A DNA stretch of 64,000 nt, taken from NCBI RefSeq assembly GCF_014652435.1, contig NZ_BMYU01000003.1:248001-312000 (forward strand), read 5' to 3'. Positions within the stretch are counted from its first letter, which is position 1, and every line of letters starts with the position of its first letter. The notes under the pieces are model-generated. The model saw only the letters and a program-made list of their open reading frames with translations. It did not search any database and was not told the origin of the DNA. This stretch comes from Cognatundibacterium squillarum (GTDB lineage: Bacteria; Pseudomonadota; Gammaproteobacteria; Burkholderiales; Burkholderiaceae_D). Positions 1 to 64,000 of the stretch are shown piece after piece. Position numbers and translations under genes: made by a program.

Positions 1-1516
1 AGTTCGGTGCCTGCAGGAAAGCAGCCGGGAAATTCACGGCATTCTGCAATGGCATATTCACCGCATTCACCAGTTGCGGATTCATACACCATTCGGTGCG
101 GTCCACCGGTTTGCCGAATTTGCTGAGCGCATACTGATACTGCCAGCGTTCCGTGCGCACCGCGTTGCCGTAGGCATCATCCGCTTTTACATCGAGTGCG
201 GAGTAATCGCGCCACTGGTCCGGATAACCAACGCCGACATAGGTGTTTTTCAGCTTCGCCAGCGCCTCACTGCGGGTCGCGGCGGACATCCAGCTAAGAC
301 GCTCAACACGTCCGGCAAATGCCTGCAGCAAATCATCCACCATCTCGCGGATTTTCTGTTTGGCCTGCGGTGAGAAATGTTCTGCCACATACAGTTTGCC
401 GATCTCTTCACCCAGCGCTTCATTGGTCGCAGCGATCGCATATTTTTCGCGACTTTCCGGCTGGCTGACACCGCTCAGGGCTTTTTCCAGCGGGAAGTAC
501 AGATCAAACAAGGCTTGCGGCAATACCATCATGCGATGATGAATCGCGTGGAAACGCAGATAATCCTGCCAGCTTTCCAGCGGCACACTGGCCACCAGAC
601 CGGCACTGTGTTTCAGTGCGCCCGGATGCCAGATGATCCATTCCGCTTGTTTCTCCAGACCGGCTGCCTGCATGAATGCCTGCCAGTCCAGACCCGGTGC
701 ATGACGGGAAAAATCTGCGACACGCCAGCTGTTATCGACCTTTTTCATATCGGACGATTCTTCGCGTTTCGCATGGCCGCGCGCGATCTGCATTTCCAGC
801 GCCAGCACCCGCGCGGCTGCTTTGTCGGCATCCGCAATACCGGCATAACGGAACACACCGGCGATGTACTGCTGATAGGTCTGACGCAGTTTTTTCATGT
901 CTGCGCTGTTCGTCACGTAATACTCACGGTCAGGCAAACCGAGGCCACCCTGCAACAGGTAAGGCTGATACTGATCCGGTTTGTGCAATCCCTGTGATAC
1001 CCATAAGCCGAACAAATGCGTGGTATGCATTTGGGTCGCGTTGATCGGGTCCACATCGGCACGCAGATATTTGCCCAGATACGCTGACAGTGCCTGCTTG
1101 TCTTTCAGCGCTGCAATTTCTGCCAGTTGTGGCTGTACCGGTGTCATGCCGAGCTGATTAATCGTCTTCACGTCAGCATATGCCGTATAGAAATCACCGG
1201 GTTTGCGCTCCGCTGTTCCTGCCTGCGCCAGCATACTTTTCTGAATAATTTTCTTGACAGCATGATCGGATTCTTCCGCCAGTGCATCAAACACACCGGT
1301 GGCTGCCTTGCTTGGTTCAATCACGGCCTGTTTCATCCAGACGCCGTTGGCATAACGGTTAAAGTCATTGCCCGGTAGTACGGAATTATCGGTGCCGTCT
1401 GCTTTGACTGCGCGGATTTGTTCCGGTGTCATATCACGTGCCTGCACCGGCGCTGCCGCTGTCCACGCCAGCCAGCAGGCCGCTGCAATCATGCTTAAAC
1501 GATGTTGTGACCGCAT
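1..1516 (-). CDS. M13 family (neprilysin-like) metallopeptidase, C-terminus cut off by window edge
   Basis: An exported zinc endopeptidase of the M13 (neprilysin/PepO) family. The visible part is about 505 residues: a signal peptide (hydrophobic AACWLAWTAAAPVQA), then the typical M13 N-terminal block (PGNDFNRYANGVWMK), the GLGLPDREYY segment, the YGNAVRTERW segment and the NPQLVNAVNMPLQNAVNFPA block that lies just ahead of the zinc site in this family. The HExxH motif itself should lie beyond the left edge, so catalytic competence cannot be judged. The ATG at 1516 is preceded by AAGGGG. It starts 16 bases after the stop of the M28 peptidase gene, so the two are probably one transcript of secreted peptidases. 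Confidence 0.92.
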   Translation of the reverse strand, partial: MRSQHRLSMIAAACWLAWTAAAPVQARDMTPEQIRAVKADGTDNSVLPGNDFNRYANGVWMKQAVIEPSKAATGVFDALAEESDHAVKKIIQKSMLAQAGTAERKPGDFYTAYADVKTINQLGMTPVQPQLAEIAALKDKQALSAYLGKYLRADVDPINATQMHTTHLFGLWVSQGLHKPDQYQPYLLQGGLGLPDREYYVTNSADMKKLRQTYQQYIAGVFRYAGIADADKAAARVLALEMQIARGHAKREESSDMKKVDNSWRVADFSRHAPGLDWQAFMQAAGLEKQAEWIIWHPGALKHSAGLVASVPLESWQDYLRFHAIHHRMMVLPQALFDLYFPLEKALSGVSQPESREKYAIAATNEALGEEIGKLYVAEHFSPQAKQKIREMVDDLLQAFAGRVERLSWMSAATRSEALAKLKNTYVGVGYPDQWRDYSALDVKADDAYGNAVRTERWQYQYALSKFGKPVDRTEWCMNPQLVNAVNMPLQNAVNFPAAFLQAPN

Positions 1517-1532
1517 CTGTTATATCCCCTTC

Positions 1533-3158
1533 TCATTTATTTTTTCTGATGGTGCCAAACGGATCACCCGCCCGCCAGACCGGCATCGCTGCAGCGTTGG
1601 CAATATCCTGTCCCAGATTCAGGGTAAACATTGCTTGCTGCACCATGCCGGACAAATCCCAGGCCGGATCATATTCATCCGTGACCTGATGATAGCGTTT
1701 GCCGTAGGCGCGGGCTTTTTCCAAAGAGGCAACAGAATTATGGACATAATCACGGCCACTGCCAATCGAAAAAGCAGGGACACCGGCTTTGGCAAAACTG
1801 AAATGATCGCTGCGGAAATAGCCGCCACCGGTATCCGCACGCGGAGCAGCCAGCTGTAACTGCATACGGTTTGCCATATGTGCTGCATGTTGTGCCAGCG
1901 AACTGCGCTCGCTGCCCTGCACGCCCATATCACGCGTGATACCGACAAAATTCATTGCATCCAGATTCAGTGCGGCAGCAGTTTTTGCCAGTGGCCACAA
2001 GGGTTTTTCGACATAGGCTGCGCTGCCGAGCAAGCCCTGCTCTTCGGCGGCCACCCATAAAAACATTTGTGTACGTTTCGCCGGATGCTGCACCGCCGTT
2101 TTCGCCATTGCCAGCAAAGCTGCGGTTCCGCTGGCGTTATCAATCGCGCCGTTATAAATCACGTCGCCACTGCCTTCGGTTTTGCCGAGGTGATCCCAGT
2201 GTGCGCTGTAAATTACCAGTTCATCGCGCAGCACCGGATCGGTACCCGGCACCAGTCCGGCCACATTAAGCTGTTCAATCTGGCGTACCTGCGAATGCAG
2301 CTCACCACTGAGGCGGGCGTTCAGGAGCACCGGCTGAAAATCGGCTTTTTCCGCCGCTTCGCGCAAGCTATCCAGTTGCTGACCGGCGGTGCTGAGCCAC
2401 TGACGTGCTGCAGCATCGGTGATCCACCCCTGCAAGGCGGGGCCGGTTTCTTTACCGCTCAGACGAAAATGCTCATTCGTGCCGCCATTGCGCACCACGC
2501 TCCAGCCGTAACCGGCACTCTGATCCGTGTGAATCAGCAAAGCACCGGCGGCACCGCAGCGTTTTGCCTGTTCGAATTTATAACTCCAGCGGCCGTAATA
2601 CGTCAGCGATGCACCATCGAAACGTTGCGGCTCTGTCAGCGTTGGTTGCGGCTCGTTGACCAGCATCAGCAGAATTTTGCCGTGACAATCCAGTCCTTTC
2701 AGATCATCCCAGTTTTCTTCCGGTGCCTGAATGCCGTAGCCGACGAAGACAACCGGCGCATCGAAGGTCTGGCGTGCTTGCTGATTTCCGCTCCACCAGA
2801 CCCAGTCATCACCGTATTTCCACGCAAATGTCTGATTACCGGCATGCGTCTGCAGTTTGCTTTGCGTTGCCAGTGTGCGCACACCGGTAATACTGACCGG
2901 CTGGCGATAGGTTTTACCGTTGGCAGGCTGCAAACCGGTCGCCATGGCTTGCGCTTCCAGATAAGCGACTGTCAGATCGCCGCCACGCTGGCCGGTACCG
3001 CGTCCCTCGAACAAATCGGATGCCAGCAGCGATAAATGCGCACGCAAGGCGTTTTCTGCGACCGGCAGGACCGCCGGACTGGTTTGCGCAACTACGTTGC
3101 CGGAACCGGCAAACGCCAGCAGCGCCAGCGTCAGGGCGGTGATACGGATTCTGAACAT
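1533..3158 (-). CDS. Exported M28 family zinc aminopeptidase
   Basis: A secreted or periplasmic M28 metallopeptidase, 541 residues, with a signal peptide (MFRIRITALTLALLAFAGSG). The di-zinc site is intact: His320 (SAHWDHLG), bridging Asp340 (GAIDNASG), catalytic Glu372 and Glu373 (AAEEQGLLGS), Asp400 (NLDAMN) and His490 (YHQVTDEYD). The middle region resembles the PA-type insert of this family. I chose the ATG at 3158 because it follows GGAGGAGTAAGC, an excellent ribosome-binding site, and the signal peptide begins there. The frame is open further upstream, but that extension runs into the EamA gene. Probably co-transcribed with the M13 gene immediately downstream. Family assignment is firm; substrate is not deducible. 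Confidence 0.93.
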   Translation of the reverse strand: MFRIRITALTLALLAFAGSGNVVAQTSPAVLPVAENALRAHLSLLASDLFEGRGTGQRGGDLTVAYLEAQAMATGLQPANGKTYRQPVSITGVRTLATQSKLQTHAGNQTFAWKYGDDWVWWSGNQQARQTFDAPVVFVGYGIQAPEENWDDLKGLDCHGKILLMLVNEPQPTLTEPQRFDGASLTYYGRWSYKFEQAKRCGAAGALLIHTDQSAGYGWSVVRNGGTNEHFRLSGKETGPALQGWITDAAARQWLSTAGQQLDSLREAAEKADFQPVLLNARLSGELHSQVRQIEQLNVAGLVPGTDPVLRDELVIYSAHWDHLGKTEGSGDVIYNGAIDNASGTAALLAMAKTAVQHPAKRTQMFLWVAAEEQGLLGSAAYVEKPLWPLAKTAAALNLDAMNFVGITRDMGVQGSERSSLAQHAAHMANRMQLQLAAPRADTGGGYFRSDHFSFAKAGVPAFSIGSGRDYVHNSVASLEKARAYGKRYHQVTDEYDPAWDLSGMVQQAMFTLNLGQDIANAAAMPVWRAGDPFGTIRKNK

Positions 3159-3258
3159 GCTTACTCCTCCGGAGGAACACTGCAGACCGGCGAGTGTCTC
3201 AGGCCGGTCAAAGCGTTTTGGAGTCAGCGCGAAAAGTTTGGTTCCCGCCGCAACCGGC

Positions 3259-4131
3259 TCAGGTACTGGCCTTTTTCGGTGAACCGGCCACCAGCCAGGT
3301 CGCCAGCACGACAGCAGCACAGCCTGCCAGTGTGCTCAGGGTGATGTGCTCGTCCAGGAACACTGCGCCCCAGATCAGCGCAAACAAAGGAATCAGAAAG
3401 GTCACTGTCAGCGCCCGTGTCGGGCCGACATCACTGATCAGACGGAAATACAAAAGATAGGCCAGCGCGCTGCAAATCAGCGCCAGCGCCGCCATCGCCA
3501 GCACCACCTGCACAGACGGCGCGGCATGCACAGGTGAAAACGGTAATGCAGGCAGCAACATGACCGCAGCGCCGACTTGCGATGCCGTCGCAAGCAGCGT
3601 CGGACTGCCGCTGACACTAAGCTTTTTGGTATAGACACCGGCCAGCGCGTAGCAAATCGTTGCCAGTGAACAGGCCAGCAAAGCCAGTAAAACTTCCGTA
3701 TTCAGCGTGACCGGCCCCAGTTTCACCAGCAAGGCAACACCAAGCACGCCGGTGAACATGCCGGCCAGCTTGCGCTGCGTGAGTTTTTCTCCGAGAAACA
3801 GGCTGGCCATCAATGCGCCCCACAATGGTGTGGTGGCATTCATAATCGCGGAATAACCGGCCGGAACATGCAGCGCAGCATACGAGTACAGAACGGCAGG
3901 AAAGCCGGAACTAGCGGCACCCAGCAACAGATATTGTTTCCACTGGCGCAAAGCAGGCAGGGGTTCACGCAGAAACAGCATCCACGCACACAGCGCCAGT
4001 CCGGCCAGCCCCACGCGCAGTTCTGCGGTCCAGATAGGCCCCAGTACCGGTGCAATCACACGCATGAACAGAAAAGAAGCGCCCCAGATAGCGGCGAGTA
4101 ACAGTAACCGGATGAAATCTGACTGACGCAT
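3259..4131 (-). CDS. EamA/DMT family permease
   Basis: An inner-membrane drug/metabolite transporter of 290 residues with about ten hydrophobic segments arranged as two EamA repeats. The first repeat opens with LLLLAAIWGASFLFMRVIAP and ends near LGEKLTQRKLAGMFTGVLG; the second contains the matching FLIPLFALIWGAVFLDEHIT. This conserved 'W-G-x-x-F' plus 'GE/DE' pattern in both halves is characteristic of EamA exporters of amino acids or small metabolites. The gene lies about 100 bases upstream of the M28 peptidase on the same strand. There is no strong ribosome-binding site at the ATG, but the start gives a normal family N-terminus. Substrate unknown. Confidence 0.9.
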   Translation of the reverse strand: MRQSDFIRLLLLAAIWGASFLFMRVIAPVLGPIWTAELRVGLAGLALCAWMLFLREPLPALRQWKQYLLLGAASSGFPAVLYSYAALHVPAGYSAIMNATTPLWGALMASLFLGEKLTQRKLAGMFTGVLGVALLVKLGPVTLNTEVLLALLACSLATICYALAGVYTKKLSVSGSPTLLATASQVGAAVMLLPALPFSPVHAAPSVQVVLAMAALALICSALAYLLYFRLISDVGPTRALTVTFLIPLFALIWGAVFLDEHITLSTLAGCAAVVLATWLVAGSPKKAST

Positions 4132-4229
4132 ACGTGCTGACCTGTTGGCTGAAAACTTGTCAGCATACAGGAAACCGGGCAGCTTACTGGCAGAAAACGG
4201 ACTTCATGACCGAATAATCAGCGGCGTGA

Positions 4230-4673
4230 TCAGCCTGCAGCAGCCTCTGTACCACTGTCACCGGCGGCTGCCGGTGTCGCTTCCTGCGCAGCAGCACGCT
4301 GCTGCTTGGCAATGCGGATGATGGTGTTACGGATGGAACTGAGTACCGCGACGGAATTAAACGGCTTCACAATGAAACCATGCACCCCGCGTTGCTGCGC
4401 TGTTTGCAGCGTGTTCGCATCGATTTTGGAAGACACCAGAAAAATCAGTGATTTGGGTAAATCCTTGCGCAGCTGATCAATCAGAGCGAAGCCTTCATCA
4501 TTGGCGTCACCGATATCAATACAAACAATCTGAGGCCGCAGACGCACCATTTTTGTCAGACTGGCAGGCGCAATATTGGAATCGCCGACCACTTCATGAC
4601 CGCCTGAGGTCAGAACAGAAGTCAGTAAGTTGCGGGCGATGGCATTTCCGTCAAGGATGACTGCTTTTAACAT
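4230..4673 (-). CDS. Stand-alone response-regulator receiver protein (CheY-like)
   Basis: A single receiver domain of about 125 residues with an Ala-rich C-terminal tail (AAAQEATPAAAGDSGTEAAAG) and no output domain. The phosphoacceptor is Asp53 (VCIDIGDAND), the switch Ser lies at 81-82 (LVSSKID), and the invariant Lys is Lys103 (IVKPFNS). The acidic pocket is reduced: the N-terminal motif reads VILDGN, with one acidic residue (Asp8) where CheY has two, which could weaken magnesium binding. No histidine kinase is adjacent. Two chemoreceptors lie elsewhere in the window but no che operon is present, so the partner kinase is unknown. Confidence 0.88.
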   Translation of the reverse strand: MLKAVILDGNAIARNLLTSVLTSGGHEVVGDSNIAPASLTKMVRLRPQIVCIDIGDANDEGFALIDQLRKDLPKSLIFLVSSKIDANTLQTAQQRGVHGFIVKPFNSVAVLSSIRNTIIRIAKQQRAAAQEATPAAAGDSGTEAAAG

Positions 4674-4738
4674 AAGCGCTCAGCGTAAGTAACAGAGAAA
4701 CATCTTAATCCAATTCGCCGCCCTGCGGCAAAACCTCA

Positions 4739-7240
4739 TCAGTCTTTTCCACCGGCCTCGCCACGCGCATGACGCACATGGGTTTCCAGCCAGCGATCCT
4801 GCTCCCACAGCATGTGCATGATCGACTCTCTGGCGCGGTAGCTATGGCTTTCAGCAGGCAGCATCACCAGTTTCGATACGCCACCCAGTCCCTGTATGGC
4901 CTGGAACAGACGTTCACTTTGCACAGGGAAGGTCCCGCTGTTGTTATCCTGCTCACCATGTATCAGCAACAGTGGGTCTTTGATTTGTTCAGCATAGTAA
5001 AAAGGCGACATTTCCATGTAGGTTTTTTTTGCTGCCCAGAAATTGCGGCTTTCTGACTGGAAACCGAATGGCGTTAATGTGCGGTTATAAGCGCCGGAGC
5101 GGGCAATACCCGCGCGGAACAAACGGGTATGCGCCAGCAGATTGGCCACCATAAAGGCACCATAGCTGTGACCACCAATCGCAATGCGGTTTTTATCTGC
5201 CACGCCCAGACGTACCACCTCATCGACGATGGCTTCCGCATTCATTTTCAATTGTTCGATATAAGTATCGTTCGGTTCGCGCCGGCCTTCCCCGATAATC
5301 GGCATGCCCGGCCCGTCCACCACCACATAACCGCGCGCCAGCATGACTTGCGGGCCGTTATACGAAATCCGGTTGAAGCGGTAAGGTGAACCTGTCACCT
5401 GACTGGCTGCTTCTGCCGATTTGAACTCACGCGGATAAGCCCAGATCAGTACCGGACGCGGACCATCGCGTTTCGGGTCATAGCCGGGCGGCAGGTACAG
5501 GGTTGCATTCAGATCCACACCGTCTTCACGTTCATAACGCAGTTGTTGTTTGCGTACACCGCGGAATTGCGGCATCGGATGCGGGAAACTGGTCAGCGCA
5601 CGCGGTGCGTCAGCCGCCGCAAGATCACGCACCATAAAGTTAGGACGCTCTTCCGCTGCTTCACGGCTGGTAATGATCTGCGTTCCCTTATCGTTGAGCA
5701 AACCGAGCACTTCTTCATAATACGGTGCCTGCGAACGGAACATTCTGACGCTCTGTTTTGTCGTCAGATCAAAGCGATCAAGGAAAGGCCGGTCGCCTTC
5801 AGGACTGGCACCATTACCGGTCAGAAAAATCGCTTTGCCATCCGGCGTGGTGCGCAATACCTGACGACCAGCTTCATTGGTGGCGGTCACAGGAGTACCG
5901 GGATTGGCGTACTGATCTTCGGTCTTACGGGCGAACAGCAATTCCGGCTTCGCATCCGGTTGTCCGGGGCGGATACGCCAGGTACGGGTATCGCGGGTTT
6001 TCTGCCAGTTTTCCGTCACCAGCGCCAGCTGATCATTTCCCCATTGCACTCCGGAAAAACGCCAGCCCAGTTCCATCAGTTTCTGCGGAGCGTGGTCCAG
6101 TGGCATCGCCTGCTGCATCAGTACATCATGCACCTTGGCAGGCGCATCCGGATCACCGCCGGCCTGCGCTTCCAGCCAGTACAGGCTGGCCGGTTTATCG
6201 GCACGCCAGGCAAAATCACGCGGCCCGGCCTGTACGGCATCCTGACCAGTCGGCATACGCTCGCGCAGCGGCCGGTCAGCCAGCGTGCGGATTTTCTGCC
6301 CGTTCTCATCCCAGACTTCAATCAGCTGACCAAAACGTTCCCATGGCAGTTGCGTGGAATACGGGCGGCGCAACTGCGTGGTGAGTATCCAGTTGCCGTC
6401 CGGCGAAATACTGGCGCGCGCCAGTTTCATGACGGGTCCGGTACGTTTCACTTCACCGTTCAGACTGACAATCGCCAGCTGGGTTTGCAAAAACCAGTCG
6501 AACACATCTGCGTCATTGCCATTGCGCAGCATATCCGGATAGGTGCGATTCTGCGATGTTTTGCCGCCACGTGCTTCCAGCGTGTTCGGCCCTGCCGGAA
6601 TCAGCGGACTGGCGGGCATGGTGCGCAGATTGCGCGGCACCAGACGTACCAGCAGGCTGTCAGCGCCCTGCGCCCACTGGAAACCACTGCCCATCACCGT
6701 ATTCAGCCTGTCCTTCAGCAAACGGCGCGCACTGCCCTGACGCACATCGGCAACCCATAATTCAACGCCGTTATCCGCCCACAGTGTGAAAGCAATCCAG
6801 CGTTCATCGGGCGACCACTGCGTATCTGCAATCCGCGTGCGCGGCGGCAAGCCTTTGACGTCGCGGATCTTGCCGGTCTGCACATCCAGTAATTGCAGAT
6901 GATTACCGAAATCAAACATGCTGGCGGCATGCATACGCGGATTAATCCTGACACCGGCCAGCCGCAGTTCCGGCTGCGCGACTTCCTGTATCCCCGGCAA
7001 ACCCGGCAAATGGATTAACAGTGCATTATGCCGTTGTGGTCCCAGCCGGAACAGCGGGCCGCGCGGAGCATCCACAACAGCCTGCAGTTCCGGTGGCGGT
7101 AAATGGTAGCCGGCATCCGGCACAGCTGCGTTACGCGCAGTCTGTCCGGCATTAACGGCCAGCACCGGAATGCTCGCTGTCAGCAGCAGAACAGAAATCA
7201 GGGAAGAACGTATGAGATGATTTATCTGAAACATATGCAT
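4739..7240 (-). CDS. Exported S9 family prolyl-oligopeptidase-like serine peptidase
   Basis: A large secreted alpha/beta-hydrolase peptidase with an N-terminal beta-propeller-like half and a C-terminal S9 catalytic domain, 833 residues from the ATG at 7240. The triad is recognisable: Ser692 (IGGHSYGAFM), Asp765 (HGEQDNNSG) and His799 (PAESHSYRARES). The GGHSYGAF nucleophile elbow and the C-terminal W-E-Q-D-R-W-L-E segment match glutamyl/acylaminoacyl-type S9 peptidases. A hydrophobic signal (SSLISVLLLTASIPVLAVNAG) follows the start. A GTG at 7252 is also in frame but abuts the T-tract of the preceding terminator, and a second ATG is at 7234. None has a clear ribosome-binding site, so the start is uncertain by a few codons. 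Confidence 0.93.
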   Translation of the reverse strand: MHMFQINHLIRSSLISVLLLTASIPVLAVNAGQTARNAAVPDAGYHLPPPELQAVVDAPRGPLFRLGPQRHNALLIHLPGLPGIQEVAQPELRLAGVRINPRMHAASMFDFGNHLQLLDVQTGKIRDVKGLPPRTRIADTQWSPDERWIAFTLWADNGVELWVADVRQGSARRLLKDRLNTVMGSGFQWAQGADSLLVRLVPRNLRTMPASPLIPAGPNTLEARGGKTSQNRTYPDMLRNGNDADVFDWFLQTQLAIVSLNGEVKRTGPVMKLARASISPDGNWILTTQLRRPYSTQLPWERFGQLIEVWDENGQKIRTLADRPLRERMPTGQDAVQAGPRDFAWRADKPASLYWLEAQAGGDPDAPAKVHDVLMQQAMPLDHAPQKLMELGWRFSGVQWGNDQLALVTENWQKTRDTRTWRIRPGQPDAKPELLFARKTEDQYANPGTPVTATNEAGRQVLRTTPDGKAIFLTGNGASPEGDRPFLDRFDLTTKQSVRMFRSQAPYYEEVLGLLNDKGTQIITSREAAEERPNFMVRDLAAADAPRALTSFPHPMPQFRGVRKQQLRYEREDGVDLNATLYLPPGYDPKRDGPRPVLIWAYPREFKSAEAASQVTGSPYRFNRISYNGPQVMLARGYVVVDGPGMPIIGEGRREPNDTYIEQLKMNAEAIVDEVVRLGVADKNRIAIGGHSYGAFMVANLLAHTRLFRAGIARSGAYNRTLTPFGFQSESRNFWAAKKTYMEMSPFYYAEQIKDPLLLIHGEQDNNSGTFPVQSERLFQAIQGLGGVSKLVMLPAESHSYRARESIMHMLWEQDRWLETHVRHARGEAGGKD

Positions 7241-7250
7241 TTTGTTTGAC

Positions 7251-7285
7251 ACAAAAAAACGCCCGTCGTGTCCGGACGGGCGCTT
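7251..7285 (-). terminator. Rho-independent terminator after the M16 pair
   Basis: Read on the minus strand, CGCCCGTC and GACGGGCG (7260-7282) form an 8 bp stem with a 7-base loop, followed by TTTTTTTG. It lies after the M16-like gene ending at 7334 and its T-tract touches the possible GTG start of the S9 gene. The S9 gene would therefore depend on read-through or a promoter embedded here. Confidence 0.85.
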
Positions 7286-7333
7286 TTGCTGAAGTCCAGG
7301 GGGTTACCGGCCCCCTTTCTGCTGTTCAGATGA

Positions 7334-8746
7334 TCAGGGTTTTACAGGTGCAAACCCGTCAGCGGAGATATCGAGCTCAGTAACACTGCCATAGTTTGCT
7401 GCCACAGCGCGGATTTGCTCCGCCTTGCCGATCAGCAGCATTTGCAGTTTATCGCGTGGAAAATGTTTGTCTACCAATTGTTTGGCTTTTTCCGGCGTCA
7501 GACTGTCGACATCGCGCATAAAGTGATCAATCTGATCACGCCCCACGCCGCTGACATACATATCACCGAGTAATTCCGCCAGCTGACGGTTGGTTTCAAA
7601 GCGTGGCGGGAACTGACCTTTCACATAGGCTTTGGCAGATTCCAGCGACGCAGCATCAATTCCCTTATCCCACAAACGCTGATAGGTTTTGACTGCCAGC
7701 GCCAGCGCGGCTTCTGTTTTCGCGGTTGCCGTGAAACTGGACACCGCAAAAGTTCCGCCTTTCGCCATCGTTGAGAACGAGGAATTCGCACCGTAAGTCA
7801 GGCCGGAATTCACGCGCAGCTCATCGTTCAGCCACGAAGTGAAACGACCGCCCAGAATGGTGTTAATGACTTGCAATGGAATGTAATCAGGATCGTTGCG
7901 GGCAATCCCTTTGCCGCCAAACAGGAACGTGGTTTCCACAGCATCGGCTTTGTTCACCAGCCAGACACGTGCCTGATCAGGCTGAATCTGGCCGACCGGT
8001 GCAGCTGCCGGCAAAGTGCCGCTGGCTTTCCAGCCGCCGAACAGTTTTTCCAGTTCTTTGCGCATTGCAGCCGGTTTGAAATCACCAACCAGTACCAGTG
8101 CTGCGTTATCAGGGCGATACCAGGTTTTGTAAAAACCGGCGATATCCTGCGGCTCCAGCTTCGCAACACTTTGTACGGAACCGGAAACCGGATTGGCATA
8201 AGCACCATTCCCAAACAGCATTGCACGGTAATACGCTTGCGCGACATTTCGCGGACTTTCTTTCATCTGGCGCAGTTCAGTCTGGGTACGGGTTCTTAAC
8301 TTTGTGAACTCTTCTTTATCCCATGCCGGTGCCATCAATACATCCGCCATCACAGGCAGCAGCGCCGGTACATCATCGGTCGCAAAATCGGCCTGCAGGA
8401 CGGTAGCATCTGCGCTGGTAGCGGCTGTCAGGCGCGCACCGCGAAAATCAAAGCGCTGATCGATTTCTTTTTTACTGAACTGGCGCGAACCCAGCAGTAA
8501 AGCATCACCGGTCAGATTGGCAATACCCGCTTGCTGACCATCTGCCACAGCACCGGCACGCACCACAGCACGCACGGCAACCAGCGGCACATCGTGCCTT
8601 TCCATCATATAGACCGTCAGACCATTCGATAATTTTGCGGTCTCATACGCCGGCAGACGGAAATCTGCTGCCTGCACCTGCATACTCAGCACTGCGCCTG
8701 TGCACAGCAAACTCAGTTGTTTTACGGATTTCAATGTCAGTTTCAT
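7334..8746 (-). CDS. M16 family peptidase-like protein, zinc motif lost
   Basis: A 470-residue exported M16 (pitrilysin/insulinase-type) protein with signal peptide (LSLLCTGAVLSMQVQA). The fold is recognisable from NGLTVYMMERHDVPLVAVR at the N-terminus and FTSWLNDELRVNSGLTYGANSSF in the second half. Where the catalytic HxxEH should stand, residues 77-81 read NLTGD (GIANLTGDALLLGS), so it cannot bind zinc in the usual way. Such inactive partners are known to form heterodimers with an active M16 subunit. The active subunit is encoded immediately upstream: its last codons supply the ribosome-binding site (GGAGGAA overlapping the TAA stop), and the ATG follows two bases after the stop. This strongly implies equal, coupled synthesis. 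Confidence 0.93.
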   Translation of the reverse strand: MKLTLKSVKQLSLLCTGAVLSMQVQAADFRLPAYETAKLSNGLTVYMMERHDVPLVAVRAVVRAGAVADGQQAGIANLTGDALLLGSRQFSKKEIDQRFDFRGARLTAATSADATVLQADFATDDVPALLPVMADVLMAPAWDKEEFTKLRTRTQTELRQMKESPRNVAQAYYRAMLFGNGAYANPVSGSVQSVAKLEPQDIAGFYKTWYRPDNAALVLVGDFKPAAMRKELEKLFGGWKASGTLPAAAPVGQIQPDQARVWLVNKADAVETTFLFGGKGIARNDPDYIPLQVINTILGGRFTSWLNDELRVNSGLTYGANSSFSTMAKGGTFAVSSFTATAKTEAALALAVKTYQRLWDKGIDAASLESAKAYVKGQFPPRFETNRQLAELLGDMYVSGVGRDQIDHFMRDVDSLTPEKAKQLVDKHFPRDKLQMLLIGKAEQIRAVAANYGSVTELDISADGFAPVKP

Positions 8747-8748
8747 CT

Positions 8749-10068
8749 TTATTCCTCCACTGCAGCAAGTACGCCGACGGTGCGCTGAGACTGGCGGAAC
8801 AGCTTGCCTGCAACGCGCTGGATATCTGCCGGTGTGACTTTTTTCATGTCTGCCGGAGCCTGAAATAATTTACGGTAATCACCGAAGAACACTTCGTAAT
8901 CACCAAGCAGCGCTGCTTTGCCGTTAATGGTTTCCTGCTGGCGGTATAAATCGATCAGGCGCTGATTTTTTACTTTTTGCAGCTCATCTGCGGTCACGCC
9001 TTCTTTGACCACTTTGTCCAGCGCAGCCAGCAAGGCTGCTTCCAGTTGCGCAGGTTTGACCGCACTGGCACCAACTGCATACACACTGAACAGGGTCGGA
9101 TCAAAAGAGCGTCCGTAATCCGCACCCGCACCGGTTGCCAATCCTTTATCGACCAGTGCCTGATACAGGCGCGAAGTCTTGCCATCAGCAAGAATGGATT
9201 TCAGCATCTGCAACGCGTAGTAATCTTCGTTATTGCTGCGCGGTGCTTTGAAACCTATCAGCAGATTCGGAGTTGTGGCGGATGCCTTTTGTACGAATAC
9301 GCGGCGCTCCCCTTTTTGCTCCGGCTCAGTTGTGCGGACAACCGGTGGCAGGGCGCGCTGTGGCAGACTGCCGAATACGGATTCAATTTGCTGACGGATT
9401 TCTGCTGTTTTGAAATCACCGACCACGACAGCAACCGCATTGTTCGGTGAGTAGTAAGTGCGGAAATACTGTTCCAGATCCTGCTGCGTCCAGGCTTTAA
9501 TGTCGGACTCGTGGCCGATAGTCGGAATATTGTAAGGATGCGCTGTAAATGCGGCTGCATACACGGCTTCAAACAAAGGACGGAAATTGGAGTTTTCCAG
9601 TCCGGTGCTGCGCTCAGACAACACAACGCCGCGCTCACTTTCGACCATTTTCGGATCGATCGACAAATGACCAATACGGTCGCTTTCCAGATCAAAAATC
9701 ACTGGCAACGCCGAAGCCGGGAACCAGTTGGTATATACCGTGACATCTTTATTGGTGTAAGCGTTGTTTGCACCGCCGGCAGCTTCCATGGTGCGGTCGA
9801 ATTGCTTGGGTCCGAATTTTTTTGAACCATTGAACATCATGTGTTCAAAGAAATGCGACAGGCCGGTAATACCGGGTACTTCGTTACGCGAACCGACTTT
9901 CCAGTAGGTGTACATGTTCGCATTCGGTATCGTATGGCTTTCGACCAGAATAAACTTCATACCGTTCGGCAGACTCAGTTGTGTCACATCTGCCGCTTGC
10001 ATTGCACCGGCACCGACACTCAGTCCGGCCAGCAGCGCTGCAGCCAGCGCTTTTAATTTCCATGTCAT
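8749..10068 (-). CDS. Exported M16 family zinc peptidase, active subunit
   Basis: A 439-residue M16 peptidase with a signal peptide (MTWKLKALAAALLAGLSVGAGAMQA). The inverted zinc motif HxxEH is present as His72-Phe-Phe-Glu75-His76 (GLSHFFEHMMFNGS), and the distal glutamate ligand falls near Glu152 (VVLSERSTG). The second half carries the conserved TSRLYQALVDKGLATG stretch. The ATG at 10068 is preceded by GGAG eight bases upstream; the frame extends further, but the extra sequence is Cys/Arg-rich with no signal peptide and is unlikely to be translated. Forms a two-gene coupled unit with the zinc-less M16 paralogue downstream, as in M16B-type heterodimers such as mitochondrial processing peptidase. 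Confidence 0.94.
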   Translation of the reverse strand: MTWKLKALAAALLAGLSVGAGAMQAADVTQLSLPNGMKFILVESHTIPNANMYTYWKVGSRNEVPGITGLSHFFEHMMFNGSKKFGPKQFDRTMEAAGGANNAYTNKDVTVYTNWFPASALPVIFDLESDRIGHLSIDPKMVESERGVVLSERSTGLENSNFRPLFEAVYAAAFTAHPYNIPTIGHESDIKAWTQQDLEQYFRTYYSPNNAVAVVVGDFKTAEIRQQIESVFGSLPQRALPPVVRTTEPEQKGERRVFVQKASATTPNLLIGFKAPRSNNEDYYALQMLKSILADGKTSRLYQALVDKGLATGAGADYGRSFDPTLFSVYAVGASAVKPAQLEAALLAALDKVVKEGVTADELQKVKNQRLIDLYRQQETINGKAALLGDYEVFFGDYRKLFQAPADMKKVTPADIQRVAGKLFRQSQRTVGVLAAVEE

Positions 10069-10430
10069 AAGGATCTCCGTCGCAAAAACGTGGGTACATA
10101 CTCGTTGAATGTGCTGCAGCGAAAAGCGATGTTCTGCGTTGTGTCCGGTGCCTGACTGGTCTGCACACATGACTGTTTTTTGCCTTTCCTGCCTGTACAT
10201 CCGGGCGTTACGGTTTGCATAGACCGTACAAAACAAACATCGGTTCCCTGCTGGCTTAAAGCTTTTTTACGATCGTTGTATTCAAAGCCTGCCGGATGTT
10301 GCTGAAAATCAGCTTTTGTTCGCCAAGCACCGTACAGCACGGGTAATATGGCTACATTCTGTTGTTATAACGCCGGAATATGCACAGTAACCGTGCTTCC
10401 GGTGTCTGAACTGGTATTGGATTCTGAAGA
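10069..10430. other. Divergent intergenic region between M16 operon and chemoreceptor
   Basis: No gene is apparent in these 362 bases. The region must carry the promoters of both flanking transcripts. The clearest structure is a perfect inverted repeat TACGGT-N8-ACCGTA at 10209-10228. A GCTGA-AAA-TCAGC mini-hairpin sits at 10301-10313. Confidence 0.6.
10209..10228. promoter_or_regulatory. Inverted repeat TACGGT-N8-ACCGTA, operator-like
   Basis: Two perfect 6 bp arms separated by 8 bases, about 140 bases upstream of the M16 start and 200 bases upstream of the chemoreceptor start. The geometry fits a dimeric helix-turn-helix regulator. The function is inferred only from symmetry and position. 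Confidence 0.3.
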
Positions 10431-12392
10431 ATGGCAACAACTTTACGAACACGTTTTCAACGATACGGCCTGCGCGGCAAAATGCTTGCTGCAGTGCTGG
10501 CAATGGTGGTTCTCGGTTTCTCAGTTACGATTTTTGTACTGAGCACACAGGCTTCCCGCATGCAGACTGCGACCTCGGATCAGTACGCAACTGAACTGGC
10601 GCGTAACAATGCCAGCCAGATCAGCGAACGACTGAATCAGGCTTTGTACGCAGGCAGACATCTGGCAGCAGAATTACTCGGGCTGAAACAACGCCAGATG
10701 GCAAGCCGGGAAGTAGCCGATCAGCTGATCCGCAGCGTACTGGAAGCCCATCCGGAATTTACCGGTATCGGTACCGTCTGGGAAGCGAATGCCTTTGACG
10801 GCAAAGACAGCGAATACGCCGGTAAGCCGGGACACGATGCCAGCGGCCGCTACATCCCTTACTGGAACCGTGGCAACGGTACTGTGCAGGTGGAAGCACT
10901 GACCGATTACGAAAAAGAAGGCGCGGGTGATTACTATCTGGTGCCGAAAAAGACCGGTCAGGAATTCCTGATGGAACCTTACTTTTACAAAATCGCCGGT
11001 AAAGACGTGTTCATGACCACGATTGCCATTCCGGTTAAGGACCAGGGCAAAGTGATCGGTGCTGTGACAGTGGATTTACCGGTCGCCAGTTTTCAGGACA
11101 GCGTCAGCAAAATCCGGCCGTATGAAACCGGCTATGCGACACTGAGTTCACATCTGGGTGTCATTATCGGTACGGCCGATGGCACGCTGGTCGGTAAAAA
11201 GCTCAGCGAACAATCCGGTAATCAGGCCTTGTCAGAAGCTATCCTTCAAGGCAAGGATTACGACGACGATGTGTATGACAGCCAGCTCGGCACCACACTG
11301 TCACGGATTTATGTTCCGGTGAAAGTGGGCAACACCACGACGCCATGGTCTTTTGGTATCAGCGTACCGGAAGACAAAATTCTGGCAGGCGTCAGCCAGT
11401 TACGTCGTCTTTCATTGCTGATCGGGCTGATCAGTGTTGCCGTTGTGTCTGCGATGCTGCTGGCGGTAATCAACCGTCTGGTATTGCGCCCGCTGGGTGG
11501 TGAGCCTGAAGTGGCGGCGGAAATTGCGCATCAGGTCGCACAAGGCGATCTGACCACGCTGGTCAGACTGCAGGCAGGTGACCGCCACAGCCTGATGGCA
11601 GCACTGGCCAGTATGCAGCAGCAATTGCGGCAAATGGTTGCAGAAATCCGTGACAGCAGTGAGTTTGTCTCCGACGCTTCCGGCGAAATTGCCAAAGGGA
11701 ATCTGGACTTATCCCAACGCACTGAAAATCAGGCTGCTTCGCTGGCAGAAACGGCCGCCAGCGTCGAGCGTATGCATGAAACGGTACGGATGAATGCAGA
11801 ACATGCTGAGAAAGCACGCCAGCTCAGCGTATCCGCCGCCGGTACTGCCCGTCAGGGTGGTCAGGAAGTGGAAAAAGTCGTGCAAAGCATGGATGCGATC
11901 ACGGCGGAATCACGCAGAATGGCGGACATCATCACAACGATTGAAGGTATTGCATTCCAGACCAATATTCTGGCACTGAATGCCGCAGTTGAAGCTGCGC
12001 GTGCCGGAGAGCAGGGCCGCGGCTTTGCGGTTGTCGCCAGCGAGGTACGCAATCTGGCGCAGCGCAGTGCACAGGCTTCCAAAGAAATTAAGGCACTGAT
12101 CGATGCCTCAGTACAAAAAGTCAGTCTGGGCAGCGATGCAGTACATCAGGCCGGTAACACCATGCATGACTTGCTGAGCGCCGTAGAAAATCTGAGTGGT
12201 ATCATGCAGGAAATTTCCAGTGCCTCGGTTGCACAGCGTGAGGGCATTGCACGGATCAATCAGGAAATCGGTTCCATGGATCAGGCTACCCAGCAAAATG
12301 CAGCCCTGGTGGAAGAATCTGCGGCTGCGGCAGATTCGCTCAAAGATGAGGCACATAAACTTTGGAAGGCTCTCAGCGTATTCAAAACCTGA
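10431..12392 (+). CDS. Methyl-accepting chemotaxis protein with periplasmic Cache-type sensor
   Basis: A 653-residue chemoreceptor. TM1 is near residues 19-40 ([21 protein letters not shown]). A periplasmic domain of about 285 residues with Cache-like features follows ([56 protein letters not shown]). TM2 is near 326-347, then HAMP ([20 protein letters not shown]) and the cytoplasmic signalling hairpin with the conserved tip [20 protein letters not shown]. The protein ends soon after the coiled coil (WKALSVFKT) and lacks the C-terminal CheR-binding pentapeptide, so adaptation may depend on other receptors. The ATG at 10431 has only a weak purine run upstream. It is transcribed alone and followed by a strong terminator. 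The ligand cannot be told. Confidence 0.95.
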
Positions 12393-12407
12393 GTCTTGTC
12401 CGGACGC

Positions 12408-12446
12408 ACCGGCTTCGTGCACGAGCTGCACAAAGCCGGTCTTTTG
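12408..12446 (+). terminator. Rho-independent terminator of the chemoreceptor gene
   Basis: A long stem (arms 12408-12421 and 12427-12440, ACCGGCTT...AAGCCGGT outer and GTGCA/TGCAC inner with one mismatch) around a CGAGC loop, followed by CTTTTG. Confidence 0.82.
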
Positions 12447-12762
12447 CACAGAATGCGGCACAGTTGCAACACTCGGCATTTTCCAAACTTCATTCTGAGT
12501 GCAGTGCCGGAATTCCCGTTAAGCGGGCGCTTCTTGCAGAGTAAGCACAAACAATCTTCGAAATATCCCTGCCCGCAATCCATTGCGCCAAACACCCTGG
12601 CACGCATTTTGCTGCATTGCAACATATCTCTTTCTGTCAGTTTTTACTGTCGTGGTAATCTACGGCGCGAATTGCACCAATTCACATCATTTTGATATCA
12701 GCACTGAAAATATATTTTGCTGATAAAAGTTGTCCAACAATTATCAAAAAACGGAGAGCGGT
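12447..12762. other. Intergenic region upstream of the POT transporter
   Basis: About 315 bases between the chemoreceptor terminator and the POT start, with no gene seen. AT content rises towards 12700. The region includes the inverted repeat at 12696-12725 and the ribosome-binding site GGAGAG at 12753-12758. Confidence 0.55.
12696..12725. promoter_or_regulatory. Perfect inverted repeat TATCAGCA-N14-TGCTGATA upstream of POT gene
   Basis: Two perfect 8 bp arms (12696-12703 and 12718-12725) flank an AT-rich spacer containing TATATT, ending 37 bases before the proposed start codon. This fits an operator overlapping a promoter, though an mRNA leader hairpin is also possible. Function is inferred. 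Confidence 0.4.
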
Positions 12763-14298
12763 TTGAATAAAATTCAAAATACCGGGGCAAACACCATTCT
12801 TGGTCATCCCGAGAGCTTGTTTGTATTGTTCTTCACAGAAATGTGGGAGCGTTTTTCTTACTACGGCATGCGTGCGCTGCTGGTATTGTTTCTGGTGACA
12901 GAAGCAGCCAAAGGCGGCTGGGGCTGGACCCGCGCCGATGCGACCAGCCTGTACGGTTCTTACACCATGCTGGTGTACTTCACTCCGATTCTCGGTGGCT
13001 ATATCGCCGATAAATTCCTGGGCAGCCGCCGCTCGGTGGTGCTGGGTGGCTTTATTATCGCCGCCGGTCATGCCTCTCTGTTGTTCGAAACTCAGCCGAT
13101 GTTTTATCTCGGTCTGGGACTGGTAATTCTCGGTACCGGTTTGTTTAAACCGAATATTTCCGCGATTGTTGGTCAGTTGTATAACAAAGAAAACGAACAT
13201 CTGCGCGATTCCGGCTACACCCTGTTCTACATGGGCGTGAACTCCGGTGCGTTCTTCGGTATTTTGCTGTGTGGCTATATCGGTGAAAAAATTTCCTGGT
13301 CTTATGGCTTCGGTCTGGCTGGTTTGTTCATGATTCTCGGTGCTATCCAGTTCTATCTGGGTCAGGGCATTTTCGGTGAGATCGGCCTCAGCAAGGCACA
13401 AAAAGCCGCTGCCGCAGTAGAAGTGGCTGTGGAAGAACCACCGCGCCACATCGTGATGGACCGTATCAAAGCCATCGGCGTTTTCTCCTTCTTCACCATT
13501 TTCTTCTGGTTTGCATTTGAGCAAGCCGGTGGTTCGATGACGATTTTCGCTGCAGACTATACCGACCGTACCCTGGTTGGCAGTGTTGGCACGACCTTCA
13601 AAATCGTCAACAGCCTGATGACGCTGATCCCGACCGTCATTCTGAGCGCCCTGTTGCTGAAGTTATTCTTCAACACAGCGAAGCGTTACCTGATGTCGAA
13701 TATCCTGCTGGTGATTTGTATCGGCGTGATCTGGGCGCTGGTCATCTGGATGATCAAACGTGAATTCGATCTGTCCCAGTCTGAAGTACCGGCTACCTGG
13801 TTCGGCGTTCTGAACTCCTTTTTCCTGGTAATTCTGGCCCCGATGTTCTCCAAAATGTGGGACAAATACTGGGATCCAAGCGGCCCGGTAAAATTCGGTA
13901 CCGGTCTGATTCTGCTGGGTCTGGGTTTTGCGGCACTGGCTTACGGCTCTTCGTCGATTCCTGCCGGTGCAAAAACTGCATCGGTCAGCATGATCTTCCT
14001 GATTCTGGCTTACTTCTTCCACACCATGGGCGAGCTGTGCCTGTCGCCGGTTGGTCTGTCTTACATCAGTAAGCTGGCACCACCACGCTTGCTGGGCCTG
14101 ATGTTTGGTCTGTGGTTCCTGAATACAGCGGTCGCGAATAAGCTGGCCGGCCTGACAGGCAGCTACATTGATGAAATCTCGAAAACCTACTCGATGTCGA
14201 CATTCTTCCTGATCTTCACAATCATTCCGATTTCTGCCGGTCTGATTCTGATGATGCTGAACAAATGGATGGCGAAAAAGATGCACGGCATTCACTAA
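12763..14298 (+). CDS. POT/PTR2 family proton-dependent oligopeptide transporter
   Basis: An inner-membrane symporter importing di- and tripeptides with protons, 511 residues with about 14 hydrophobic segments. The family signature ExxERFxYYG is at residues 26-35 (FFTEMWERFSYYGMR); the loop motif GGYIADKFLGSRRSVVLGG and the FYMGVNSGAFFG segment also match. The first ATG in frame lies inside the ExxER motif, so translation must start upstream. I favour TTG at 12763, preceded at good distance by GGAGAG; an upstream in-frame TTG at 12730 lacks such a site. With nine peptidases in the window, it is the natural importer for their products. It ends in a strong bidirectional terminator. Confidence 0.95.
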   Translation: MNKIQNTGANTILGHPESLFVLFFTEMWERFSYYGMRALLVLFLVTEAAKGGWGWTRADATSLYGSYTMLVYFTPILGGYIADKFLGSRRSVVLGGFIIAAGHASLLFETQPMFYLGLGLVILGTGLFKPNISAIVGQLYNKENEHLRDSGYTLFYMGVNSGAFFGILLCGYIGEKISWSYGFGLAGLFMILGAIQFYLGQGIFGEIGLSKAQKAAAAVEVAVEEPPRHIVMDRIKAIGVFSFFTIFFWFAFEQAGGSMTIFAADYTDRTLVGSVGTTFKIVNSLMTLIPTVILSALLLKLFFNTAKRYLMSNILLVICIGVIWALVIWMIKREFDLSQSEVPATWFGVLNSFFLVILAPMFSKMWDKYWDPSGPVKFGTGLILLGLGFAALAYGSSSIPAGAKTASVSMIFLILAYFFHTMGELCLSPVGLSYISKLAPPRLLGLMFGLWFLNTAVANKLAGLTGSYIDEISKTYSMSTFFLIFTIIPISAGLILMMLNKWMAKKMHGIH

Positions 14299-14315
14299 TG
14301 CTGCGCTGCTGAACA

Positions 14316-14352
14316 AAAACGCCGCACTGTGCAGACAGTGCGGCGTTTTTTA
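14316..14352. terminator. Bidirectional terminator between POT gene and phaA
   Basis: AACGCCGCACTGT and ACAGTGCGGCGTT form a 13 bp perfect stem around GCAG, with T-runs on both strands. It serves the plus-strand POT gene and the convergent minus-strand thiolase gene. Confidence 0.93.
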
Positions 14353-14394
14353 TTGGTGAAAACAAGCATCCGCAGACGCTTGTTTCATGCAGAA

Positions 14395-15573
14395 TTACGG
14401 ACGCTCAATCGCCAGCGCAACACCCATACCGCCACCGATACACAGACTTGCGAGACCTTTCTTGGCATCGCGGCGTATCATTTCATGGATCAGGGTCACC
14501 AGAATACGGCAGCCGGATGCACCGATAGGATGGCCGATCGCAATCGCACCGCCGTTCACATTGATCTTAGACGTATCCCAGCCCATTTCTTTGTTCACGC
14601 CGATCGCCTGCGCAGCAAATGCTTCATTGATTTCCATCAGATCCACTTCTTCGTGCGTCCAGCCGGCTTTTTGCAGGCAGCGTTTGACTGCAGGAACAGG
14701 CCCCATACCCATGATGGTCGGATCGATACCAGCAGACGCATAAGCCTTAATACGTGCCAGTACCGGCAGGCCCAGTTCCTGCGCCTTTTGTGCCGACATC
14801 ATCACCACAGCTGCAGCACCATCGTTGATACCAGAGGCATTGCCGGCAGTAACTGTTCCAGCCTTATCAAAGGCCGGACGCAGCGTGTTCAGTGCATCGA
14901 TCGTGACACCCGGCTTAATGAATTCGTCGGTATCAAATACGACCGTGCCTTTTTTGCTGGCAATTTCTACCGGAATAATTTCATCTTTAAACTTACCGGC
15001 AGCTTGTGCAGCTTCTGCTTTATTTTGCGAAGCGACCGCAAATACATCCTGCTCTTCGCGGGTGATACCATATTTTTTCGCCACGTTTTCAGCGGTGATA
15101 CCCATGTGGTACTGGTTGTACACATCCCACAAACCGTCAACGATCATGGTATCAACCAGTTTTGCATCGCCCATGCGGAAACCGTCACGCGAACCCTGCA
15201 GCACGTGCGGCGACGCACTCATGTTTTCCTGACCACCGGCAATGATGATGTCCGCATCACCGGCTTTGATGGCCTGTGCAGCCAGATGCGTTGCTTTCAG
15301 GCCACTGCCACAAACTTTATTAATCGTCATTGCAGGAACGATGTCAGGCAAACCGGCCTTGATAACCGCCTGACGTGCCGGATTCTGACCAACGCCTGCC
15401 GTCAGTACCTGACCCAGCAATACTTCACTGATTTGCTCACCCTGCAGGCCGGTTTTGGCCAGCAGTGCTTTGATGACGGTTGCTCCCAGCTCTGCTGCCG
15501 GCACTTTCGCCAGCGATCCACCGAATTTACCTACTGCGGTACGTCCTGCTGCCACAATCACCACGTCTTGCAT
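14395..15573 (-). CDS. phaA: Acetyl-CoA acetyltransferase (beta-ketothiolase)
   Basis: Condenses two acetyl-CoA to acetoacetyl-CoA, the first step of polyhydroxybutyrate synthesis, and works reversibly in fatty-acid degradation. It has 392 residues, the usual thiolase length. Active-site residues: Cys88 ([10 protein letters not shown]), His348 (GHPIGASG) and Cys378 (SLCIGGGMG). The sequence closely follows Ralstonia PhaA as I recall it ([32 protein letters not shown]). The ATG at 15573 is seven bases after AGGAG; the other ATG at 15579 is too close to it. A phasin gene lies just upstream on the same strand, supporting the PHA role, although phaB and phaC are not in the window. A general AtoB function is the alternative. 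Confidence 0.94.
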
Positions 15574-15672
15574 TTGCATTCTCCTGTGAAAACAAGTTGG
15601 CCAAAAATTTCAATATAACAATTGTAATGGAAGTGCCGAAGAAACTGCTGCACTGCCACAGATGCTGAGAAA

Positions 15673-15703
15673 TAAAAAAAGCCCCCGGGGGAGTCGGGGG
15701 CTT
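15673..15703 (-). terminator. Rho-independent terminator of the phasin gene
   Basis: On the minus strand AGCCCCCG and CGGGGGCT pair around a 7-base loop, followed by TTTTTTTATT. It separates the phasin transcript from phaA. Confidence 0.9.
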
Positions 15704-15725
15704 TCGAAAACAACAGACACTCAGA

Positions 15726-16286
15726 TTACTTCTTTTTTGCAGTTGCTTTTTCAGCAGCCTGGGTGAATTGTTGCGTTGCTTTGTTCAGATTGTCTTCCAG
15801 TGTTTGCTGCGCTTGTTTCGCTGTTTTGCTCAGTTGTTCGTAACCGGCATTGATATTGCCAACAACTGTTTTCAGTGCAACAACGGCCTGCTCAGAACCG
15901 GCTGGCGCGTTTTTTGTCACTTCATCGATCAGGCCGATTACTTTGGTATTGGTATCAGCGATGTGTGACTCAACCGCCTTCGTGAATTCCTGCTGTGTCG
16001 CAGTAGCGATGCTGGTCAGGTGACGGCTGTAAGCCAGTGCTTTTTCAGCGGCAGGCTGAACCTGTGCGGAAGTCAGATTGAAAAACTCTTGCGGATCTTT
16101 TGCATTCAGCAATTGTTTTGCAGCGGCAGTACTTTCTTCCAGACTGGCTTTGGCTGCGTTCACATTCAGTGTCATCAGCTGTTCCAGGCCTTCAAATGCT
16201 TTTTTGTTCAGTGCTGCGACTGAAGCGAACTGTGCTTCCAGATTAGCTTTGGTTGCAGCGATAAATTGTTCTGGGGTAGTAGTCAT
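15726..16286 (-). CDS. phaP: Phasin (PHA granule-associated protein)
   Basis: A 186-residue small, amphipathic, Ala/Gln/Lys-rich helical protein of the phasin_2 type. It opens with MTTTPEQFIAATKANLEAQF, has the core GLEQLMTLNVNAAKASLEES and DPQEFFNLTSAQVQPAAEKA, and ends in a Lys-rich tail (EKATAKKK). Such proteins coat polyhydroxyalkanoate granules and set their size. The ATG at 16286 follows GGAGAAAACC. A longer in-frame start at 16352 has no ribosome-binding site. It has its own terminator, consistent with the strong separate expression typical of phasins. Two CGCAACAA-containing elements upstream may be PhaR sites. Confidence 0.93.
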   Translation of the reverse strand: MTTTPEQFIAATKANLEAQFASVAALNKKAFEGLEQLMTLNVNAAKASLEESTAAAKQLLNAKDPQEFFNLTSAQVQPAAEKALAYSRHLTSIATATQQEFTKAVESHIADTNTKVIGLIDEVTKNAPAGSEQAVVALKTVVGNINAGYEQLSKTAKQAQQTLEDNLNKATQQFTQAAEKATAKKK

Positions 16287-16348
16287 GGTTTTCTCCGTCG
16301 GTGAGATTGCAAAAGTAGCAGCGACATCCGTGAAGCCATTCTTATGAC

Positions 16349-16418
16349 GCACCGCAACAATCCGGATTCTACGCCCCCTTTTTTCTGCAGGTCAAGGTTT
16401 TTTTGTGCGTCGCAACAA
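16349..16418 (-). promoter_or_regulatory. Repeated TTGTTGCG element upstream of the phasin gene
   Basis: GCACCGCAACAA (16349-16360) and GCGTCGCAACAA (16407-16418) share CGCAACAA in the same orientation 58 bases apart. The second forms a near-palindrome TTGTGC-GTC-GCAACAA. PhaR repressors bind TGC/GCA-rich sites at phasin promoters, so these are candidate PhaR operators; this is an inference from position and composition. Confidence 0.4.
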
Positions 16419-16505
16419 AATGGTATAAATGTTATTTATTGTTGTTATTGCAAAAATGTTTAACATCAGTTACTTAGCACGATTTATGACACAATTTATG
16501 CTGAA

Positions 16506-17006
16506 TTATTCAGCAAAGCCTTGTTGTTTTCCTGCCTCTAAATTAAGCAGAAACGCTTTATTTTGCAGGCCGCCTGCGTAGCCGGTTAAGCGTCCGTCTG
16601 AAGCAATGACACGGTGACATGGCAACAGTATCGAAAACGGATTTCTGCCGTTAGCCGCCCCTACGGCACGCACCGCTCGCGGATTTCCCAGTTTTTCTGC
16701 CAGTGCGGCATACGACACCGTTTCACCGTAAGGAATCTCCGCCAGTAGTCGCCATACCTGCTGCTGAAACGCCGTACCGGCACTGAGATCCAGCGGCACC
16801 GAAAAACTTTTGCGCTGTCCGGCAAAATATGCCGTCAGTTGCTCCCTGACCAGATCAAATACCGGATGATGATCGTCACGCTGCATCTGTGCTGTTCCCT
16901 GAAAATGGGCATGATGTTCAAAGTAGACGCCTGCCAGTTCGCGTCCGTTTGCCACCAGCGTCAGCTTACCCAGCGGACTGGAATATTCCGAAAAACACGA
17001 TTGCAT
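16506..17006 (-). CDS. ogt: Methylated-DNA--protein-cysteine methyltransferase
   Basis: A suicide repair enzyme that takes the alkyl group from O6-alkylguanine onto its own cysteine. It has 166 residues. The acceptor is Cys130 in the diagnostic LLPCHRVIASDG, followed by GYAGGLQNKAFLL. The helix-turn-helix region (IPYGETVSYAALAEKLGNPRAVRAVG) and the N-terminal domain (YSSPLGKLTLVANGRELAGVYFE) are intact. The ATG at 17006 follows AGGAG by six bases. It lies immediately downstream of the Ada-AlkA fusion gene on the same strand (gap about 75 bases), so the two alkylation-repair genes are likely co-regulated. Confidence 0.96.
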   Translation of the reverse strand: MQSCFSEYSSPLGKLTLVANGRELAGVYFEHHAHFQGTAQMQRDDHHPVFDLVREQLTAYFAGQRKSFSVPLDLSAGTAFQQQVWRLLAEIPYGETVSYAALAEKLGNPRAVRAVGAANGRNPFSILLPCHRVIASDGRLTGYAGGLQNKAFLLNLEAGKQQGFAE

Positions 17007-17081
17007 AATGCACTCCTGATGATTAGAACTCATTTCGCGGGTATTTATGAAATGAGTTCTGGCCCGACTGATCACAGCAAA

Positions 17082-18605
17082 TCAGCCGAATTGCCATAAC
17101 AACATTGCTGCATAAGCGCGCCACGGCCGCCATTGCTCTGCCGCTGCCAGCGTTTCTGCAGCGCTGCATTTAAGTACCGGCAGCTCCGCACCCGCAGCCT
17201 GCTTCAGCGTCGCCAGCGACTTTTGTAAGCCGAGATCCCCTTCCGGAAAAGCATCGGTAAAGCGCAAAGCGCGCATAGCGACGTAATGCGCGGTCCACGG
17301 ACCGATACCCGGTAATTCGCACAGTCTTGCGGCACAGATTTCCAGCGTGTCACCCGGCTTACGCACCAGTCCGCCATGACTGGCAAACTGTGCCAGCGCA
17401 ATCAGCGTTTGCGCGCGTTTCCCCGGCATGCCCAGTGCTGCAATATCGCTGACGCTGGCTGCACTGATGGTTTGCGGCGAGGGGAACAGGAATTGTGTTT
17501 TCTGCTGATCCAGCGCTGTACCGAAACGCTGAACCAGTCGGCCCGCAATCGTGGTTGCACCGGCAACGCTGATTTGCTGCCCGAGCACGGCTCTGACCGC
17601 CAGTTCAAAATGATCAAATGCCCCCGGCACACGCCATCCCGGGTGTGCACTGACTAATGGTGCAATCAGCGGGTCATTCCCCAGATTGTCTGCAATCTGC
17701 AGCGGACTGGCTTCCAGATCAAATTGTTCGCGGACCCGTGCCATCAGCGGAAACAATACCGGTGTCAGCGTATTCGTCACTTCCAGTATCAGTTGCGATT
17801 TTGCCGCGTCATGCTTTACGCAAATGCTGCCCTGATGCCCCGACAAACTGACGGTACGGCGATACGCGCTGTCTGTGCCGCTGACCGTCACCGTTTCCAC
17901 ACCCGGAATCGCCCTGAACGCCAGGTAGCGGATCACCGCCTCCCAGTCATACGGCGGGCGATATGCAAGACGTAACACGATACTTTCCGGATGATGCTGA
18001 CGGGCGCGGCGTACCGATCCCGGCGTCATCTGATAACGTTCTGCGAACAAGGCATTCAGACGGCGTAAACTGCCGAATCCGGCGGCAAATGCGATATCAG
18101 TGACCGGCATAGCGGTTTCCTGCAACAACTTTTTTGCAAACAGTAATCGCTGCGTCTGCGCCAGTTCTACCGGTGAAACGCCGAACTCCTGCAGCAAAAC
18201 GCGCCGGATCTGGCGCGAAGACAAGCCCGCCTTTGCCGCATAAGCTTCCAGCGATTGCTGGTTCAGCGCACCTTCTGCAATCTGATGCCAGATCCGGTGC
18301 GCCAGATTCTGCTGCAGCGCATACGGCGCCAGTTCCGGACGGCAGCGCAGACAAGGCCGGAAACCGGCATGTTCTGCCGCCGCCGCACTGTGAAAGAAAC
18401 GACATGAAGCGGCGCGCGGGGTTTTCACGCCGCAGACGGGGCGGCAATAAATGCCGGTGGTCAGCACGCCGGTGAAAAACACGCCGTCAAAGCGCCGGTC
18501 ACGGGCGCACAGGGCTTTGTAGTATTGCTGGCCGCGCGCCTGCTCCGGATGCACAGCGTTTTCCGGCTGCAAGGCGGTTCTGCGGTTCTCGGCTTTGTTA
18601 TTCAT
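17082..18605 (-). CDS. Ada regulatory domain - AraC helix-turn-helix - AlkA glycosylase fusion
   Basis: Combines the methyl-sensing half of Ada with a 3-methyladenine DNA glycosylase, 507 residues from the ATG at 18605. Residues ~28-90 are the zinc finger that accepts methyl groups from phosphotriesters: Cys54 (acceptor, GIYCRPVC), Cys58, Cys85 and Cys88. Residues ~100-190 form AraC-type helix-turn-helix (AAKAGLSSRQIRRVLLQEFG, TDIAFAAGFGSLRRLNALFAERY). Residues ~205-505 are AlkA N-domain and HhH-GPD, with GIGPWTAHYVAMRAL and catalytic Asp457 (FPEGDLGLQ). The O6-methylguanine methyltransferase half of classical Ada is missing here and is supplied by the separate ogt gene next door. An ATG at 18647 is also in frame; neither start has a clear ribosome-binding site. 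Confidence 0.93.
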   Translation of the reverse strand: MNNKAENRRTALQPENAVHPEQARGQQYYKALCARDRRFDGVFFTGVLTTGIYCRPVCGVKTPRAASCRFFHSAAAAEHAGFRPCLRCRPELAPYALQQNLAHRIWHQIAEGALNQQSLEAYAAKAGLSSRQIRRVLLQEFGVSPVELAQTQRLLFAKKLLQETAMPVTDIAFAAGFGSLRRLNALFAERYQMTPGSVRRARQHHPESIVLRLAYRPPYDWEAVIRYLAFRAIPGVETVTVSGTDSAYRRTVSLSGHQGSICVKHDAAKSQLILEVTNTLTPVLFPLMARVREQFDLEASPLQIADNLGNDPLIAPLVSAHPGWRVPGAFDHFELAVRAVLGQQISVAGATTIAGRLVQRFGTALDQQKTQFLFPSPQTISAASVSDIAALGMPGKRAQTLIALAQFASHGGLVRKPGDTLEICAARLCELPGIGPWTAHYVAMRALRFTDAFPEGDLGLQKSLATLKQAAGAELPVLKCSAAETLAAAEQWRPWRAYAAMLLWQFG

Positions 18606-18789
18606 CGCATTTACTAAAGTTCTGTCGGATTTGCTTCGTTTCATCATAGCGGTAGTACAAGCCCGTCACTCGCCATATTCGGACAAGACGACGCCAACCG
18701 GTCAGCCGCATTGTCATGGTCAGTTCACCAGTCCACCTGTTTTGCGGCTTTCAAGTAGACTGCAAGGAAATCTGCATCTTACTGACATC

Positions 18790-20010
18790 ATGACTGAACG
18801 ACACCTGCCCGACCTGAAAACGGTACTGATTGCGACCGGACTGATACTGACACTGGCGATGGGTATACGCCACGGTTTCGGTTTCTGGCTGCAACCATTA
18901 TCCGGCGCCCATGGCTGGACCCGCGAAACCTATTCCTCTGCCATGGCTTGGCAAAATCTGATGTGGGGTGCATTCGGCCCGCTGGCGGGCATTGCAATTG
19001 AACGCTTCGGCACGATGAAAGTGGTGATTTTCGGTGCCTGCTGTTATGCCGGCGGCCTGTTGTGGATGGCAACCGTCAGTCAGCCTTTGTTGTTTATCGC
19101 CGGTTCCGGCCTGCTGCTGGGCGCGGCGCTGGCCTGTACGGCATTCGGTGCTGTCAGCGGCATCATCGGGCGTACTGCGCCGCTGGAGAAACGTTCGTGG
19201 GCATTTGGCATTTCATCCGCTGCCAGCTCTTTCGGCCAGTTCATGATGATGCCGGTTGAACAAACCCTGATTACACAGGCCGGCTGGCAAAATGCGTTTT
19301 TTCTGCTGGCGGCAGTTGTCATGATGCTCATGGTGCCAATGGCGCTGCGTCTGCGTGAAGCGCCGCGTGCTGCGGTCAGCGGCACGGAACAAAGTATCGG
19401 CGGCGCGATCCGTGAAGCGTTCGGCCATCGTTCCTTTCTGTTACTGACAGCCGGTTATTTCGTCTGCGGATTTCAGGTCGTGTTCATCGGTGTGCATATG
19501 CCTTCTTATCTGAAAGATCAGGGCATCACAGACGGCAGCATCGCAGTAACCGCACTGGCGCTGATTGGCTTGTTTAATATTTTTGGTTCGTATTACGCGG
19601 GCAAACTCGGTGGCATCTACAAAAAACCGTATCTGCTGTCCGGTATTTACAGTGCACGTACCGCCGTGATTGCGCTGTTTTTACTCGCGCCACTGACATC
19701 TTATTCTGTATATTTATTTTCAGCAGCGATGGGCTTGCTCTGGTTATCGACGGTACCACTGACGAATGGTGTGATCGCCGGTATTTTCGGTGTGCGGTAT
19801 TTATCCATGCTTTCCGGCTTTGTGTTCTTTTCGCATCAGCTCGGCAGCTTTTCCGGTGTCTGGCTTGGCGGCTATCTGTATACCCGTTTCGGTTCCTACA
19901 ATGTGGTGTGGGGAATTACGCTGGCACTCGGGATTTTTGCTGCGCTGATTAATCTGCCTGTCAGCGAAAAACCCTTATCACGACTGAATGTTGCGCCGCA
20001 AAACTCATGA
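18790..20010 (+). CDS. Major facilitator superfamily permease
   Basis: A 406-residue inner-membrane transporter with about 12 hydrophobic segments. It opens with TVLIATGLILTLAMGIRHGFGFWLQPL, and the cytoplasmic loop after TM2 (AIERFGTMKVVIFG) is the usual MFS motif A position. A second-half equivalent is YYAGKLGGIYKKPYLLSGIY. The ATG at 18790 is chosen over upstream in-frame codons because translation from there begins a normal N-terminus; a purine run AAGGAAA lies rather far upstream. It is divergent from the Ada-AlkA gene. Its stop overlaps the start of a 49-codon membrane-protein gene (ATGA). Substrate cannot be inferred. Confidence 0.88.
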   Translation: MTERHLPDLKTVLIATGLILTLAMGIRHGFGFWLQPLSGAHGWTRETYSSAMAWQNLMWGAFGPLAGIAIERFGTMKVVIFGACCYAGGLLWMATVSQPLLFIAGSGLLLGAALACTAFGAVSGIIGRTAPLEKRSWAFGISSAASSFGQFMMMPVEQTLITQAGWQNAFFLLAAVVMMLMVPMALRLREAPRAAVSGTEQSIGGAIREAFGHRSFLLLTAGYFVCGFQVVFIGVHMPSYLKDQGITDGSIAVTALALIGLFNIFGSYYAGKLGGIYKKPYLLSGIYSARTAVIALFLLAPLTSYSVYLFSAAMGLLWLSTVPLTNGVIAGIFGVRYLSMLSGFVFFSHQLGSFSGVWLGGYLYTRFGSYNVVWGITLALGIFAALINLPVSEKPLSRLNVAPQNS

Positions 20011-20156
20011 ACACAGATCATCACCCTGCTGTGCATCCTGCACTGATACGCTTGCTGCTGGTGTTATTTGCCGTGCTGTTGCTGGCACTGATTTTTTACG
20101 CGTATCTGCGCCCTGATTTTTTGCTGGATACCGTGAACCGGTTTATGATGTGCTGA
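20007..20156 (+). CDS. Small single-span membrane protein coupled to the MFS permease
   Basis: A 49-residue reading frame whose ATG overlaps the TGA stop of the MFS gene (ATGA, 20007-20010). The protein is MNTDHHPAVHPALIRLLLVL, then FAVLLLALIFYAYL, then RPDFLLDTVNRFMMC: a short His-rich N-terminus, one confident transmembrane helix (about residues 13-33) and a short tail. The four-base overlap is the arrangement normally used for translational coupling, and the hydrophobic stretch is uninterrupted and plausible. I recognise no family. It may be an accessory subunit of the transporter. Existence as a real gene is probable rather than certain. Confidence 0.6.
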   Translation: MNTDHHPAVHPALIRLLLVLFAVLLLALIFYAYLRPDFLLDTVNRFMMC

Positions 20157-20223
20157 TTTCCTAGCCGGAAAAAGTTCCAGCAAAAAATTATCATTTAACA
20201 TATTATTTACACTTGATTTTTCC

Positions 20224-22374
20224 ATGAAAAAAAACCTGCTCATGCTTGTCTGCTCCGCACTGGCCGTTCAATCCGGCATCGCCGCCGATTCTCCGAAAGG
20301 ACCTGTAAACACAGGGCGGCTTGCTGCTACCAGCGCCAAAGCGAACCCGCTGCTGGCGGCAAGCCGTTTGCCGTATGGTTTTCCTGAGTTCGATAAAATC
20401 CGTAACGAGCACTTCGCGCCGGCATTCGATATTGGTTTGAAGCAACACAGCGCGGAAATCAAACAAATCGCAGAGAACAAAGCCAGCCCGAGCTTTGAGA
20501 ACACCATCGTGGCACTGGAACGTTCCGGTCGTTTGCTGTCCCGTGTAGAAACAGTTTTTTCTAACCTGACCGCCACCAACACCAATCCTGTGCTGGAGCA
20601 ATTGTCGGTAGAACTGGCACCGAAGCTGTCTGCGCATCAGGATCAGATCACCTTAAACGGCAAACTGTTTGAGCGCATTGCCGCGCTGTATCAGCAGCGC
20701 GAACAATTAGGACTGGATGCAGAATCCCTGCGTTTGCTGGAACGCTATTACACCGACTTCGTACGCGCCGGTGCAAAACTGAATGCGGAACAAAAAGAAA
20801 AACTGAAGTCCCTGAACAGCCAGCTGGCGACACTGGGCACCCGGTTCAGCCAGAACGTGCTGAAAGAAACCAATGCATCCGCGCTGGTGGTGGATAGCCG
20901 TGAAGAGCTGAAAGGCTTGTCTGATTCTGAAATCCAGACTGCCGCTGCGACTGCTAAAAGCCGCGGACTGGATGGCAAATTCGTGATTCCGCTGATGAAC
21001 ACCACAGGGCAGCCCTTGCTGGCCACGCTGGAAAACCGTCAGACCCGTCAGCGTTTGTATGAAGCTTCCGTCAACCGTGGCAGCCACGGCGGCAGCTTTG
21101 ATAACCGTCAGGTCGCAATCGATCTGGCGAAACTGCGTGCCGAACGTGCGCAGTTGCTGGGTTATCCGAACTATGCTGCCTACGGTCTGCAATCTGAAAC
21201 CGCGAAGACACCGGAAGCCGTCAACAACATGCTCGGACAACTGGCACCGGCAGCGGTGAAAAATGCCCGCGCGGAAGCAGCCGAACTGCAAAAACTGATC
21301 GATGCACAACAAGGCGGTTTTCAGTTAGCTGCATGGGACTGGGCTTACTACACCGAGCAATTACGTAAAGCACGTTATGCTTTCGATGACAGCCTGCTGC
21401 GTCCTTATTTCGAGCTGAACAATGTGCTGGAAAACGGGGTGTTCTACGCTGCGACCAAGCTGTACGGCATTACCTTCAAAGAACGCAAAGACTTGCCGGT
21501 GTACCATCCTAGCGTCCGCGTGTACGAAATTTCTGACCGCGACGGCAAACCGATGGCGCTGTTCATTGCAGACATGTATGCCCGCGACAGCAAACGCGGT
21601 GGCGCATGGATGAACAGTTATGCCGAGCAGGCAGATCTGTTTGGCCATAAACCGATTATTGCGAACCATCTCAATATTCCGCAGCCACCGGCTGGCGAAG
21701 CAACATTGCTGACCATGGATGAAGTGCGCACTGCCTTCCACGAATTCGGCCATGCACTGCACGGTTTGTTCTCGAAAGTCCGCTACCCGCGCTTCTCCGG
21801 TACCAATGTACCGCGTGACTTTGTCGAATATCCTTCACAAGTGAATGAAATGTGGGCGACCTGGCCGGAAGTGCTGACCAATTACGCAAAGCACTACCAG
21901 ACCGGGCAAGTAATCCCGCAAAATCTGCTGGATAAAGTCAGTGCGGCCTCGCGCTTCAATCAGGGCTTTGCCACCACTGAATACATCGCCGCCTCTCTGC
22001 TGGATCAGCGCTGGCACCAGATCAGCGCCGATGCGATTCCTTCGGATGCACTGGCGTTTGAACAACAGGCACTGAAACAAATGGGCGTGGATTTCGCACC
22101 GGTGCCGCCGCGTTACCGCACCACGTATTTCTCACACATTTTCGGCGGCGGCTATTCTGCCGGCTATTACGCCTATCTGTGGAGTGAAGTGCTGGATGCC
22201 GACACGGTGGAATGGTTCAAGGAAAACGGTGGCCTGACCCGTAAAAACGGTGACTGGTTCCGTGAAAAACTGTTGTCACGCGGTGGCAGTATTGACCCGA
22301 TGGAATCGTTCCGCCAGTTCCGCGGACGCGATCCGAAAATCCAGCCATTGCTGGAGCGCCGCGGCCTGCAATAA
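20224..22374 (+). CDS. Exported M3 family oligopeptidase / peptidyl-dipeptidase
   Basis: A 716-residue thimet-type zinc peptidase with signal peptide (MKKNLLMLVCSALAVQSGIAA). The zinc site is His506-Glu507-x-x-His510 (AFHEFGHALHGLFS) with the third ligand Glu535 (FVEYPSQVNE). The downstream GGYSAGYYAYLWSEVLDAD block is characteristic of the Dcp/OpdA branch, and the C-terminal FRQFRGRDPKIQPLLERRGL also matches Dcp-like enzymes. The usual Dcp is cytoplasmic or periplasmic; the signal sequence here argues for export. It probably trims peptides released by the other secreted peptidases. There is no clear Shine-Dalgarno before the ATG. Confidence 0.95.
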   Translation: MKKNLLMLVCSALAVQSGIAADSPKGPVNTGRLAATSAKANPLLAASRLPYGFPEFDKIRNEHFAPAFDIGLKQHSAEIKQIAENKASPSFENTIVALERSGRLLSRVETVFSNLTATNTNPVLEQLSVELAPKLSAHQDQITLNGKLFERIAALYQQREQLGLDAESLRLLERYYTDFVRAGAKLNAEQKEKLKSLNSQLATLGTRFSQNVLKETNASALVVDSREELKGLSDSEIQTAAATAKSRGLDGKFVIPLMNTTGQPLLATLENRQTRQRLYEASVNRGSHGGSFDNRQVAIDLAKLRAERAQLLGYPNYAAYGLQSETAKTPEAVNNMLGQLAPAAVKNARAEAAELQKLIDAQQGGFQLAAWDWAYYTEQLRKARYAFDDSLLRPYFELNNVLENGVFYAATKLYGITFKERKDLPVYHPSVRVYEISDRDGKPMALFIADMYARDSKRGGAWMNSYAEQADLFGHKPIIANHLNIPQPPAGEATLLTMDEVRTAFHEFGHALHGLFSKVRYPRFSGTNVPRDFVEYPSQVNEMWATWPEVLTNYAKHYQTGQVIPQNLLDKVSAASRFNQGFATTEYIAASLLDQRWHQISADAIPSDALAFEQQALKQMGVDFAPVPPRYRTTYFSHIFGGGYSAGYYAYLWSEVLDADTVEWFKENGGLTRKNGDWFREKLLSRGGSIDPMESFRQFRGRDPKIQPLLERRGLQ

Positions 22375-22408
22375 GCCGGACAGCGATCTGTATCGCCAGC
22401 AGCACAGC

Positions 22409-22436
22409 AAAGGGAGAGCGCAAGCTCTCCCTTTTT
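22409..22436 (+). terminator. Rho-independent terminator of the M3 peptidase gene
   Basis: AAAGGGAGAGC and GCTCTCCCTTT pair perfectly around GCAA, followed by further Ts. Confidence 0.93.
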
Positions 22437-22771
22437 CCGTCTGCCAGCCAGCAACTGCCGGCCGACTATGCAGCTATCCGCATTTGCCAATTACGGAGAG
22501 CCGGACTTTCTGCCGACGACCGCCGGATCGCTATGCCTGAATCCGCATTCATGGCTTTTTTAGCGCTGAAAATGGCCATGTATCCTGCCGGCAGGGCTTG
22601 TCCTGCCACTGGCGAAACAGAGGCATGCTTTACGTCAGGACTGCCCCGTAAAGGCACGCAAGGGCCCGCTGAGCGCTTTTTCGGATGCTGGCAAGGGGTT
22701 TAGCGGTGAACAGCATGCACAAGCTGAAAAGCGGCGCTCATCGTCTGATCATGGATCTGCCGGTAAAAAGC
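22437..22771. other. Intergenic region holding repeat copy A
   Basis: No convincing gene. It contains copy A of the dispersed repeat (22491-22696), apparently interrupted. A 52-codon frame starting at 22551 exists within the repeat but has no ribosome-binding site and is probably spurious. Confidence 0.55.
22491..22696 (+). repeat. Dispersed intergenic repeat, copy A (interrupted)
   Basis: The core CCGGACTTTCTGCCGACGAC, then CGCCGGATCGCTATGC and CCGCATT, matches copies B-E. Copy A is then interrupted: GCTTTTT occurs at 22554-22560 and again at 22675-22681, and the sequence after the second copy (TCGGATGCTGGCAAGG) rejoins the alignment with copy C. Confidence 0.75.
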
Positions 22772-22800
22772 AAAACGCCCGGCAGACACCGGGCGTTTTC
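22770..22800 (-). terminator. Rho-independent terminator of the TonB-C protein gene
   Basis: AAAACGCCCGG and CCGGGCGTTTT pair around CAGACA; on the minus strand the stem is followed by TTTTGCTTTTT. Confidence 0.88.
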
Positions 22801-22852
22801 ACTGATCCAGCAACATCGCGCCTGAAACCCCGGCGCAATGCCATCCACCGGA

Positions 22853-23197
22853 TTACTCCAGTTTCCAGACGAAATCGACTTTCGTCCACATTTGCTCTGC
22901 TTTGCCGTCTTTGGTACCCGGCTTGAACTTACACTGGCTCAGTGCCTGCAGCGCTGCTTTGTCCAGACTCTTGGAGCCGCTGCTTTTATCAATGCGTGAT
23001 TCAGACACTTTACCGTCTGTACCCACCAGAAAACCCATGGTGACGGTACCGGTTTCTTCATTCATCAGCGCCGCTTTCGGATATTTCGGCGGATCGCAGG
23101 ATTTGTTATCCATTACAGGCGACGTTTCCGCTGCCATCACAGCACCTGCAGAGACCAGTAATAAAGCTGAGAGTATGGAAGAGAGCATCGGTTTCAT
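22853..23197 (-). CDS. Exported stand-alone TonB C-terminal domain protein
   Basis: A 114-residue secreted protein: a signal peptide (LSSILSALLLVSAGAVMAA) followed by one TonB C-terminal-like domain. The pattern PPKYPKAALMNEETGTVTMGFLVGTDGKVSESRIDKSSG then LDKAALQALSQCKFKPG is the classical TonB-C beta-alpha-beta arrangement. There is no proline-rich linker and no membrane anchor, so it is not a complete energy transducer. Two cysteines (CDPPKYP and LSQCKF) could form a disulfide in the periplasm. It is monocistronic, with its own terminator, downstream of a chemoreceptor. Its role is unknown. Confidence 0.87.
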   Translation of the reverse strand: MKPMLSSILSALLLVSAGAVMAAETSPVMDNKSCDPPKYPKAALMNEETGTVTMGFLVGTDGKVSESRIDKSSGSKSLDKAALQALSQCKFKPGTKDGKAEQMWTKVDFVWKLE

Positions 23198-23247
23198 GAT
23201 TCAGTTCTTTTCGTTAGCCATCAATCAAGTCAGGAAGGATTTACAAC

Positions 23248-24981
23248 TCAGAACTCTTCCCAGTCATCATCTGCCTGCGCCTTCTTTGCAACCGGCTTTG
23301 CTGCCGGCAGAGACCTTACAGTATCCGCCTTTGCTTTCGGGCGAACAACTGGTTCAGCACGGCGTGTTGCGCTTGCAACAGATGGTGCAGGTGTACGGAT
23401 CTGATGATCAGCACCGCCCAGTTTAAACACGCTGACGACTTTTGCCAGCTCTGCCGCCTGATCCTGCAGACTTTGCGCCGCCGCCGCCGCTTCTTCCACC
23501 AGCGCCGCATTTTGCTGAGTCACACCATCCATCTCGATGATGGCGTGGTTGACCTGCTCGATACCCACGCTTTGTTCCTGACTTGCTGCGGTAATTTCCG
23601 CGATGATGTCAGTCACATGTTTAACGCTGCTGACCACCTGATCAATCGTCACACCGGCCTGTCCTACCAGTTTAGTACCGACTTCAACTTTCTCAACCGA
23701 TGTATCAATCAGTGTTTTAATTTCTTTCGCTGCAGCTGCACTGCGTTGCGCCAGACTGCGGACTTCTGCCGCCACCACCGCAAATCCGCGCCCCTGCTCA
23801 CCGGCGCGTGCTGCCTCTACCGCTGCATTCAGCGCCAGAATATTGGTCTGGAACGCGATACCGTCAATCACGCTGATAATATCAACAATCTTTTTAGAGG
23901 ATTCGTTGATCGAGCCCATGGTTTCAACCACTTCCGCAACGACCACGCCACCCTGACGTGCCACTTCAGAAGCCGATGCCGCCAGCTGATTCGCTTCACG
24001 TGCATTGTCCGCATTCTGTTTCACAGTGGAAGTCAGTTCGCGCATGGAAGAAGTTGTTTTTTCCAGCGAGCTTGCCTGTTGCTCAGTACGGGAAGACAAA
24101 TCCAGGTTACCAGTCGCGATTTCACTGGAAGCGGTTGCGATGGTATCCGTACCCATACGCACCTGCGCCACAATATTCACCAGGCTGTCGCGCATTTTCT
24201 TCATTTCGAAAATCAGGCTGTCCTGATCATTGTGCGCAACGTCAATCGGCGCTGTCAGTTCACCGGCAGCAATCTGGCCAGCGATTTGCGCTGCATATTC
24301 AGGCTCACCACCCAGCTGTTTCAGCAGGCTGCGGCTGATCACATAGGCCGCCACTGCACCACCGGCAACTGCCAGCGCGCCGAGAATCAGCATCATGATC
24401 GTCGCGGATTTGAATTCAGCACCGGCTTGTTCCGCCACGCTGGTATTCAGTTTATCTTCCAGATCCACCAGTTCGTCCAGAGAATCCAGCCATGCTTGCT
24501 GCACAGGACGCAGTTTTTTAATCAGGGTAATGGTCGCCACTTCAGGGTTATTGGCCAGACCCAGTTCCTGCGCTTTTGCCGGCAGGGATGCTGCTGCGGA
24601 TTCTTTTTCCTTCAGCTTATCCAGCAGGGCTTTCTTCTCCGGATGAGAAGCACCTTCATTCTGGATCAGCTTCACCAGCTTATCGTTCGCTTCTGCGTAT
24701 TTTTTGGACTGATCTGCAATTTTTGCCAAATCTTTTTCCATGTCAGCAGCGTCGTTCAGCAAAGTCAGGTTACGCAGCGAAACCATGCGGTCGTAAACAA
24801 TCGCGCGCATATCAATGGCCAGACGTGTTTCAACGTTACTGACGTTGACAATGCGCTCCAGTCGTCCCTGAATCTGGGACATACGCATAATGCCAACCAC
24901 TGTCACTGCTACCAGAAAAGCTAATACCAGAGCAAATCCAAGCCCCAGACGCTTACTCACCGTCATATTCGAGAAATTCAT
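23248..24981 (-). CDS. Methyl-accepting chemotaxis protein with four-helix-bundle sensor and CheR tether
   Basis: A 577-residue chemoreceptor. TM1 is at ~11-31 ([21 protein letters not shown]). A periplasmic 4HB_MCP-type helical domain spans ~32-190, and TM2 ~193-213 ([22 protein letters not shown]). HAMP follows ([20 protein letters not shown]), then the signalling domain with the tip [21 protein letters not shown]. After a flexible Ala/Lys/Arg-rich linker the protein ends DDDWEEF, a CheR/CheB-binding pentapeptide of the xWxxF type. It can therefore recruit adaptation enzymes, unlike the other receptor in this window. It shares the [16 protein letters not shown] entry common in Burkholderiales receptors. 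Ligand unknown. Confidence 0.96.
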
Positions 24982-25475
24982 GTACTTGACTGTTATGAAA
25001 TAAGTTAAAACGAAATCCCGCTACCAAAGCATAGTTTTGCTTACTATTGCTTTACGTAAAACGCTATACCTGCAGAATAGGTTTTATATTGCGCTACCGG
25101 GAACAAGCAGAAATTGACAGGTACAGGGTGGAAATATACTTTAATTTTGCTCAACAGCAACGGCTTTTTTCGGAAATTTCAACTGCTTTTACTTCTTTTC
25201 ACAGAATAATGGCTGGTCACTTTTTCCCGCAGCGCATCATTAATAAAAAGAGATTTCCAAAACACAACAAAACATTTCGCTGTCTGTGGGTACTTCACGA
25301 AATTAAATTCGAAAGGCAGCCGCATTTTTCTCTGCGCAAACGGTTCAACCTGTTATTGATAGCCTCTATCATATATTTGATATAGCACAATCTTTTCCGG
25401 ATGTTAGTCTTCCGCTATGAATCGTGCATTTCTGTCAGCAGTGCGCATACACAACACATTTCATCCGGAGTTGAG
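24982..25475. other. AT-rich divergent intergenic region upstream of xdhA
   Basis: 494 bases without a convincing gene. An open frame at 25047-25385 has no ribosome-binding site and unusual composition. The region carries the divergent promoters of the chemoreceptor and the purine operon, and a cluster of TGATAG/CTATCA half-sites near 25357-25384. Confidence 0.6.
25357..25384. promoter_or_regulatory. Overlapping inverted repeats upstream of the purine operon
   Basis: TGATAG-CCT-CTATCA (25357-25371) is a perfect inverted repeat, and the right arm is also paired with a further TGATATAG at 25377-25384, giving three half-sites in 28 bases. It ends about 91 bases before the xdhA start. It could be the operator of a purine-responsive regulator; no regulator gene is adjacent. 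Confidence 0.45.
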
Positions 25476-26957
25476 ATGTCCAGCCCGATACGGTTTTTCC
25501 ATGCCAGCCAATTACACACCGTCTCTGACCAGCCGGTAACCCGCACTTTACTGCAATACCTCAGAGAGGATGCGCATTGCACATCTGTTAAGGAAGGGTG
25601 CGCGGAAGGCGATTGCGGTGCCTGCACCGTGGTTGTTGGCGAACTCTGCAACGGAAAGTTGCAAATGCGCTCTGCCAATGCCTGCCTGCTGCCGCTTGCA
25701 TCACTGCACGGCAAAGCAGTATTCACTGCTGATCAGTTAGGCGATGAACAGAAGCCGCACCCCATACAGGAAGCGATGGTGAGTTGTCACGGATCACAAT
25801 GCGGATTCTGCACGCCGGGCTTTATGATGTCGATGTGGAGCGTTTATCTGCAGCGTGACAGCCGTGGCGGCCCCGCGTCACGCGAAGAAATCCAGCAAGC
25901 CTTATCAGGTAATTTGTGCCGTTGTACCGGATACCGCCCTATCGTCGATGCAATGCAGGTCGCAGAACAGGCACCGGAACATCCGTTTGACCGGCAGGCA
26001 CTTTCTACACAGCTCGCTGGTATCGCCGATACCGGTGACTTCCATTACAGCGCACAGAAGCAACACTGGCATGCACCGCGGACGATGGATGCCCTGCTCC
26101 GCTTGCGCCATGCGCTGCCGAATGCAACGCTGGTCGCCGGTTCCACCGATATCGGCCTGTGGATTACCAAGCAATTCCGCCCGCTGGGTGACTTCATCTC
26201 TGTTGCAAAGGTCGAAGCCCTGCATCACTGCGAGCGTACCGATGAAGGAATTTTCATCGGTGCTGCAGTCTCTGTCGAGCAAGCCTATCGCGCATGTCTG
26301 AAGGAGTATCCGGAGCTGTCAGAGCTGGCAGACCGCTTTGCTTCCCTGCCCGTCAGAAATACCGGCACGCTCGGTGGCAATATCGCGAACGGTTCGCCCA
26401 TCGGTGACTCCATGCCCTGGCTGATTGCACTTGGCGCCCGTATCGAACTCGCAAGTGTCAGCGGAACACGGCAAATTCCGCTGGAAGCGTTTTATACCGG
26501 CTACCGGCAAAAAGATTTGCAGGCGAATGAAGTCGTCGGCCGTATCATTATTCCGTTACGTACTTCCGCGAGCTTGTTCCGGGTCTGGAAAATATCGAAG
26601 CGGATTGATCAGGATATTTCTGCAGTTTGCATTGCCTTCTCCGCGACACTGAACGACGGACGTTTGCAACATGTCCGGATCGGTGCCGGTGGCGTTGCGG
26701 CGATTCCTGCACGGGCACGACAAACCGAAGCTGTGCTCGAAGGCAGTATGTGGGATCAGGCTGCGCTGGAAAAAGCATGTGCTGCAATCGCAGCAGAATT
26801 CACACCGCTATCCGACATGCGAGCCAGCGCAGCGTATCGTCGTCAGTTATGCGTTAACTTGCTGAAACGGTTCTGGCTGGAAACAAGTCCGGCTTCGGAT
26901 GCAAAAGACAAGGCGCTGTCGCTGACTGCTTATGCCGCTGCAGGAGACCAACAATGA
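25476..26957 (+). CDS. xdhA: Xanthine dehydrogenase small subunit (2Fe-2S and FAD domains)
   Basis: Electron-transfer subunit of xanthine dehydrogenase, which oxidises hypoxanthine and xanthine to urate. It has 493 residues. Residues ~1-160 bind two 2Fe-2S clusters: Cys42, Cys47, Cys50 and Cys70 (EGCAEGDCGACTV), then Cys109, Cys112, Cys148 and Cys150 (SQCGFCTPG, GNLCRCTGYRP). Residues ~200-370 are the FAD domain (LVAGSTDIGLW, GTLGGNIANGSPIGDS), followed by the CO-dehydrogenase flavoprotein C-terminal domain. The ATG at 25476 follows GGAGTTGAG. Its TGA stop overlaps the xdhB ATG by four bases (ATGA). First gene of a purine-degradation operon. Confidence 0.97.
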   Translation: MSSPIRFFHASQLHTVSDQPVTRTLLQYLREDAHCTSVKEGCAEGDCGACTVVVGELCNGKLQMRSANACLLPLASLHGKAVFTADQLGDEQKPHPIQEAMVSCHGSQCGFCTPGFMMSMWSVYLQRDSRGGPASREEIQQALSGNLCRCTGYRPIVDAMQVAEQAPEHPFDRQALSTQLAGIADTGDFHYSAQKQHWHAPRTMDALLRLRHALPNATLVAGSTDIGLWITKQFRPLGDFISVAKVEALHHCERTDEGIFIGAAVSVEQAYRACLKEYPELSELADRFASLPVRNTGTLGGNIANGSPIGDSMPWLIALGARIELASVSGTRQIPLEAFYTGYRQKDLQANEVVGRIIIPLRTSASLFRVWKISKRIDQDISAVCIAFSATLNDGRLQHVRIGAGGVAAIPARARQTEAVLEGSMWDQAALEKACAAIAAEFTPLSDMRASAAYRRQLCVNLLKRFWLETSPASDAKDKALSLTAYAAAGDQQ

Positions 26958-29272
26958 ACAACATCATTGATACCAGCCCTGTTACGCAGCGTGTGCATGA
27001 ATCGGCATGGGCACACGTCACAGGAAAAGCCTTGTACACGGATGATCTTCCGGAATTACAGGGAACTTTACACGCTGCACTGGGCTTATCCCCTTATGCC
27101 CACGCGCGCATTCTGAAAACCGATCTCAGCAAAGTCAAAGCGAGTACTGGCGTTATCACTGTTTTTACGGCATCCGATATCCCCGGCGACAATCAGTGCG
27201 GCCCGATTATCAAAGACGATCCAATACTGGCTGATGGTTTACTGCAGTACGTGGGGCAGCCGGTATTTATTGTTGTGGCTGACAGCCACGAACATGCGCG
27301 GAAAGCGGCAAGGCTGGCAGAGTACGAGGTCGAAATGCTGCCGGCACAATTGCACCCCAGAGCGGCGGCAGCGGATGGTCAGCTGGTGATTCCTCCGATG
27401 CATCTTCGCCGCGGGGATGCGCAGAGCCGGCTTGCTGCAGCACCGCACCGTATTCAGGGGCAATGGCAGGTCGGTGGTCAGGAACAGTTTTATCTGGAAG
27501 GTCAGATCGCGAGTGCCATACCCGGCGAAGGCAATACGATGCTGGTGTATTGTTCAACGCAGCATCCGAGCGAGATGCAACATATCGTCGCGCATGCACT
27601 GCATATTGGCAGCCATCAGGTACAAGTCGTGTGCCGTCGCATGGGTGGCGGATTCGGCGGAAAGGAATCACAGTCCGCATTGTGGGCAGCCTGCGCTGCG
27701 ATTGCGGCATCCCATCTCAGACGACCGGTTAAACTGCGTGCCGACCGTGACGACGATATGCAAGTCACCGGTAAACGTCATGATTTCTGTTACGACTACG
27801 ATGCCGGCTTTGATGCAGACGGGCGTTTACTGGGATTGTCGGTACAGATGATCAGTCGCGCCGGTTTTTCCGCAGATCTGTCCGGCCCGGTTGCTACCAG
27901 AGCCGTTTGCCATCTGGACAACGCCTATTTTCTTTCCGATGTCGATGTGCGTGCGCTTTGCGCAAAAACCAATACGCAATCCAACACAGCATTCCGTGGC
28001 TTCGGCGGCCCTCAGGGTGCACTCCTGATCGAGTATCTGATGGATGATATTGCGCGCCATCTGGGTAAAGATCCGTATGAAGTTCGCCGCAGCAATTTTT
28101 ATGATCCTGATCCGGCAAACGAAAGGTATCTGACCCATTATGGCCAGCCGGTTGCCGATAATGTTCTGCAACCACTGTCAGAACAGCTGCATCAGGAGGC
28201 AAACTATGCTGCACGGCGTGAAGCCATTCTTGCCTTTAATCGCCAGAGTCCGGTGCTGAAAAAAGGACTGGCACTGACACCGGTAAAATTCGGCATCGCA
28301 TTCAATGTCACCCACCTGAATCAGGCGGGTGGCCTGGTGCACATCTATCTGGACGGCACGGTACTGGTCAATCACGGCGGTACCGAAATGGGCCAGGGTA
28401 TCCATACCAAAATTCTGCAGGTAGTCGCACGCGAACTGGGCGTCAGCGCAGACAAAGTGCGCATCGCAGCAACCGATACCAGCAAAATCGCCAATACATC
28501 CGCAACCGCTGCTTCAACGGGAACAGACCTGAATGGCAAAGCCGTACAGGATGCCGCAATACAATTGCGTCAGCGCCTGTCAGCGCTGGCATCGCGCTTA
28601 TCCGGTGCTCCGGAGACTGCGGTTCATTTTTCGGATAATCAGGTTACCGCCGGTGACTGGACAATGCCGTTCGCCGAACTGATTCAGAAAGCATACTTGC
28701 AGCGCATACAACTCTGGTCAGACGGTTTTTATGCGACGCCGGGCATCCACTGGAATGCGGCTGCGATGCAAGGCAGTCCGTTTCAGTATTTTGCTTACGG
28801 CGCGGCACTGTCAGAAGTCATCGTCGATACGCTGACAGGCGAGTGGAAGCTGCTGGCGACAGACCTGCTGTACGACGCTGGTCAGTCGATCAACCCTGCC
28901 ATCGACCGAGGGCAGGTCGAAGGCGGCTTTATTCAGGGCATGGGATGGCTGACAATGGAAGAGCTGGTCTGGAACAAAGAAGGTAAGCTCAGCACACATG
29001 CGCCTTCTACCTATAAAATTCCGGCTGTTTCCGATTGCCCGGCCCATTTCAATACCCGTCTGTTCAGTAATGTGAACGCTGCGGATACGATTTACCGTTC
29101 AAAAGCAGTCGGTGAACCTCCGTTGCTGCTGGCCTTCTCCGTATTCTTCGCAATCCGGGATGCTGTCGCGGCGATTCACTCTGATTTCAAAGGACATGTT
29201 CCGCTGGCGGCACCGGCAACGCCGGAAGCCATTCTGAACGCGGTTCAAACGATGCAATCCACACTTAAATAA
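26954..29272 (+). CDS. xdhB: Xanthine dehydrogenase molybdopterin subunit
   Basis: Molybdenum-cofactor subunit where purine hydroxylation occurs, 772 residues, close to bacterial XdhB length. Visible hallmarks: VTGKALYTDDLPE at the start; the molybdopterin motifs CRRMGGGFGGKESQS, NTAFRGFGGPQGALL and GGTEMGQGIHTKILQ; and the catalytic glutamate in VGEPPLLLAFSVFFAIRDAV near the C-terminus. It overlaps xdhA by four bases and guaD by one base, indicating tight translational coupling. No xdhC (the chaperone that inserts sulfurated cofactor) is found between or after, though it is commonly part of this operon. Confidence 0.97.
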   Translation: MNNIIDTSPVTQRVHESAWAHVTGKALYTDDLPELQGTLHAALGLSPYAHARILKTDLSKVKASTGVITVFTASDIPGDNQCGPIIKDDPILADGLLQYVGQPVFIVVADSHEHARKAARLAEYEVEMLPAQLHPRAAAADGQLVIPPMHLRRGDAQSRLAAAPHRIQGQWQVGGQEQFYLEGQIASAIPGEGNTMLVYCSTQHPSEMQHIVAHALHIGSHQVQVVCRRMGGGFGGKESQSALWAACAAIAASHLRRPVKLRADRDDDMQVTGKRHDFCYDYDAGFDADGRLLGLSVQMISRAGFSADLSGPVATRAVCHLDNAYFLSDVDVRALCAKTNTQSNTAFRGFGGPQGALLIEYLMDDIARHLGKDPYEVRRSNFYDPDPANERYLTHYGQPVADNVLQPLSEQLHQEANYAARREAILAFNRQSPVLKKGLALTPVKFGIAFNVTHLNQAGGLVHIYLDGTVLVNHGGTEMGQGIHTKILQVVARELGVSADKVRIAATDTSKIANTSATAASTGTDLNGKAVQDAAIQLRQRLSALASRLSGAPETAVHFSDNQVTAGDWTMPFAELIQKAYLQRIQLWSDGFYATPGIHWNAAAMQGSPFQYFAYGAALSEVIVDTLTGEWKLLATDLLYDAGQSINPAIDRGQVEGGFIQGMGWLTMEELVWNKEGKLSTHAPSTYKIPAVSDCPAHFNTRLFSNVNAADTIYRSKAVGEPPLLLAFSVFFAIRDAVAAIHSDFKGHVPLAAPATPEAILNAVQTMQSTLK

Positions 29273-30564
29273 TGATGAATGTTACTCAGGCCTTTCGCGG
29301 CAGCATCCTGTATTTCACCGGAGATCCGTTGCACGATCACCAGCCGGTTATCTGGCATGAAGATGGTTTATTACTGCTGAACGGCGAACTGATTGTTGCC
29401 AGCGGTGCCTACGCTGATCTGCGGGATAAACTTCCGGAAGATCTTTGCGTCACCGATTACAGCGGAAAAATCATCATACCCGGGTTTGTTGACACCCATG
29501 TGCATTACCCGCAAACCGATATTATCGCCTCACCTGCCGAAGGCTTGCTGCCCTGGCTGGAGACCTATACATTTCCTGCGGAAAGCCAGTTTGGTGACCA
29601 TGACTACGCACAGGAAGTTGCATCCTTCTTCCTGGACGAGTTACTGAAAAATGGCACAACAACCGCCATGGTCTACAGCACTGTACACAAGACATCCGCG
29701 GACGCATTCTTCGGCATCAGCCATCAGCGCAATTTGCGGATGGTGACCGGTAAAGTACTGATGGACAGAAACTGTCCTGAATACCTGCAGGACACCGCCG
29801 AAAGTGGCGCGCGTGACAGTGAAGATCTGATCAGAAAATGGCATGGCCGCGGGCGACAACTGTATGCACTGACACCGCGATTTGCACCTTGCTCAACAAA
29901 CGAGCAACTGGGACTGACCGGTGAACTGGCGCGCCAGTATCCGGATACCTTTATTCAGACGCACGTCGCAGAAAATCAGGACGAATGTGCATGGGCGCGC
30001 AGTCTGTTTCCGTCTGCACGCAGTTATCTGGATATTTACGATCAGTTCGGACTGATGCGCGAACGCGCGATGTATGCGCACTGCATCTGGCTGGACGAAA
30101 CCGATACCAGACGTATGGCAGAAACCGGTTCAGCCATCTCCGTGTGTCCGACTTCGAATTTGTTTCTTGGCAGTGGTCTGTTCAGTTTCCGTGGTGCGGA
30201 ACAACATCAGGTACAACTGAGCATGGCAACGGATGTCGGCGGTGGAACCTCGTTTTCCATGCTGCAAACCATGAACGAAATGCATAAAGTCGCCCGCATG
30301 GGTGGCTATCACCTGAACGCATTGCGCATGTTCTATTACGCCACACTGGGCGGCGCAAAAGCGATGCGGCTGGACCATCAGATCGGCACGCTGCAAGCCG
30401 GTACCGAAGCAGATTTCATTGTCCTGAATCCGAAAGCCACGCCACTGCTCAGCCGCCGTACCGAAAACGCAGACTCACTGGAAGAAGTGTTATTTGCGCT
30501 CGCCATGCTGGGTGATGACCGGACGATTGAAGCAACCTACGCCGCCGGAATACGTCAGAAATAA
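29272..30564 (+). CDS. guaD: Guanine deaminase
   Basis: Hydrolyses guanine to xanthine, feeding the xanthine dehydrogenase encoded just upstream. It has 430 residues of the amidohydrolase superfamily. Metal ligands: His76 and His78 (GFVDTHVHYPQTD), then QTHVAENQDE, YAHCIWLDE and the distal Asp in MATDVGGGTSFSM. The ATG overlaps the xdhB stop (TAATG). The next codon is another ATG, so the start could be one codon later. The operon ends with a strong bidirectional terminator. Confidence 0.96.
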   Translation: MMNVTQAFRGSILYFTGDPLHDHQPVIWHEDGLLLLNGELIVASGAYADLRDKLPEDLCVTDYSGKIIIPGFVDTHVHYPQTDIIASPAEGLLPWLETYTFPAESQFGDHDYAQEVASFFLDELLKNGTTTAMVYSTVHKTSADAFFGISHQRNLRMVTGKVLMDRNCPEYLQDTAESGARDSEDLIRKWHGRGRQLYALTPRFAPCSTNEQLGLTGELARQYPDTFIQTHVAENQDECAWARSLFPSARSYLDIYDQFGLMRERAMYAHCIWLDETDTRRMAETGSAISVCPTSNLFLGSGLFSFRGAEQHQVQLSMATDVGGGTSFSMLQTMNEMHKVARMGGYHLNALRMFYYATLGGAKAMRLDHQIGTLQAGTEADFIVLNPKATPLLSRRTENADSLEEVLFALAMLGDDRTIEATYAAGIRQK

Positions 30565-30579
30565 ATATTTTTTGTTCAC

Positions 30580-30620
30580 AAACAAAAAGGCTGCATCCTT
30601 ACAGATGCAGCCTTTTTTCA
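30580..30620. terminator. Bidirectional terminator between guaD and the TonB-dependent receptor
   Basis: AAAAAGGCTGCATC and GATGCAGCCTTTTT form a 14 bp perfect stem around a six-base loop, with T-runs on both strands. Confidence 0.94.
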
Positions 30621-30640
30621 TTTCAGACCGTTACTGCTGA

Positions 30641-33466
30641 TCAGAAACGGTACTTACCGGTTAAGTAGATCTGACGACCCAGTGCACTGGCATAACGTGC
30701 ATCAAAACCGCTTTGATTACCACCACCTTTTGTACGTACACTGAATGGTGGATCTGTATTAAACAGATTTTTCACACCCGCAGTTAATGACAACGCTTTG
30801 CTGTAATCATAACGCGTTTGCCAGTCGAATGTTGTGAACGAATCTACATCGCGTTTCATACCTACATAGTCACCGAGAGAACCATCTGCATTCACCTTAC
30901 GAATAACACCGGCACCTGCAGTCACTTCCATATCGTGATATCCGGATTTGTAGTTCATCGCAAGTGTGTGTGAAAACTGATTACTTTGTTTCCACGTAGT
31001 TGCAATTCGTGTAATCAGGCGAGACACTACATTGCTGTTCGTATCGAATCGGCCAATTGAACTCTCCCAGTCACTACCCGGATTGATGAAATCTGAATTC
31101 AGCATATAAGTACCAGTCCACTGAACAGAAATATCACCAAAACCGGTTTTAGTTCTGAAACTGTGATCCCAATCGATACCTTTGTTATAGCCTTCAGCCA
31201 TATTCAATGGTGTCGACTCTCTGGCCAGAACATCACCCTGAATCTGATCCTTGATCACTTTAAACAAATAGTTGTACTTTGCCGGATTACCAAAAACCTC
31301 CGTGTCAGATAAGGTGGTGATCTGGTCTTTGATTCTGACCATCCACAAATCCATACCCAGCGACAGACTGTTGGTTGGTTCTAAACGAAATCCGATCGTG
31401 TACTGCGTGGATTTTTCAGGTTTCAACGCACCAACACCGGTATTAGGGTTACCGCCACTCAACTTGTCATATTCTGCTTTACCTTTGCAATATGCAGCAC
31501 GAGGATCAGGTGCAGTTACCGGGCAATCGTACTTATCATCGACCACGCCAGAGTGAAGCATAGGCTGCGAAATTGATGTCATACTAGCAACTTTAAAGCC
31601 CGTAGCATAGGACCCACGCAACATTAAACTATCCATTGGACGATAAGAAGCAGCAATCTTATAAGTGAACTTAGATGCCGGATCGCCCTGCGTAACGCTG
31701 CCATTCAACCGCTTTGCATCCTGATCGAACACCATGTTATTTGTGACAGCTGTATAGCTGTCATAGCGCCCAGAAGCCGTTAAATCCAGATTTTTCATCA
31801 CTGGCATCAATACTTCCGCAAATGCGCCCCAGTTTTTGCGGGATGCATCAGCAGGCAACGTTCCGGAAACACCGCTACCCATGGCAGCATCTGTAAAATT
31901 CGGTTGCTGTGGATTAGCACCCTGTGCAATCGCACTTGGGCTGGAGATGTAAGTCTGCTTGGAGAAGTCAGCGCCCGTACCAAATTGCGCCATACCGCCA
32001 GGTACTTTCATCAACTCACCGGATACCCTAGCACTAATTGTATCCAGTTTAACTTTTGTTGCTTCTTCGATGCCACTCAGAACTGCAGGTGCCAGCACCG
32101 ATTTCGATCCACCAGCGGGTAAGAACGGATCGAATTTTCCTGTATCAACAATCTCAAAGAATTTATCAGCACTGAGGAAACCACCCGCAAAAGTTGACTC
32201 AAACTTATTCTCAGAATGGACGTAGGAAATTGTGTAGTCGTAGCCTTTATATGCACCGTTGATCCCCAATGCCAAATGTTTTGCATCGGTGGTGTAATCG
32301 TAAGCACGTCCCCCGGCATCAAACAAGCGAACACCAGCAGTCGCAGATGTCACCTCTGAAGGGTCAATTTTGTATTGTGCAAGATAAGGCTGCACATATT
32401 TTGAAAAGAGTGCTGCGTTGACCCGGATAGGCTGAGCAACCGGAGCATGACGGGCATTCATTACGTAACGCGATGCAACCGCTTCTGCAAAAAATGTCGT
32501 TTCTTCGTTAATTTTATAGTTCAAGGAACCAAAGAAAGAGTCGCGCTTAGACTTCGGCTGCAACATAACCGTGCTGGCGTAGTCAAATCCACAATATTCA
32601 GAACTTGAATTTTTAACTAGAAATGTATTTGCTCCACATGCACCTGACTTTGCATAGTCAGGCGAGAAACGGAATGAGCGCCCCCCTGTTAAACCTAAAT
32701 TTACCGTTGCGGGACTTGAGTTACCAGACAGCTGATATAAGGAGTATTGCTGGCCATCGTGCATAAACTTAACTAAGCCACTTTTGCCAAATTCCCGTTG
32801 TGAAGCATTCAGCTCTTTCAACTCATCATGTGAATAGGAAAGCAGGACGTTGTAGCCATTTTCTTCAAGGTTACCAAATCCTTTGGAAATGGAAGCGTTA
32901 TAGCTTTGGCCGCCACTTTGGGTAGTACCATTGTAGGTCGCTTCAATCACCGCATCGGTCTGGTTCTTTTTCAACACGAAATTCACCACACCTGCGATTG
33001 CGTCAGAACCATACAGCGCTGAAGCACCATCGGTCAGCACTTCTACGCGCTCAACCGCTGACATCGGGATACTGGCCAGATTCACCGCACTGCCAGAACC
33101 ATACGGGGCCATACGACGGCCGTTCAGCAACACCAGGGTATAACTCTCGCCAATACCGTGGACGGAAGCTGTCTGTACGCCACTACCCTGACCATTCACA
33201 GAGGAAGAAGACGCGGTAAATCCCTGCATCGCCGGCAAGTTCTGTATCAGATCTTCAACCGTTTTTGCACCGGACTTCTGGATTTCTGCATTGCTCAGGG
33301 TTTGTACCGGCAATGCGCCTTCTTTTGCAATGCGTTTAATCGAAGAACCCAGAATTTCAACTTTCTGTACTTCTTCTGCATAGGCTACGGCACTGGTCAT
33401 GCCAGTCACCAGTAAGCCGCTGGCGCACAATACGCGCACCGTTCTTGCTAATTTCTTTTCTATCAT
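30641..33466 (-). CDS. TonB-dependent outer-membrane receptor
   Basis: A 941-residue outer-membrane active transporter. It has a signal peptide (VRVLCASGLLVTGMTSAVAYA), then a TonB-box-like EEVQKVEILGSSIKR. The plug domain (~residues 50-165) contains SNAEIQKSGAKTVEDLIQNLPAMQGF and VERVEVLTDGASALYGSDAIAGVVNFVLKK. The rest is a 22-strand-type beta-barrel rich in alternating aromatic residues, ending GRQIYLTGKYRF with C-terminal Phe as required for Bam-mediated insertion. The ATG follows GGAGACAAGTA. The neighbour across the terminator is the purine operon, so a purine/nucleoside substrate is conceivable, but this is only proximity. Confidence 0.95.
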   Translation of the reverse strand: MIEKKLARTVRVLCASGLLVTGMTSAVAYAEEVQKVEILGSSIKRIAKEGALPVQTLSNAEIQKSGAKTVEDLIQNLPAMQGFTASSSSVNGQGSGVQTASVHGIGESYTLVLLNGRRMAPYGSGSAVNLASIPMSAVERVEVLTDGASALYGSDAIAGVVNFVLKKNQTDAVIEATYNGTTQSGGQSYNASISKGFGNLEENGYNVLLSYSHDELKELNASQREFGKSGLVKFMHDGQQYSLYQLSGNSSPATVNLGLTGGRSFRFSPDYAKSGACGANTFLVKNSSSEYCGFDYASTVMLQPKSKRDSFFGSLNYKINEETTFFAEAVASRYVMNARHAPVAQPIRVNAALFSKYVQPYLAQYKIDPSEVTSATAGVRLFDAGGRAYDYTTDAKHLALGINGAYKGYDYTISYVHSENKFESTFAGGFLSADKFFEIVDTGKFDPFLPAGGSKSVLAPAVLSGIEEATKVKLDTISARVSGELMKVPGGMAQFGTGADFSKQTYISSPSAIAQGANPQQPNFTDAAMGSGVSGTLPADASRKNWGAFAEVLMPVMKNLDLTASGRYDSYTAVTNNMVFDQDAKRLNGSVTQGDPASKFTYKIAASYRPMDSLMLRGSYATGFKVASMTSISQPMLHSGVVDDKYDCPVTAPDPRAAYCKGKAEYDKLSGGNPNTGVGALKPEKSTQYTIGFRLEPTNSLSLGMDLWMVRIKDQITTLSDTEVFGNPAKYNYLFKVIKDQIQGDVLARESTPLNMAEGYNKGIDWDHSFRTKTGFGDISVQWTGTYMLNSDFINPGSDWESSIGRFDTNSNVVSRLITRIATTWKQSNQFSHTLAMNYKSGYHDMEVTAGAGVIRKVNADGSLGDYVGMKRDVDSFTTFDWQTRYDYSKALSLTAGVKNLFNTDPPFSVRTKGGGNQSGFDARYASALGRQIYLTGKYRF

Positions 33467-33669
33467 TACTTGTCTCCGGATCAGATCGGGTAATAACGGC
33501 CAATTCCGCTATAAATATTCATCCAATACTTTTTAAATATATTGGCAGAATATTTATGAGACCATCCTGCAAGTATTTGTGTCAATGTGTAGGTTTCAAT
33601 AACACCAAAAATACAACGGTTTTTCTGACTTTCTATATTTCTTTGCTCCCAGAAAATATTGCACTCCGC

Positions 33670-33712
33670 CAAAAAAAAATCCCCCGCCGGTTACCCGGCG
33701 AGGGATTTTTCA
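33670..33712 (-). terminator. Rho-independent terminator of the Oar-like receptor gene
   Basis: On the minus strand AATCCCTCGCCGG and CCGGCGGGGGATT pair around GTAA with one mismatch, followed by a run of nine Ts. Confidence 0.92.
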
Positions 33713-33734
33713 GGTACGAAAATCTATTCTGAGA

Positions 33735-36700
33735 TCAGAATTTCTTATCGTATTGTACGGTCAGTTTTGCAGAGCGAGGTGCTGCATATGATTCAACCAT
33801 TCCGTAGCGATTCGCTGGCAATGCACGTTCACGGATCTGTTCTGCAGACTGATTATTGAAGACGTTAAATACGTCAACTTTAAACATCAGCTCTTTCATC
33901 CAGTTTGGACGGTAAGAAACGTTCAGATCCAGAGTTTTTGTCCATGGCAGGTTACCAACAGAACCACGTGGAGAAGGTGCTGGTGTGCCTTGTGATGGAT
34001 CGGCACCAGTTCCGCAATAGTGGAACAGGGAAGAACCATAGTTCTGAGATGCCAGGTTAGCTGGGTCCGGGTATTTACCCAGGCAGTTACGTGGACGACC
34101 AGAAGCCAGCAACAGATTAGCACCAACAGTTACTTCAGAAGTCAGACTGTAGTATGCAAACGCTTTGATGACGTGGGTACGATCATTCGGCAAACGGCCA
34201 TTCGCATATTCCATCAGCTCTTTAAAGTCATAAGAAACCGTCGCTGCCGGATCAGACTGACCCAGATCAGAGTTCAACTGACCTTCAGTGTTGCCTTCAG
34301 AACGGGACCAAGTGTAGTTTACGCGACCATACCATTTACCGTCATACGGATGTTCAGCAAAGAAGTCCAGCGCCAGATATTTACGGGACGCCTCAGGCAT
34401 TGCAGCACCGTCACGAGTACTCTGACCACCAGCCAAATCCTGCGGTGTCAACACAACGCGTTCATTCTTACCGTCACCATCAACGTCCAGCTCGAAAACG
34501 TTAGTTTTGCCCGGGTTGATAATCGCACAGCTCCATGCTGGTCCGTTGACAGCAAATTTACCTGTGCCATCGAACTTATCGGTTGCTACGCCGTTCTTCT
34601 TCGCCCAGTTCTGAATAGGACGTGGATCACAGAAGTCTTCCAGCGTGTTTTTCAGTACACGGTAAGTGACCTTAGCACCGACGTTCAGAGATTTAGACAA
34701 TGCTTTTTCAAAACCCAGCGCAATCTCATCCTGATAGTGGGAACCCAGATTTTTGGCTGCAACGTAACCTACATCTTTAGGATTACCCGTCTCACCGTCA
34801 GGAGAAAACTTCGGTGTCAGTGCAACTAAACCCGTTGGTGCGCCAGTTGCAGGATCGATACCAGTATAAGAGAAATACTGATCGATGAATGTAGAGGCAC
34901 CCGCACCACGGATCGCAACGTTTGCAGGCATTTGCAAGTGATAGCGACCAATGTTGAAGAACGCTTTAGAAGAGTTATCGCCTGTAAAATCCCAAGTACC
35001 GGCAATACGCGGTTCAATCTGACGATCTTGCTTGATGAAAGCCTGACCCTGATCATTGAAATTGGTGAACTGCTCATTACGCAGACCCAGAACCAACAGC
35101 ATATCTTTATTGATTTGCCATTTATCTTCGATGTACTGTGCCGACTGATCTACTTTGGCAGGATTAATCGCTTTGAACTGGTGAGAATGCGCGAAATAGC
35201 AAGTTGTGCCATTTTGCAGATTGGTCGGCACCAGTGGTGCACCCGGTGCTGCAATTTGCGCACCACAAGTATCAGACTCATAGTTCCACAAAATGCCACC
35301 AGCAGTCGATGTACCACCGTAGGAATTCAGTTTAACCTGATCGATACCAGCACGCAGTGTATGCGAGTTATTTACGCGATATTCGATATCGAGACGATAG
35401 CCGGAAGACTTATTGTAAGAACCTGGCGCAAATACGTCATCAGTAAATGGCTGATTATTTACATAGTTGATACCTGGCGCTGCATCTACAACATTGATTT
35501 GCGGCATTGCTGGATTGTAACCAATCTGCTCCTGCACACGATCAATTTTGGTACGACCATACATCGCTGTCAATGTGAAATCGTCACCAAAGTGGCCTGT
35601 ATATTTCAGAATATCGAGATTACCACCAGTCGGTGCTGCAATCGGATTCGGGCCATAGCTTTCGTAATTTACTTCACCACCCTTTACACGATTAACAGAA
35701 TTTGTTTTGTAATCGTAACCAAAGTATTTACGGTTATCTTTTGGCGTATCACGAACAAGAGTGTACTCCAGAGAGTGGTCGTCTGTGATTTTCCAGTCGA
35801 ACTTCGCCAGCATACGTGGCGTTTTCATTGTGCGCTCTTCCCAGCCGGAAGCGCCAGATGCCGGATCGGAATCGACCAAGCGTGTACCGGTGCGCGTATA
35901 ACGATTTTGTTCAACGTTGACGAAACCGAATAATTTATCTTTGATCAGCGGGCCACCGACATAGGCGCTCGCCATCCAAGAATCAATTTGTTCATTCGCC
36001 AGTTTTTGACGAACCTTGTTGTTAGAGTTCGGATAAACAATATCTAACGAAGTTGCACGCAAGGCATCCGGGCTATACGAAAACGCACCACCGACTACCC
36101 AGTCATTTGTACCGCTTTTTGTTACTACGTTAACGACGCCACCAGTCGAACGACCGAATTCAGCACCATAACCACCAGTCAGTACCTGTGCGGTCTGAAT
36201 CGAATTAAACGGCAATTGGGAGAAACCCACCTGTGTCAGCGGATTCGTGACCGGGAAACCATTAATATAGTAAGCATTTTCCGATGCAGAAGCACCACCG
36301 ATACTTGGTGCGCCACTGCCACCGTAACGAGGATCACCTTTGACAGCGCTTGGTGCCAACTGAATCACTGCGCCCATATTATTGGCAACCGGAATTTTCG
36401 CCAGCTCTTTTGCAGTGAATGTCAGGCCCTGATTGGTGTCAGAGACATCAATACGGCTGACAGCACGACCAACCACCTGAACCTGAGCAATATTAAACGG
36501 AACCTCTTTACCTGCACCGATGCTGACTGAAACGTCTTCAGAACGCTCCACTTTACCATCACGAATCAGGGAAACTTTGTACTCGCCGACTGGCAAAGAC
36601 AAAGCCTGGAAACGACCATTTGCATCCGGGGTCAGGGTACGTTTGAAGCCAACGCTGTTATTTTCAATCAGAATGCTGGCACCGGCAGGTGCAGAAACCT

Positions 36701-36824
36701 GACCATAGATAGAACCAGTGGTGTTCGATTGCGCGTAGACAACTGATGATGCAGAAGCGGCGAACGCAAGCATTAATGCATGCGCAACCAGCTTCTTTTT
36801 GAGTACTAAACGATTTTTAGACAT
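33735..36824 (-). CDS. Oar-like TonB-dependent receptor with N-terminal carboxypeptidase-regulatory domain
   Basis: A 1029-residue outer-membrane protein. It has a signal peptide ([20 protein letters not shown]), then an Ig-like carboxypeptidase-regulatory/CNA-B domain at ~35-105 ([41 protein letters not shown]). The plug spans ~115-240 ([49 protein letters not shown]), followed by a long barrel ending [10 protein letters not shown]. This architecture matches the Oar/OmpA-related receptors found in peptide- and protein-degrading bacteria. The ATG follows AGGAACTCAC. The long AT-rich upstream region with repeated motifs suggests elaborate regulation. Substrate unknown; peptides are a reasonable guess given the peptidase-rich surroundings. 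Confidence 0.94.
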   Translation of the reverse strand: [1029 protein letters not shown]

Positions 36825-36908
36825 GTGAGTTCCTAAGTATCCAATTCAACATTGCAGCCAGAAGTACGAAGTATTTCGTCGTCTGGCAGCTTGTTTTTTG
36901 TGAGTCTG

Positions 36909-37062
36909 TTAACGTTCCGAAATCTTTTGCTCCGGTAACGTTGCTTCAGTACTTACTACACCTCGTTCAATATTTCCGGTTCGTTTGTTTTTGTGCGTTT
37001 GCACGATTTTGTTTTTTTACAGAAACAAACTTTTGTTTGCCCTGCAAATTAACGTTCCGAAA
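36909..37062. promoter_or_regulatory. Direct repeat TTAACGTTCCGAAA upstream of the Oar-like receptor
   Basis: The 14-mer occurs identically at 36909-36922 and 37049-37062, 140 bases apart, both upstream of the receptor's start; a related TAACGTT lies at about 36937. The AACGTT core resembles centres of LacI-family operators. Function is inferred. Confidence 0.45.
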
Positions 37063-37357
37063 AATATTACCCATCATGGAAACATTTCAACACATACAGT
37101 GTCAATGAAGGGATCTAACGAATTCCCTTAAATACAACACTTCAAATCGCTGCAAAAACGGGGCAAAAAATCAATGCTTCTATTTTGTGCAGAGCAATAT
37201 TTAATTCCACACGGCACTGGTTTTCTTGCATATATTTGGACAAATTAAAGAAATAGGCACAATTTCCGAATTTCATTCTTATTCGCGATCTGCTTTTCGA
37301 TGTTTGTATTCTTTTGCAAAAACACAACACCATATTAATATCTGCTTAACAGCACAG

Positions 37358-37399
37358 TTTTGGTGCAATGCCAGTTTGGGGTGTTGTTTTTTGGTGCAA
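37358..37399. promoter_or_regulatory. Phased pair of TTTTGGTGCAA boxes
   Basis: TTTTGGTGCAA occurs at 37358-37368 and 37389-37399, exactly 31 bases apart (about three helical turns), so both would face the same side of the DNA. No gene start lies close downstream on the plus strand. Confidence 0.3.
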
Positions 37400-37690
37400 A
37401 ACGATCGGCGCAATTATTTTTATTTGTTTTTTAATATGATGGCAAATAAGTCATCTCCGGTAATACAGTGCAAATGTTAAAAAAACAAACGCCCTGAAAT
37501 TTCAAATGTGGCAAGCAAGATCGGTAAATGCATATCTTCAGAGGATCAGCAGGCATATTCACGGAAATGCCGCCAAAAAATTTATATTTCCGCAACTACC
37601 TTCCACAGCAGATTGGCATGCCGGTATTTCCTGAGGTTCGACGAGAGCACACGCATGTACCTGACCACATGATTCACTGTGCAATCTTCG

Positions 37691-37780
37691 TCATTTAAGG
37701 AAAACGGAAGTCCGGACTTTCTGCCGTGGAGCGGCTGGTTGCTATGCTAAATGCCGCATTTGAGGCATTTTCGGGCAGTT
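37691..37780 (+). repeat. Dispersed intergenic repeat, copy B
   Basis: GGAAGTCCGGACTTTCTGCC, then GCTATGCTAAATGCCGCATT and GAGGCATTTTCGGGC. It aligns with copies A, C, D and E. The palindrome AAGTCCGGACTT is complete here. Confidence 0.75.
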
Positions 37781-37971
37781 CAGGGCGTCTTCGGGGCATG
37801 GGGACTCCGCGATGGGAGATGCGCAGCGTGCCTTGCCGGGAGCAGGCAAAACATACGACATGAAGGAAAAACGGGCTGGCAAGTCAGGTGTCCGGGTGAC
37901 GGCAGTCAGCCGCTGCAAAACACGGGGAAGACTGGAATATCAGATCGAACCGGTAAGCTTATTAATGACGA

Positions 37972-38012
37972 TAAAAAAACACCGCGATCTTTTCAGACAG
38001 CGGTGTTTTTCA
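37972..38012 (-). terminator. Rho-independent terminator of the cytochrome c gene
   Basis: On the minus strand AAACACCGC and GCGGTGTTT pair around a 14-base loop, followed by TTTTTTATCG. Confidence 0.85.
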
Positions 38013-38051
38013 GGAGACTGACCGGCAACTACGCTGCCGGTGCAGTGATGT

Positions 38052-38588
38052 TTATTTTGCAGCTTCTTCAGCCGGTGCTTCTTTCACTTCCGGTTCTTTG
38101 AATTTTGCACCACCGGCATTGGCCAGATGCACAACGGCGCGCGCCACTTCCACATCGCTGAGGTCTGCATTGCCGCCTTTGGCCGGCATCGCGCGGATAC
38201 CTTTGATCGCGTGCTCGAGCACAGTGTCGTAGCCTTGCGCGATACGGGCAGCCCACGCGCCGGCATCACCGAACTTCGGCGCACCGGCTGCACCGGTGTC
38301 GTGACAGGCAGAGCAAACCATTTTGTAGACGGCATCACCGGCCATCAGCACTTTCGGACCGCTGGCATCTTTGAAGGTATAGCCTTCATCCGCCACCGGC
38401 TGAATACGGGATGCCACAGCTTCCGGTGATAAAGCATTTGAACCGGCCGGTTCTTTTTTACCGTTTGAGACAAACTGCACCAGCAGCATGATGGCGATGA
38501 TGGGAACCAGAAATCCGGCAAGCACAGCGACTATCAGTTGTTTCGGGGTTTTGATCACGGATTCGTGTTGGTCGTGCGCGTCGCTCAT
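38052..38588 (-). CDS. Membrane-anchored mono-heme cytochrome c (c5-like)
   Basis: A 178-residue electron-transfer protein. It has a short cytoplasmic N-terminus and one membrane helix at ~18-40 (LIVAVLAGFLVPIIAIMLLVQFV) acting as an uncleaved anchor. A linker is followed by one class I cytochrome c domain with the heme motif Cys92-Ser-Ala-Cys-His96 and a candidate axial Met in RAMPAKGG. The C-terminal tail is Lys/Glu/Ala/Pro-rich (KEPEVKEAPAEEAAK). The ATG follows GAGGAATTT. It is monocistronic with its own terminator. Likely a periplasm-facing electron carrier between respiratory complexes; the exact partner cannot be inferred. Confidence 0.94.
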   Translation of the reverse strand: MSDAHDQHESVIKTPKQLIVAVLAGFLVPIIAIMLLVQFVSNGKKEPAGSNALSPEAVASRIQPVADEGYTFKDASGPKVLMAGDAVYKMVCSACHDTGAAGAPKFGDAGAWAARIAQGYDTVLEHAIKGIRAMPAKGGNADLSDVEVARAVVHLANAGGAKFKEPEVKEAPAEEAAK

Positions 38589-38798
38589 AAATTCCTCATC
38601 AGATAATTTGAATTAAACAGTCAGATTGTTCTCATTCTCGGGCAGCTTTCACAAGCTGCAGGGTGGCGATTGATTATAGAACTAATAAAATTCAATGGGA
38701 ATGTGAGCGAATCTGAGCTGAAACAAGAAAGCTTCACTTTGTCTGGACGAAAAGAAAATTTCTTTAGCCGGATGGCATCGGTCAAAACGAATTTCGGG

Positions 38799-38804
38799 TA
38801 GAAT
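38799..38804 (+). promoter_or_regulatory. Candidate -10 element of the tRNA-Arg promoter
   Basis: TAGAAT lies 20 bases before the tRNA 5' end, the usual distance for a processed or short-leader tRNA. No good -35 box is visible at the expected spacing. Confidence 0.35.
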
Positions 38805-38823
38805 ACTGCGCTTGTTCTGCCGC

Positions 38824-38900
38824 GCGCCAGTAGCTCAGTTGGATAGAGTACAGCCCTCCGAAGGCTGGGGTCGCACGTTCGATTCGTGTCTGGCGCGCCA
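38824..38900 (+). tRNA. tRNA-Arg (anticodon CCG)
   Basis: A complete 77-base cloverleaf: acceptor arms GCGCCAG/CTGGCGC, D-arm GCTCAGTTGGATAGAGT, anticodon arm CAGCC-CTCCGAA-GGCTG giving anticodon CCG (reads CGG), T-arm GCACG-TTCGATT-CGTGT, discriminator G, and CCA encoded at the 3' end. No other tRNA or integrated element is attached to it. Confidence 0.97.
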
Positions 38901-39121
38901 CACTTTCCCTCCTGCTGTAATTCTCTGCTGATCTCTTCTATTCCCTGTCTGCCTATTGCACGATCACCACAGTCGTCGCCGGTTCTCCCGCTGAACGCTG
39001 CTTTCCAATGTCAACAATTGTCTCCGCTGCACGGAATCAGGTCCGTCCGTCTGGAAGCACAGGCGGGTTTGTCACTAAAATGACATGAAGTCACCCTAAA
39101 ATCTGGCAAACTTTTTTCAAC

Positions 39122-39173
39122 GGAGCATGTTCTCAGCTCCGCCGGTACAGGCAAGGATCTGCCTGCACACCGG
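39122..39173 (+). promoter_or_regulatory. Two tandem hairpins in the leader of the solute-binding protein gene
   Basis: GGAGC-N9-GCTCC (39122-39140) and CCGGT-a-CAGGCA-aggatc-TGCCTG-cac-ACCGG (39142-39173) are adjacent, ending 17 bases before the ATG at 39191. No Shine-Dalgarno is seen in the remaining leader. Confidence 0.4.
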
Positions 39174-39190
39174 TCAGCTCAGTTACCCAT

Positions 39191-39949
39191 ATGAGTACAC
39201 GGCGTTTTTTGTTGCATCTGATCGGCGGATTCCTGTTCACAGGCAGTTTACTGCCTGCTCTGGCGCAACCGGTGCAATTGCAGCTGGTCAGCGAAAATCT
39301 GCCGCCGCTGAATTATGAAGAAAATGGCGTAGCGCAGGGCTATACCGTAGAAGTGGTGCACGCACTGATGAAACAGGCAGGGCTGAACACGCCAATACAG
39401 TTTTTTCCGTGGGCACGTGCCTATCAGCAGGCTTTAAACCAGCCGAATACGCTGATTTTTTCTATTGTCAGAAATCCTGAACGCGAAGATTTATTTGAGT
39501 GGATAGGTCCGGTTTCACCGCGTCTGATTTATGTCTACAAACTGAAAAGCCGCAGCGATATCGTGGTCCGGTCGCTGGCCGATTGCAGTCGCTACCGGAT
39601 CGGCGCAGTACGGGAAATGGCTTCCACCAAAGCCTTTGTCAGAGACGCTGCCGTGCCGGAAGCGCAAATGGAACTGGCGCCCAGCGTGGAATCGAATTTC
39701 CGGAAATTCCTGATGGGCAGAGCCGACCTGATTATTTCTCAGGACTGGAGTGCCGCATTTATGATGAAGGCGCTGGAAAGATCACCTGACGAACTGGAGC
39801 CCGTCCTGTTGCTGGAACAAAATGCCCAGTACTATCTGGCACTGAATAAGCAAAGTGATCCGGCCCTGCTGCTGAAGTTACGCCAGGCTTTCGACAAGGT
39901 TCAGCAATCCGGCCAGATGGAAAAATTACGCAATAAATACATGCGCTGA
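39191..39949 (+). CDS. Orphan periplasmic solute-binding protein (SBP_bac_3-like)
   Basis: A 252-residue exported protein with signal peptide (RRFLLHLIGGFLFTGSLLPALA). It has the two-lobed fold of amino-acid-type binding proteins: VQLQLVSENLPPLNYEENGVAQGYTVEVVHAL at the start, IVRNPEREDLFEWIGPV in the first lobe and FRKFLMGRADLIISQDWSAAF in the second, ending LRNKYMR. No ABC permease or ATPase is adjacent, so it may serve a distant transporter or act as a sensor component. The ATG at 39191 starts a good signal peptide but has no ribosome-binding site; two hairpins sit just upstream. A similar orphan protein is encoded at 52739. Confidence 0.87.
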   Translation: MSTRRFLLHLIGGFLFTGSLLPALAQPVQLQLVSENLPPLNYEENGVAQGYTVEVVHALMKQAGLNTPIQFFPWARAYQQALNQPNTLIFSIVRNPEREDLFEWIGPVSPRLIYVYKLKSRSDIVVRSLADCSRYRIGAVREMASTKAFVRDAAVPEAQMELAPSVESNFRKFLMGRADLIISQDWSAAFMMKALERSPDELEPVLLLEQNAQYYLALNKQSDPALLLKLRQAFDKVQQSGQMEKLRNKYMR

Positions 39950-39964
39950 CCAGACCCGGTCTGC

Positions 39965-41032
39965 CTAAAACAAAGGCATCTGCCCTTGCGGCAATTTATC
40001 CTGCAAACGCAGTCCCAGACCAATCAGGCGTACCGGACGGTGGCGACGGGCAAAGCCGGTTTGCAGTAATTCCTGATACTGCTGCAAATCCGGCGCACTG
40101 CCCACGCATTCGACAGTCGTTATTTTGAAATCCGAAAAGCGCAGCTTGATGTAAAGCTTATGCACATGCGGCAAGGCCTGACAACGTTCCGCACGTGCGA
40201 TCAGCGCTTCGTACAGCACCGGTAATTCCTGCAGGCAGCTGGCGACATCCGGCAAATCTTCCGCATAGGTTTCTTCCACACTCACCGATTTACGTTCGCT
40301 GTCCGGCTCCACGGCACGCTCGTCCTGACCGCGCGACAGTAAATACAGACTGCGCCCCATTTTGCCGAATTGCTGCAACAACTCCGGCAGACTGCGGGTG
40401 CGTAAATCGGCGCAGGTGCGGATGCCGAGCTGATGCAGGCGTGCCGCAGTGACTTTGCCGACACCGAACAGGCGTTCCACCGGCAAATCCGCCACAAATG
40501 CATCGACCTGCGCCGGCAAAATCACAAACATGCCGTCGGGCTTTTGCCAGTCGCTGGCGATTTTGGCGAGAAACTTATTCGGCGCAACGCCGGCAGACAC
40601 CGTCACGCCCACTTCATCCCTTACCCGCTGCCGGATTTCCTGCGCAATGCGGGTGGCACTGCCCTGCAAACGTTCGCAGGCGCTGACATCCAGATAGGCT
40701 TCATCCAGTGATAAGGGTTCCACCAGCGCGGTGTAATCGCGGTAGATCGCCATAATCTGACGCGATACCGCGCGGTATTTTTCCATGGCAGGCGGCAGGA
40801 TCAGTAAATCCGGACAGCGCCGCACCGCCTGCGACATCGGCATCGCTGAACGGATGCCAAAGGCACGTGCTTCGTAATTGCAGGTTGCCACCACACCGCG
40901 CTGATCCGGTTTGCCACCGATCGCCAGCGGACGACCGCGTAATGCGGGATCGTCGCGCATTTCAACCGATGCATAGAAACAATCGCAGTCGCAGTGGATA
41001 ATCTTTTTCAACGCAGGCTTTCGGGTTGCCAT
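39965..41032 (-). CDS. dinB: DNA polymerase IV (Y-family translesion polymerase)
   Basis: An error-prone Y-family polymerase, 355 residues. Catalytic acidic residues: Asp15 in IIHCDCDCFYASVE, and Asp110-Glu111 in PLSLDEAYLDVS. The steric-gate Tyr, NYEARAFGIRSAM, SAGVAPNKFLAKIASDWQKP and the little-finger domain are present. It ends GLRLQDKLPQGQMPLF, a beta-clamp-binding tail (QMPLF), as expected for Pol IV. The ATG at 41032 is chosen because a perfect LexA box lies immediately upstream at 41041-41056; an in-frame ATG at 41068 would place that box inside the gene. No Shine-Dalgarno is visible. Confidence 0.95.
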   Translation of the reverse strand: MATRKPALKKIIHCDCDCFYASVEMRDDPALRGRPLAIGGKPDQRGVVATCNYEARAFGIRSAMPMSQAVRRCPDLLILPPAMEKYRAVSRQIMAIYRDYTALVEPLSLDEAYLDVSACERLQGSATRIAQEIRQRVRDEVGVTVSAGVAPNKFLAKIASDWQKPDGMFVILPAQVDAFVADLPVERLFGVGKVTAARLHQLGIRTCADLRTRSLPELLQQFGKMGRSLYLLSRGQDERAVEPDSERKSVSVEETYAEDLPDVASCLQELPVLYEALIARAERCQALPHVHKLYIKLRFSDFKITTVECVGSAPDLQQYQELLQTGFARRHRPVRLIGLGLRLQDKLPQGQMPLF

Positions 41033-41038
41033 CGGCAA

Positions 41039-41058
41039 AACTGTGTATTTATACAGTA
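41039..41058 (-). promoter_or_regulatory. LexA (SOS) box of dinB
   Basis: On the minus strand the site reads TACTGTATAAATACACAGTT. It contains the exact CTGT-N8-ACAG core of the proteobacterial LexA consensus and sits seven bases before the chosen dinB start, implying SOS induction. Confidence 0.9.
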
Positions 41059-41200
41059 TTTTATGCAAAAACCATGGTCAGCGGCAATGCGCAACAGCAG
41101 ATCCGTCAGGCAAACTCTTCCGGCTTGTGGCACTATGATTAACGAAAACGGCACAAACTGAAATGACCGTCCCAATTTCCCTGCCAGAAAAGGAACTTTG

Positions 41201-41665
41201 ATGAAAAAACGTCACTTTTTAGCGGCTGTTACCAGCCTTGGTTTATTACTCGCTTCCGGCTTCAGTCAGGCCGCCGATAAACCGTATGATGAAACGGCCG
41301 ATGCGCCGGCAGCCGTTGCACAGGCACGCAAACAGGCAGCAGCAGAACGTAAAAATGTGCTGGTGATTTTCGGTGCGAACTGGTGCAAGGATTGCCTGGA
41401 ACTGGATAAATCCATGCATGGCAAAAGTGCTGAACTGATCAGCAAAAAATTCGTGCTGGTGAAAGTGGATGTCGGTCAGTTCGATAAAAACAAAGATCTG
41501 GCTGAAGCCTACGGCAATCCGATCAAAAAAGGTATTCCGGCAGCTGTGGTACTGAAACCGGACAACACCGTGCTGTTTGCTTCCAAAGGCGGTGAATTGT
41601 CGAACGCACGCCGTATGAGCGAACAAGGTGTGTACGACTTCTTTAATCAGATCGTCAGCCAGTAA
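41201..41665 (+). CDS. Exported thioredoxin-fold protein
   Basis: A 154-residue periplasmic thioredoxin-like protein with signal peptide (LAAVTSLGLLLASGFSQAA). The active site is Cys62-Lys-Asp-Cys65 (GANWCKDCLELDKSM), close to the thioredoxin_7/DsbD-gamma type. The cis-proline region reads KKGIPAAVVLKPDN. The ATG at 41201 follows AGGAACTTTG. It could reduce or shuffle disulfides in envelope proteins; no Dsb partner is adjacent. Its stop codon is directly next to the stop codon of the convergent AraC gene, with no base between. Confidence 0.92.
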   Translation: MKKRHFLAAVTSLGLLLASGFSQAADKPYDETADAPAAVAQARKQAAAERKNVLVIFGANWCKDCLELDKSMHGKSAELISKKFVLVKVDVGQFDKNKDLAEAYGNPIKKGIPAAVVLKPDNTVLFASKGGELSNARRMSEQGVYDFFNQIVSQ

Positions 41666-42676
41666 TCAGTTCGCCGCAGCCGCCGCCTGACGGCGGCGGT
41701 ATTGTGCCGGGCTGAGCCCGTGTACACGCTGAAAAGCGCGGCGGAAGCTGCGCTCGTCCGCATAGCCGAGCCGCTCTGCCAGCAGCTCACTGCTTTCTCC
41801 GGCCAGCAATGCGGCGCGGGCCTTCTGCATTCTCAGTTGCTCCGTCTGCACTGCAAAGCGCACGCCTTCACGCGCTAAAGCACGGTGAAATGCACGCTCA
41901 CTCATGTGCACGGACTCTGCTGCCGCTGCCGCAGTCATCCCATCCCAGTGCTCACTGCTGATACGCTGCAACAGCGTCGGCTTTTGTACGCTGTCCAGTT
42001 CCCGTATCGCCATTTCACAGCGCTGCTTCGCCTGTGCAGCAGGTGCCGGCGCATTTTTCCGGATTTCCTGTGCGGCAATGCCGGCCGGTAGAACGATACG
42101 GTTTTCATCGGCACCGAAAACAATACGGCAGCCAAACAGCTGTTCCAGCGCCGATTGCTCACTCAGTCCGCGACAACGCAACTCCAGCCGCTGCGCAGTC
42201 ACTGCCGCACCGCCAAGCTGGCGTGCTGTCATCAGTGCTGTCGTCAGATGATCGAGCGCCAGAAAATCTTCCAGCTCCGGATCAGCGAACAAGGCTTCAG
42301 CACGGATGATCAGATGTTGTCCGCTGAGTCCGGCATGCAATCCGGTCATGGCACCGGCTACGCGCTGAAACTGCATTGCAAACTGCAGGGCTTCGCCCAG
42401 CGTTGCCTGCGCCAGCAAACCTTCGGCCAGATAACTCAGCTGCGGCAAAGCTTTCCTGCTGCCGGACCACAGCGCCAGCCCCCGTCCGTAGCGGGCTTGC
42501 AGCATAGTAAGCACTTCCCTCGCCTGCTGATAGCTGATACGTGCCGTACCGTTTCCGGAGTCCGCCGGTAACTGAAACTGCCAGCCCTGTTCACGCGACA
42601 AAGCCTGCAAGCCGGCAAAGGCATGCACGGGAAATACCGGATCACTGACAGAAAGCCACGGAGCAAGGCTGGGCAT
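41666..42676 (-). CDS. AraC family transcriptional regulator
   Basis: A 336-residue regulator. The N-terminal ~215 residues resemble the Arabinose_bd/OruR-type ligand-sensing domain (GLQALSREQGWQFQLPADSG, LAQATLGEALQFAMQFQRVAGAM). The C-terminal ~100 residues hold two helix-turn-helix units (TAAAAAESVHMSERAFHRALAREGVRF and SSELLAERLGYADERSFRRAFQRVHGLSPAQYRRR). It is divergent from the GMC oxidoreductase gene with 120 bases between starts, so it is the likely regulator of that gene. No ribosome-binding site is evident at the ATG. Confidence 0.92.
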   Translation of the reverse strand: MPSLAPWLSVSDPVFPVHAFAGLQALSREQGWQFQLPADSGNGTARISYQQAREVLTMLQARYGRGLALWSGSRKALPQLSYLAEGLLAQATLGEALQFAMQFQRVAGAMTGLHAGLSGQHLIIRAEALFADPELEDFLALDHLTTALMTARQLGGAAVTAQRLELRCRGLSEQSALEQLFGCRIVFGADENRIVLPAGIAAQEIRKNAPAPAAQAKQRCEMAIRELDSVQKPTLLQRISSEHWDGMTAAAAAESVHMSERAFHRALAREGVRFAVQTEQLRMQKARAALLAGESSELLAERLGYADERSFRRAFQRVHGLSPAQYRRRQAAAAAN

Positions 42677-42796
42677 GATGCTGAAATTGGCAGAAATTGT
42701 CCTGTTTTTGGCCGCATACGGCCGCTAAGATCAGACACTACACGCGAGACCGGCGCACAGCAAGCCGGCTGAAGGCAAACAGCAACAGGAGACAAA

Positions 42797-44389
42797 ATGG
42801 AAGTATGTGATTATCTGATCGTCGGCGGCGGTTCCGGCGGCTGTGCAGTGGCAGGCCGGCTGAGTGAAGATGCGGACAGCCGGGTCACCGTGCTGGAAGC
42901 CGGTGGCAACGGCAATAGCTGGATCGTGAATACGCCGGCTGCGGTCATCGGCATGCTGCCGACCCGCATCAATAACTGGGCATTTGAAACCGTACCGCAA
43001 GCCGGTCTGAACGGCAGACGCGGATATCAGCCGCGCGGCAAAATGCTGGGCGGCTCCTCCGGCCTGAACGCTATGGTGTATATCCGTGGTCATCGCTGGG
43101 ATTATGATCACTGGGCAGCGCTGGGGAATGAAGGCTGGTCGTTTGACGAGGTTCTGCCCTACTTCATCCGTTCCGAAAACAATCAGCGTCTGGGCGGGGC
43201 TTACCACGGGCAGTCCGGCCCGCTGCATGTCAGCGATCTGGTCAGCGATAACCCGTTCCAGCAGCATTTTGTGCAGGCAGCGCAGGAAGCCGGTTTTCCG
43301 CTGAATGACGATTTCAACGGTGCAGAGCAGGAAGGTCTGGGCGTGTATCAGGTCACGCAGTATCAGGGCCAGCGCTGGACTGCGGCGCATGCGTATCTGC
43401 GGCCGCATCTGCCACAACGCCGCAATCTGCGGGTGGAAACCGGCAGTACCGTCACCCGTATTCTGTTTGAAAACCAGCGCGCGACCGGTGTCGAATATCT
43501 GCAAAACGGTCAGCGCAAAATCCTGAAAGCACAGTGTGAAGTGATACTCGCTGCGGGTGCATTCCAGACCCCCCAATTACTGCAACTCTCAGGCATCGGT
43601 GACGCGACGCATCTGCAGGCTATGGGCATTCCGGTACAACAGCATTTACCGGGCGTGGGCGAAAACCTGCAGGATCATCCGGATTTCGTGTTCCAGTACC
43701 GTTCACGCAGTCTGGATTTACTCGGCATTTCTGCAGGTGGCACGGTCAGGCTGACCAAAGAAGCGCTGCGTTATCAGCGCGAACGGCGCGGTATGCTGAG
43801 TTCCAACGGCGCGGAATCCGGTGGCTTTCTGAAAACCGATCCGGCTTTGCCTGCACCCGACATCCAGCTGCACTTCGTGATTGCGATGCTGGATGACCAT
43901 GCGCGTAAGCTGCATACCGGTCACGGTTTCTCCTGCCATATGTGTCTGCTGCGTCCGAAAAGCCGTGGCAGCGTGCGCCTGCAAAGCAAAGATCCGCTGG
44001 CAGCGCCACTGATCGATCCGGCATTTCTGGCAGAAGAGGAGGATCTGGAAGCGATGGTCAAAGGTTTCCGGCTCACGCAAAAACTGATGCAGGCACCTTC
44101 ATTACGCATGTGGGCAGACAAAGATCTGCGCACTGCCAATGCTACGAGCGATGACGCTATCCGTGCTTTGCTGCGCGCGCATACCGACACCGTGTATCAC
44201 CCGGTCGGTAGTTGCCGTATGGGACGGGATGCAATGGCGGTAGTTGACCCGCAGTTACGGGTGCACGGCATCCAGGGCTTGCGGATTGCGGATGCTTCGG
44301 TGATGCCGACCCTGATCGGCGGCAACACCAATGCCCCGACCATGATGATCGGGGAAAAGCTGGCTGACTTACTGAAAACCGGTCACTGA
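42797..44389 (+). CDS. GMC family FAD-dependent oxidoreductase (choline/alcohol dehydrogenase type)
   Basis: A 530-residue flavoenzyme oxidising an alcohol to an aldehyde. The N-terminal ADP-binding motif is YLIVGGGSGGCAVAGRL with the acidic VLEAGG. GMC signature 1 is GKMLGGSSGLNAMVYIRGH and signature 2 is AAGAFQTPQLLQLSGIG. The catalytic base is near His468 (VYHPVGSCRMG) and the C-terminal Asn near 510-512 (GGNTNAPTMMIGE). The ATG at 42797 follows AGGAGACAAA. The divergent AraC gene is its likely regulator. Whether it is a choline dehydrogenase or a medium-chain alcohol dehydrogenase cannot be settled; no betaine-aldehyde dehydrogenase is nearby. It overlaps the convergent amidase gene by seven bases. 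Confidence 0.94.
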   Translation: MEVCDYLIVGGGSGGCAVAGRLSEDADSRVTVLEAGGNGNSWIVNTPAAVIGMLPTRINNWAFETVPQAGLNGRRGYQPRGKMLGGSSGLNAMVYIRGHRWDYDHWAALGNEGWSFDEVLPYFIRSENNQRLGGAYHGQSGPLHVSDLVSDNPFQQHFVQAAQEAGFPLNDDFNGAEQEGLGVYQVTQYQGQRWTAAHAYLRPHLPQRRNLRVETGSTVTRILFENQRATGVEYLQNGQRKILKAQCEVILAAGAFQTPQLLQLSGIGDATHLQAMGIPVQQHLPGVGENLQDHPDFVFQYRSRSLDLLGISAGGTVRLTKEALRYQRERRGMLSSNGAESGGFLKTDPALPAPDIQLHFVIAMLDDHARKLHTGHGFSCHMCLLRPKSRGSVRLQSKDPLAAPLIDPAFLAEEEDLEAMVKGFRLTQKLMQAPSLRMWADKDLRTANATSDDAIRALLRAHTDTVYHPVGSCRMGRDAMAVVDPQLRVHGIQGLRIADASVMPTLIGGNTNAPTMMIGEKLADLLKTGH

Positions 44390-45927
44390 GCTGTGACTTT
44401 CGCTTCCGGCAGTACCGGTGCCGGAAGCGCCGGTCTGGCGCGTTCAAACGCCGCGCCCAGTTGCAGTAAGCGGTGTTCTGTCCACGCACCGGCGAAGAAA
44501 GACAAGCCAACCGGCAAACCGCGCACCAGTCCCATTGGCACCGTCAGATGCGGATAACCGGCCACTGCCGCCGGTGTGCTGGCACTGCCTTCGATCACAT
44601 CGCCGTTCGCATAATCAATCGGCCATGCCGGACCCGTGGTTGGCGCAATCAGCGCATCGAGCTGATGCCGTTTCAGCAGCGCATCAATGCCCTGCTTACC
44701 GGCCAGACGTTTGGCACGCGCCAGTGCCTGACGATAAGCCGGATCACGTAAGCCCGCTGTCGCCTGCGCCTGCTCCATCAGATCCTGCGTAAAGTGCGGC
44801 ATCACTTTTGCTGCATTCTGCTGATTAAAGGCAATCACATCCGCCATCGTCCGCGGCTTCACGGCAGATGGTGTGGTCGCCAGATAGGCATTCAGACCGG
44901 CTTTAAAGTCGGTCAGCAATACTGGTAATTCATCTTTTTCGATGGCTTCCATATGCGGCATTTCCACTGCCACCAGCACTGCCCCCTGTGCCTTTAACAG
45001 ACTCAGGGTTTGTTCAAATAATGCTTTCGTATCGGTATCGTAACCCTGTGACAGATTGGTCACGATGCCGAGCCGTTTACCTTTCAGCGTGGCTTTATCC
45101 AGTCCTTTGGTGTAATCCGCACTGCGACGGCGGTCGGCCTGACGTGTCACCGGATCCTGCGGATCACTGCCTGCCATCGCGTTCAGCAATAAGGCATTGT
45201 CCAGCACCGTTAATGTCATCGGCCCCGCTGTATCCTGATTGTGGCTGATTGGCACAATACCGGTACGGCTGACCAGCCCTATGGTCGGCTTCAGACCGAC
45301 CAGCCCGTTCACTGAAGCCGGACACACCACGGAACCATCAGTTTCTGTACCAATGGCAGCCGGAATCATGCGGGCCGCCACCGCTGCGCCGGAACCGGAA
45401 CTGGAACCGCAGGCGCTGCGTGCGGGGTCATACGGATTACGCACCTGTGCACCGGCACTGCTCCAGCCACTGGTGGAGCGTGTGGAGCGCAGATTCGCCC
45501 ATTCGCTGAGATTGGTTTTACCGGCGATGATGGCACCGGCTTTACGCAAACGCGCCACTACCGGCGCATCCTGCTGTTTCAGATTTTCTGCCAGCGCCAG
45601 CGAACCGGCGGTGGTAATCGTGCCTTGCGCATCGATATTATCTTTAATCAGCAAAGGCAAACCGGCCAGCGGCAGACGGAAATTTTTCTGCTGATCCGCC
45701 AGCAGCGCGGCTTGTTTTGCCTGCGGGTCCAGACTGATCACCGCACCGGTTTGCGGATTCTTTTGCGCGATTTGCTGTGTGTACCATTGCAGCAATTGCT
45801 GTGCGCTGAGGCTGCCGTTACGCAATGCCTGTTGTTGTTCCGCCAGTGTGGATGGTGGTGTCTGTGCTGCGGCATGGCCTGCCGTGAAAGCCATCAGCAT
45901 CAGGCTGGCCAGTAAGCGGGTTTGCAT
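44383..45927 (-). CDS. Exported amidase-signature family hydrolase
   Basis: A 514-residue amidase of the Ser-cisSer-Lys family with a cleavable signal (LLASLMLMAFTAGHAAA), so it acts outside the cytoplasm. Catalytic residues: Lys95 (LPLLIKDNIDAQG), the cis-Ser in ACGSSSGSGAAVAA at ~175-177, and nucleophile Ser199 (GTETDGSVVCPAS). The ATG at 45927 is preceded by GGAGGAAGT. A longer frame to 45972 lacks a signal and a ribosome-binding site. It lies downstream of the SirB2 gene by 50 bases. The substrate (amide or peptide amide) is unknown. Confidence 0.95.
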   Translation of the reverse strand: MQTRLLASLMLMAFTAGHAAAQTPPSTLAEQQQALRNGSLSAQQLLQWYTQQIAQKNPQTGAVISLDPQAKQAALLADQQKNFRLPLAGLPLLIKDNIDAQGTITTAGSLALAENLKQQDAPVVARLRKAGAIIAGKTNLSEWANLRSTRSTSGWSSAGAQVRNPYDPARSACGSSSGSGAAVAARMIPAAIGTETDGSVVCPASVNGLVGLKPTIGLVSRTGIVPISHNQDTAGPMTLTVLDNALLLNAMAGSDPQDPVTRQADRRRSADYTKGLDKATLKGKRLGIVTNLSQGYDTDTKALFEQTLSLLKAQGAVLVAVEMPHMEAIEKDELPVLLTDFKAGLNAYLATTPSAVKPRTMADVIAFNQQNAAKVMPHFTQDLMEQAQATAGLRDPAYRQALARAKRLAGKQGIDALLKRHQLDALIAPTTGPAWPIDYANGDVIEGSASTPAAVAGYPHLTVPMGLVRGLPVGLSFFAGAWTEHRLLQLGAAFERARPALPAPVLPEAKVTAQ

Positions 45928-45977
45928 ACTTCCTCCGTTCAGAAAAATCAGCGAAGCCGGACCGACCGGCATTCAGA

Positions 45978-46367
45978 TCAGTGCAGAAACAGCCACGGCA
46001 TCGCAGAATGAAAATGCGCTGCCGCCAGAATATACAGATAACAAACAATCGCGGTGATACTGGCCAACAAGCGGCCTGCCACGGTTTTCGCACGGCGCAA
46101 TGCCATCGCACCGGCCACGATATAAATGATCAGCGCCAGCACTTTGGCTGTCAGCCAGTGTTGCTGCAGCGGATATAAACCGGATAAATATGCCAGCGTG
46201 AGCGCCGATGCCAGCAAGACCGTATCAATCAGATGTGGCAATACCCTGACCCAGCGACGGTTTAAACGTGCGGGCTGCGTCCAGCGCCACCATAAACGCA
46301 GAAAAAACAGCAGGCCGGTCAGCACGGCGCAGCTCATATGAAGATGTTTGACAGCGAGGTAAGACAT
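45978..46367 (-). CDS. SirB2 family integral membrane protein
   Basis: A 129-residue protein with four hydrophobic helices. Family features are YLAVKHLHMSCAVLTGLLFFLRLWW at the start (paired histidines near the membrane face), RVLPHLIDTVLLASALTLAY in the middle and the Lys-containing WLTAKVLALIIYIVAG. SirB2-type proteins are widespread in proteobacteria, with no settled biochemical role. The ATG follows GGGAGCTT. It is possibly the first gene of a transcript with the amidase and is divergent from the mutarotase gene. Confidence 0.88.
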   Translation of the reverse strand: MSYLAVKHLHMSCAVLTGLLFFLRLWWRWTQPARLNRRWVRVLPHLIDTVLLASALTLAYLSGLYPLQQHWLTAKVLALIIYIVAGAMALRRAKTVAGRLLASITAIVCYLYILAAAHFHSAMPWLFLH

Positions 46368-46544
46368 AAGCTCCCGTTTCAGAAATCAGACACGTCCGGA
46401 TCGGTTCAGATCAACAGCGCGCCTAGCATACTCTGAAACCTGCACGCTTGCTGCCGTGGTTTTGGGACTTGTGGCTTTGCTGTCATACAATAGCCGCTCA
46501 GAAAAATGCGTGACGATTTCAACACACAAAGGAAGCGGTTTTCT

Positions 46545-47378
46545 ATGGAAAAAATCACAGTACGCGCTGCCGACGGTGCCAGCGTACAAATGACAGCACA
46601 AGGTGCCCACGTCTGCTCGTGGATACCGGCCGGTGGTCAGGAACAATTGTTTCTGAGCAAAACCAGCGAATGGCGCGAAGGCGTTGCGATACGTGGCGGT
46701 GTGCCGGTGATTTTTCCGCAATTCGGCGGACTGGGAAACCTGCCAAAGCACGGCTTTGCCCGCACTGCACACTGGACACTGCAATCCTGCAGCAACGATG
46801 CGCAGGGTAAAGGCATTGCGGTATTTGTACTGCAGGACAACGAAGCAAGCCGTACTGTGTGGCCGCATGCATTTACGGCGCAGCTGCGCGTGACGGTGCA
46901 TGCAGATCAGCTGAACATTGCACTGGATATCCGCAATACCGGAACCGACACCTTCTCCTTTACCGCTGCGCTGCATACCTATTTTGCGGTACAGGATATC
47001 GCTGCCGCCCGTCTGCACGGCTTACAGCATTGCCAGTACCGTGACAGCATGAACGGCGGCCAGTTATGCACAGAAACTGCTGACAGCCTGCACATCACGG
47101 CAGAAACCGACAGGATTTACCTGAATACCCCTTCTGAATTACGTCTGCAGCAGCCGCAGCAAGTGATGCAAATCAGATCCGAAGGCTTTGCCGATACCGT
47201 TGTATGGAACCCGGGAGCCACCGGCGCTGTCAAACTCAGCGATCTGGAGCCGGAAGGCCATCAGCGGATGTTATGTGTGGAAGCAGCAGCCATCGGTCAG
47301 CCGGTTATTCTGGCAGCCGGACAAAGCTGGTGCGGACAGCAGCAACTGCGGGTATTACCGGCTGCAGACCAGAACTGA
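46545..47378 (+). CDS. D-hexose-6-phosphate mutarotase / aldose 1-epimerase family (YeaD-like)
   Basis: A cytoplasmic enzyme interconverting anomers of glucose-6-phosphate-type sugars, 277 residues. The beta-sandwich signature includes AQGAHVCSWIPAGGQEQLFLS, IRGGVPVIFPQFGG, NLPKHGFARTAHWTL (catalytic-site His and Arg), ALHTYFAVQDI (second His) and DTVVWNPGA. The ATG at 46545 follows AAGGAAG at a slightly long distance; the upstream in-frame ATG at 46506 gives 13 extra residues unlike the family. A single-gene unit. Confidence 0.93.
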   Translation: MEKITVRAADGASVQMTAQGAHVCSWIPAGGQEQLFLSKTSEWREGVAIRGGVPVIFPQFGGLGNLPKHGFARTAHWTLQSCSNDAQGKGIAVFVLQDNEASRTVWPHAFTAQLRVTVHADQLNIALDIRNTGTDTFSFTAALHTYFAVQDIAAARLHGLQHCQYRDSMNGGQLCTETADSLHITAETDRIYLNTPSELRLQQPQQVMQIRSEGFADTVVWNPGATGAVKLSDLEPEGHQRMLCVEAAAIGQPVILAAGQSWCGQQQLRVLPAADQN

Positions 47379-47481
47379 CCGTCGCTGCAGGTGTAACAGG
47401 GACGACGGAACGATCCATTCCGATAATAAAGAAAGCGCAGACCACAAATCTGCCAGTCACAGACCAATACCAAGGACGAGT

Positions 47482-50235
47482 ATGAAATTTTCGAATCTTT
47501 CTCTGAGCCCGGTGCTGCGCGCCATGGTGCTCGGCGGCGCCATTTTGTTCACCACCCCGTACAGCCTGGCAGAAAACCTGCCGAAAGGCGTGACGCAGGT
47601 CACCACCGTGGAAGGCATTACCGAATACCGTCTGGCTAACGGCCTGCGTGTGTTGCTGATGCCGGATGACAGCAAACCGACGGTGACCGTGAACATGACG
47701 TATCTGGTTGGCTCGCGCCACGAAAATTACGGCGAAACCGGGATGGCGCACTTGCTGGAACACTTACTGTTCAAAGGCACACCGAAGAACCAGCATATCG
47801 ACGATGATTTCAACAAACGCGGCATGCGTTCCAACGGCACCACCAATCTGGACCGCACCAATTACTTTGAACTGTTTCAGGCCAGCGATGACAATCTGAA
47901 ATGGGCGATTGAAATGGAAGCCGACCGCATGGTCAATTCCTACATCGCCAAGAAAGATCTGGACACCGAAATGACGGTGGTGCGTAATGAATACGAACGC
48001 GGCGAAAACTCGCCATTCGGCGTTCTGATGAAGCGCATGCAAAGCGTGGCTTACGACTGGCATAACTACGGCAATTCCACCATCGGTAACCGCAGCGATA
48101 TCGAAAACGTCAAAATCGAAAACCTGCAAGCGTTTTACCGCACTTACTACCAGCCGGACAATGCTGTGCTGCTGGTTGCCGGTAAATTCCAGACTGCCAA
48201 AGTGCTGAACTGGATTTCGGATGCCTTCAGCAAAATTCCTAAACCAACCCGCGTGTTGCCGAAACTGTGGACTGTAGAGCCAACCCAGGATGGCGAACGC
48301 AGTGTGATCGTGCGTCGTAAGGGAGATATTCAGATTGTGATGGTCGGCTATAAAGTGCCGTCCACACTGCATGAAGACCGCGATGCCATCGGCTTCGCCA
48401 ACAGTGTGCTGACCAGCACACCGCATGGCCGTCTGCATAAGCAACTGGTGGAAACCGGCAAAGTAGCGCAGATTTTCTCGACCTCGGTCGGCAATGTGGA
48501 TGGTGGTCTGAGCCTGATCGCCGCCGTTGTGAAAAAAGGCGAATCGGTGGAAGCAGCACGCGATGCACTGCTGGCCGGTATTGAAGATTTCAAATCTAAT
48601 CCGCCGACCAAAGAAGAAATCGACCGTATCAAACGCGATTCGCTGAACGGCTTTGAAAAAATGCTGAATAACCACGAGTCGATCGGCGTGGCGATGTCAG
48701 AATACATTTCCACCGGCGACTGGCGCACACTGTTCAAAGACCGTGACGACACTGAAAAAGTGACGGCAGAACAAGTTAATGCCGCCGTGAAAAAATACTA
48801 TGTGCGCGATAACCGCACCGTCGGTATGTTTATTCCGGAAGATAAACTGCAGCGTGCCGATATTCCGGCTGCACCGGCGATTGCCGATGTGATGAAAGAC
48901 TTCAAGCCAAAAGCCGCTGCACTGAGTGGCGAAGCGTTTGATCCGTCTCCGGCGAATATTGATAAGCGTACCGAAATCACGAACATCGGCCCGCTGAAAG
49001 TGGCGCTGCTGCCGAAGAAAAACCGTGGCGAAACCGTGAACGTGTCGATTAACCTGCACTGGGGTAATCAACAAAGCCTGCAGGGCAAATCCACTGTGGC
49101 ATCGATGACCGGCAGCCTGCTGACCACCGGCACCAGCAAATACAGCCGTGCGCAATTGTCGGATGAAATGTCGCGCCTGAAAATGAGCGGCGGCCTGTAT
49201 TCATTCCAGACCACCAAAGAAAACCTGAGCAAGGCGCTGGAACTGGTGTCGCATGTACTGCGTGAAGCAAACTTCCCAGAGAATGAATTCGAGCAAGCGA
49301 AAAAACGCGCGATTGTGAATCTGGAAGCGTCTGCGAATGAGCCATCCAGCATTGTCAGCCGCGCCATCAATCAGCATTTCAATCCGTATCCGAAAGGTGA
49401 TATCCGCGCCTTCCGCTCGCTGGAAGAATCGCTGGCCGATATCAAAGCTCTGACCGTGGAACAGGTACGTGAGTATCACAAAGCCTTCTACGGCGCGTCT
49501 GCCGGTCAGATCAGTGTGGTCGGTGATATGGATGTGGCAGCCACCAAAGCAGCGATTGCCAGCGCCTTCGGTAACTGGGAAAGCAAAGCACCGTACCAGC
49601 GTCTGGTCTCCAAACTGCCGGAAGTGCAAACCGTCCGCAAAACCTTCAACACACCGGATAAAGAAAACGGTGTGGTCTCCGGCTCCATGAGCTTTGCGAT
49701 GAATGAAGACCATCCTGACTACGCTGCACTGCGTGTCGCCAATTACATCTTCGGCGGCGCCGGTCTGAATTCGCGTCTGATGGAACGTATCCGCCAGAAA
49801 GACGGCTTGTCTTACGGCGGCGGTACTGGTGTCAGCGTGGATGAATATGAACCGGTGGCACGCTTCTCCTTGTCCGCAACCGCTGCGCCGCAAAATCTGG
49901 CCAAGCTGGAAGCCGCGATCAAGGAAGAGCTGCAAAAAGCACTGAAAGATGGTTTCACAGCGGAAGAACTGGCGAAAGCCAAATCCGGCATGCTGCAGCA
50001 ACGTGTTCAGGGTCGCACGACAGATGGCGCGCTGGCCGGTGGCTGGAACGGCAATCTGGAACTGGGCCGCACCTGGGCATGGTCGAAAGCCATGGATGAC
50101 AAGATTGCGGCGCTGACGCTGGAACAGGTCAACGCAGCCTTCCGTCGTTATATCCAGCCGGAACGTATCAGCTTCTTCATCGCCGGTGACGAAGCTAAAG
50201 CCGCAGCAGCAGCGACGGCAGCACCGGCAAAATAA
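47482..50235 (+). CDS. Exported full-length M16 family zinc peptidase (pitrilysin type)
   Basis: A 917-residue secreted or periplasmic peptidase consisting of two M16 halves in one chain, unlike the two-subunit pair at 7334-10068. The signal peptide region is LRAMVLGGAILFTTPYSLA. Zinc site: His90-Leu-Leu-Glu93-His94 (GMAHLLEHLLFKGT) with distal Glu170 (VVRNEYERGENSP). The second half retains the fold (YIFGGAGLNSRLMERIRQKDGLSYGGGT) without its own zinc motif. The ATG at 47482 follows AAGGACGAG. It is separated from the mutarotase gene by about 100 bases and ends before repeat copy C and a bidirectional terminator. Substrate presumably peptides. Confidence 0.96.
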   Translation: MKFSNLSLSPVLRAMVLGGAILFTTPYSLAENLPKGVTQVTTVEGITEYRLANGLRVLLMPDDSKPTVTVNMTYLVGSRHENYGETGMAHLLEHLLFKGTPKNQHIDDDFNKRGMRSNGTTNLDRTNYFELFQASDDNLKWAIEMEADRMVNSYIAKKDLDTEMTVVRNEYERGENSPFGVLMKRMQSVAYDWHNYGNSTIGNRSDIENVKIENLQAFYRTYYQPDNAVLLVAGKFQTAKVLNWISDAFSKIPKPTRVLPKLWTVEPTQDGERSVIVRRKGDIQIVMVGYKVPSTLHEDRDAIGFANSVLTSTPHGRLHKQLVETGKVAQIFSTSVGNVDGGLSLIAAVVKKGESVEAARDALLAGIEDFKSNPPTKEEIDRIKRDSLNGFEKMLNNHESIGVAMSEYISTGDWRTLFKDRDDTEKVTAEQVNAAVKKYYVRDNRTVGMFIPEDKLQRADIPAAPAIADVMKDFKPKAAALSGEAFDPSPANIDKRTEITNIGPLKVALLPKKNRGETVNVSINLHWGNQQSLQGKSTVASMTGSLLTTGTSKYSRAQLSDEMSRLKMSGGLYSFQTTKENLSKALELVSHVLREANFPENEFEQAKKRAIVNLEASANEPSSIVSRAINQHFNPYPKGDIRAFRSLEESLADIKALTVEQVREYHKAFYGASAGQISVVGDMDVAATKAAIASAFGNWESKAPYQRLVSKLPEVQTVRKTFNTPDKENGVVSGSMSFAMNEDHPDYAALRVANYIFGGAGLNSRLMERIRQKDGLSYGGGTGVSVDEYEPVARFSLSATAAPQNLAKLEAAIKEELQKALKDGFTAEELAKAKSGMLQQRVQGRTTDGALAGGWNGNLELGRTWAWSKAMDDKIAALTLEQVNAAFRRYIQPERISFFIAGDEAKAAAAATAAPAK

Positions 50236-50274
50236 GCCGGACGACGGATGCCGGCTGTGCAGAAATGCGCATCC

Positions 50275-50370
50275 GGCATTTCCTGAGGCCCGGACTTTCT
50301 GCCGACGACCGCCGGATCGCTGTGCTGAACACCGCATTTGGGGTGTTTTCGGAGGCTGGCAGGCAGTTGC
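50275..50370 (+). repeat. Dispersed intergenic repeat, copy C
   Basis: CCCGGACTTTCTGCCGACGA, then CCGCCGGATCGCTGTGCTGA and CACCGCATTTGGGGTGTTTT. It is nearly identical to the first part of copy A and lies between the M16 stop codon and its terminator. A GGATGC/GCATCC hairpin (50246-50275) sits just before it. Confidence 0.78.
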
Positions 50371-50375
50371 AGGAC

Positions 50376-50412
50376 ATAAAAAAACCGCGATGTCATTATC
50401 GCGGTTTTTTTA
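50376..50412. terminator. Bidirectional terminator between M16 gene and YcbK-like gene
   Basis: ACCGCGAT and ATCGCGGT form an 8 bp stem around GTCATT, with A-run before and T-run after, so it can work on both strands. Confidence 0.92.
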
Positions 50413-50454
50413 TTGCTGATGCCGGCAACGGCAGGATCAGCAGCAGCCTCAGAC

Positions 50455-51084
50455 TCAGCCTTTCCAGCTGCGCTGCAAACCGGTATCGGTATGAATCCAG
50501 CCACCGTTGGCGGTGGCGCGGTAGTAAAAGCCGACGCCGCCCTGACGGAAACTCTGAATCAGTTCGCCCAGCACTTCTTCATGCAGATTCGCAATCCGGA
50601 TATCTGCCGCCTTGCCATCCATATGCAGCGATTTCCGTGCCGCCGGTACACCCTGTTCAATCAGATGGCGGTTCGATTCCGGTGTACGGTAACCGGACAG
50701 AATTTCCAGCGGTTTGGTCATGCCGAAACGGGCGATATACGCTTGCGTCGCCCATAAGGTTTCCAGCAGTTTGGGATCAATCGGCGCGGATTTTTTGCCA
50801 TTCACATCGCGCAGGATATGACACAGTTCCTGATACGCACTGTCGATCACTTGGCCGTCTTTCCAGTACAGCAGCTTGCTGCGTTCACCGGATTGCGGAC
50901 GGATCAGATCCAGTGTGCGCGGCTTGACCCAGAAATCAATATCCAGCGCCTGAGAATCAAATAAATCCGGCGGCGGTGCAAGTTCACCGTTTTTGGGTTT
51001 GTCACCGGCAAACACGCGGGTTGTGAATAAACCGGCGGCGGTCAGTGTCAGCGTCTGACGAAGAATCTGGCGTCGTGATGGCAT
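50455..51084 (-). CDS. YcbK/MepK-like (DUF882) Tat-exported zinc peptidase domain protein
   Basis: A 209-residue protein with a twin-arginine-type signal (SRRQILRQTLTLTAAGLFTTRVFA). The catalytic domain of the M15/DUF882 kind shows Arg133 in LSGYRTPESN and putative zinc ligands His154 and Asp161 (SLHMDGKAADIR) and His198 (GWIHTDTG). The Escherichia coli homologue MepK cleaves peptidoglycan cross-links, so a murein endopeptidase role is likely. The ATG at 51084 is chosen because the signal starts there; the longer frame to 51291 has no ribosome-binding site. It is convergent with the M16 gene across a shared terminator. Confidence 0.9.
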   Translation of the reverse strand: MPSRRQILRQTLTLTAAGLFTTRVFAGDKPKNGELAPPPDLFDSQALDIDFWVKPRTLDLIRPQSGERSKLLYWKDGQVIDSAYQELCHILRDVNGKKSAPIDPKLLETLWATQAYIARFGMTKPLEILSGYRTPESNRHLIEQGVPAARKSLHMDGKAADIRIANLHEEVLGELIQSFRQGGVGFYYRATANGGWIHTDTGLQRSWKG

Positions 51085-51342
51085 AGCAATCTGAAAGTAA
51101 AACGAAATCCGTAAATGGCCGGTGTCAGCCTCAGCCTGTGCACCGGTCTGATGCAAAAAGTATACACGGACAATGCCACTGCTGCTGCGCGCTGGCAAGC
51201 GCGCAGCCCGTATTTTGCCGGTTTTTCTCTGTGCGGCAAGCTTATCGGCGCTATTTGCAGCTGAGTCTGCAGTTTTTGCAATCTGTCGCAAGCCTCTATG
51301 CCTGTGCAGCTTTTGTCCTTACACTGCAGGCATTAAATTATT

Positions 51343-52560
51343 ATGAAAAGAGTCATCATGTTCAGACCTGCCTCTCTCATCGCCGTCATGCTGGTTTCCC
51401 TGCTGACCGCCTGCGAAGTCAAAATCAATGGCGAAGAATTAAAGACCAGCGGCAAAACCGTCACCCAGCCCCTGCAAGCCACCGGTTTCACCAGCGTACG
51501 CAATGAAACCTTTTTTGATGTCCGCATCACGCAGGGTACGGAAACCAAAGTCGATATTACCGGTGATGAATTACTGGTACCGGAACTGGAAGTCAGCGTG
51601 GAAAACAATCAGTTACGTCTGCGTCTGAAAAAGAAAAATTACTCTTTCCACTGGAAACAGCGTCCGGGCACCATCAACGTGACGATGCCGGATATCCGCA
51701 GTCTGGTACAAGCCGGTTCCGGCGATATGGATCTGCGCAGCCTGAAAAATGACAAACTGGAAGTCCGTACCGAAGGTTCAGGCGATGTGCGCCTGAGCGG
51801 TGAAACTGCAGAACTGGTGCTGACCCATGACAGTAGCAGCGACGTCGATGCCGATACGCTGGCAGTCAAAAAACTGGTGCTGGACAACAATGGTTCCGGC
51901 GATATGAGTCTGGGTACGGTTTCAGCCTCGCTGGAAGTGCGCAACAGCGGCAGCGGCGATATCACAATCCGCGACGCGCGTGAAATTCCGGCACGTATCA
52001 CCATTAACGGTTCCGGCAAAGTGGAAGTGCGCGGCCCGCTGCGTACACTGGAATCCGAAACCAATGGCTCGGGTGATCTGCATCTGAACAATGTAAAACT
52101 GGACAGCGCACGGGTGCAAATGAACAGTTCCGGCGAAAGCTTTATCTCCGGCAATATCGCTCAGCTGCAACTGACAGTCAGCGGTTCCGGTGATTTCCGC
52201 ACTGAACAATCCGTGCTGCAGACTGCCAGTGTCACCATCAACGGTTCCGGCAATGTGCAGCTGGGTAATGTGCAAAGTAAGCTGAACGCCAACATGCATG
52301 GTTCCGGCGATTTCACCAGCGCTGCCGATACCAGCAGCGAACTGGATCTGACGCTAACCGGCCCCGGTAACGCCCATCTGCAAGGGCAGGCAAAAATTCT
52401 GAAGGCACAAATCAGCGGCAGCGGTGATCTGATCGCCAGCGACCTGCTGCTGAATACCGCGAATGTGCGCGTTACCGGCAGCAGTGAAGCGCGCGTCAAA
52501 GTCCGTCAGGCCAATGGTGACAGCCGCAATGTCACCGTGACCCGCGACGGCGCAGTCTGA
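51343..52560 (+). CDS. GSGD-repeat lipoprotein (DUF2807 / adhesin-head GIN-like)
   Basis: A predicted lipoprotein of 405 residues: signal ending in lipobox LLTAC with acyl-Cys at about residue 24. A region follows (residues ~40-120) typical of the DUF2807 family (LQATGFTSVRNETFFDVRITQGTE, INVTMPDIRSLVQAGSGDM). About fourteen tandem units of ~20 residues come next, each turning on xGSGD or a variant (AGSGDMDL, EGSGDVRL, NGSGDMSL, SGSGDITI and so on), which should form a right-handed beta-helix. No enzymatic residues are visible. An in-frame ATG at 51358 has a better upstream purine run and gives an equally good lipoprotein signal. It is transcribed alone. Confidence 0.88.
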   Translation: MKRVIMFRPASLIAVMLVSLLTACEVKINGEELKTSGKTVTQPLQATGFTSVRNETFFDVRITQGTETKVDITGDELLVPELEVSVENNQLRLRLKKKNYSFHWKQRPGTINVTMPDIRSLVQAGSGDMDLRSLKNDKLEVRTEGSGDVRLSGETAELVLTHDSSSDVDADTLAVKKLVLDNNGSGDMSLGTVSASLEVRNSGSGDITIRDAREIPARITINGSGKVEVRGPLRTLESETNGSGDLHLNNVKLDSARVQMNSSGESFISGNIAQLQLTVSGSGDFRTEQSVLQTASVTINGSGNVQLGNVQSKLNANMHGSGDFTSAADTSSELDLTLTGPGNAHLQGQAKILKAQISGSGDLIASDLLLNTANVRVTGSSEARVKVRQANGDSRNVTVTRDGAV

Positions 52561-52584
52561 TTTCTTTCCGTTCTGCCATACCAC

Positions 52585-52612
52585 GCGCAAATCCGGCCGG
52601 ATTTGCGCGTCC
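52585..52612 (+). repeat. Perfect 28-base palindrome after the GSGD lipoprotein gene
   Basis: ACGCGCAAATCCGG followed directly by CCGGATTTGCGCGT: a loopless 14 bp inverted repeat 24 bases after the stop codon. There is no T-run, so it is a poor intrinsic terminator; it may stabilise the 3' end of the mRNA. Confidence 0.65.
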
Positions 52613-52738
52613 TTCCTGCAACAAACCCCGCCACTGCTCCGCTTCCTGCGCCATTTGTGCTGATTTTCTTCTACACTGGAACTGATTCAGCGCCCATTAT
52701 CAGGACAAATCGTTGTCCGTATACAGCACAGTCAGCGC

Positions 52739-53605
52739 ATGCGGAAATTCAGGTCAGCACCCTGCAGCAATCCCGGTGACAGCACCCGCACAAAGTCTTT
52801 GTGTCGTGCTGTGCGGCTGGTATTACGTTCCGGTATTGCAGTGGCTACCGGCATCGCTGCTTTTTCTGCAGTGACCGGCTTGTACAGTGCGCCTGCCAGC
52901 GCAGGCAATCCGCCGGTGACGCTGCTGATCAGTGAAGAAGTCGATTTACAGGGCAGACCCTTACCCACCTCACCGGCCACGGCGCAGTTATTCCGTCGCC
53001 TCAGCGAAACCACCGGTCTGCAATTCCGCATTCAGCCGTATCCGTGGAAACGCGCGCTGGAACAGGCGTACGAAGGAGAAGGATTGCTGTTCGGCGCCTC
53101 ACCGACACCGGAGCGCGAGCGCAAGCTGCTGTTCTCTGATCCGGTCTACACCGAACGGGTTTCTATCATCACCCTGTGCGATAAAACCTTTCCGTTCCGC
53201 CAGATGCGCGATCTGAAAGGCAAAACACTGGGCGTGGTCAACGGTACCAGTTACGGCACAGAATTTGACCGGCTGAGTCACAGTCTGTTCCGGGTGGAAA
53301 ACGATACCAGCCGCTTGCCGGGCCGCCTGATGAAACTGACGCAGGGCCGCATGGACGGGCTGGTGATTTACACCTACAGTCAGGATCAGCAAACCATCGC
53401 GAAACAAATCAATCAGCAGTTTCTGCGCGCATTTCCGGCAGAGCCTGCGCAACCGCCACGGTTCTGCGTGTTACCGAATCCGGTGTCGTCCGTCAGCATT
53501 CATTTTGCGATTCGTTATGAATCGGATCACGGACTGATCCGTGACATCAATCAGGGTTTGAAAAAAATGCAGCAGCAGGGTGTGCTGCAACAAATTTATC
53601 CTTAA
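52739..53605 (+). CDS. Orphan periplasmic solute-binding protein (SBP_bac_3-like)
   Basis: A 288-residue exported binding protein. A basic N-terminus (MRKFRSAPCSNPGDSTRTKS) precedes a hydrophobic segment (LRSGIAVATGIAAFSAVTG) and the mature part starting near NPPVTLLISEEVDLQG. Fold markers: FRIQPYPWKRALEQAYEGEG, RERKLLFSDPVYTERVSI, DLKGKTLGVVNGTSYG and LMKLTQGRMDGLVIYTYSQ. There is no ABC partner nearby. The long N-terminus suggests a later start is possible, but no other ATG precedes the signal, and no clear ribosome-binding site is present. A GGACAA-ATCG-TTGTCC hairpin (52703-52718) lies in its leader. It overlaps the convergent gene by four bases. Confidence 0.82.
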   Translation: MRKFRSAPCSNPGDSTRTKSLCRAVRLVLRSGIAVATGIAAFSAVTGLYSAPASAGNPPVTLLISEEVDLQGRPLPTSPATAQLFRRLSETTGLQFRIQPYPWKRALEQAYEGEGLLFGASPTPERERKLLFSDPVYTERVSIITLCDKTFPFRQMRDLKGKTLGVVNGTSYGTEFDRLSHSLFRVENDTSRLPGRLMKLTQGRMDGLVIYTYSQDQQTIAKQINQQFLRAFPAEPAQPPRFCVLPNPVSSVSIHFAIRYESDHGLIRDINQGLKKMQQQGVLQQIYP

Positions 53606-54012
53606 CAGCGCATGCCGCGTGCGCGGTAGCTGTGTGCCAGCACTAAACGGGTACTGGCGATCAGGCTGTTCAAGCCCATCAGCAAAGGCATCAGCTGATC
53701 ACCGGCCACCAGCCAGATTTGTCCCGCCGGGGCATTCTGACGCGTAACGGCAGTCAGTACCGGTTGCACCCATGCGGCTTCCGGTGTCACATCCAGCAGG
53801 ATATCGCCGTCGCCATTGGTATGCAGATACAGTTCGCCGCCGTGCACCAGCGTAAAGCAAACACCCTGCCCTTCCGATTGTCGTCCTTCCAGCGCCTGCT
53901 GCAATTCACGGTTATACAAATCCAGCCAGGCTTCGGCTTCGTTCCAGTCTTCCAGCGGCTGCCAGCGGATATCAGGGAATACTTTTTGTTGCAGGTTTTC
54001 AGGCAAAGTCAT
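53602..54012 (-). CDS. Uncharacterised 136-residue cytoplasmic protein
   Basis: I do not recognise the family. It has no signal or membrane segment and is acidic, with a WLDLYNRELQQAL helix followed by a beta-rich part (GQGVCFTLVHGGELYLHTNGDGDILLDV) and a C-terminal helical stretch (LMPLLMGLNSLIASTRLVLAHSYRA). The ATG comes one base after the stop of the TraB/GumN gene, so it is translationally coupled as the third gene of the rep operon. Its stop overlaps the stop of the convergent binding-protein gene by four bases. Confidence 0.78.
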   Translation of the reverse strand: MTLPENLQQKVFPDIRWQPLEDWNEAEAWLDLYNRELQQALEGRQSEGQGVCFTLVHGGELYLHTNGDGDILLDVTPEAAWVQPVLTAVTRQNAPAGQIWLVAGDQLMPLLMGLNSLIASTRLVLAHSYRARGMRC

Positions 54013-54013
54013 C

Positions 54014-54910
54014 TTATTTCACACGGGTAATACGATAGCCGCGCTGACGCAGCAAATCCGGAATGCTGCGCGCACCGACCAGATGTCCGGCACCGACCAC
54101 CACCAGTACCTGACGGCCGGACTGCACCAGCTGTTCAATTTTTTCTGTCATCGTGACATTGCGGTCATCCAGCAAACGCTTCAGCATTTTGCGCGAACCG
54201 GCATCACGTGCGGCACTGGCGGCAAAAATCTGCGCCAGCTTTTGTTCATCACCGCGCACCCAGGCGGTCAGCAATTGTTCGGTTTCGCGCTTTGCACTGC
54301 CGTCACGCACACTGTCCAGCGTCTGACTCAGCATCGCATCGGCTTCCGCATCGCTCAGATCGACCAGCTGCTGGATCTGAAACGCCATGGTTTCCAGTTG
54401 CTGCAAATCTTTTTTATCTTCACGGGCACGGCGTATCACAAACAAATCGATACCTTGTGCTGCGCTGTACTGATCTGAACTGAATAATTGAGAAATCAGT
54501 GCGGTCGCCACGACCGGTGCACGCATCATCTGAAAACCGGCCGTCTGCCCGCCGGTATGCTGCTGCAGCTTTTTCCAGGTTGCCGGACGCAGATGCTGTT
54601 CCAGTTTTTCATTGCCCGGATACACCATCATCGGCGCGGCCTGCATCATTGCCTGTGTATCAGACGGATCCGTTTCCACAACGATGGTATCGGCAGTGCG
54701 GTAAGCCTGTTCAAAACTGTCCGGCAAAGGGTAAAAACTTTCACGCGCCAGATGCACGGAGCCAAATAAATACAGGGTTTTGTCGCCGGACTGCGCTTTG
54801 AACAGCACGCCTTTGGCGGGTGTATCCGGCACCGCAGCCTGCGCTGCGCTGAGCCATAAAAACGTCAGTAAAACAAAGCTGCGGCGGATGGTTTGCCAGA
54901 CAGGAGACAT
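54014..54910 (-). CDS. TraB/GumN family protein, exported
   Basis: A 298-residue protein with signal peptide (SFVLLTFLWLSAAQAAV) followed by a complete TraB/PrgY/GumN domain: the first conserved motif KTLYLFGSVHLARESFYPL near residue 45-60, the TIVVETDPSD strand, and the C-terminal VLVVVGAGHLVGARSIPDLL. The paired G-x-x-H motifs are thought to form a metal-binding site related to Tiki-type proteases. The ATG overlaps the rep stop codon by one base (TGATG), and the next gene starts one base after its stop. That an exported protein is coupled to a replicative helicase gene is notable. Confidence 0.92.
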   Translation of the reverse strand: MSPVWQTIRRSFVLLTFLWLSAAQAAVPDTPAKGVLFKAQSGDKTLYLFGSVHLARESFYPLPDSFEQAYRTADTIVVETDPSDTQAMMQAAPMMVYPGNEKLEQHLRPATWKKLQQHTGGQTAGFQMMRAPVVATALISQLFSSDQYSAAQGIDLFVIRRAREDKKDLQQLETMAFQIQQLVDLSDAEADAMLSQTLDSVRDGSAKRETEQLLTAWVRGDEQKLAQIFAASAARDAGSRKMLKRLLDDRNVTMTEKIEQLVQSGRQVLVVVGAGHLVGARSIPDLLRQRGYRITRVK

Positions 54911-56955
54911 CAGTTTTCCTTTCCTTCAGGACGGGGTTGCGCCAGCAGCGCTTTCAGATTGGCAAGCCGCTGTTGCGGACTCAGCACTTCACTTTCTTTC
55001 GGGATGGCATCGCCTTCATTCAGGCGCATTTCTTTGATGAAGCGCGAAGGATCACAATTGATGGTAGTACCGGCGCGCTTACGCCGCTTGCACCAGCTGA
55101 CATGCAAAGAACGCTGCGCACGGGTAATGCCGACATACATCAGCCTGCGTTCTTCTTCGATACGCGCCGCCAGTTTTTCCACCGGCTCATCTTCATCGCC
55201 TTTATGCGGCAGTATGCCTTCTTCCACACCGACTAAAAACACATGCGGATATTCCAGCCCTTTGGAGGCATGCAGCGTCGACATGCGCACTGCGTCCAGC
55301 TCTTCATCTTTACCGTCCAGCATGGTCATCAGCGCCACCATCTGGGTCAGATCCAGCAGACTGCGGTGATCTTCATCGCCGTCACGTCCACCGCTTCCCT
55401 TGGTTTTCAGCCACTGTGTGAAATCCAGTACGTTCTGCCATTTGTTTTGCGCCGCGCGGTCATCGCCGTTATCGTACAGATGCGCTTCGTAATCAATCGC
55501 TTCCAGCATCTGATCCAGCAATTCACCGGCATGACCTTCGCGGTGCGCATGCGCTTCGATACGGTTGATAAATTCACAGAATTCGCGCAAAGGCCGCAAC
55601 TGACGTTCATTCAGCTTCGCTTCCAGCCCGCCTTTCATAGCAGCAGCGAACAGCGAGCACTGCCATTGCCCGGCAAATTCACCGAGCACTTCCAGCGTGG
55701 CTTGTCCGACACCGCGTTTCGGCGTGGTAATCGCACGGATGAACGCAGGATCATCATCTTCATTGGCAATCAGACGCAGATAAGCAATGATGTCTTTGAT
55801 TTCAGCGCGGTCAAAAAAACTCTGTCCGCCGGAAATCGTGTAAGGAATACGCTCACGGCGCAGCGCCTGTTCTATCACCCGCGCCTGATGATTGCCGCGA
55901 TACAGAATCGCGTAATCAGAAAAATTCGCACGGCGTTCAAATTTATGTGCGGACAACAGCATCGCGATGGTTTCCGCTTCTGCTTCATCATCATGCATGG
56001 ACAAGACTTTGATCGGATCGCCGAGACCGTGTTCTGACCACAGTGATTTTTCAAACAGTTTCGGGTTATTGCCGATGACTGCATTTGCCGCCTGCAGAAT
56101 GCGCGTGGTGGAACGGTAATTCTGTTCCAGTTTGATGATGCGCAGGTCGGGAAAATCCACCTGCAGGGTTTTCAGGTTTTCGATGGTCGCGCCGCGCCAC
56201 GCGTAAATCGCCTGATCATCGTCGCCAACGGCGGTGAACATCGGTTTTTTACCGATGCCGGTGACCAGCAGTTTCACCAGTTCATACTGGCAGGTATTGG
56301 TGTCCTGATATTCATCGACCAGCAGATAACGCAGACGGCGCTGCCATTTATCGCGCACCGCTTCATTGTGGCGGAACAGTTCCACCGGCAGCCGGATCAG
56401 ATCATCAAAATCCACCGCCTGATACGCCGCCAGCGTCGCCACATAGCTGCGGTAGATACGGGCCGCGCTGTCATCGTCCTGACTGGTCGCTTCGCGCAGT
56501 GCGCGTTCCGGATCAATCATCGCGTTTTTCCACAGCGAAATCTGATTCTGGATGCCGCGTATCACTTGCTTATCGGTGGTGAATGCCAGATCCTGCACCA
56601 GCGAAAAACAGTCATCGCTCGCCATAATCGAAAAGCGGTCTTTCAGACCGAGTGCCTGCGCTTCCTGCCGCAAAATTTTCACGCCCAGCGAGTGAAACGT
56701 GGACACAGTTAACTGCTTGGCCTGACGCGGCTCCGCCAGCAGTTTCGCCACCCTTTCCTGCATTTCGCGCGCGGCTTTATTGGTGAAGGTCAGCGCCGCA
56801 ATATTGCGCGCATCGTAACCGTGCTTTTCGATCAGATCAGCGATTTTCTGCGTGATCACCCGCGTTTTACCCGAACCGGCGCCAGCCAGCACCAGGCAGG
56901 GGCCATCCATATACTGTACTGCTTCGCGTTGCGGGGGATTGAGTCCGTGTGACAT
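54910..56955 (-). CDS. rep: ATP-dependent DNA helicase Rep
   Basis: A superfamily 1A 3'-5' helicase that helps replication forks past obstacles, 681 residues. Motifs in order: Q/I motif GLNPPQREAV; Walker A GAGSGKT with Lys30; Ia ALTFTNKAAREM; II VDEYQDTN; III GDDDQAIYAWRGA; IV QNYRST; V MSTLHASKGLE; VI YVGITRAQRSL. The N-terminus and length fit Rep rather than UvrD. The ATG at 56955 has GAGAG upstream; an in-frame TTG six codons earlier is less likely. First gene of a three-gene overlapping unit with TraB/GumN and an unknown protein. Confidence 0.96.
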   Translation of the reverse strand: MSHGLNPPQREAVQYMDGPCLVLAGAGSGKTRVITQKIADLIEKHGYDARNIAALTFTNKAAREMQERVAKLLAEPRQAKQLTVSTFHSLGVKILRQEAQALGLKDRFSIMASDDCFSLVQDLAFTTDKQVIRGIQNQISLWKNAMIDPERALREATSQDDDSAARIYRSYVATLAAYQAVDFDDLIRLPVELFRHNEAVRDKWQRRLRYLLVDEYQDTNTCQYELVKLLVTGIGKKPMFTAVGDDDQAIYAWRGATIENLKTLQVDFPDLRIIKLEQNYRSTTRILQAANAVIGNNPKLFEKSLWSEHGLGDPIKVLSMHDDEAEAETIAMLLSAHKFERRANFSDYAILYRGNHQARVIEQALRRERIPYTISGGQSFFDRAEIKDIIAYLRLIANEDDDPAFIRAITTPKRGVGQATLEVLGEFAGQWQCSLFAAAMKGGLEAKLNERQLRPLREFCEFINRIEAHAHREGHAGELLDQMLEAIDYEAHLYDNGDDRAAQNKWQNVLDFTQWLKTKGSGGRDGDEDHRSLLDLTQMVALMTMLDGKDEELDAVRMSTLHASKGLEYPHVFLVGVEEGILPHKGDEDEPVEKLAARIEEERRLMYVGITRAQRSLHVSWCKRRKRAGTTINCDPSRFIKEMRLNEGDAIPKESEVLSPQQRLANLKALLAQPRPEGKEN

Positions 56956-57076
56956 GCGTTTTCTCTCTGACAAGCGGCCTATTCTAGCCCATCCTCTGCG
57001 TTTCTCTGCAAAGCATTACAGCCGGCGGGAACTTGGCTGCGATCACAGGGACTAATGCAGCAATAAAGGAGACACC

Positions 57077-58540
57077 ATGACCCGCACCCCGTTCACCCGC
57101 CGCCGTCTGTTGCAGAGCCTGAGCGCCGGCCTCGTACTCAGCCCGCTGGCCAGCCTGTCCGCGCTGGCACAAAAACCGACGCCGCCTGCCCCGCCCAGCC
57201 TGCGCGGCTTGTTCACAACTGAAGAAATGCAGACAGCGCACAAACTGCGCGATCTGGCCCTGCGCGATAACCGCAGCTATGAAATGCTGGAACGTCTGAC
57301 CACCGAAGTCGGTGCGCGTCTGGCCGGCAGTGAAGCGGATTTACGGGCGGTGAACTGGGCGGTTGCCTTCATGCAGAGTCTGAAGCTGGATAAAGTCTGG
57401 AAAGAACCGGTGCAGTATCCGGTCTGGGAACGCATCAGCGAAAGCGCCAGTGTCATCAGCCCGTTCCCGCACAAGTTGCAGATCACTGCGCTCGGGCACA
57501 GCATTTCCACGCCGGAACAAGGCATACAGGCGGAAATCCTGCGCGTTGCCGATCTGGCGGCGCTGAAAGCTTTGCCTGCCGGTGCAGCGCAGGGCAAGAT
57601 CGTGTTTATCGACCATAAGCTGCGCAAATCGGCGGAATACGGTGATGTGGCTTCCGGCCGTTCACGCGGCGCCTCTGAAGCGGCCCGCAAAGGTGCTGTG
57701 GCGCTGGTTATCCGTTCGGTCGGCACCGACAGCCACCGCCTGCCGCATACCGGCGTCATGCACTACGACGATGGCGCGCCGCAAATTCCGGCGGCAGCCA
57801 TGTCGAATCCGGATGCCGATTTGCTGAACCGCATGCTGCAGCGCGGCCAGCCGGTGAAACTGGATCTGCGCCTGCAAACCCGCAGTGCACCGGACTTTAC
57901 TTCTTACAATGTGATCGGCGAATGGAGCGGTACCGAATTACCGGATGAGTATGTGCTGATCGGCGGCCATCTGGATTCCTGGGACCCAGGCACCGGCGCG
58001 CTGGATGACGGTGCCGGTTGCATGATTACCGCCGGCGCACTGGATTGCCTGATACGGCAAGGCTTGCGTCCGCGCCGCAGTATCCGTCTGGTGTTTTATG
58101 CCAACGAAGAACAGGGCTTGCTCGGCGGCAAGGCTTACCACACGGCGCATCAACAGGAAATCAGCCGGATTCAGGCAGCATCGGAAGCGGATTCCGGTCA
58201 GGGACCGGTCAAAAGGCTGGATTCCCGCGTGCGTCCGGAAGCACTGGGTATCGTGCGGCAAATGCAGGAAGTGCTGGCACCGCTGGGCGTTGCTGCCGGT
58301 GGCAATCAGGCGCATCCCGGGCCGGACATGGGCGTGCTGCACGATGCCGGCGCCGCGAGCTTCGGTCTGAGTATGCAGGCCGATGACTATTTCGATTACC
58401 ACCACACCGCCGACGATACTTTCGACAAAGTCGAACCGGCGCGTATCCGCCAGTCCTGCGCTGCGTACGCGGTATTTGCATGGATGGCAGCGCAATCACC
58501 GCTGCATTTCGGTTCCGGCCCGGCACTGAAGAAAAGCTGA
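57077..58540 (+). CDS. Tat-exported M28 family zinc peptidase with PA-type insert
   Basis: A 487-residue secreted peptidase with a twin-arginine signal (PFTRRRLLQSLSAGLVLSPLASLSALA). The di-zinc site is His298 (GGHLDSWDPG), Asp310 (ALDDGAG), catalytic Glu344 with Glu345 (ANEEQGLLGG), Asp372 (EADSGQG) and His443 (YHHTADDTFDKV). A PA-like segment spans ~130-270 (AQGKIVFIDHKL, GAVALVIRSVG). It resembles plasma-glutamate-carboxypeptidase-type M28 enzymes. The ATG at 57077 follows AAAGGAGACACC, one of the best ribosome-binding sites in the window. It is divergent from rep, and differs from the Sec-exported M28 peptidase at 1533. Confidence 0.95.
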   Translation: MTRTPFTRRRLLQSLSAGLVLSPLASLSALAQKPTPPAPPSLRGLFTTEEMQTAHKLRDLALRDNRSYEMLERLTTEVGARLAGSEADLRAVNWAVAFMQSLKLDKVWKEPVQYPVWERISESASVISPFPHKLQITALGHSISTPEQGIQAEILRVADLAALKALPAGAAQGKIVFIDHKLRKSAEYGDVASGRSRGASEAARKGAVALVIRSVGTDSHRLPHTGVMHYDDGAPQIPAAAMSNPDADLLNRMLQRGQPVKLDLRLQTRSAPDFTSYNVIGEWSGTELPDEYVLIGGHLDSWDPGTGALDDGAGCMITAGALDCLIRQGLRPRRSIRLVFYANEEQGLLGGKAYHTAHQQEISRIQAASEADSGQGPVKRLDSRVRPEALGIVRQMQEVLAPLGVAAGGNQAHPGPDMGVLHDAGAASFGLSMQADDYFDYHHTADDTFDKVEPARIRQSCAAYAVFAWMAAQSPLHFGSGPALKKS

Positions 58541-58582
58541 ACTGCGCAGACGGCAGCCAACAGAGTAAACTAGCGTCTTTAC

Positions 58583-58605
58583 GGGTGCCGCGCTCAGGCG
58601 CACCC
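58583..58605 (+). promoter_or_regulatory. Hairpin in the leader of the DUF1857-like gene
   Basis: GGGTGcCGC-gctcag-GCG-CACCC sits between the M28 stop (58540) and the ATG at 58624. With no T-run it is not a typical terminator; a role in the mRNA leader is possible. Confidence 0.35.
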
Positions 58606-58623
58606 GCACTCTGAAAGGCTTTT

Positions 58624-59109
58624 ATGAAATTCGAACATCTGGTCGCCATTAACGACCTCAGCAATCCTGCGATTCCGGTCATCAGCCGCGCCGAACTGTG
58701 GCGCGGTCTGGTGCTGCGTGCGGAAATGCCGAAACTGTTTATTCCGTATCTGGATGATGCACTGATCGAAGACCGCACCGAAGTCAGCATGCAGCGCCGT
58801 CTGCGTTACGGCGAACTGGTGGTCAGCGATACCGTCACGCTGACGCATCAGCAGCATGTGCATTACGATGTCCCGGCACAGGGCGAAATTCCGCCATCCA
58901 CCATGCGCATGACCATTGAAGAACCGCAGCCACTGGCACTGTTTGTGCGCTTTGTGTACGACGACCATTTGCCGGACAGCGATGATGCGGAACAGAAAAT
59001 GATGAATGATTACCGTCGTTCCGCGTATCAGGCAGCGGATGTCGATACGGTATCGCAGATTCGCCAGCTGGCGGAAAGCGGTCAGTTAGACGGTCATTTC
59101 AACGGTTAA
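58624..59109 (+). CDS. DUF1857-like (SRPBCC fold) protein
   Basis: A 161-residue cytoplasmic protein beginning MKFEHLVAINDLSNPAIPVISRAELWRGLVLRAEMPKLF, which matches the N-terminus of the DUF1857/AtaL-like branch of SRPBCC proteins (hydrophobic ligand-binding helix-grip fold). The rest alternates beta strands (VSMQRRLRYGELVVSDTVTL, STMRMTIEEPQPLALFVRFVY) and ends with a C-terminal helix (YQAADVDTVSQIRQLAESG). Function in bacteria is unknown. It is preceded by a purine run GAAAGG and a leader hairpin, and followed by three hairpins before the bactofilin-like gene. Confidence 0.82.
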   Translation: MKFEHLVAINDLSNPAIPVISRAELWRGLVLRAEMPKLFIPYLDDALIEDRTEVSMQRRLRYGELVVSDTVTLTHQQHVHYDVPAQGEIPPSTMRMTIEEPQPLALFVRFVYDDHLPDSDDAEQKMMNDYRRSAYQAADVDTVSQIRQLAESGQLDGHFNG

Positions 59110-59112
59110 GCC

Positions 59113-59181
59113 TGCGCGTTTCAGCGCAGCGATTTGCGGGTTTGCCTGCGTAAACCCGTGCCAGAGCGCAAGCGCTTCTGG
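59113..59181 (+). promoter_or_regulatory. Three consecutive inverted repeats before the bactofilin-like gene
   Basis: Three hairpins sit end to end: TGCGC-N6-GCGCA (59113-59128), CGGGTTT-N8-AAACCCG (59137-59158) and CCAGAGCGC-AA-GCGCTTCTGG (59161-59181, one bulge). GATAAT at 59182-59187 directly follows and could be a -10 element. Confidence 0.5.
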
Positions 59182-59220
59182 GATAATGCACACACTTCCC
59201 CCCACAATCACAGGTGAGAT

Positions 59221-60375
59221 ATGGCACGCGCCTCTTCCAGTACCAAAACAGCAAAACCGGCCGCCACCGCGAAAACCGGTAAAACCGTGAAAGCCGCCGC
59301 ACCACGCAAAACCAAAGCCGTGGCATTGCCTGCGGCGCCGGAACCGTTTCAGGCCGGCAGCTTAAAGCGTAAACAATTTGCCACCACCGGTGACGCGCAC
59401 ATCCTCGGCGATGTGACCATCGCTACACAGTTAGTGGTCGGTGGCGATTTGCTGATTGACGGTGATCTGATCGCAGAAGAAGTGTTTTGCTTAGGCAAAC
59501 TGACCGTCACCGGCGACATTCAGGTGCAATCGCTGTACATCGGTCAGGCGCTGGATGCCGGTGGCCATGTGGATGTGGAATTTCTGCTGAAAACCGGTTG
59601 CCAGCCGGAATGGATGGCGAATCTGCTGGCAGCCGAAGACAGTGATGACAGCGCGGAACACTTGCTGGAAAAACTGGTGCATCCGGCGATTCTGGCGCGT
59701 CACAGCCATGCCGATGTGATCGGCGGTTTCGGCGATATTCAGTGTCTCGGTTATCTGACCTGCGGCGATCTGGATTGTCAGGGCAGCGTGCAGCTGGATG
59801 AAGATCTGGAAGCCGGTGAAGTGCTGTTTATCGGTGGCCATCTGGCGGCCAGCGCCGTGCATGTGCGTGGTGACTGCAATGTACAGGGCGAACTGTTTTC
59901 GGAATCTGATCTGGATGTGACAGGCAGTCTGTATGCCGCTGAACTGCAGGCTCAGGGCAATATCCGCGCCGGCAGCATCGGCACTCAGGGCGATGTGATT
60001 GCCTGGGGTTATATCCGCGCAGAAAACGAACTGAGCAGCCTGTTCGGTGAAATCCATGCCGGTCGCTGGATCGGCACCCGTGGCAATCTGTACGCCGCTA
60101 AATACATCAAAGCCGGTGAAGCAGTCGTGGCGGAAAAAGGCATGACCTGCGGCAGCGATTACGGCATTTTCGCGGGCTCCATCCTGCCGCGTTCCAAATG
60201 GGAAAAACAAGGCTTTATCTCCGCCAGCAGCAAACCGAAGCTGGTACTGTCCGGCGCATGGGTGGAAAGCAAGAAACTGCGTCAGTTAGATACTGCCGAG
60301 AAAAAACGTGCGCCGGAACTGGACTGGGAAATCGCCCGTCAGGCCCGTCACGATATGCTGCAACAGGCGGACTAA
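59221..60375 (+). CDS. Bactofilin-like beta-helix (polymer-forming) protein
   Basis: A 384-residue protein with no signal peptide. The first ~40 residues are Lys/Ala/Thr-rich and histone-like (SSTKTAKPAATAKTGKTVKA). Residues ~55-120 and ~165-330 are beta-helix rungs of the bactofilin kind, built from short strands with GD turns (GDVTIATQLVVGGDLLIDGD, GKLTVTGDIQVQS, GDIQCLGYLTCGDLDCQGSV, GGHLAASAVHVRGDCNVQGEL, GNIRAGSIGTQGDVIAWGYI). A helical insert (GCQPEWMANLLAAEDSDDSAEH) separates the two. A charged C-terminus follows. It probably self-assembles or acts as a scaffold. The ATG at 59221 follows AGGTGAGAT. It is considerably longer than typical bactofilins (~120-200 residues). Confidence 0.8.
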   Translation: MARASSSTKTAKPAATAKTGKTVKAAAPRKTKAVALPAAPEPFQAGSLKRKQFATTGDAHILGDVTIATQLVVGGDLLIDGDLIAEEVFCLGKLTVTGDIQVQSLYIGQALDAGGHVDVEFLLKTGCQPEWMANLLAAEDSDDSAEHLLEKLVHPAILARHSHADVIGGFGDIQCLGYLTCGDLDCQGSVQLDEDLEAGEVLFIGGHLAASAVHVRGDCNVQGELFSESDLDVTGSLYAAELQAQGNIRAGSIGTQGDVIAWGYIRAENELSSLFGEIHAGRWIGTRGNLYAAKYIKAGEAVVAEKGMTCGSDYGIFAGSILPRSKWEKQGFISASSKPKLVLSGAWVESKKLRQLDTAEKKRAPELDWEIARQARHDMLQQAD

Positions 60376-60450
60376 GGCCGCGCCGGCTGGTGGCTGAGCA
60401 GCCTTCAGGCTGATTCACAGCAAATCGCTACCCGCCGGAACTGCAGGACA

Positions 60451-60488
60451 ACAACACCGTTTGCACCCTGTGCAGCGGTGTTTTTTTA
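60451..60488 (+). terminator. Rho-independent terminator of the bactofilin-like gene
   Basis: AACACCG and CGGTGTT with an inner TGCAC-CCT-GTGCA stem (60453-60482) followed by TTTTTTTATT. Confidence 0.9.
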
Positions 60489-60785
60489 TTGGCAGCCTCT
60501 CAGACTGACAGAGACATCCCTCGCAACACTGTTTTTTGCCTGAAAATGCCTGAAATGCGGACTTGCGCACAGCCATGCGGCGCTCGCCGGCAGAAAGTCC
60601 GGACTTCCGGAAATGACGGATGACGATCTTGGCACAGACTCAGGTACGGGCTGTTGTGTTTTCCCTCAGATAATCAGGCTGCCTGCTATCGCCTGTGAAC
60701 AGAAGCACACTTACACACAGGCAAACAACGCCATCAGCATGACAGGCTGACGACCGCAGCAAACCGCCGCGCTATTCAGGGGAAC
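60489..60785. other. Intergenic region holding repeat copy D
   Basis: About 300 bases between the terminator and the end of the next minus-strand gene. It carries repeat copy D at 60537-60616; nothing else is recognised. Confidence 0.55.
60537..60616 (-). repeat. Dispersed intergenic repeat, copy D (inverted orientation)
   Basis: Read on the minus strand: GGAAGTCCGGACTTTCTGCC, then GGCTGTGCGCAAGTCCGCAT and CAGGCATTTTCAGGC. It shares the complete AAGTCCGGACTT palindrome with copy B. Confidence 0.75.
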
Positions 60786-61334
60786 TCAGCGCAGCCGGTT
60801 GGCGCGGATCGCTTTGCGCAGACGCGGGTTGTACAGCAAGGCGGGACAATGCCAGACCGCATCGCCGTTTTGCCAGAAGCGCAGTTCCGGCTGGTCTGCG
60901 GGTAACACAGCCCACAGGCTGTTATCCTGCAAAATTAGCAGCTCACCATTCGGTGCAATGTTTTGCAGCCAGTAACCGGGACGGCAGTCTGCCGGTGTTT
61001 CGGCATCGGCCGATGGCCGGTAACCAAGCGGTTTGCTGTCCCAGATACGGCAGCGCTGGTCTTCATTCGGCAGCACGATTTCCGCACCGGGCGTCAGAAA
61101 CGGGCCCGGCGACTGAATCATGACCGGACGACCGCGATACCGCCACAGCCCCGCGCAACCGGTACCGTGCTCAATCTGAAACGCTTCATGATTCTGGCGC
61201 ACGATCACCAGCTTGTTTTCCCCCTGCGCCGCACTGTTCAGCGTGACCCATTCTTCACCGGCCTGCGCAGAACCGGCCAGCATCAGCAGCGCAAGAAAAA
61301 GCACGATTAAAGAATGCAGGCTGATAGCGGGCAT
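60786..61334 (-). CDS. Uncharacterised exported protein
   Basis: I do not recognise a family. It has 182 residues with a clear signal peptide (SLIVLFLALLMLAGSAQAGEE). The mature part is rich in Trp, Pro and Arg and has five cysteines (GTGCAGLWRYRG, DQRCRIWDSK, PADCRPGYW, VWHCPALL and one near the end of the pattern cannot be confirmed), so disulfides are plausible in the periplasm. Alternating strands such as NKLVIVRQNHEAFQIE and GELLILQDNSLWAVL suggest a beta-rich fold. It is monocistronic; the region upstream contains repeat copy E. Confidence 0.75.
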   Translation of the reverse strand: MPAISLHSLIVLFLALLMLAGSAQAGEEWVTLNSAAQGENKLVIVRQNHEAFQIEHGTGCAGLWRYRGRPVMIQSPGPFLTPGAEIVLPNEDQRCRIWDSKPLGYRPSADAETPADCRPGYWLQNIAPNGELLILQDNSLWAVLPADQPELRFWQNGDAVWHCPALLYNPRLRKAIRANRLR

Positions 61335-61907
61335 AGTGGGTCAGCGTGAAAAGTATGCGGAAAGGTAAAGCAACGGTGCCATGCTAACGCAGTGCAGACC
61401 GCGACGGTTGACCATTTCCCGCATCGCCGACAAACACTGAATCTCTGCAACAGTTCACCACCACCAACCCGCAAGACCTGAAAACACCGGAAGTCGCCTG
61501 CAAACCACCCAAAATGCGGCATTCCGCACAGTTTTTCAGTGACGTCCGCAGAAACACTGGCGCTCAGGGCAGGTGCTCTGACGAGAACAGCACAGTGGGT
61601 GGCTGACTGATGAGGCGGTGACCACCATCAGCAAACATGGGCTGTGATCGTGTCTGTCAGTGAAACCCTGGGATGTAACTGCCATTGGCTGCAGCTTGCA
61701 AGCCTGGGTGTGCGAGCCTGATTAATTTGAAAATTTTTTTTCTTTATTTTGCGGTTGACGGAAAATCAACGTATCATTTTTGCGAAAATTCGGGAACTTT
61801 CTGCGGTTTTCTTTCGTCTGTAGCAGGAAATCAGCGTAAAGTACCTGACATGGCATACGGGCAACAGGTTTCTGCCCTGGCCTTTGCATTCTGCTCCGGA
61901 GACAAGA
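61335..61907. other. Intergenic region upstream of the S46 peptidase, with repeat copy E
   Basis: About 570 bases without a convincing gene. Copy E of the dispersed repeat is at 61496-61556. The stretch 61725-61800 is very AT-rich and contains TTGACG at about 61754, a possible -35 element of the S46 gene. Confidence 0.5.
61496..61556 (-). repeat. Dispersed intergenic repeat, diverged copy E (inverted orientation)
   Basis: Read on the minus strand: TTTCTGCGGACGTC, then CTGTGCGGAATGCCGCATTT and TGGGTGGTTTGCAGGC. It aligns with copy C (CTGTGCTGAACACCGCATTT) but is more diverged and lacks the AAGTCCGG part. Confidence 0.55.
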
Positions 61908-64000
61908 TTGAACAAATTTCTGACTATTCCCGTGTTGCTGGCCGGTATGACCGGTGCGGCAGTCAGCCACGCCGATGAGGGCCAGTGGCAACCGCATCAG
62001 TTGCTGCAACTGAAAGCTGAACTGAAAAAGACCGGTATCAGCATTCCGGCAGAAAAACTGGCGGATCTGCGTAAGCATCCGATGTCGGCGATTGTGTCGC
62101 TGGGCGGCTGTTCCGCTTCGTTTGTCTCGCCGCAGGGTCTGGTCGTCACCAACCATCACTGCGCTTACGGCGCGGTGCAGCGCAACTCCAGCGCGACGCA
62201 AAACTATATTGCGGACGGTTTTCTGGCGAAAACCATGGCAGATGAGCTGCCTGCCGGCGCGGATTCGCGCATGTATATCACCGATAAGCTGGAAAACGTG
62301 ACCGACCGTATCAATGCCGGTATCACCAAGGGCATGAGCGGCAAGCAGCGTCATCAGCATATCGAGAAAAAAATCAAAGAACTGATCGCGGAATGTGAAC
62401 AGGACAAGGCTTACCGTTGTTCGGTGCCGAGCTTCCACCGTGGTCTGGAGTATTACCGTATCCGCCAGATGATGATCCGCGATGTGCGTCTGGTGTACGC
62501 GCCGTCGGACAAAATCGGCAATTACGGCGGCGAAACGGATAACTTCGAGTTCCCGCGTCATACCGGCGACTTTGCTTTCCTGCGCGCTTACGTTGGCAAG
62601 GATGGCAAACCGGCCGATCCGTCTGCCGACAATGTGCCTTACCAGTCGAAAGATTTTCTGGTGGTGTCGGCGCAGGGTCTGAAAAACGGTGATCCGATTC
62701 TGCTGGCCGGTTATCCTGGCCGCACCAGCCGCTATAAGCTGCCGGAGGAAATCCGTTTTGCACGCGATATCAGCTATCCGGCACTGGTAGCAGAAGCGAA
62801 TGCGGATATTGCCACTATCCGCAGTGCGAGCGAAAGCAATCCGGAATGGCAGGTACGTTACGCCAGCGTGGTCAAAGGCATACAAAACCGCCTGAAGAAA
62901 ACCCAGGGCTTGCTGGATGGCTTCATGCGCAAGGATATTGCAGCGATCAAAGATACGCAGGATGCCGAGTTCCGCAGCTGGATTGCGCAAAACAAGCGTG
63001 ATGATGCGTTTATCAAAGAGCTGGAAAATGTGATCGCTGCCGATATGCGTTTGTCGGAACGTGAATTCGGCTGGTCAGTTGCGACCAACAGCGATTTGCT
63101 GCGTACTGCGCGCACGCTGTACCGCCTCGCACTGGAAAATGAAAAGCCGGATGCAGAGCGCAAAGCCGGTTATCAGCAGCGTGACCGCAGCACGATTGCC
63201 GGCCGTATGAGCCGTCTGCAGCAATCCTTCGCACCGGAAATCGATCTGGCCCGCTTCAGTGCCGGTCTGAACCGTTATGCGGCACTCGGCGCTGCCAGCC
63301 ATCCTGCCGGTCTGGATAATCTGCTGCCGAAAGTCAGTGAACTGCCGGTGATGTACACGCAAACCGGTTTGCTGCGTGCCGATGAACGTCTGGCATGGAT
63401 GACACGTCCGGTCGCGGAATTCCGCAACAGCGATGATCCGTTTATCCGTCTGGCAGTACGTCTGCACGAAACCGGTATGGCGCTGGAAAATGAGCGCGAA
63501 GAAAACGATGGCAATCAGTCGCGCATCATTCCGCAATACATGCAGGCAGTGATCGACTGGAAAAAGTCGCTGGGTAAGCCAGTGTATCCGGATGCGAATT
63601 CGACGCTGCGCGTGACTTACGGCACAGTCGCGCCGTACAGCCCGCGTGACGGCGTGATCAAAGGTCCGTTCACGACGGTGGAAGGCATTGTTGAGAAACA
63701 TACCGGCAAAGCGCCGTTCAACGCACCGCAGGCATTGCTGCAGGCGGTACGCGAAAAACGTTACGGCGAATTCCGTGATCCGGTGCTGGGCACCGTGCCT
63801 GTCGATTTCTTATCGAGTGCAGATACCACCGGTGGTAATTCCGGTTCTGCTGTCATGAACAAAAATGGTGAGCTGATCGGTCTGAACTTTGATTCGACTT
63901 ACGAGTCTATTACCAAAGACTGGTATTTCGATCCGGCAATTACCCGCGCGATTCACGTCGACATCCGCTATATGCTGTGGGTGATGAAAGAAGTGGATCA
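61908..64000 (+). CDS. S46 family dipeptidyl-peptidase (DPP7/DPP11 type), C-terminus cut off by window edge
   Basis: An exported serine dipeptidyl-peptidase; 697 codons are visible. The catalytic triad is complete: His83/84 (VVTNHHCAYGAVQ), Asp221 (FPRHTGDFAFLRAY) and Ser645 (TTGGNSGSAVMNKNGELIGL), at nearly the same positions as in characterised DPP7. The signal peptide is FLTIPVLLAGMTGAAVSHA. The start is TTG at 61908, eight bases after GGAGAC; no ATG is available before the signal sequence. The specificity-determining segment reads NFDSTYESITKDW, with Ser where DPP7 and DPP11 are reported to have Gly or Arg, so the preferred P1 residue cannot be assigned. It removes dipeptides from protein fragments, suiting the POT importer. 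Confidence 0.95.
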   Translation, partial: MNKFLTIPVLLAGMTGAAVSHADEGQWQPHQLLQLKAELKKTGISIPAEKLADLRKHPMSAIVSLGGCSASFVSPQGLVVTNHHCAYGAVQRNSSATQNYIADGFLAKTMADELPAGADSRMYITDKLENVTDRINAGITKGMSGKQRHQHIEKKIKELIAECEQDKAYRCSVPSFHRGLEYYRIRQMMIRDVRLVYAPSDKIGNYGGETDNFEFPRHTGDFAFLRAYVGKDGKPADPSADNVPYQSKDFLVVSAQGLKNGDPILLAGYPGRTSRYKLPEEIRFARDISYPALVAEANADIATIRSASESNPEWQVRYASVVKGIQNRLKKTQGLLDGFMRKDIAAIKDTQDAEFRSWIAQNKRDDAFIKELENVIAADMRLSEREFGWSVATNSDLLRTARTLYRLALENEKPDAERKAGYQQRDRSTIAGRMSRLQQSFAPEIDLARFSAGLNRYAALGAASHPAGLDNLLPKVSELPVMYTQTGLLRADERLAWMTRPVAEFRNSDDPFIRLAVRLHETGMALENEREENDGNQSRIIPQYMQAVIDWKKSLGKPVYPDANSTLRVTYGTVAPYSPRDGVIKGPFTTVEGIVEKHTGKAPFNAPQALLQAVREKRYGEFRDPVLGTVPVDFLSSADTTGGNSGSAVMNKNGELIGLNFDSTYESITKDWYFDPAITRAIHVDIRYMLWVMKEVD

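Follow-up and report, generated by a model that had tools for sequence, protein, structure and literature searches.

The window, by which we mean the whole stretch of 64,000 nucleotides analysed, holds five copies (A to E) of a dispersed element built, in order, from a site R1, an A/T tract, a core, a second site R2 and phased A/T tracts. All five had been proposed from the sequence, and all five are matched by our model of the family; copy E, described as inverted and diverged, proves to be full-length but degenerate: its core has 4 mismatches, whereas R2 and the tail are retained. The features are as follows.

22465..22591, + strand: copy A, with R1, core (22501-22515), R2 and phased tail, in the convergent gap 22375-22852
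22465-22563, + strand: R1-model match of copy A, 86.4 bits, core exact
37676..37802, + strand: copy B, core at 37712-37726, middle block diverged
37676-37776, + strand: model match of copy B, 74.1 bits, core exact
50255..50380, + strand: copy C, near consensus; model match 50255-50352, 93.9 bits, core exact
50256..50272, + strand: R1 site of copy C, an imperfect dyad of the TRTGCAnnnnTCSKCAT type (column profile)
50278..50281, + strand: upstream A/T tract of copy C, positions -12 to -9 (A/T frequency over 95 copies)
50290..50304, + strand: core of copy C, CCGGACTTTCTGCCG, exact match
50321..50337, + strand: R2 site of copy C, repeating R1 directly 65 bp downstream (column profile)
50336..50380, + strand: tail of copy C, A/T tracts every 10 bp, peak of predicted curvature
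60512..60638, - strand: copy D, core at 60588-60602, exact, in the convergent gap 60376-60785
60538-60638, - strand: model match of copy D, 83.8 bits
61502..61596, - strand: copy E, degenerate, 33.1 bits (E=2.4e-9), in a divergent gap

The 15-base core has 10 matches in the window, exact in A to D and with 3 mismatches in the other 6, where 2.0 ± 1.4 are expected and none of 100 shuffles reached 10. The gap that holds copy B was scored as tandem, though its left neighbour is a dubious ORF of 45 codons. Copy C follows a stop codon at 50235 and precedes a terminator-like hairpin (~50385-50412), the latter, like the terminators near some copies, judged by eye.

As the original prediction held, the family is dispersed, intergenic and present in both orientations; it is also high in copy number. 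The common head that it described is CCGGACTTTCTGCCG, found with at most 1 mismatch at 267 places in the 4.19-Mb genome against 6 for the backwards control, and exactly at 169 places against 1, so that the similarity is neither confined to the window nor at chance level; the AAGT also ascribed to the head occurs in B and D only. The core exists in a second form as well, CCAGACTTTCTGCCG. The blocks described earlier correctly cover the middle of the element and miss its two ends: the element begins at R1, about 36 bp upstream of the core head, and runs into the phased A/T tail, giving a size of about 100-130 bp (about 126 bp when measured from -36 to +90), with a 3' end that fades in the column profile of 95 copies.

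The anatomy is strict. Across 50 copies 104 columns align without gaps, and a gapless alignment was possible for 95 copies, a set picked by exact core (20 of the remainder were picked by high model score). By column profile, R1 reads TRTGCAnnnnTCSKCAT and R2, its direct repeat at a spacing of 65 bp, reads TRTGCnGAAnnCCGCATTT; the R2 pattern with at most 1 mismatch occurs 345 times in this genome against 2 for its control. Each of the two sites is an imperfect dyad of 16 bp, RTGCrGA-NN-TCyGCAT, the dyad match of R1 over the 95 copies being 0.56 against at most 0.33 for a slid control. Upstream of the core, positions -12 to -9 are A/T in 0.80-0.99 of these copies, and R1 contains CGTC (its GT form, in 56 of 95 copies at -22/-21). 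Of 2926 element candidates 150 were scored, a sample rather than a census, and all 150 matched.

Downstream of R2, A/T tracts recur with a period of 10.02-10.04 bp in the 95 copies (9.94-10.16 by bootstrap on four stretches, with a power of 1.51 where shuffles reach 0.33 at most); the left side of the element has no 10-bp period. The tail is predicted to be strongly curved, at 57.5 degrees per 41 bp against 28.0 ± 1.5 for dinucleotide shuffles, by a wedge-angle table. At the W positions of the tail, the non-majority bases comprise 209 T/A swaps, 69 transitions and 72 other transversions: the shape of the tail is preserved and its letters are not.

Fixed columns outside the core are 1.5% non-consensus and free columns 43.6%, and the 20 closest pairs of copies differ at 21.9% of free and 0.2% of fixed columns, figures computed on the same data on which the fixed columns were defined, with one copy cut by the end of its locus (L042) left out. 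Since even the closest copies differ by about 20% at free and about 0% at fixed columns, resident copies look constrained, and since only one near-identical pair was found among 123 copies, recent births in the sample were few. Decay is underestimated, because copies were chosen by exact core or high model score; another 15 copies (the window's 5 and 10 from locus flanks) escaped this choice, and of these 11 exceed 65 bits, the low scorers being E (33.1), L023 (40.3), L077 (52.1) and the cut L042 (38.5 bits). Distances on the R1 side and the R2 side correlate (Mantel r=0.22, reached in 0 of 2000 permutations), and the copies therefore seem to share a common copying history.

In their placement, copies prefer gaps between convergent genes. 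By our own codon-usage script, which supplied the gene calls throughout and is not a standard gene caller, 86 of the 95 copies examined are intergenic, 6 lie at sequence edges and 3 in marginal ORFs, so the spurious small proteins that had been foreseen are a minor matter. In a census of gaps of at least 120 bp, leaving out those fetched for their own copy, an element was held by 5 of 8 convergent gaps (one of the 5, at L082, being a second copy deliberately fetched with its neighbour), 5 of 36 tandem gaps and 0 of 23 divergent gaps, or 1 of 23 counting the degenerate copy E; the scan was a rough letter score, which missed E and probably gave a false site at 42590. In 15 of 51 convergent copies the start lies at most 30 nt from a stop codon. 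Strand counts by fifths (exact copies on three contigs), compared with the GC skew of sampled loci, gave no clear rule of replication polarity, and regular spacing was dropped as an idea, the coefficients of variation of copy spacing on three contigs (0.86, 1.05 and 0.67) being roughly random.

Among 43 genomes of the genus the expansion is seen in this one; the other 42 yielded 8 diverged copies, spread over 3 genomes. A stretch of about 2 kb lies between two diverged copies in three congeners; it was considered as an autonomous unit, but the listed ORFs include no transposase by eye. At site C, alignment shows the element to be absent from the orthologous site of five congeners (G033, G012, G029, G027 and G004), and at site A the gap of about 478 bp corresponds to about 95-122 bp in G033, G029 and G012; with gaps shorter in three syntenic congeners at both sites, the comparison supports insertion at each of them. 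In 80 kb of each of the same three congeners no equivalent family was seen, the commonest intergenic 11-mer occurring in 3 gaps, so any function of the element would be dispensable in the genus. An order-wide search of 399 genomes, this one included, returned four matches elsewhere and no more, at about 21 bits (under the stricter filters applied above 40 genomes), and there was no match to an exact 18-base pattern in viral contigs or to copy C by blastn in plasmids and phages. The original prediction recognised no named family. Rfam gave 0 matches in the window at gathering scores; with the limit relaxed to E of 1, it gave six in 7 loci, all below gathering score and none on the element. Literature searches among open-licence papers listed none that describes the family in its title or abstract opening.

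Our leading explanation, to which we assign an even balance of probability, is that this is a dispersed non-palindromic element which was inserted in this Undibacterium lineage, with constraint now acting on its resident copies as a double-stranded DNA site. The R1 and R2 dyads, which enclose the core at a spacing of 65 bp, could plausibly serve a dimeric, sequence-specific protein as a binding platform, and the A/T tracts alternating with G/C every 10 bp past R2 should bend the DNA in vivo around the dyad-bound protein or a partner. Positive supercoils gather between convergent genes. Because the sites sit at gene ends, chiefly between such genes, architectural work is the likeliest role: a putative wrapping protein anchored there may manage supercoiling, insulate, or terminate between converging transcription units, to the benefit of the host. 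GapR, a marker of positive supercoiling, is reported in PMC8360656 to prefer gaps between convergent genes. More tentatively, and somewhat short of probable, the copies could form a lineage-specific, chromosome-wide, sequence-defined architectural grid of about 270-350 DNA-wrapping sites, each with two dyad operators 65 bp apart and a curved tail phased at 10.0 bp, at gene ends and chiefly between convergent genes, served by a candidate novel wrapping protein of host origin or from a domesticated mobile element.

The alternative that survives best, though we consider it rather unlikely, is a purely selfish short mobile element whose R1, core, R2 and bend are recognised by a trans-acting transposase or recombinase, with no host role. 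Insertion at A and C, expansion in one genome of the genus, the copying history shared by the R1 and R2 sides and the existence of degenerate copies all suit it, and selfish copies would survive where they are harmless, after stop codons and away from promoters; the avoidance of promoters is expected just as much of harmless selfish DNA as of a nucleoprotein site. However, recent births in the sample are few, yet the fixed columns are undecayed; the 3' end fades; and neither inverted termini nor a target duplication was seen in the copies. The best mean identity for terminal inverted repeats was 0.46 (median 0.25), reached with the end set at +51, where R1 is paired with R2 and no terminus is involved. 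Target duplications of 7, 8 and 9 bases were found in 0 of 95 copies (control 1, 0 and 0); the fuzzy 3' end and the apparent age of the copies make this a weak test. No linked transposase was found either. RAYT was rejected as mobiliser, the sole Y1_Tnp gene (L187) having no element in the surrounding 8.5 kb (3.5-4.2 kb on either side); the Y1_Tnp family occurs in all but one of 42 genus genomes, this one included, whether element-bearing or not. Genes lying between paired elements (L030, L082, L184, L185 and L186) were likewise set aside, encoding, by eye, ordinary chromosomal proteins.

It is improbable, in our estimation, that the copies are high-affinity ("strong") DNA gyrase sites placed where positive supercoiling builds up. 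Their length of about 126 bp, phased GC/AT arm and gene-end, convergent placement recall the strong sites of Mu and pSC101 and the E. coli gyrase motif, which PMC6379681 describes as 130 bp with periodic arms, BIME-2 being enriched in cleavage sites. In contrast, the element has one periodic arm, a period of 10.0 rather than 10.75 bp, no clear dyad in its A/T profile (r peaks at 0.52 for a centre at +11, the sd among centres being 0.20) and hundreds of homologous copies, with an R1, core and R2 much more specific than the published degenerate motif. Gyrase cleavage specificity is stated in PMC12324340 to vary between species, so a poor fit to the E. coli motif does not settle the matter. Least credible, and rejected here, is a transcribed 3'-UTR RNA element (a terminator, processing or sRNA site), to which the copies starting close to stop codons would be suited, but folding, as the original prediction had proposed, disclosed no RNA structure (z of -0.45 for one strand and -0.82 for the other, 48 copies), the strongest column pairs are adjacent, common descent accounts for the weak pairs at a distance, and T/A swaps and helical phasing mark the tail.

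The double-stranded DNA site that we favour would matter for several reasons. The family shows constraint on both its DNA shape and its letters, keeps strict spacing, and occupies the gene-end gaps of one genome and not those of its close relatives. If a wrapping protein binds it, the genome would amount to a natural experiment on supercoiling, transcription insulation and chromosome folding, with the empty-site congeners as control, and the R1-core-R2-tail unit would be a clean bait for isolating a candidate protein.

Among known systems, MITEs, ERIC, BOX, RUP and Correia elements are short, non-coding, dispersed and apparently inserted. The present element is all of these and has the MITE feature of insertion with an empty orthologous site (C in five congeners; A by gap length in three), but it differs in its lack of terminal inverted repeats or a seen target duplication and in its phased, fading 3' end. 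The H. influenzae uptake signal sequence, about 30 bp long with about 1,500 copies and grown by point change, likewise has a fixed core, after which A/T tracts come at intervals of roughly one helix turn; our element, in contrast, is one long inserted unit. Bacterial interspersed repeats are usually discussed as palindromic, largely selfish DNA, and for the BIMEs of E. coli a role in supercoiling or insulation is supposed. The REP, BIME and REPIN families of E. coli and Pseudomonas resemble the element in being high-copy, intergenic and often species-restricted, with a possible role in supercoiling, whereas the element is non-palindromic and strictly spaced, with a predicted curved tail. REP and REPIN sequences have a palindrome of 20-40 bp or paired hairpins, where the element has only its 16-bp imperfect dyads; a REP is marked by a terminal GTAG or CGTC tag beside the palindrome, according to PMC3733652. 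The column profile has no GTAG, the CGTC inside R1 tags no palindrome, and no RAYT gene is flanked by copies. On the features tested, the element thus belongs neither to REP/REPIN nor to the MITEs, and the label REP/MITE-like given to it earlier is not supported: it lacks a long palindrome, an RNA hairpin, terminal inverted repeats and linkage to a REP-type transposase, and no target duplication was seen. By analogy, it is probably best read as a functional counterpart of the BIMEs.

The original prediction of a five-copy family of intergenic repeats was borne out in the window, but its REP/MITE-like label is not supported. All five copies are present where it placed them: A at 22465 (+), B at 37676 (+), C at 50255 (+), D at 60512..60638 (-) and the degenerate E at 61502..61596 (-). 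A 15-base core, CCGGACTTTCTGCCG, is exact in copies A-D and, at up to three mismatches, has 10 matches in the window versus 2.0±1.4 expected, a number reached in 0 of 100 shuffles. The family also extends genome-wide: in the own genome (4,185,104 bases in 20 contigs) the core occurs exactly at 169 places versus 1 for the reversed pattern, and at up to one mismatch at 267 versus 6, while the separate R2 block, at up to one mismatch, occurs at 345 versus 2. A profile model of the element, with 150 of 2926 candidates scored, matched all 150, each at 80 bits or more. We estimate about 270-350 copies; on three contigs their spacing is close to random.

Anatomy was determined from all 95 distinct exact-core copies in the window and 91 own-genome loci (L031 being without a copy), stacked ungapped on the core and numbered from core position 0; MAFFT placed 50 of the 95 in 104 columns with zero gaps.

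Features of the element, relative to core position 0
about -36: start of the element, sharp in the column profile of 95 copies
-34 to -18: R1, TRTGCAnnnnTCSKCAT
-12 to -9: A/T tract
-4: A in 95 of 95 copies
0 to 14: core, its invariance here imposed by the choice of copies
15 to 29: ACGACCGCCGGATCG, moderately conserved
31 to 49: R2, TRTGCnGAAnnCCGCATTT, direct repeat of R1 at an offset of 65
after R2: tail of alternating G/C-rich and A/T-rich blocks

R1 occurs chiefly as TCGTCAT (56/95) or TCCGCAT (35/95). The core, too, has a frequent second form, CCAGACTTTCTGCCG: an additional 29 rows, made up of 20 model hits whose core is changed and nine neighbours (one with the exact core), include 19 that are changed at core position 2, nearly all from G to A. 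Imperfect dyads are present in R1 (match 0.56 versus at most 0.33 when slid) and R2 (0.63 versus at most 0.42).

The tail is the unusual part of the element. Its A/T content peaks at +47.9, 57.5, 68.1, 78.2 and 88.3, and more weakly at 98.2 and 108.3, with an amplitude that declines outward and a period of 10.02-10.04 bp that varies with the stretch analysed (bootstrap limits 9.94 below and 10.10-10.16 above). At 10.0 the spectral power reaches 1.51, versus a shuffle maximum and an upstream control peak of 0.33 each. Non-majority bases comprise 209 T/A swaps, 69 transitions and 72 other transversions at A/T positions, and 201 G/C swaps, 122 transitions and 48 others at G/C positions, indicating that the letters vary while the strong/weak pattern is retained. 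Curvature predicted from wedge-angle values peaks here at 57.5 degrees per 41 bp (base shuffles 21.1±1.1, dinucleotide shuffles 28.0±1.5). Folding as RNA was unremarkable over 48 copies (z -0.45 and -0.82).

By our codon-usage gene finder, 86 of the 95 copies lie between two genes (49 convergent, 31 tandem, 6 divergent), the other nine being dropped because six lay at sequence edges and three within marginal ORFs. Taking every sampled gap of 120 bp or longer, most of them retrieved for the copy they contain, the element occupies 49/52 convergent, 34/65 tandem and 5/28 divergent gaps (Fisher p 1e-10 and 4.5e-7 for the convergent and divergent classes, respectively). Where a gap's own copy was not the reason for retrieval (19 gaps in the window and 48 in locus flanks), the counts are 5/8, 5/36 and 0/23, respectively, although one convergent positive (L082) came in with its neighbour and counting copy E makes divergent 1/23. 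Fifteen of 51 convergent copies begin no more than 30 nt from a stop codon.

The observations cover anatomy, phasing, number, placement, the empty sites at A and C, and column-wise constraint. Our reading is that the element was inserted and that its copies are retained as a DNA-level nucleoprotein site, in which a dimeric protein would sit on R1/R2, the tail would bend in vivo and the whole would play an architectural role at gene ends. A DNA gyrase site is an attractive candidate, since length, phasing and location fit; passages of PMC6379681 report BIME-2 enrichment in E. coli gyrase cleavage sites, and convergent-gene gaps are favoured by GapR, a marker of positive supercoiling, according to part of PMC8360656. 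However, the element has one arm and a period of 10.0, whereas E. coli gyrase has two arms and a 10.75 bp period (PMC6379681, in the same passages), a value outside our bootstrap range. We keep gyrase as a less likely alternative because cleavage specificity varies among species, as an excerpt of PMC12324340 describes.

The main rival to a retained nucleoprotein site is a purely selfish element. Neutrality predicts decayed fixed columns or many newborn near-identical pairs; instead, non-consensus letters in 123 distinct copies make up 1.5% at 24 non-core fixed columns versus 43.6% at 34 free columns, and the 20 closest pairs differ by 21.9% at free columns versus 0.2% at fixed, with a fixed/free ratio of 0.04-0.05 from the 50 closest pairs onward. 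Resident copies thus appear to be under purifying constraint, a result limited by the use of one data set for classifying and comparing the columns and by the recovery of copies through their core or score. Fifteen copies were met without such selection; 11 score above 65 bits and four score 52.1, 40.3, 38.5 (cut by the locus end) and 33.1. One pair is near-identical at free columns (0.029). This is probably the local duplication at L147 and L150 (G000:C1, ~649-651 kb), where two adjacent copies separated by 1.8 kb closely resemble each other in R1, core and R2, both having the CCAGAC core form. R1-side and R2-side distances are correlated (r=0.22, reached in 0 of 2000 permutations), showing a common history of copying; tail distances are uncorrelated (335 and 373 of 2000). 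Mutual information is highest for adjacent columns, and we attribute values of 0.21-0.22 at some distant pairs, higher than in any of 3000 shuffles (maximum 0.175), to shared ancestry.

The REP-type (TnpA) transposase that the original prediction suggested looking for did not materialize as a partner: the own genome has a single Y1_Tnp (RAYT-like) gene, with no element in the surrounding 8.5 kb, and this transposase family is present in 41 of the genus's 42 genomes, counting the own genome. That gene (250 aa; L031/L187, G000:C11 ~113.6-114.3 kb) has, by eye, glutamate-synthase-like and chemoreceptor-like neighbours. Terminal inverted repeats were searched for and not found, and no target duplication was seen at the copies, a weak test. 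An inverted 197-nt pair in the window (11925-12121 and 23687-23883, 77% alike) is probably paralogous coding sequence, since it lies inside predicted genes 10431-12392 and 23248-24981.

The exact core occurs in 0 of 35 congeners; of 24 other genomes in the order, two have a single occurrence. Among the Undibacterium congeners, U. crateris B2R-29 carries a related element. Under stricter filters, the model found eight diverged copies, scoring 34-58 bits, in three (G001, G011 and G062) of the 42 other genus genomes and, among 399 genomes of the order, just four matches of ~21 bits besides the own genome. Six of the eight are paired at a single orthologous locus; their conservation there is similar to that of the flanking sequence, and R2 and the tail can be recognised. 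At this locus (L124, L125 and L126), the two copies lie downstream of an aminotransferase-like gene with ~1.7-2 kb between them; the intervening ORFs in L124 and L126 look Hint/intein-like by eye. The R2 pattern has 12 places in each of these genomes versus 6, 4 and 2 for controls, so a few further copies may exist there. Inspection of 80 kb from each of three close congeners (82-84% identity, one gene) revealed no comparable repeat. Sites A and C are empty in the congeners compared: at C, five run from stop codon to next gene without an element, and gap A is ~478 bp here versus ~95-122 bp in three syntenic congeners. Sites B and D are left out of this comparison, since more than a single insertion separates the stretches there. 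The ~360 bp excess at gap A is more than one element accounts for, leaving ~260 bp (window 22592-22852).

We found no description of the element in the openly licensed literature, judged by titles and abstract openings. REPs are 20-40 bp palindromes, mostly with a GTAG or CGTC tag, according to sections of PMC3733652, and REPINs are REP pairs that form hairpins, as part of PMC3116915 describes; the element differs from both in lacking the palindrome and tag of the former and the hairpin of the latter, although the bacterial interspersed intergenic repeat is, as a kind, already known.
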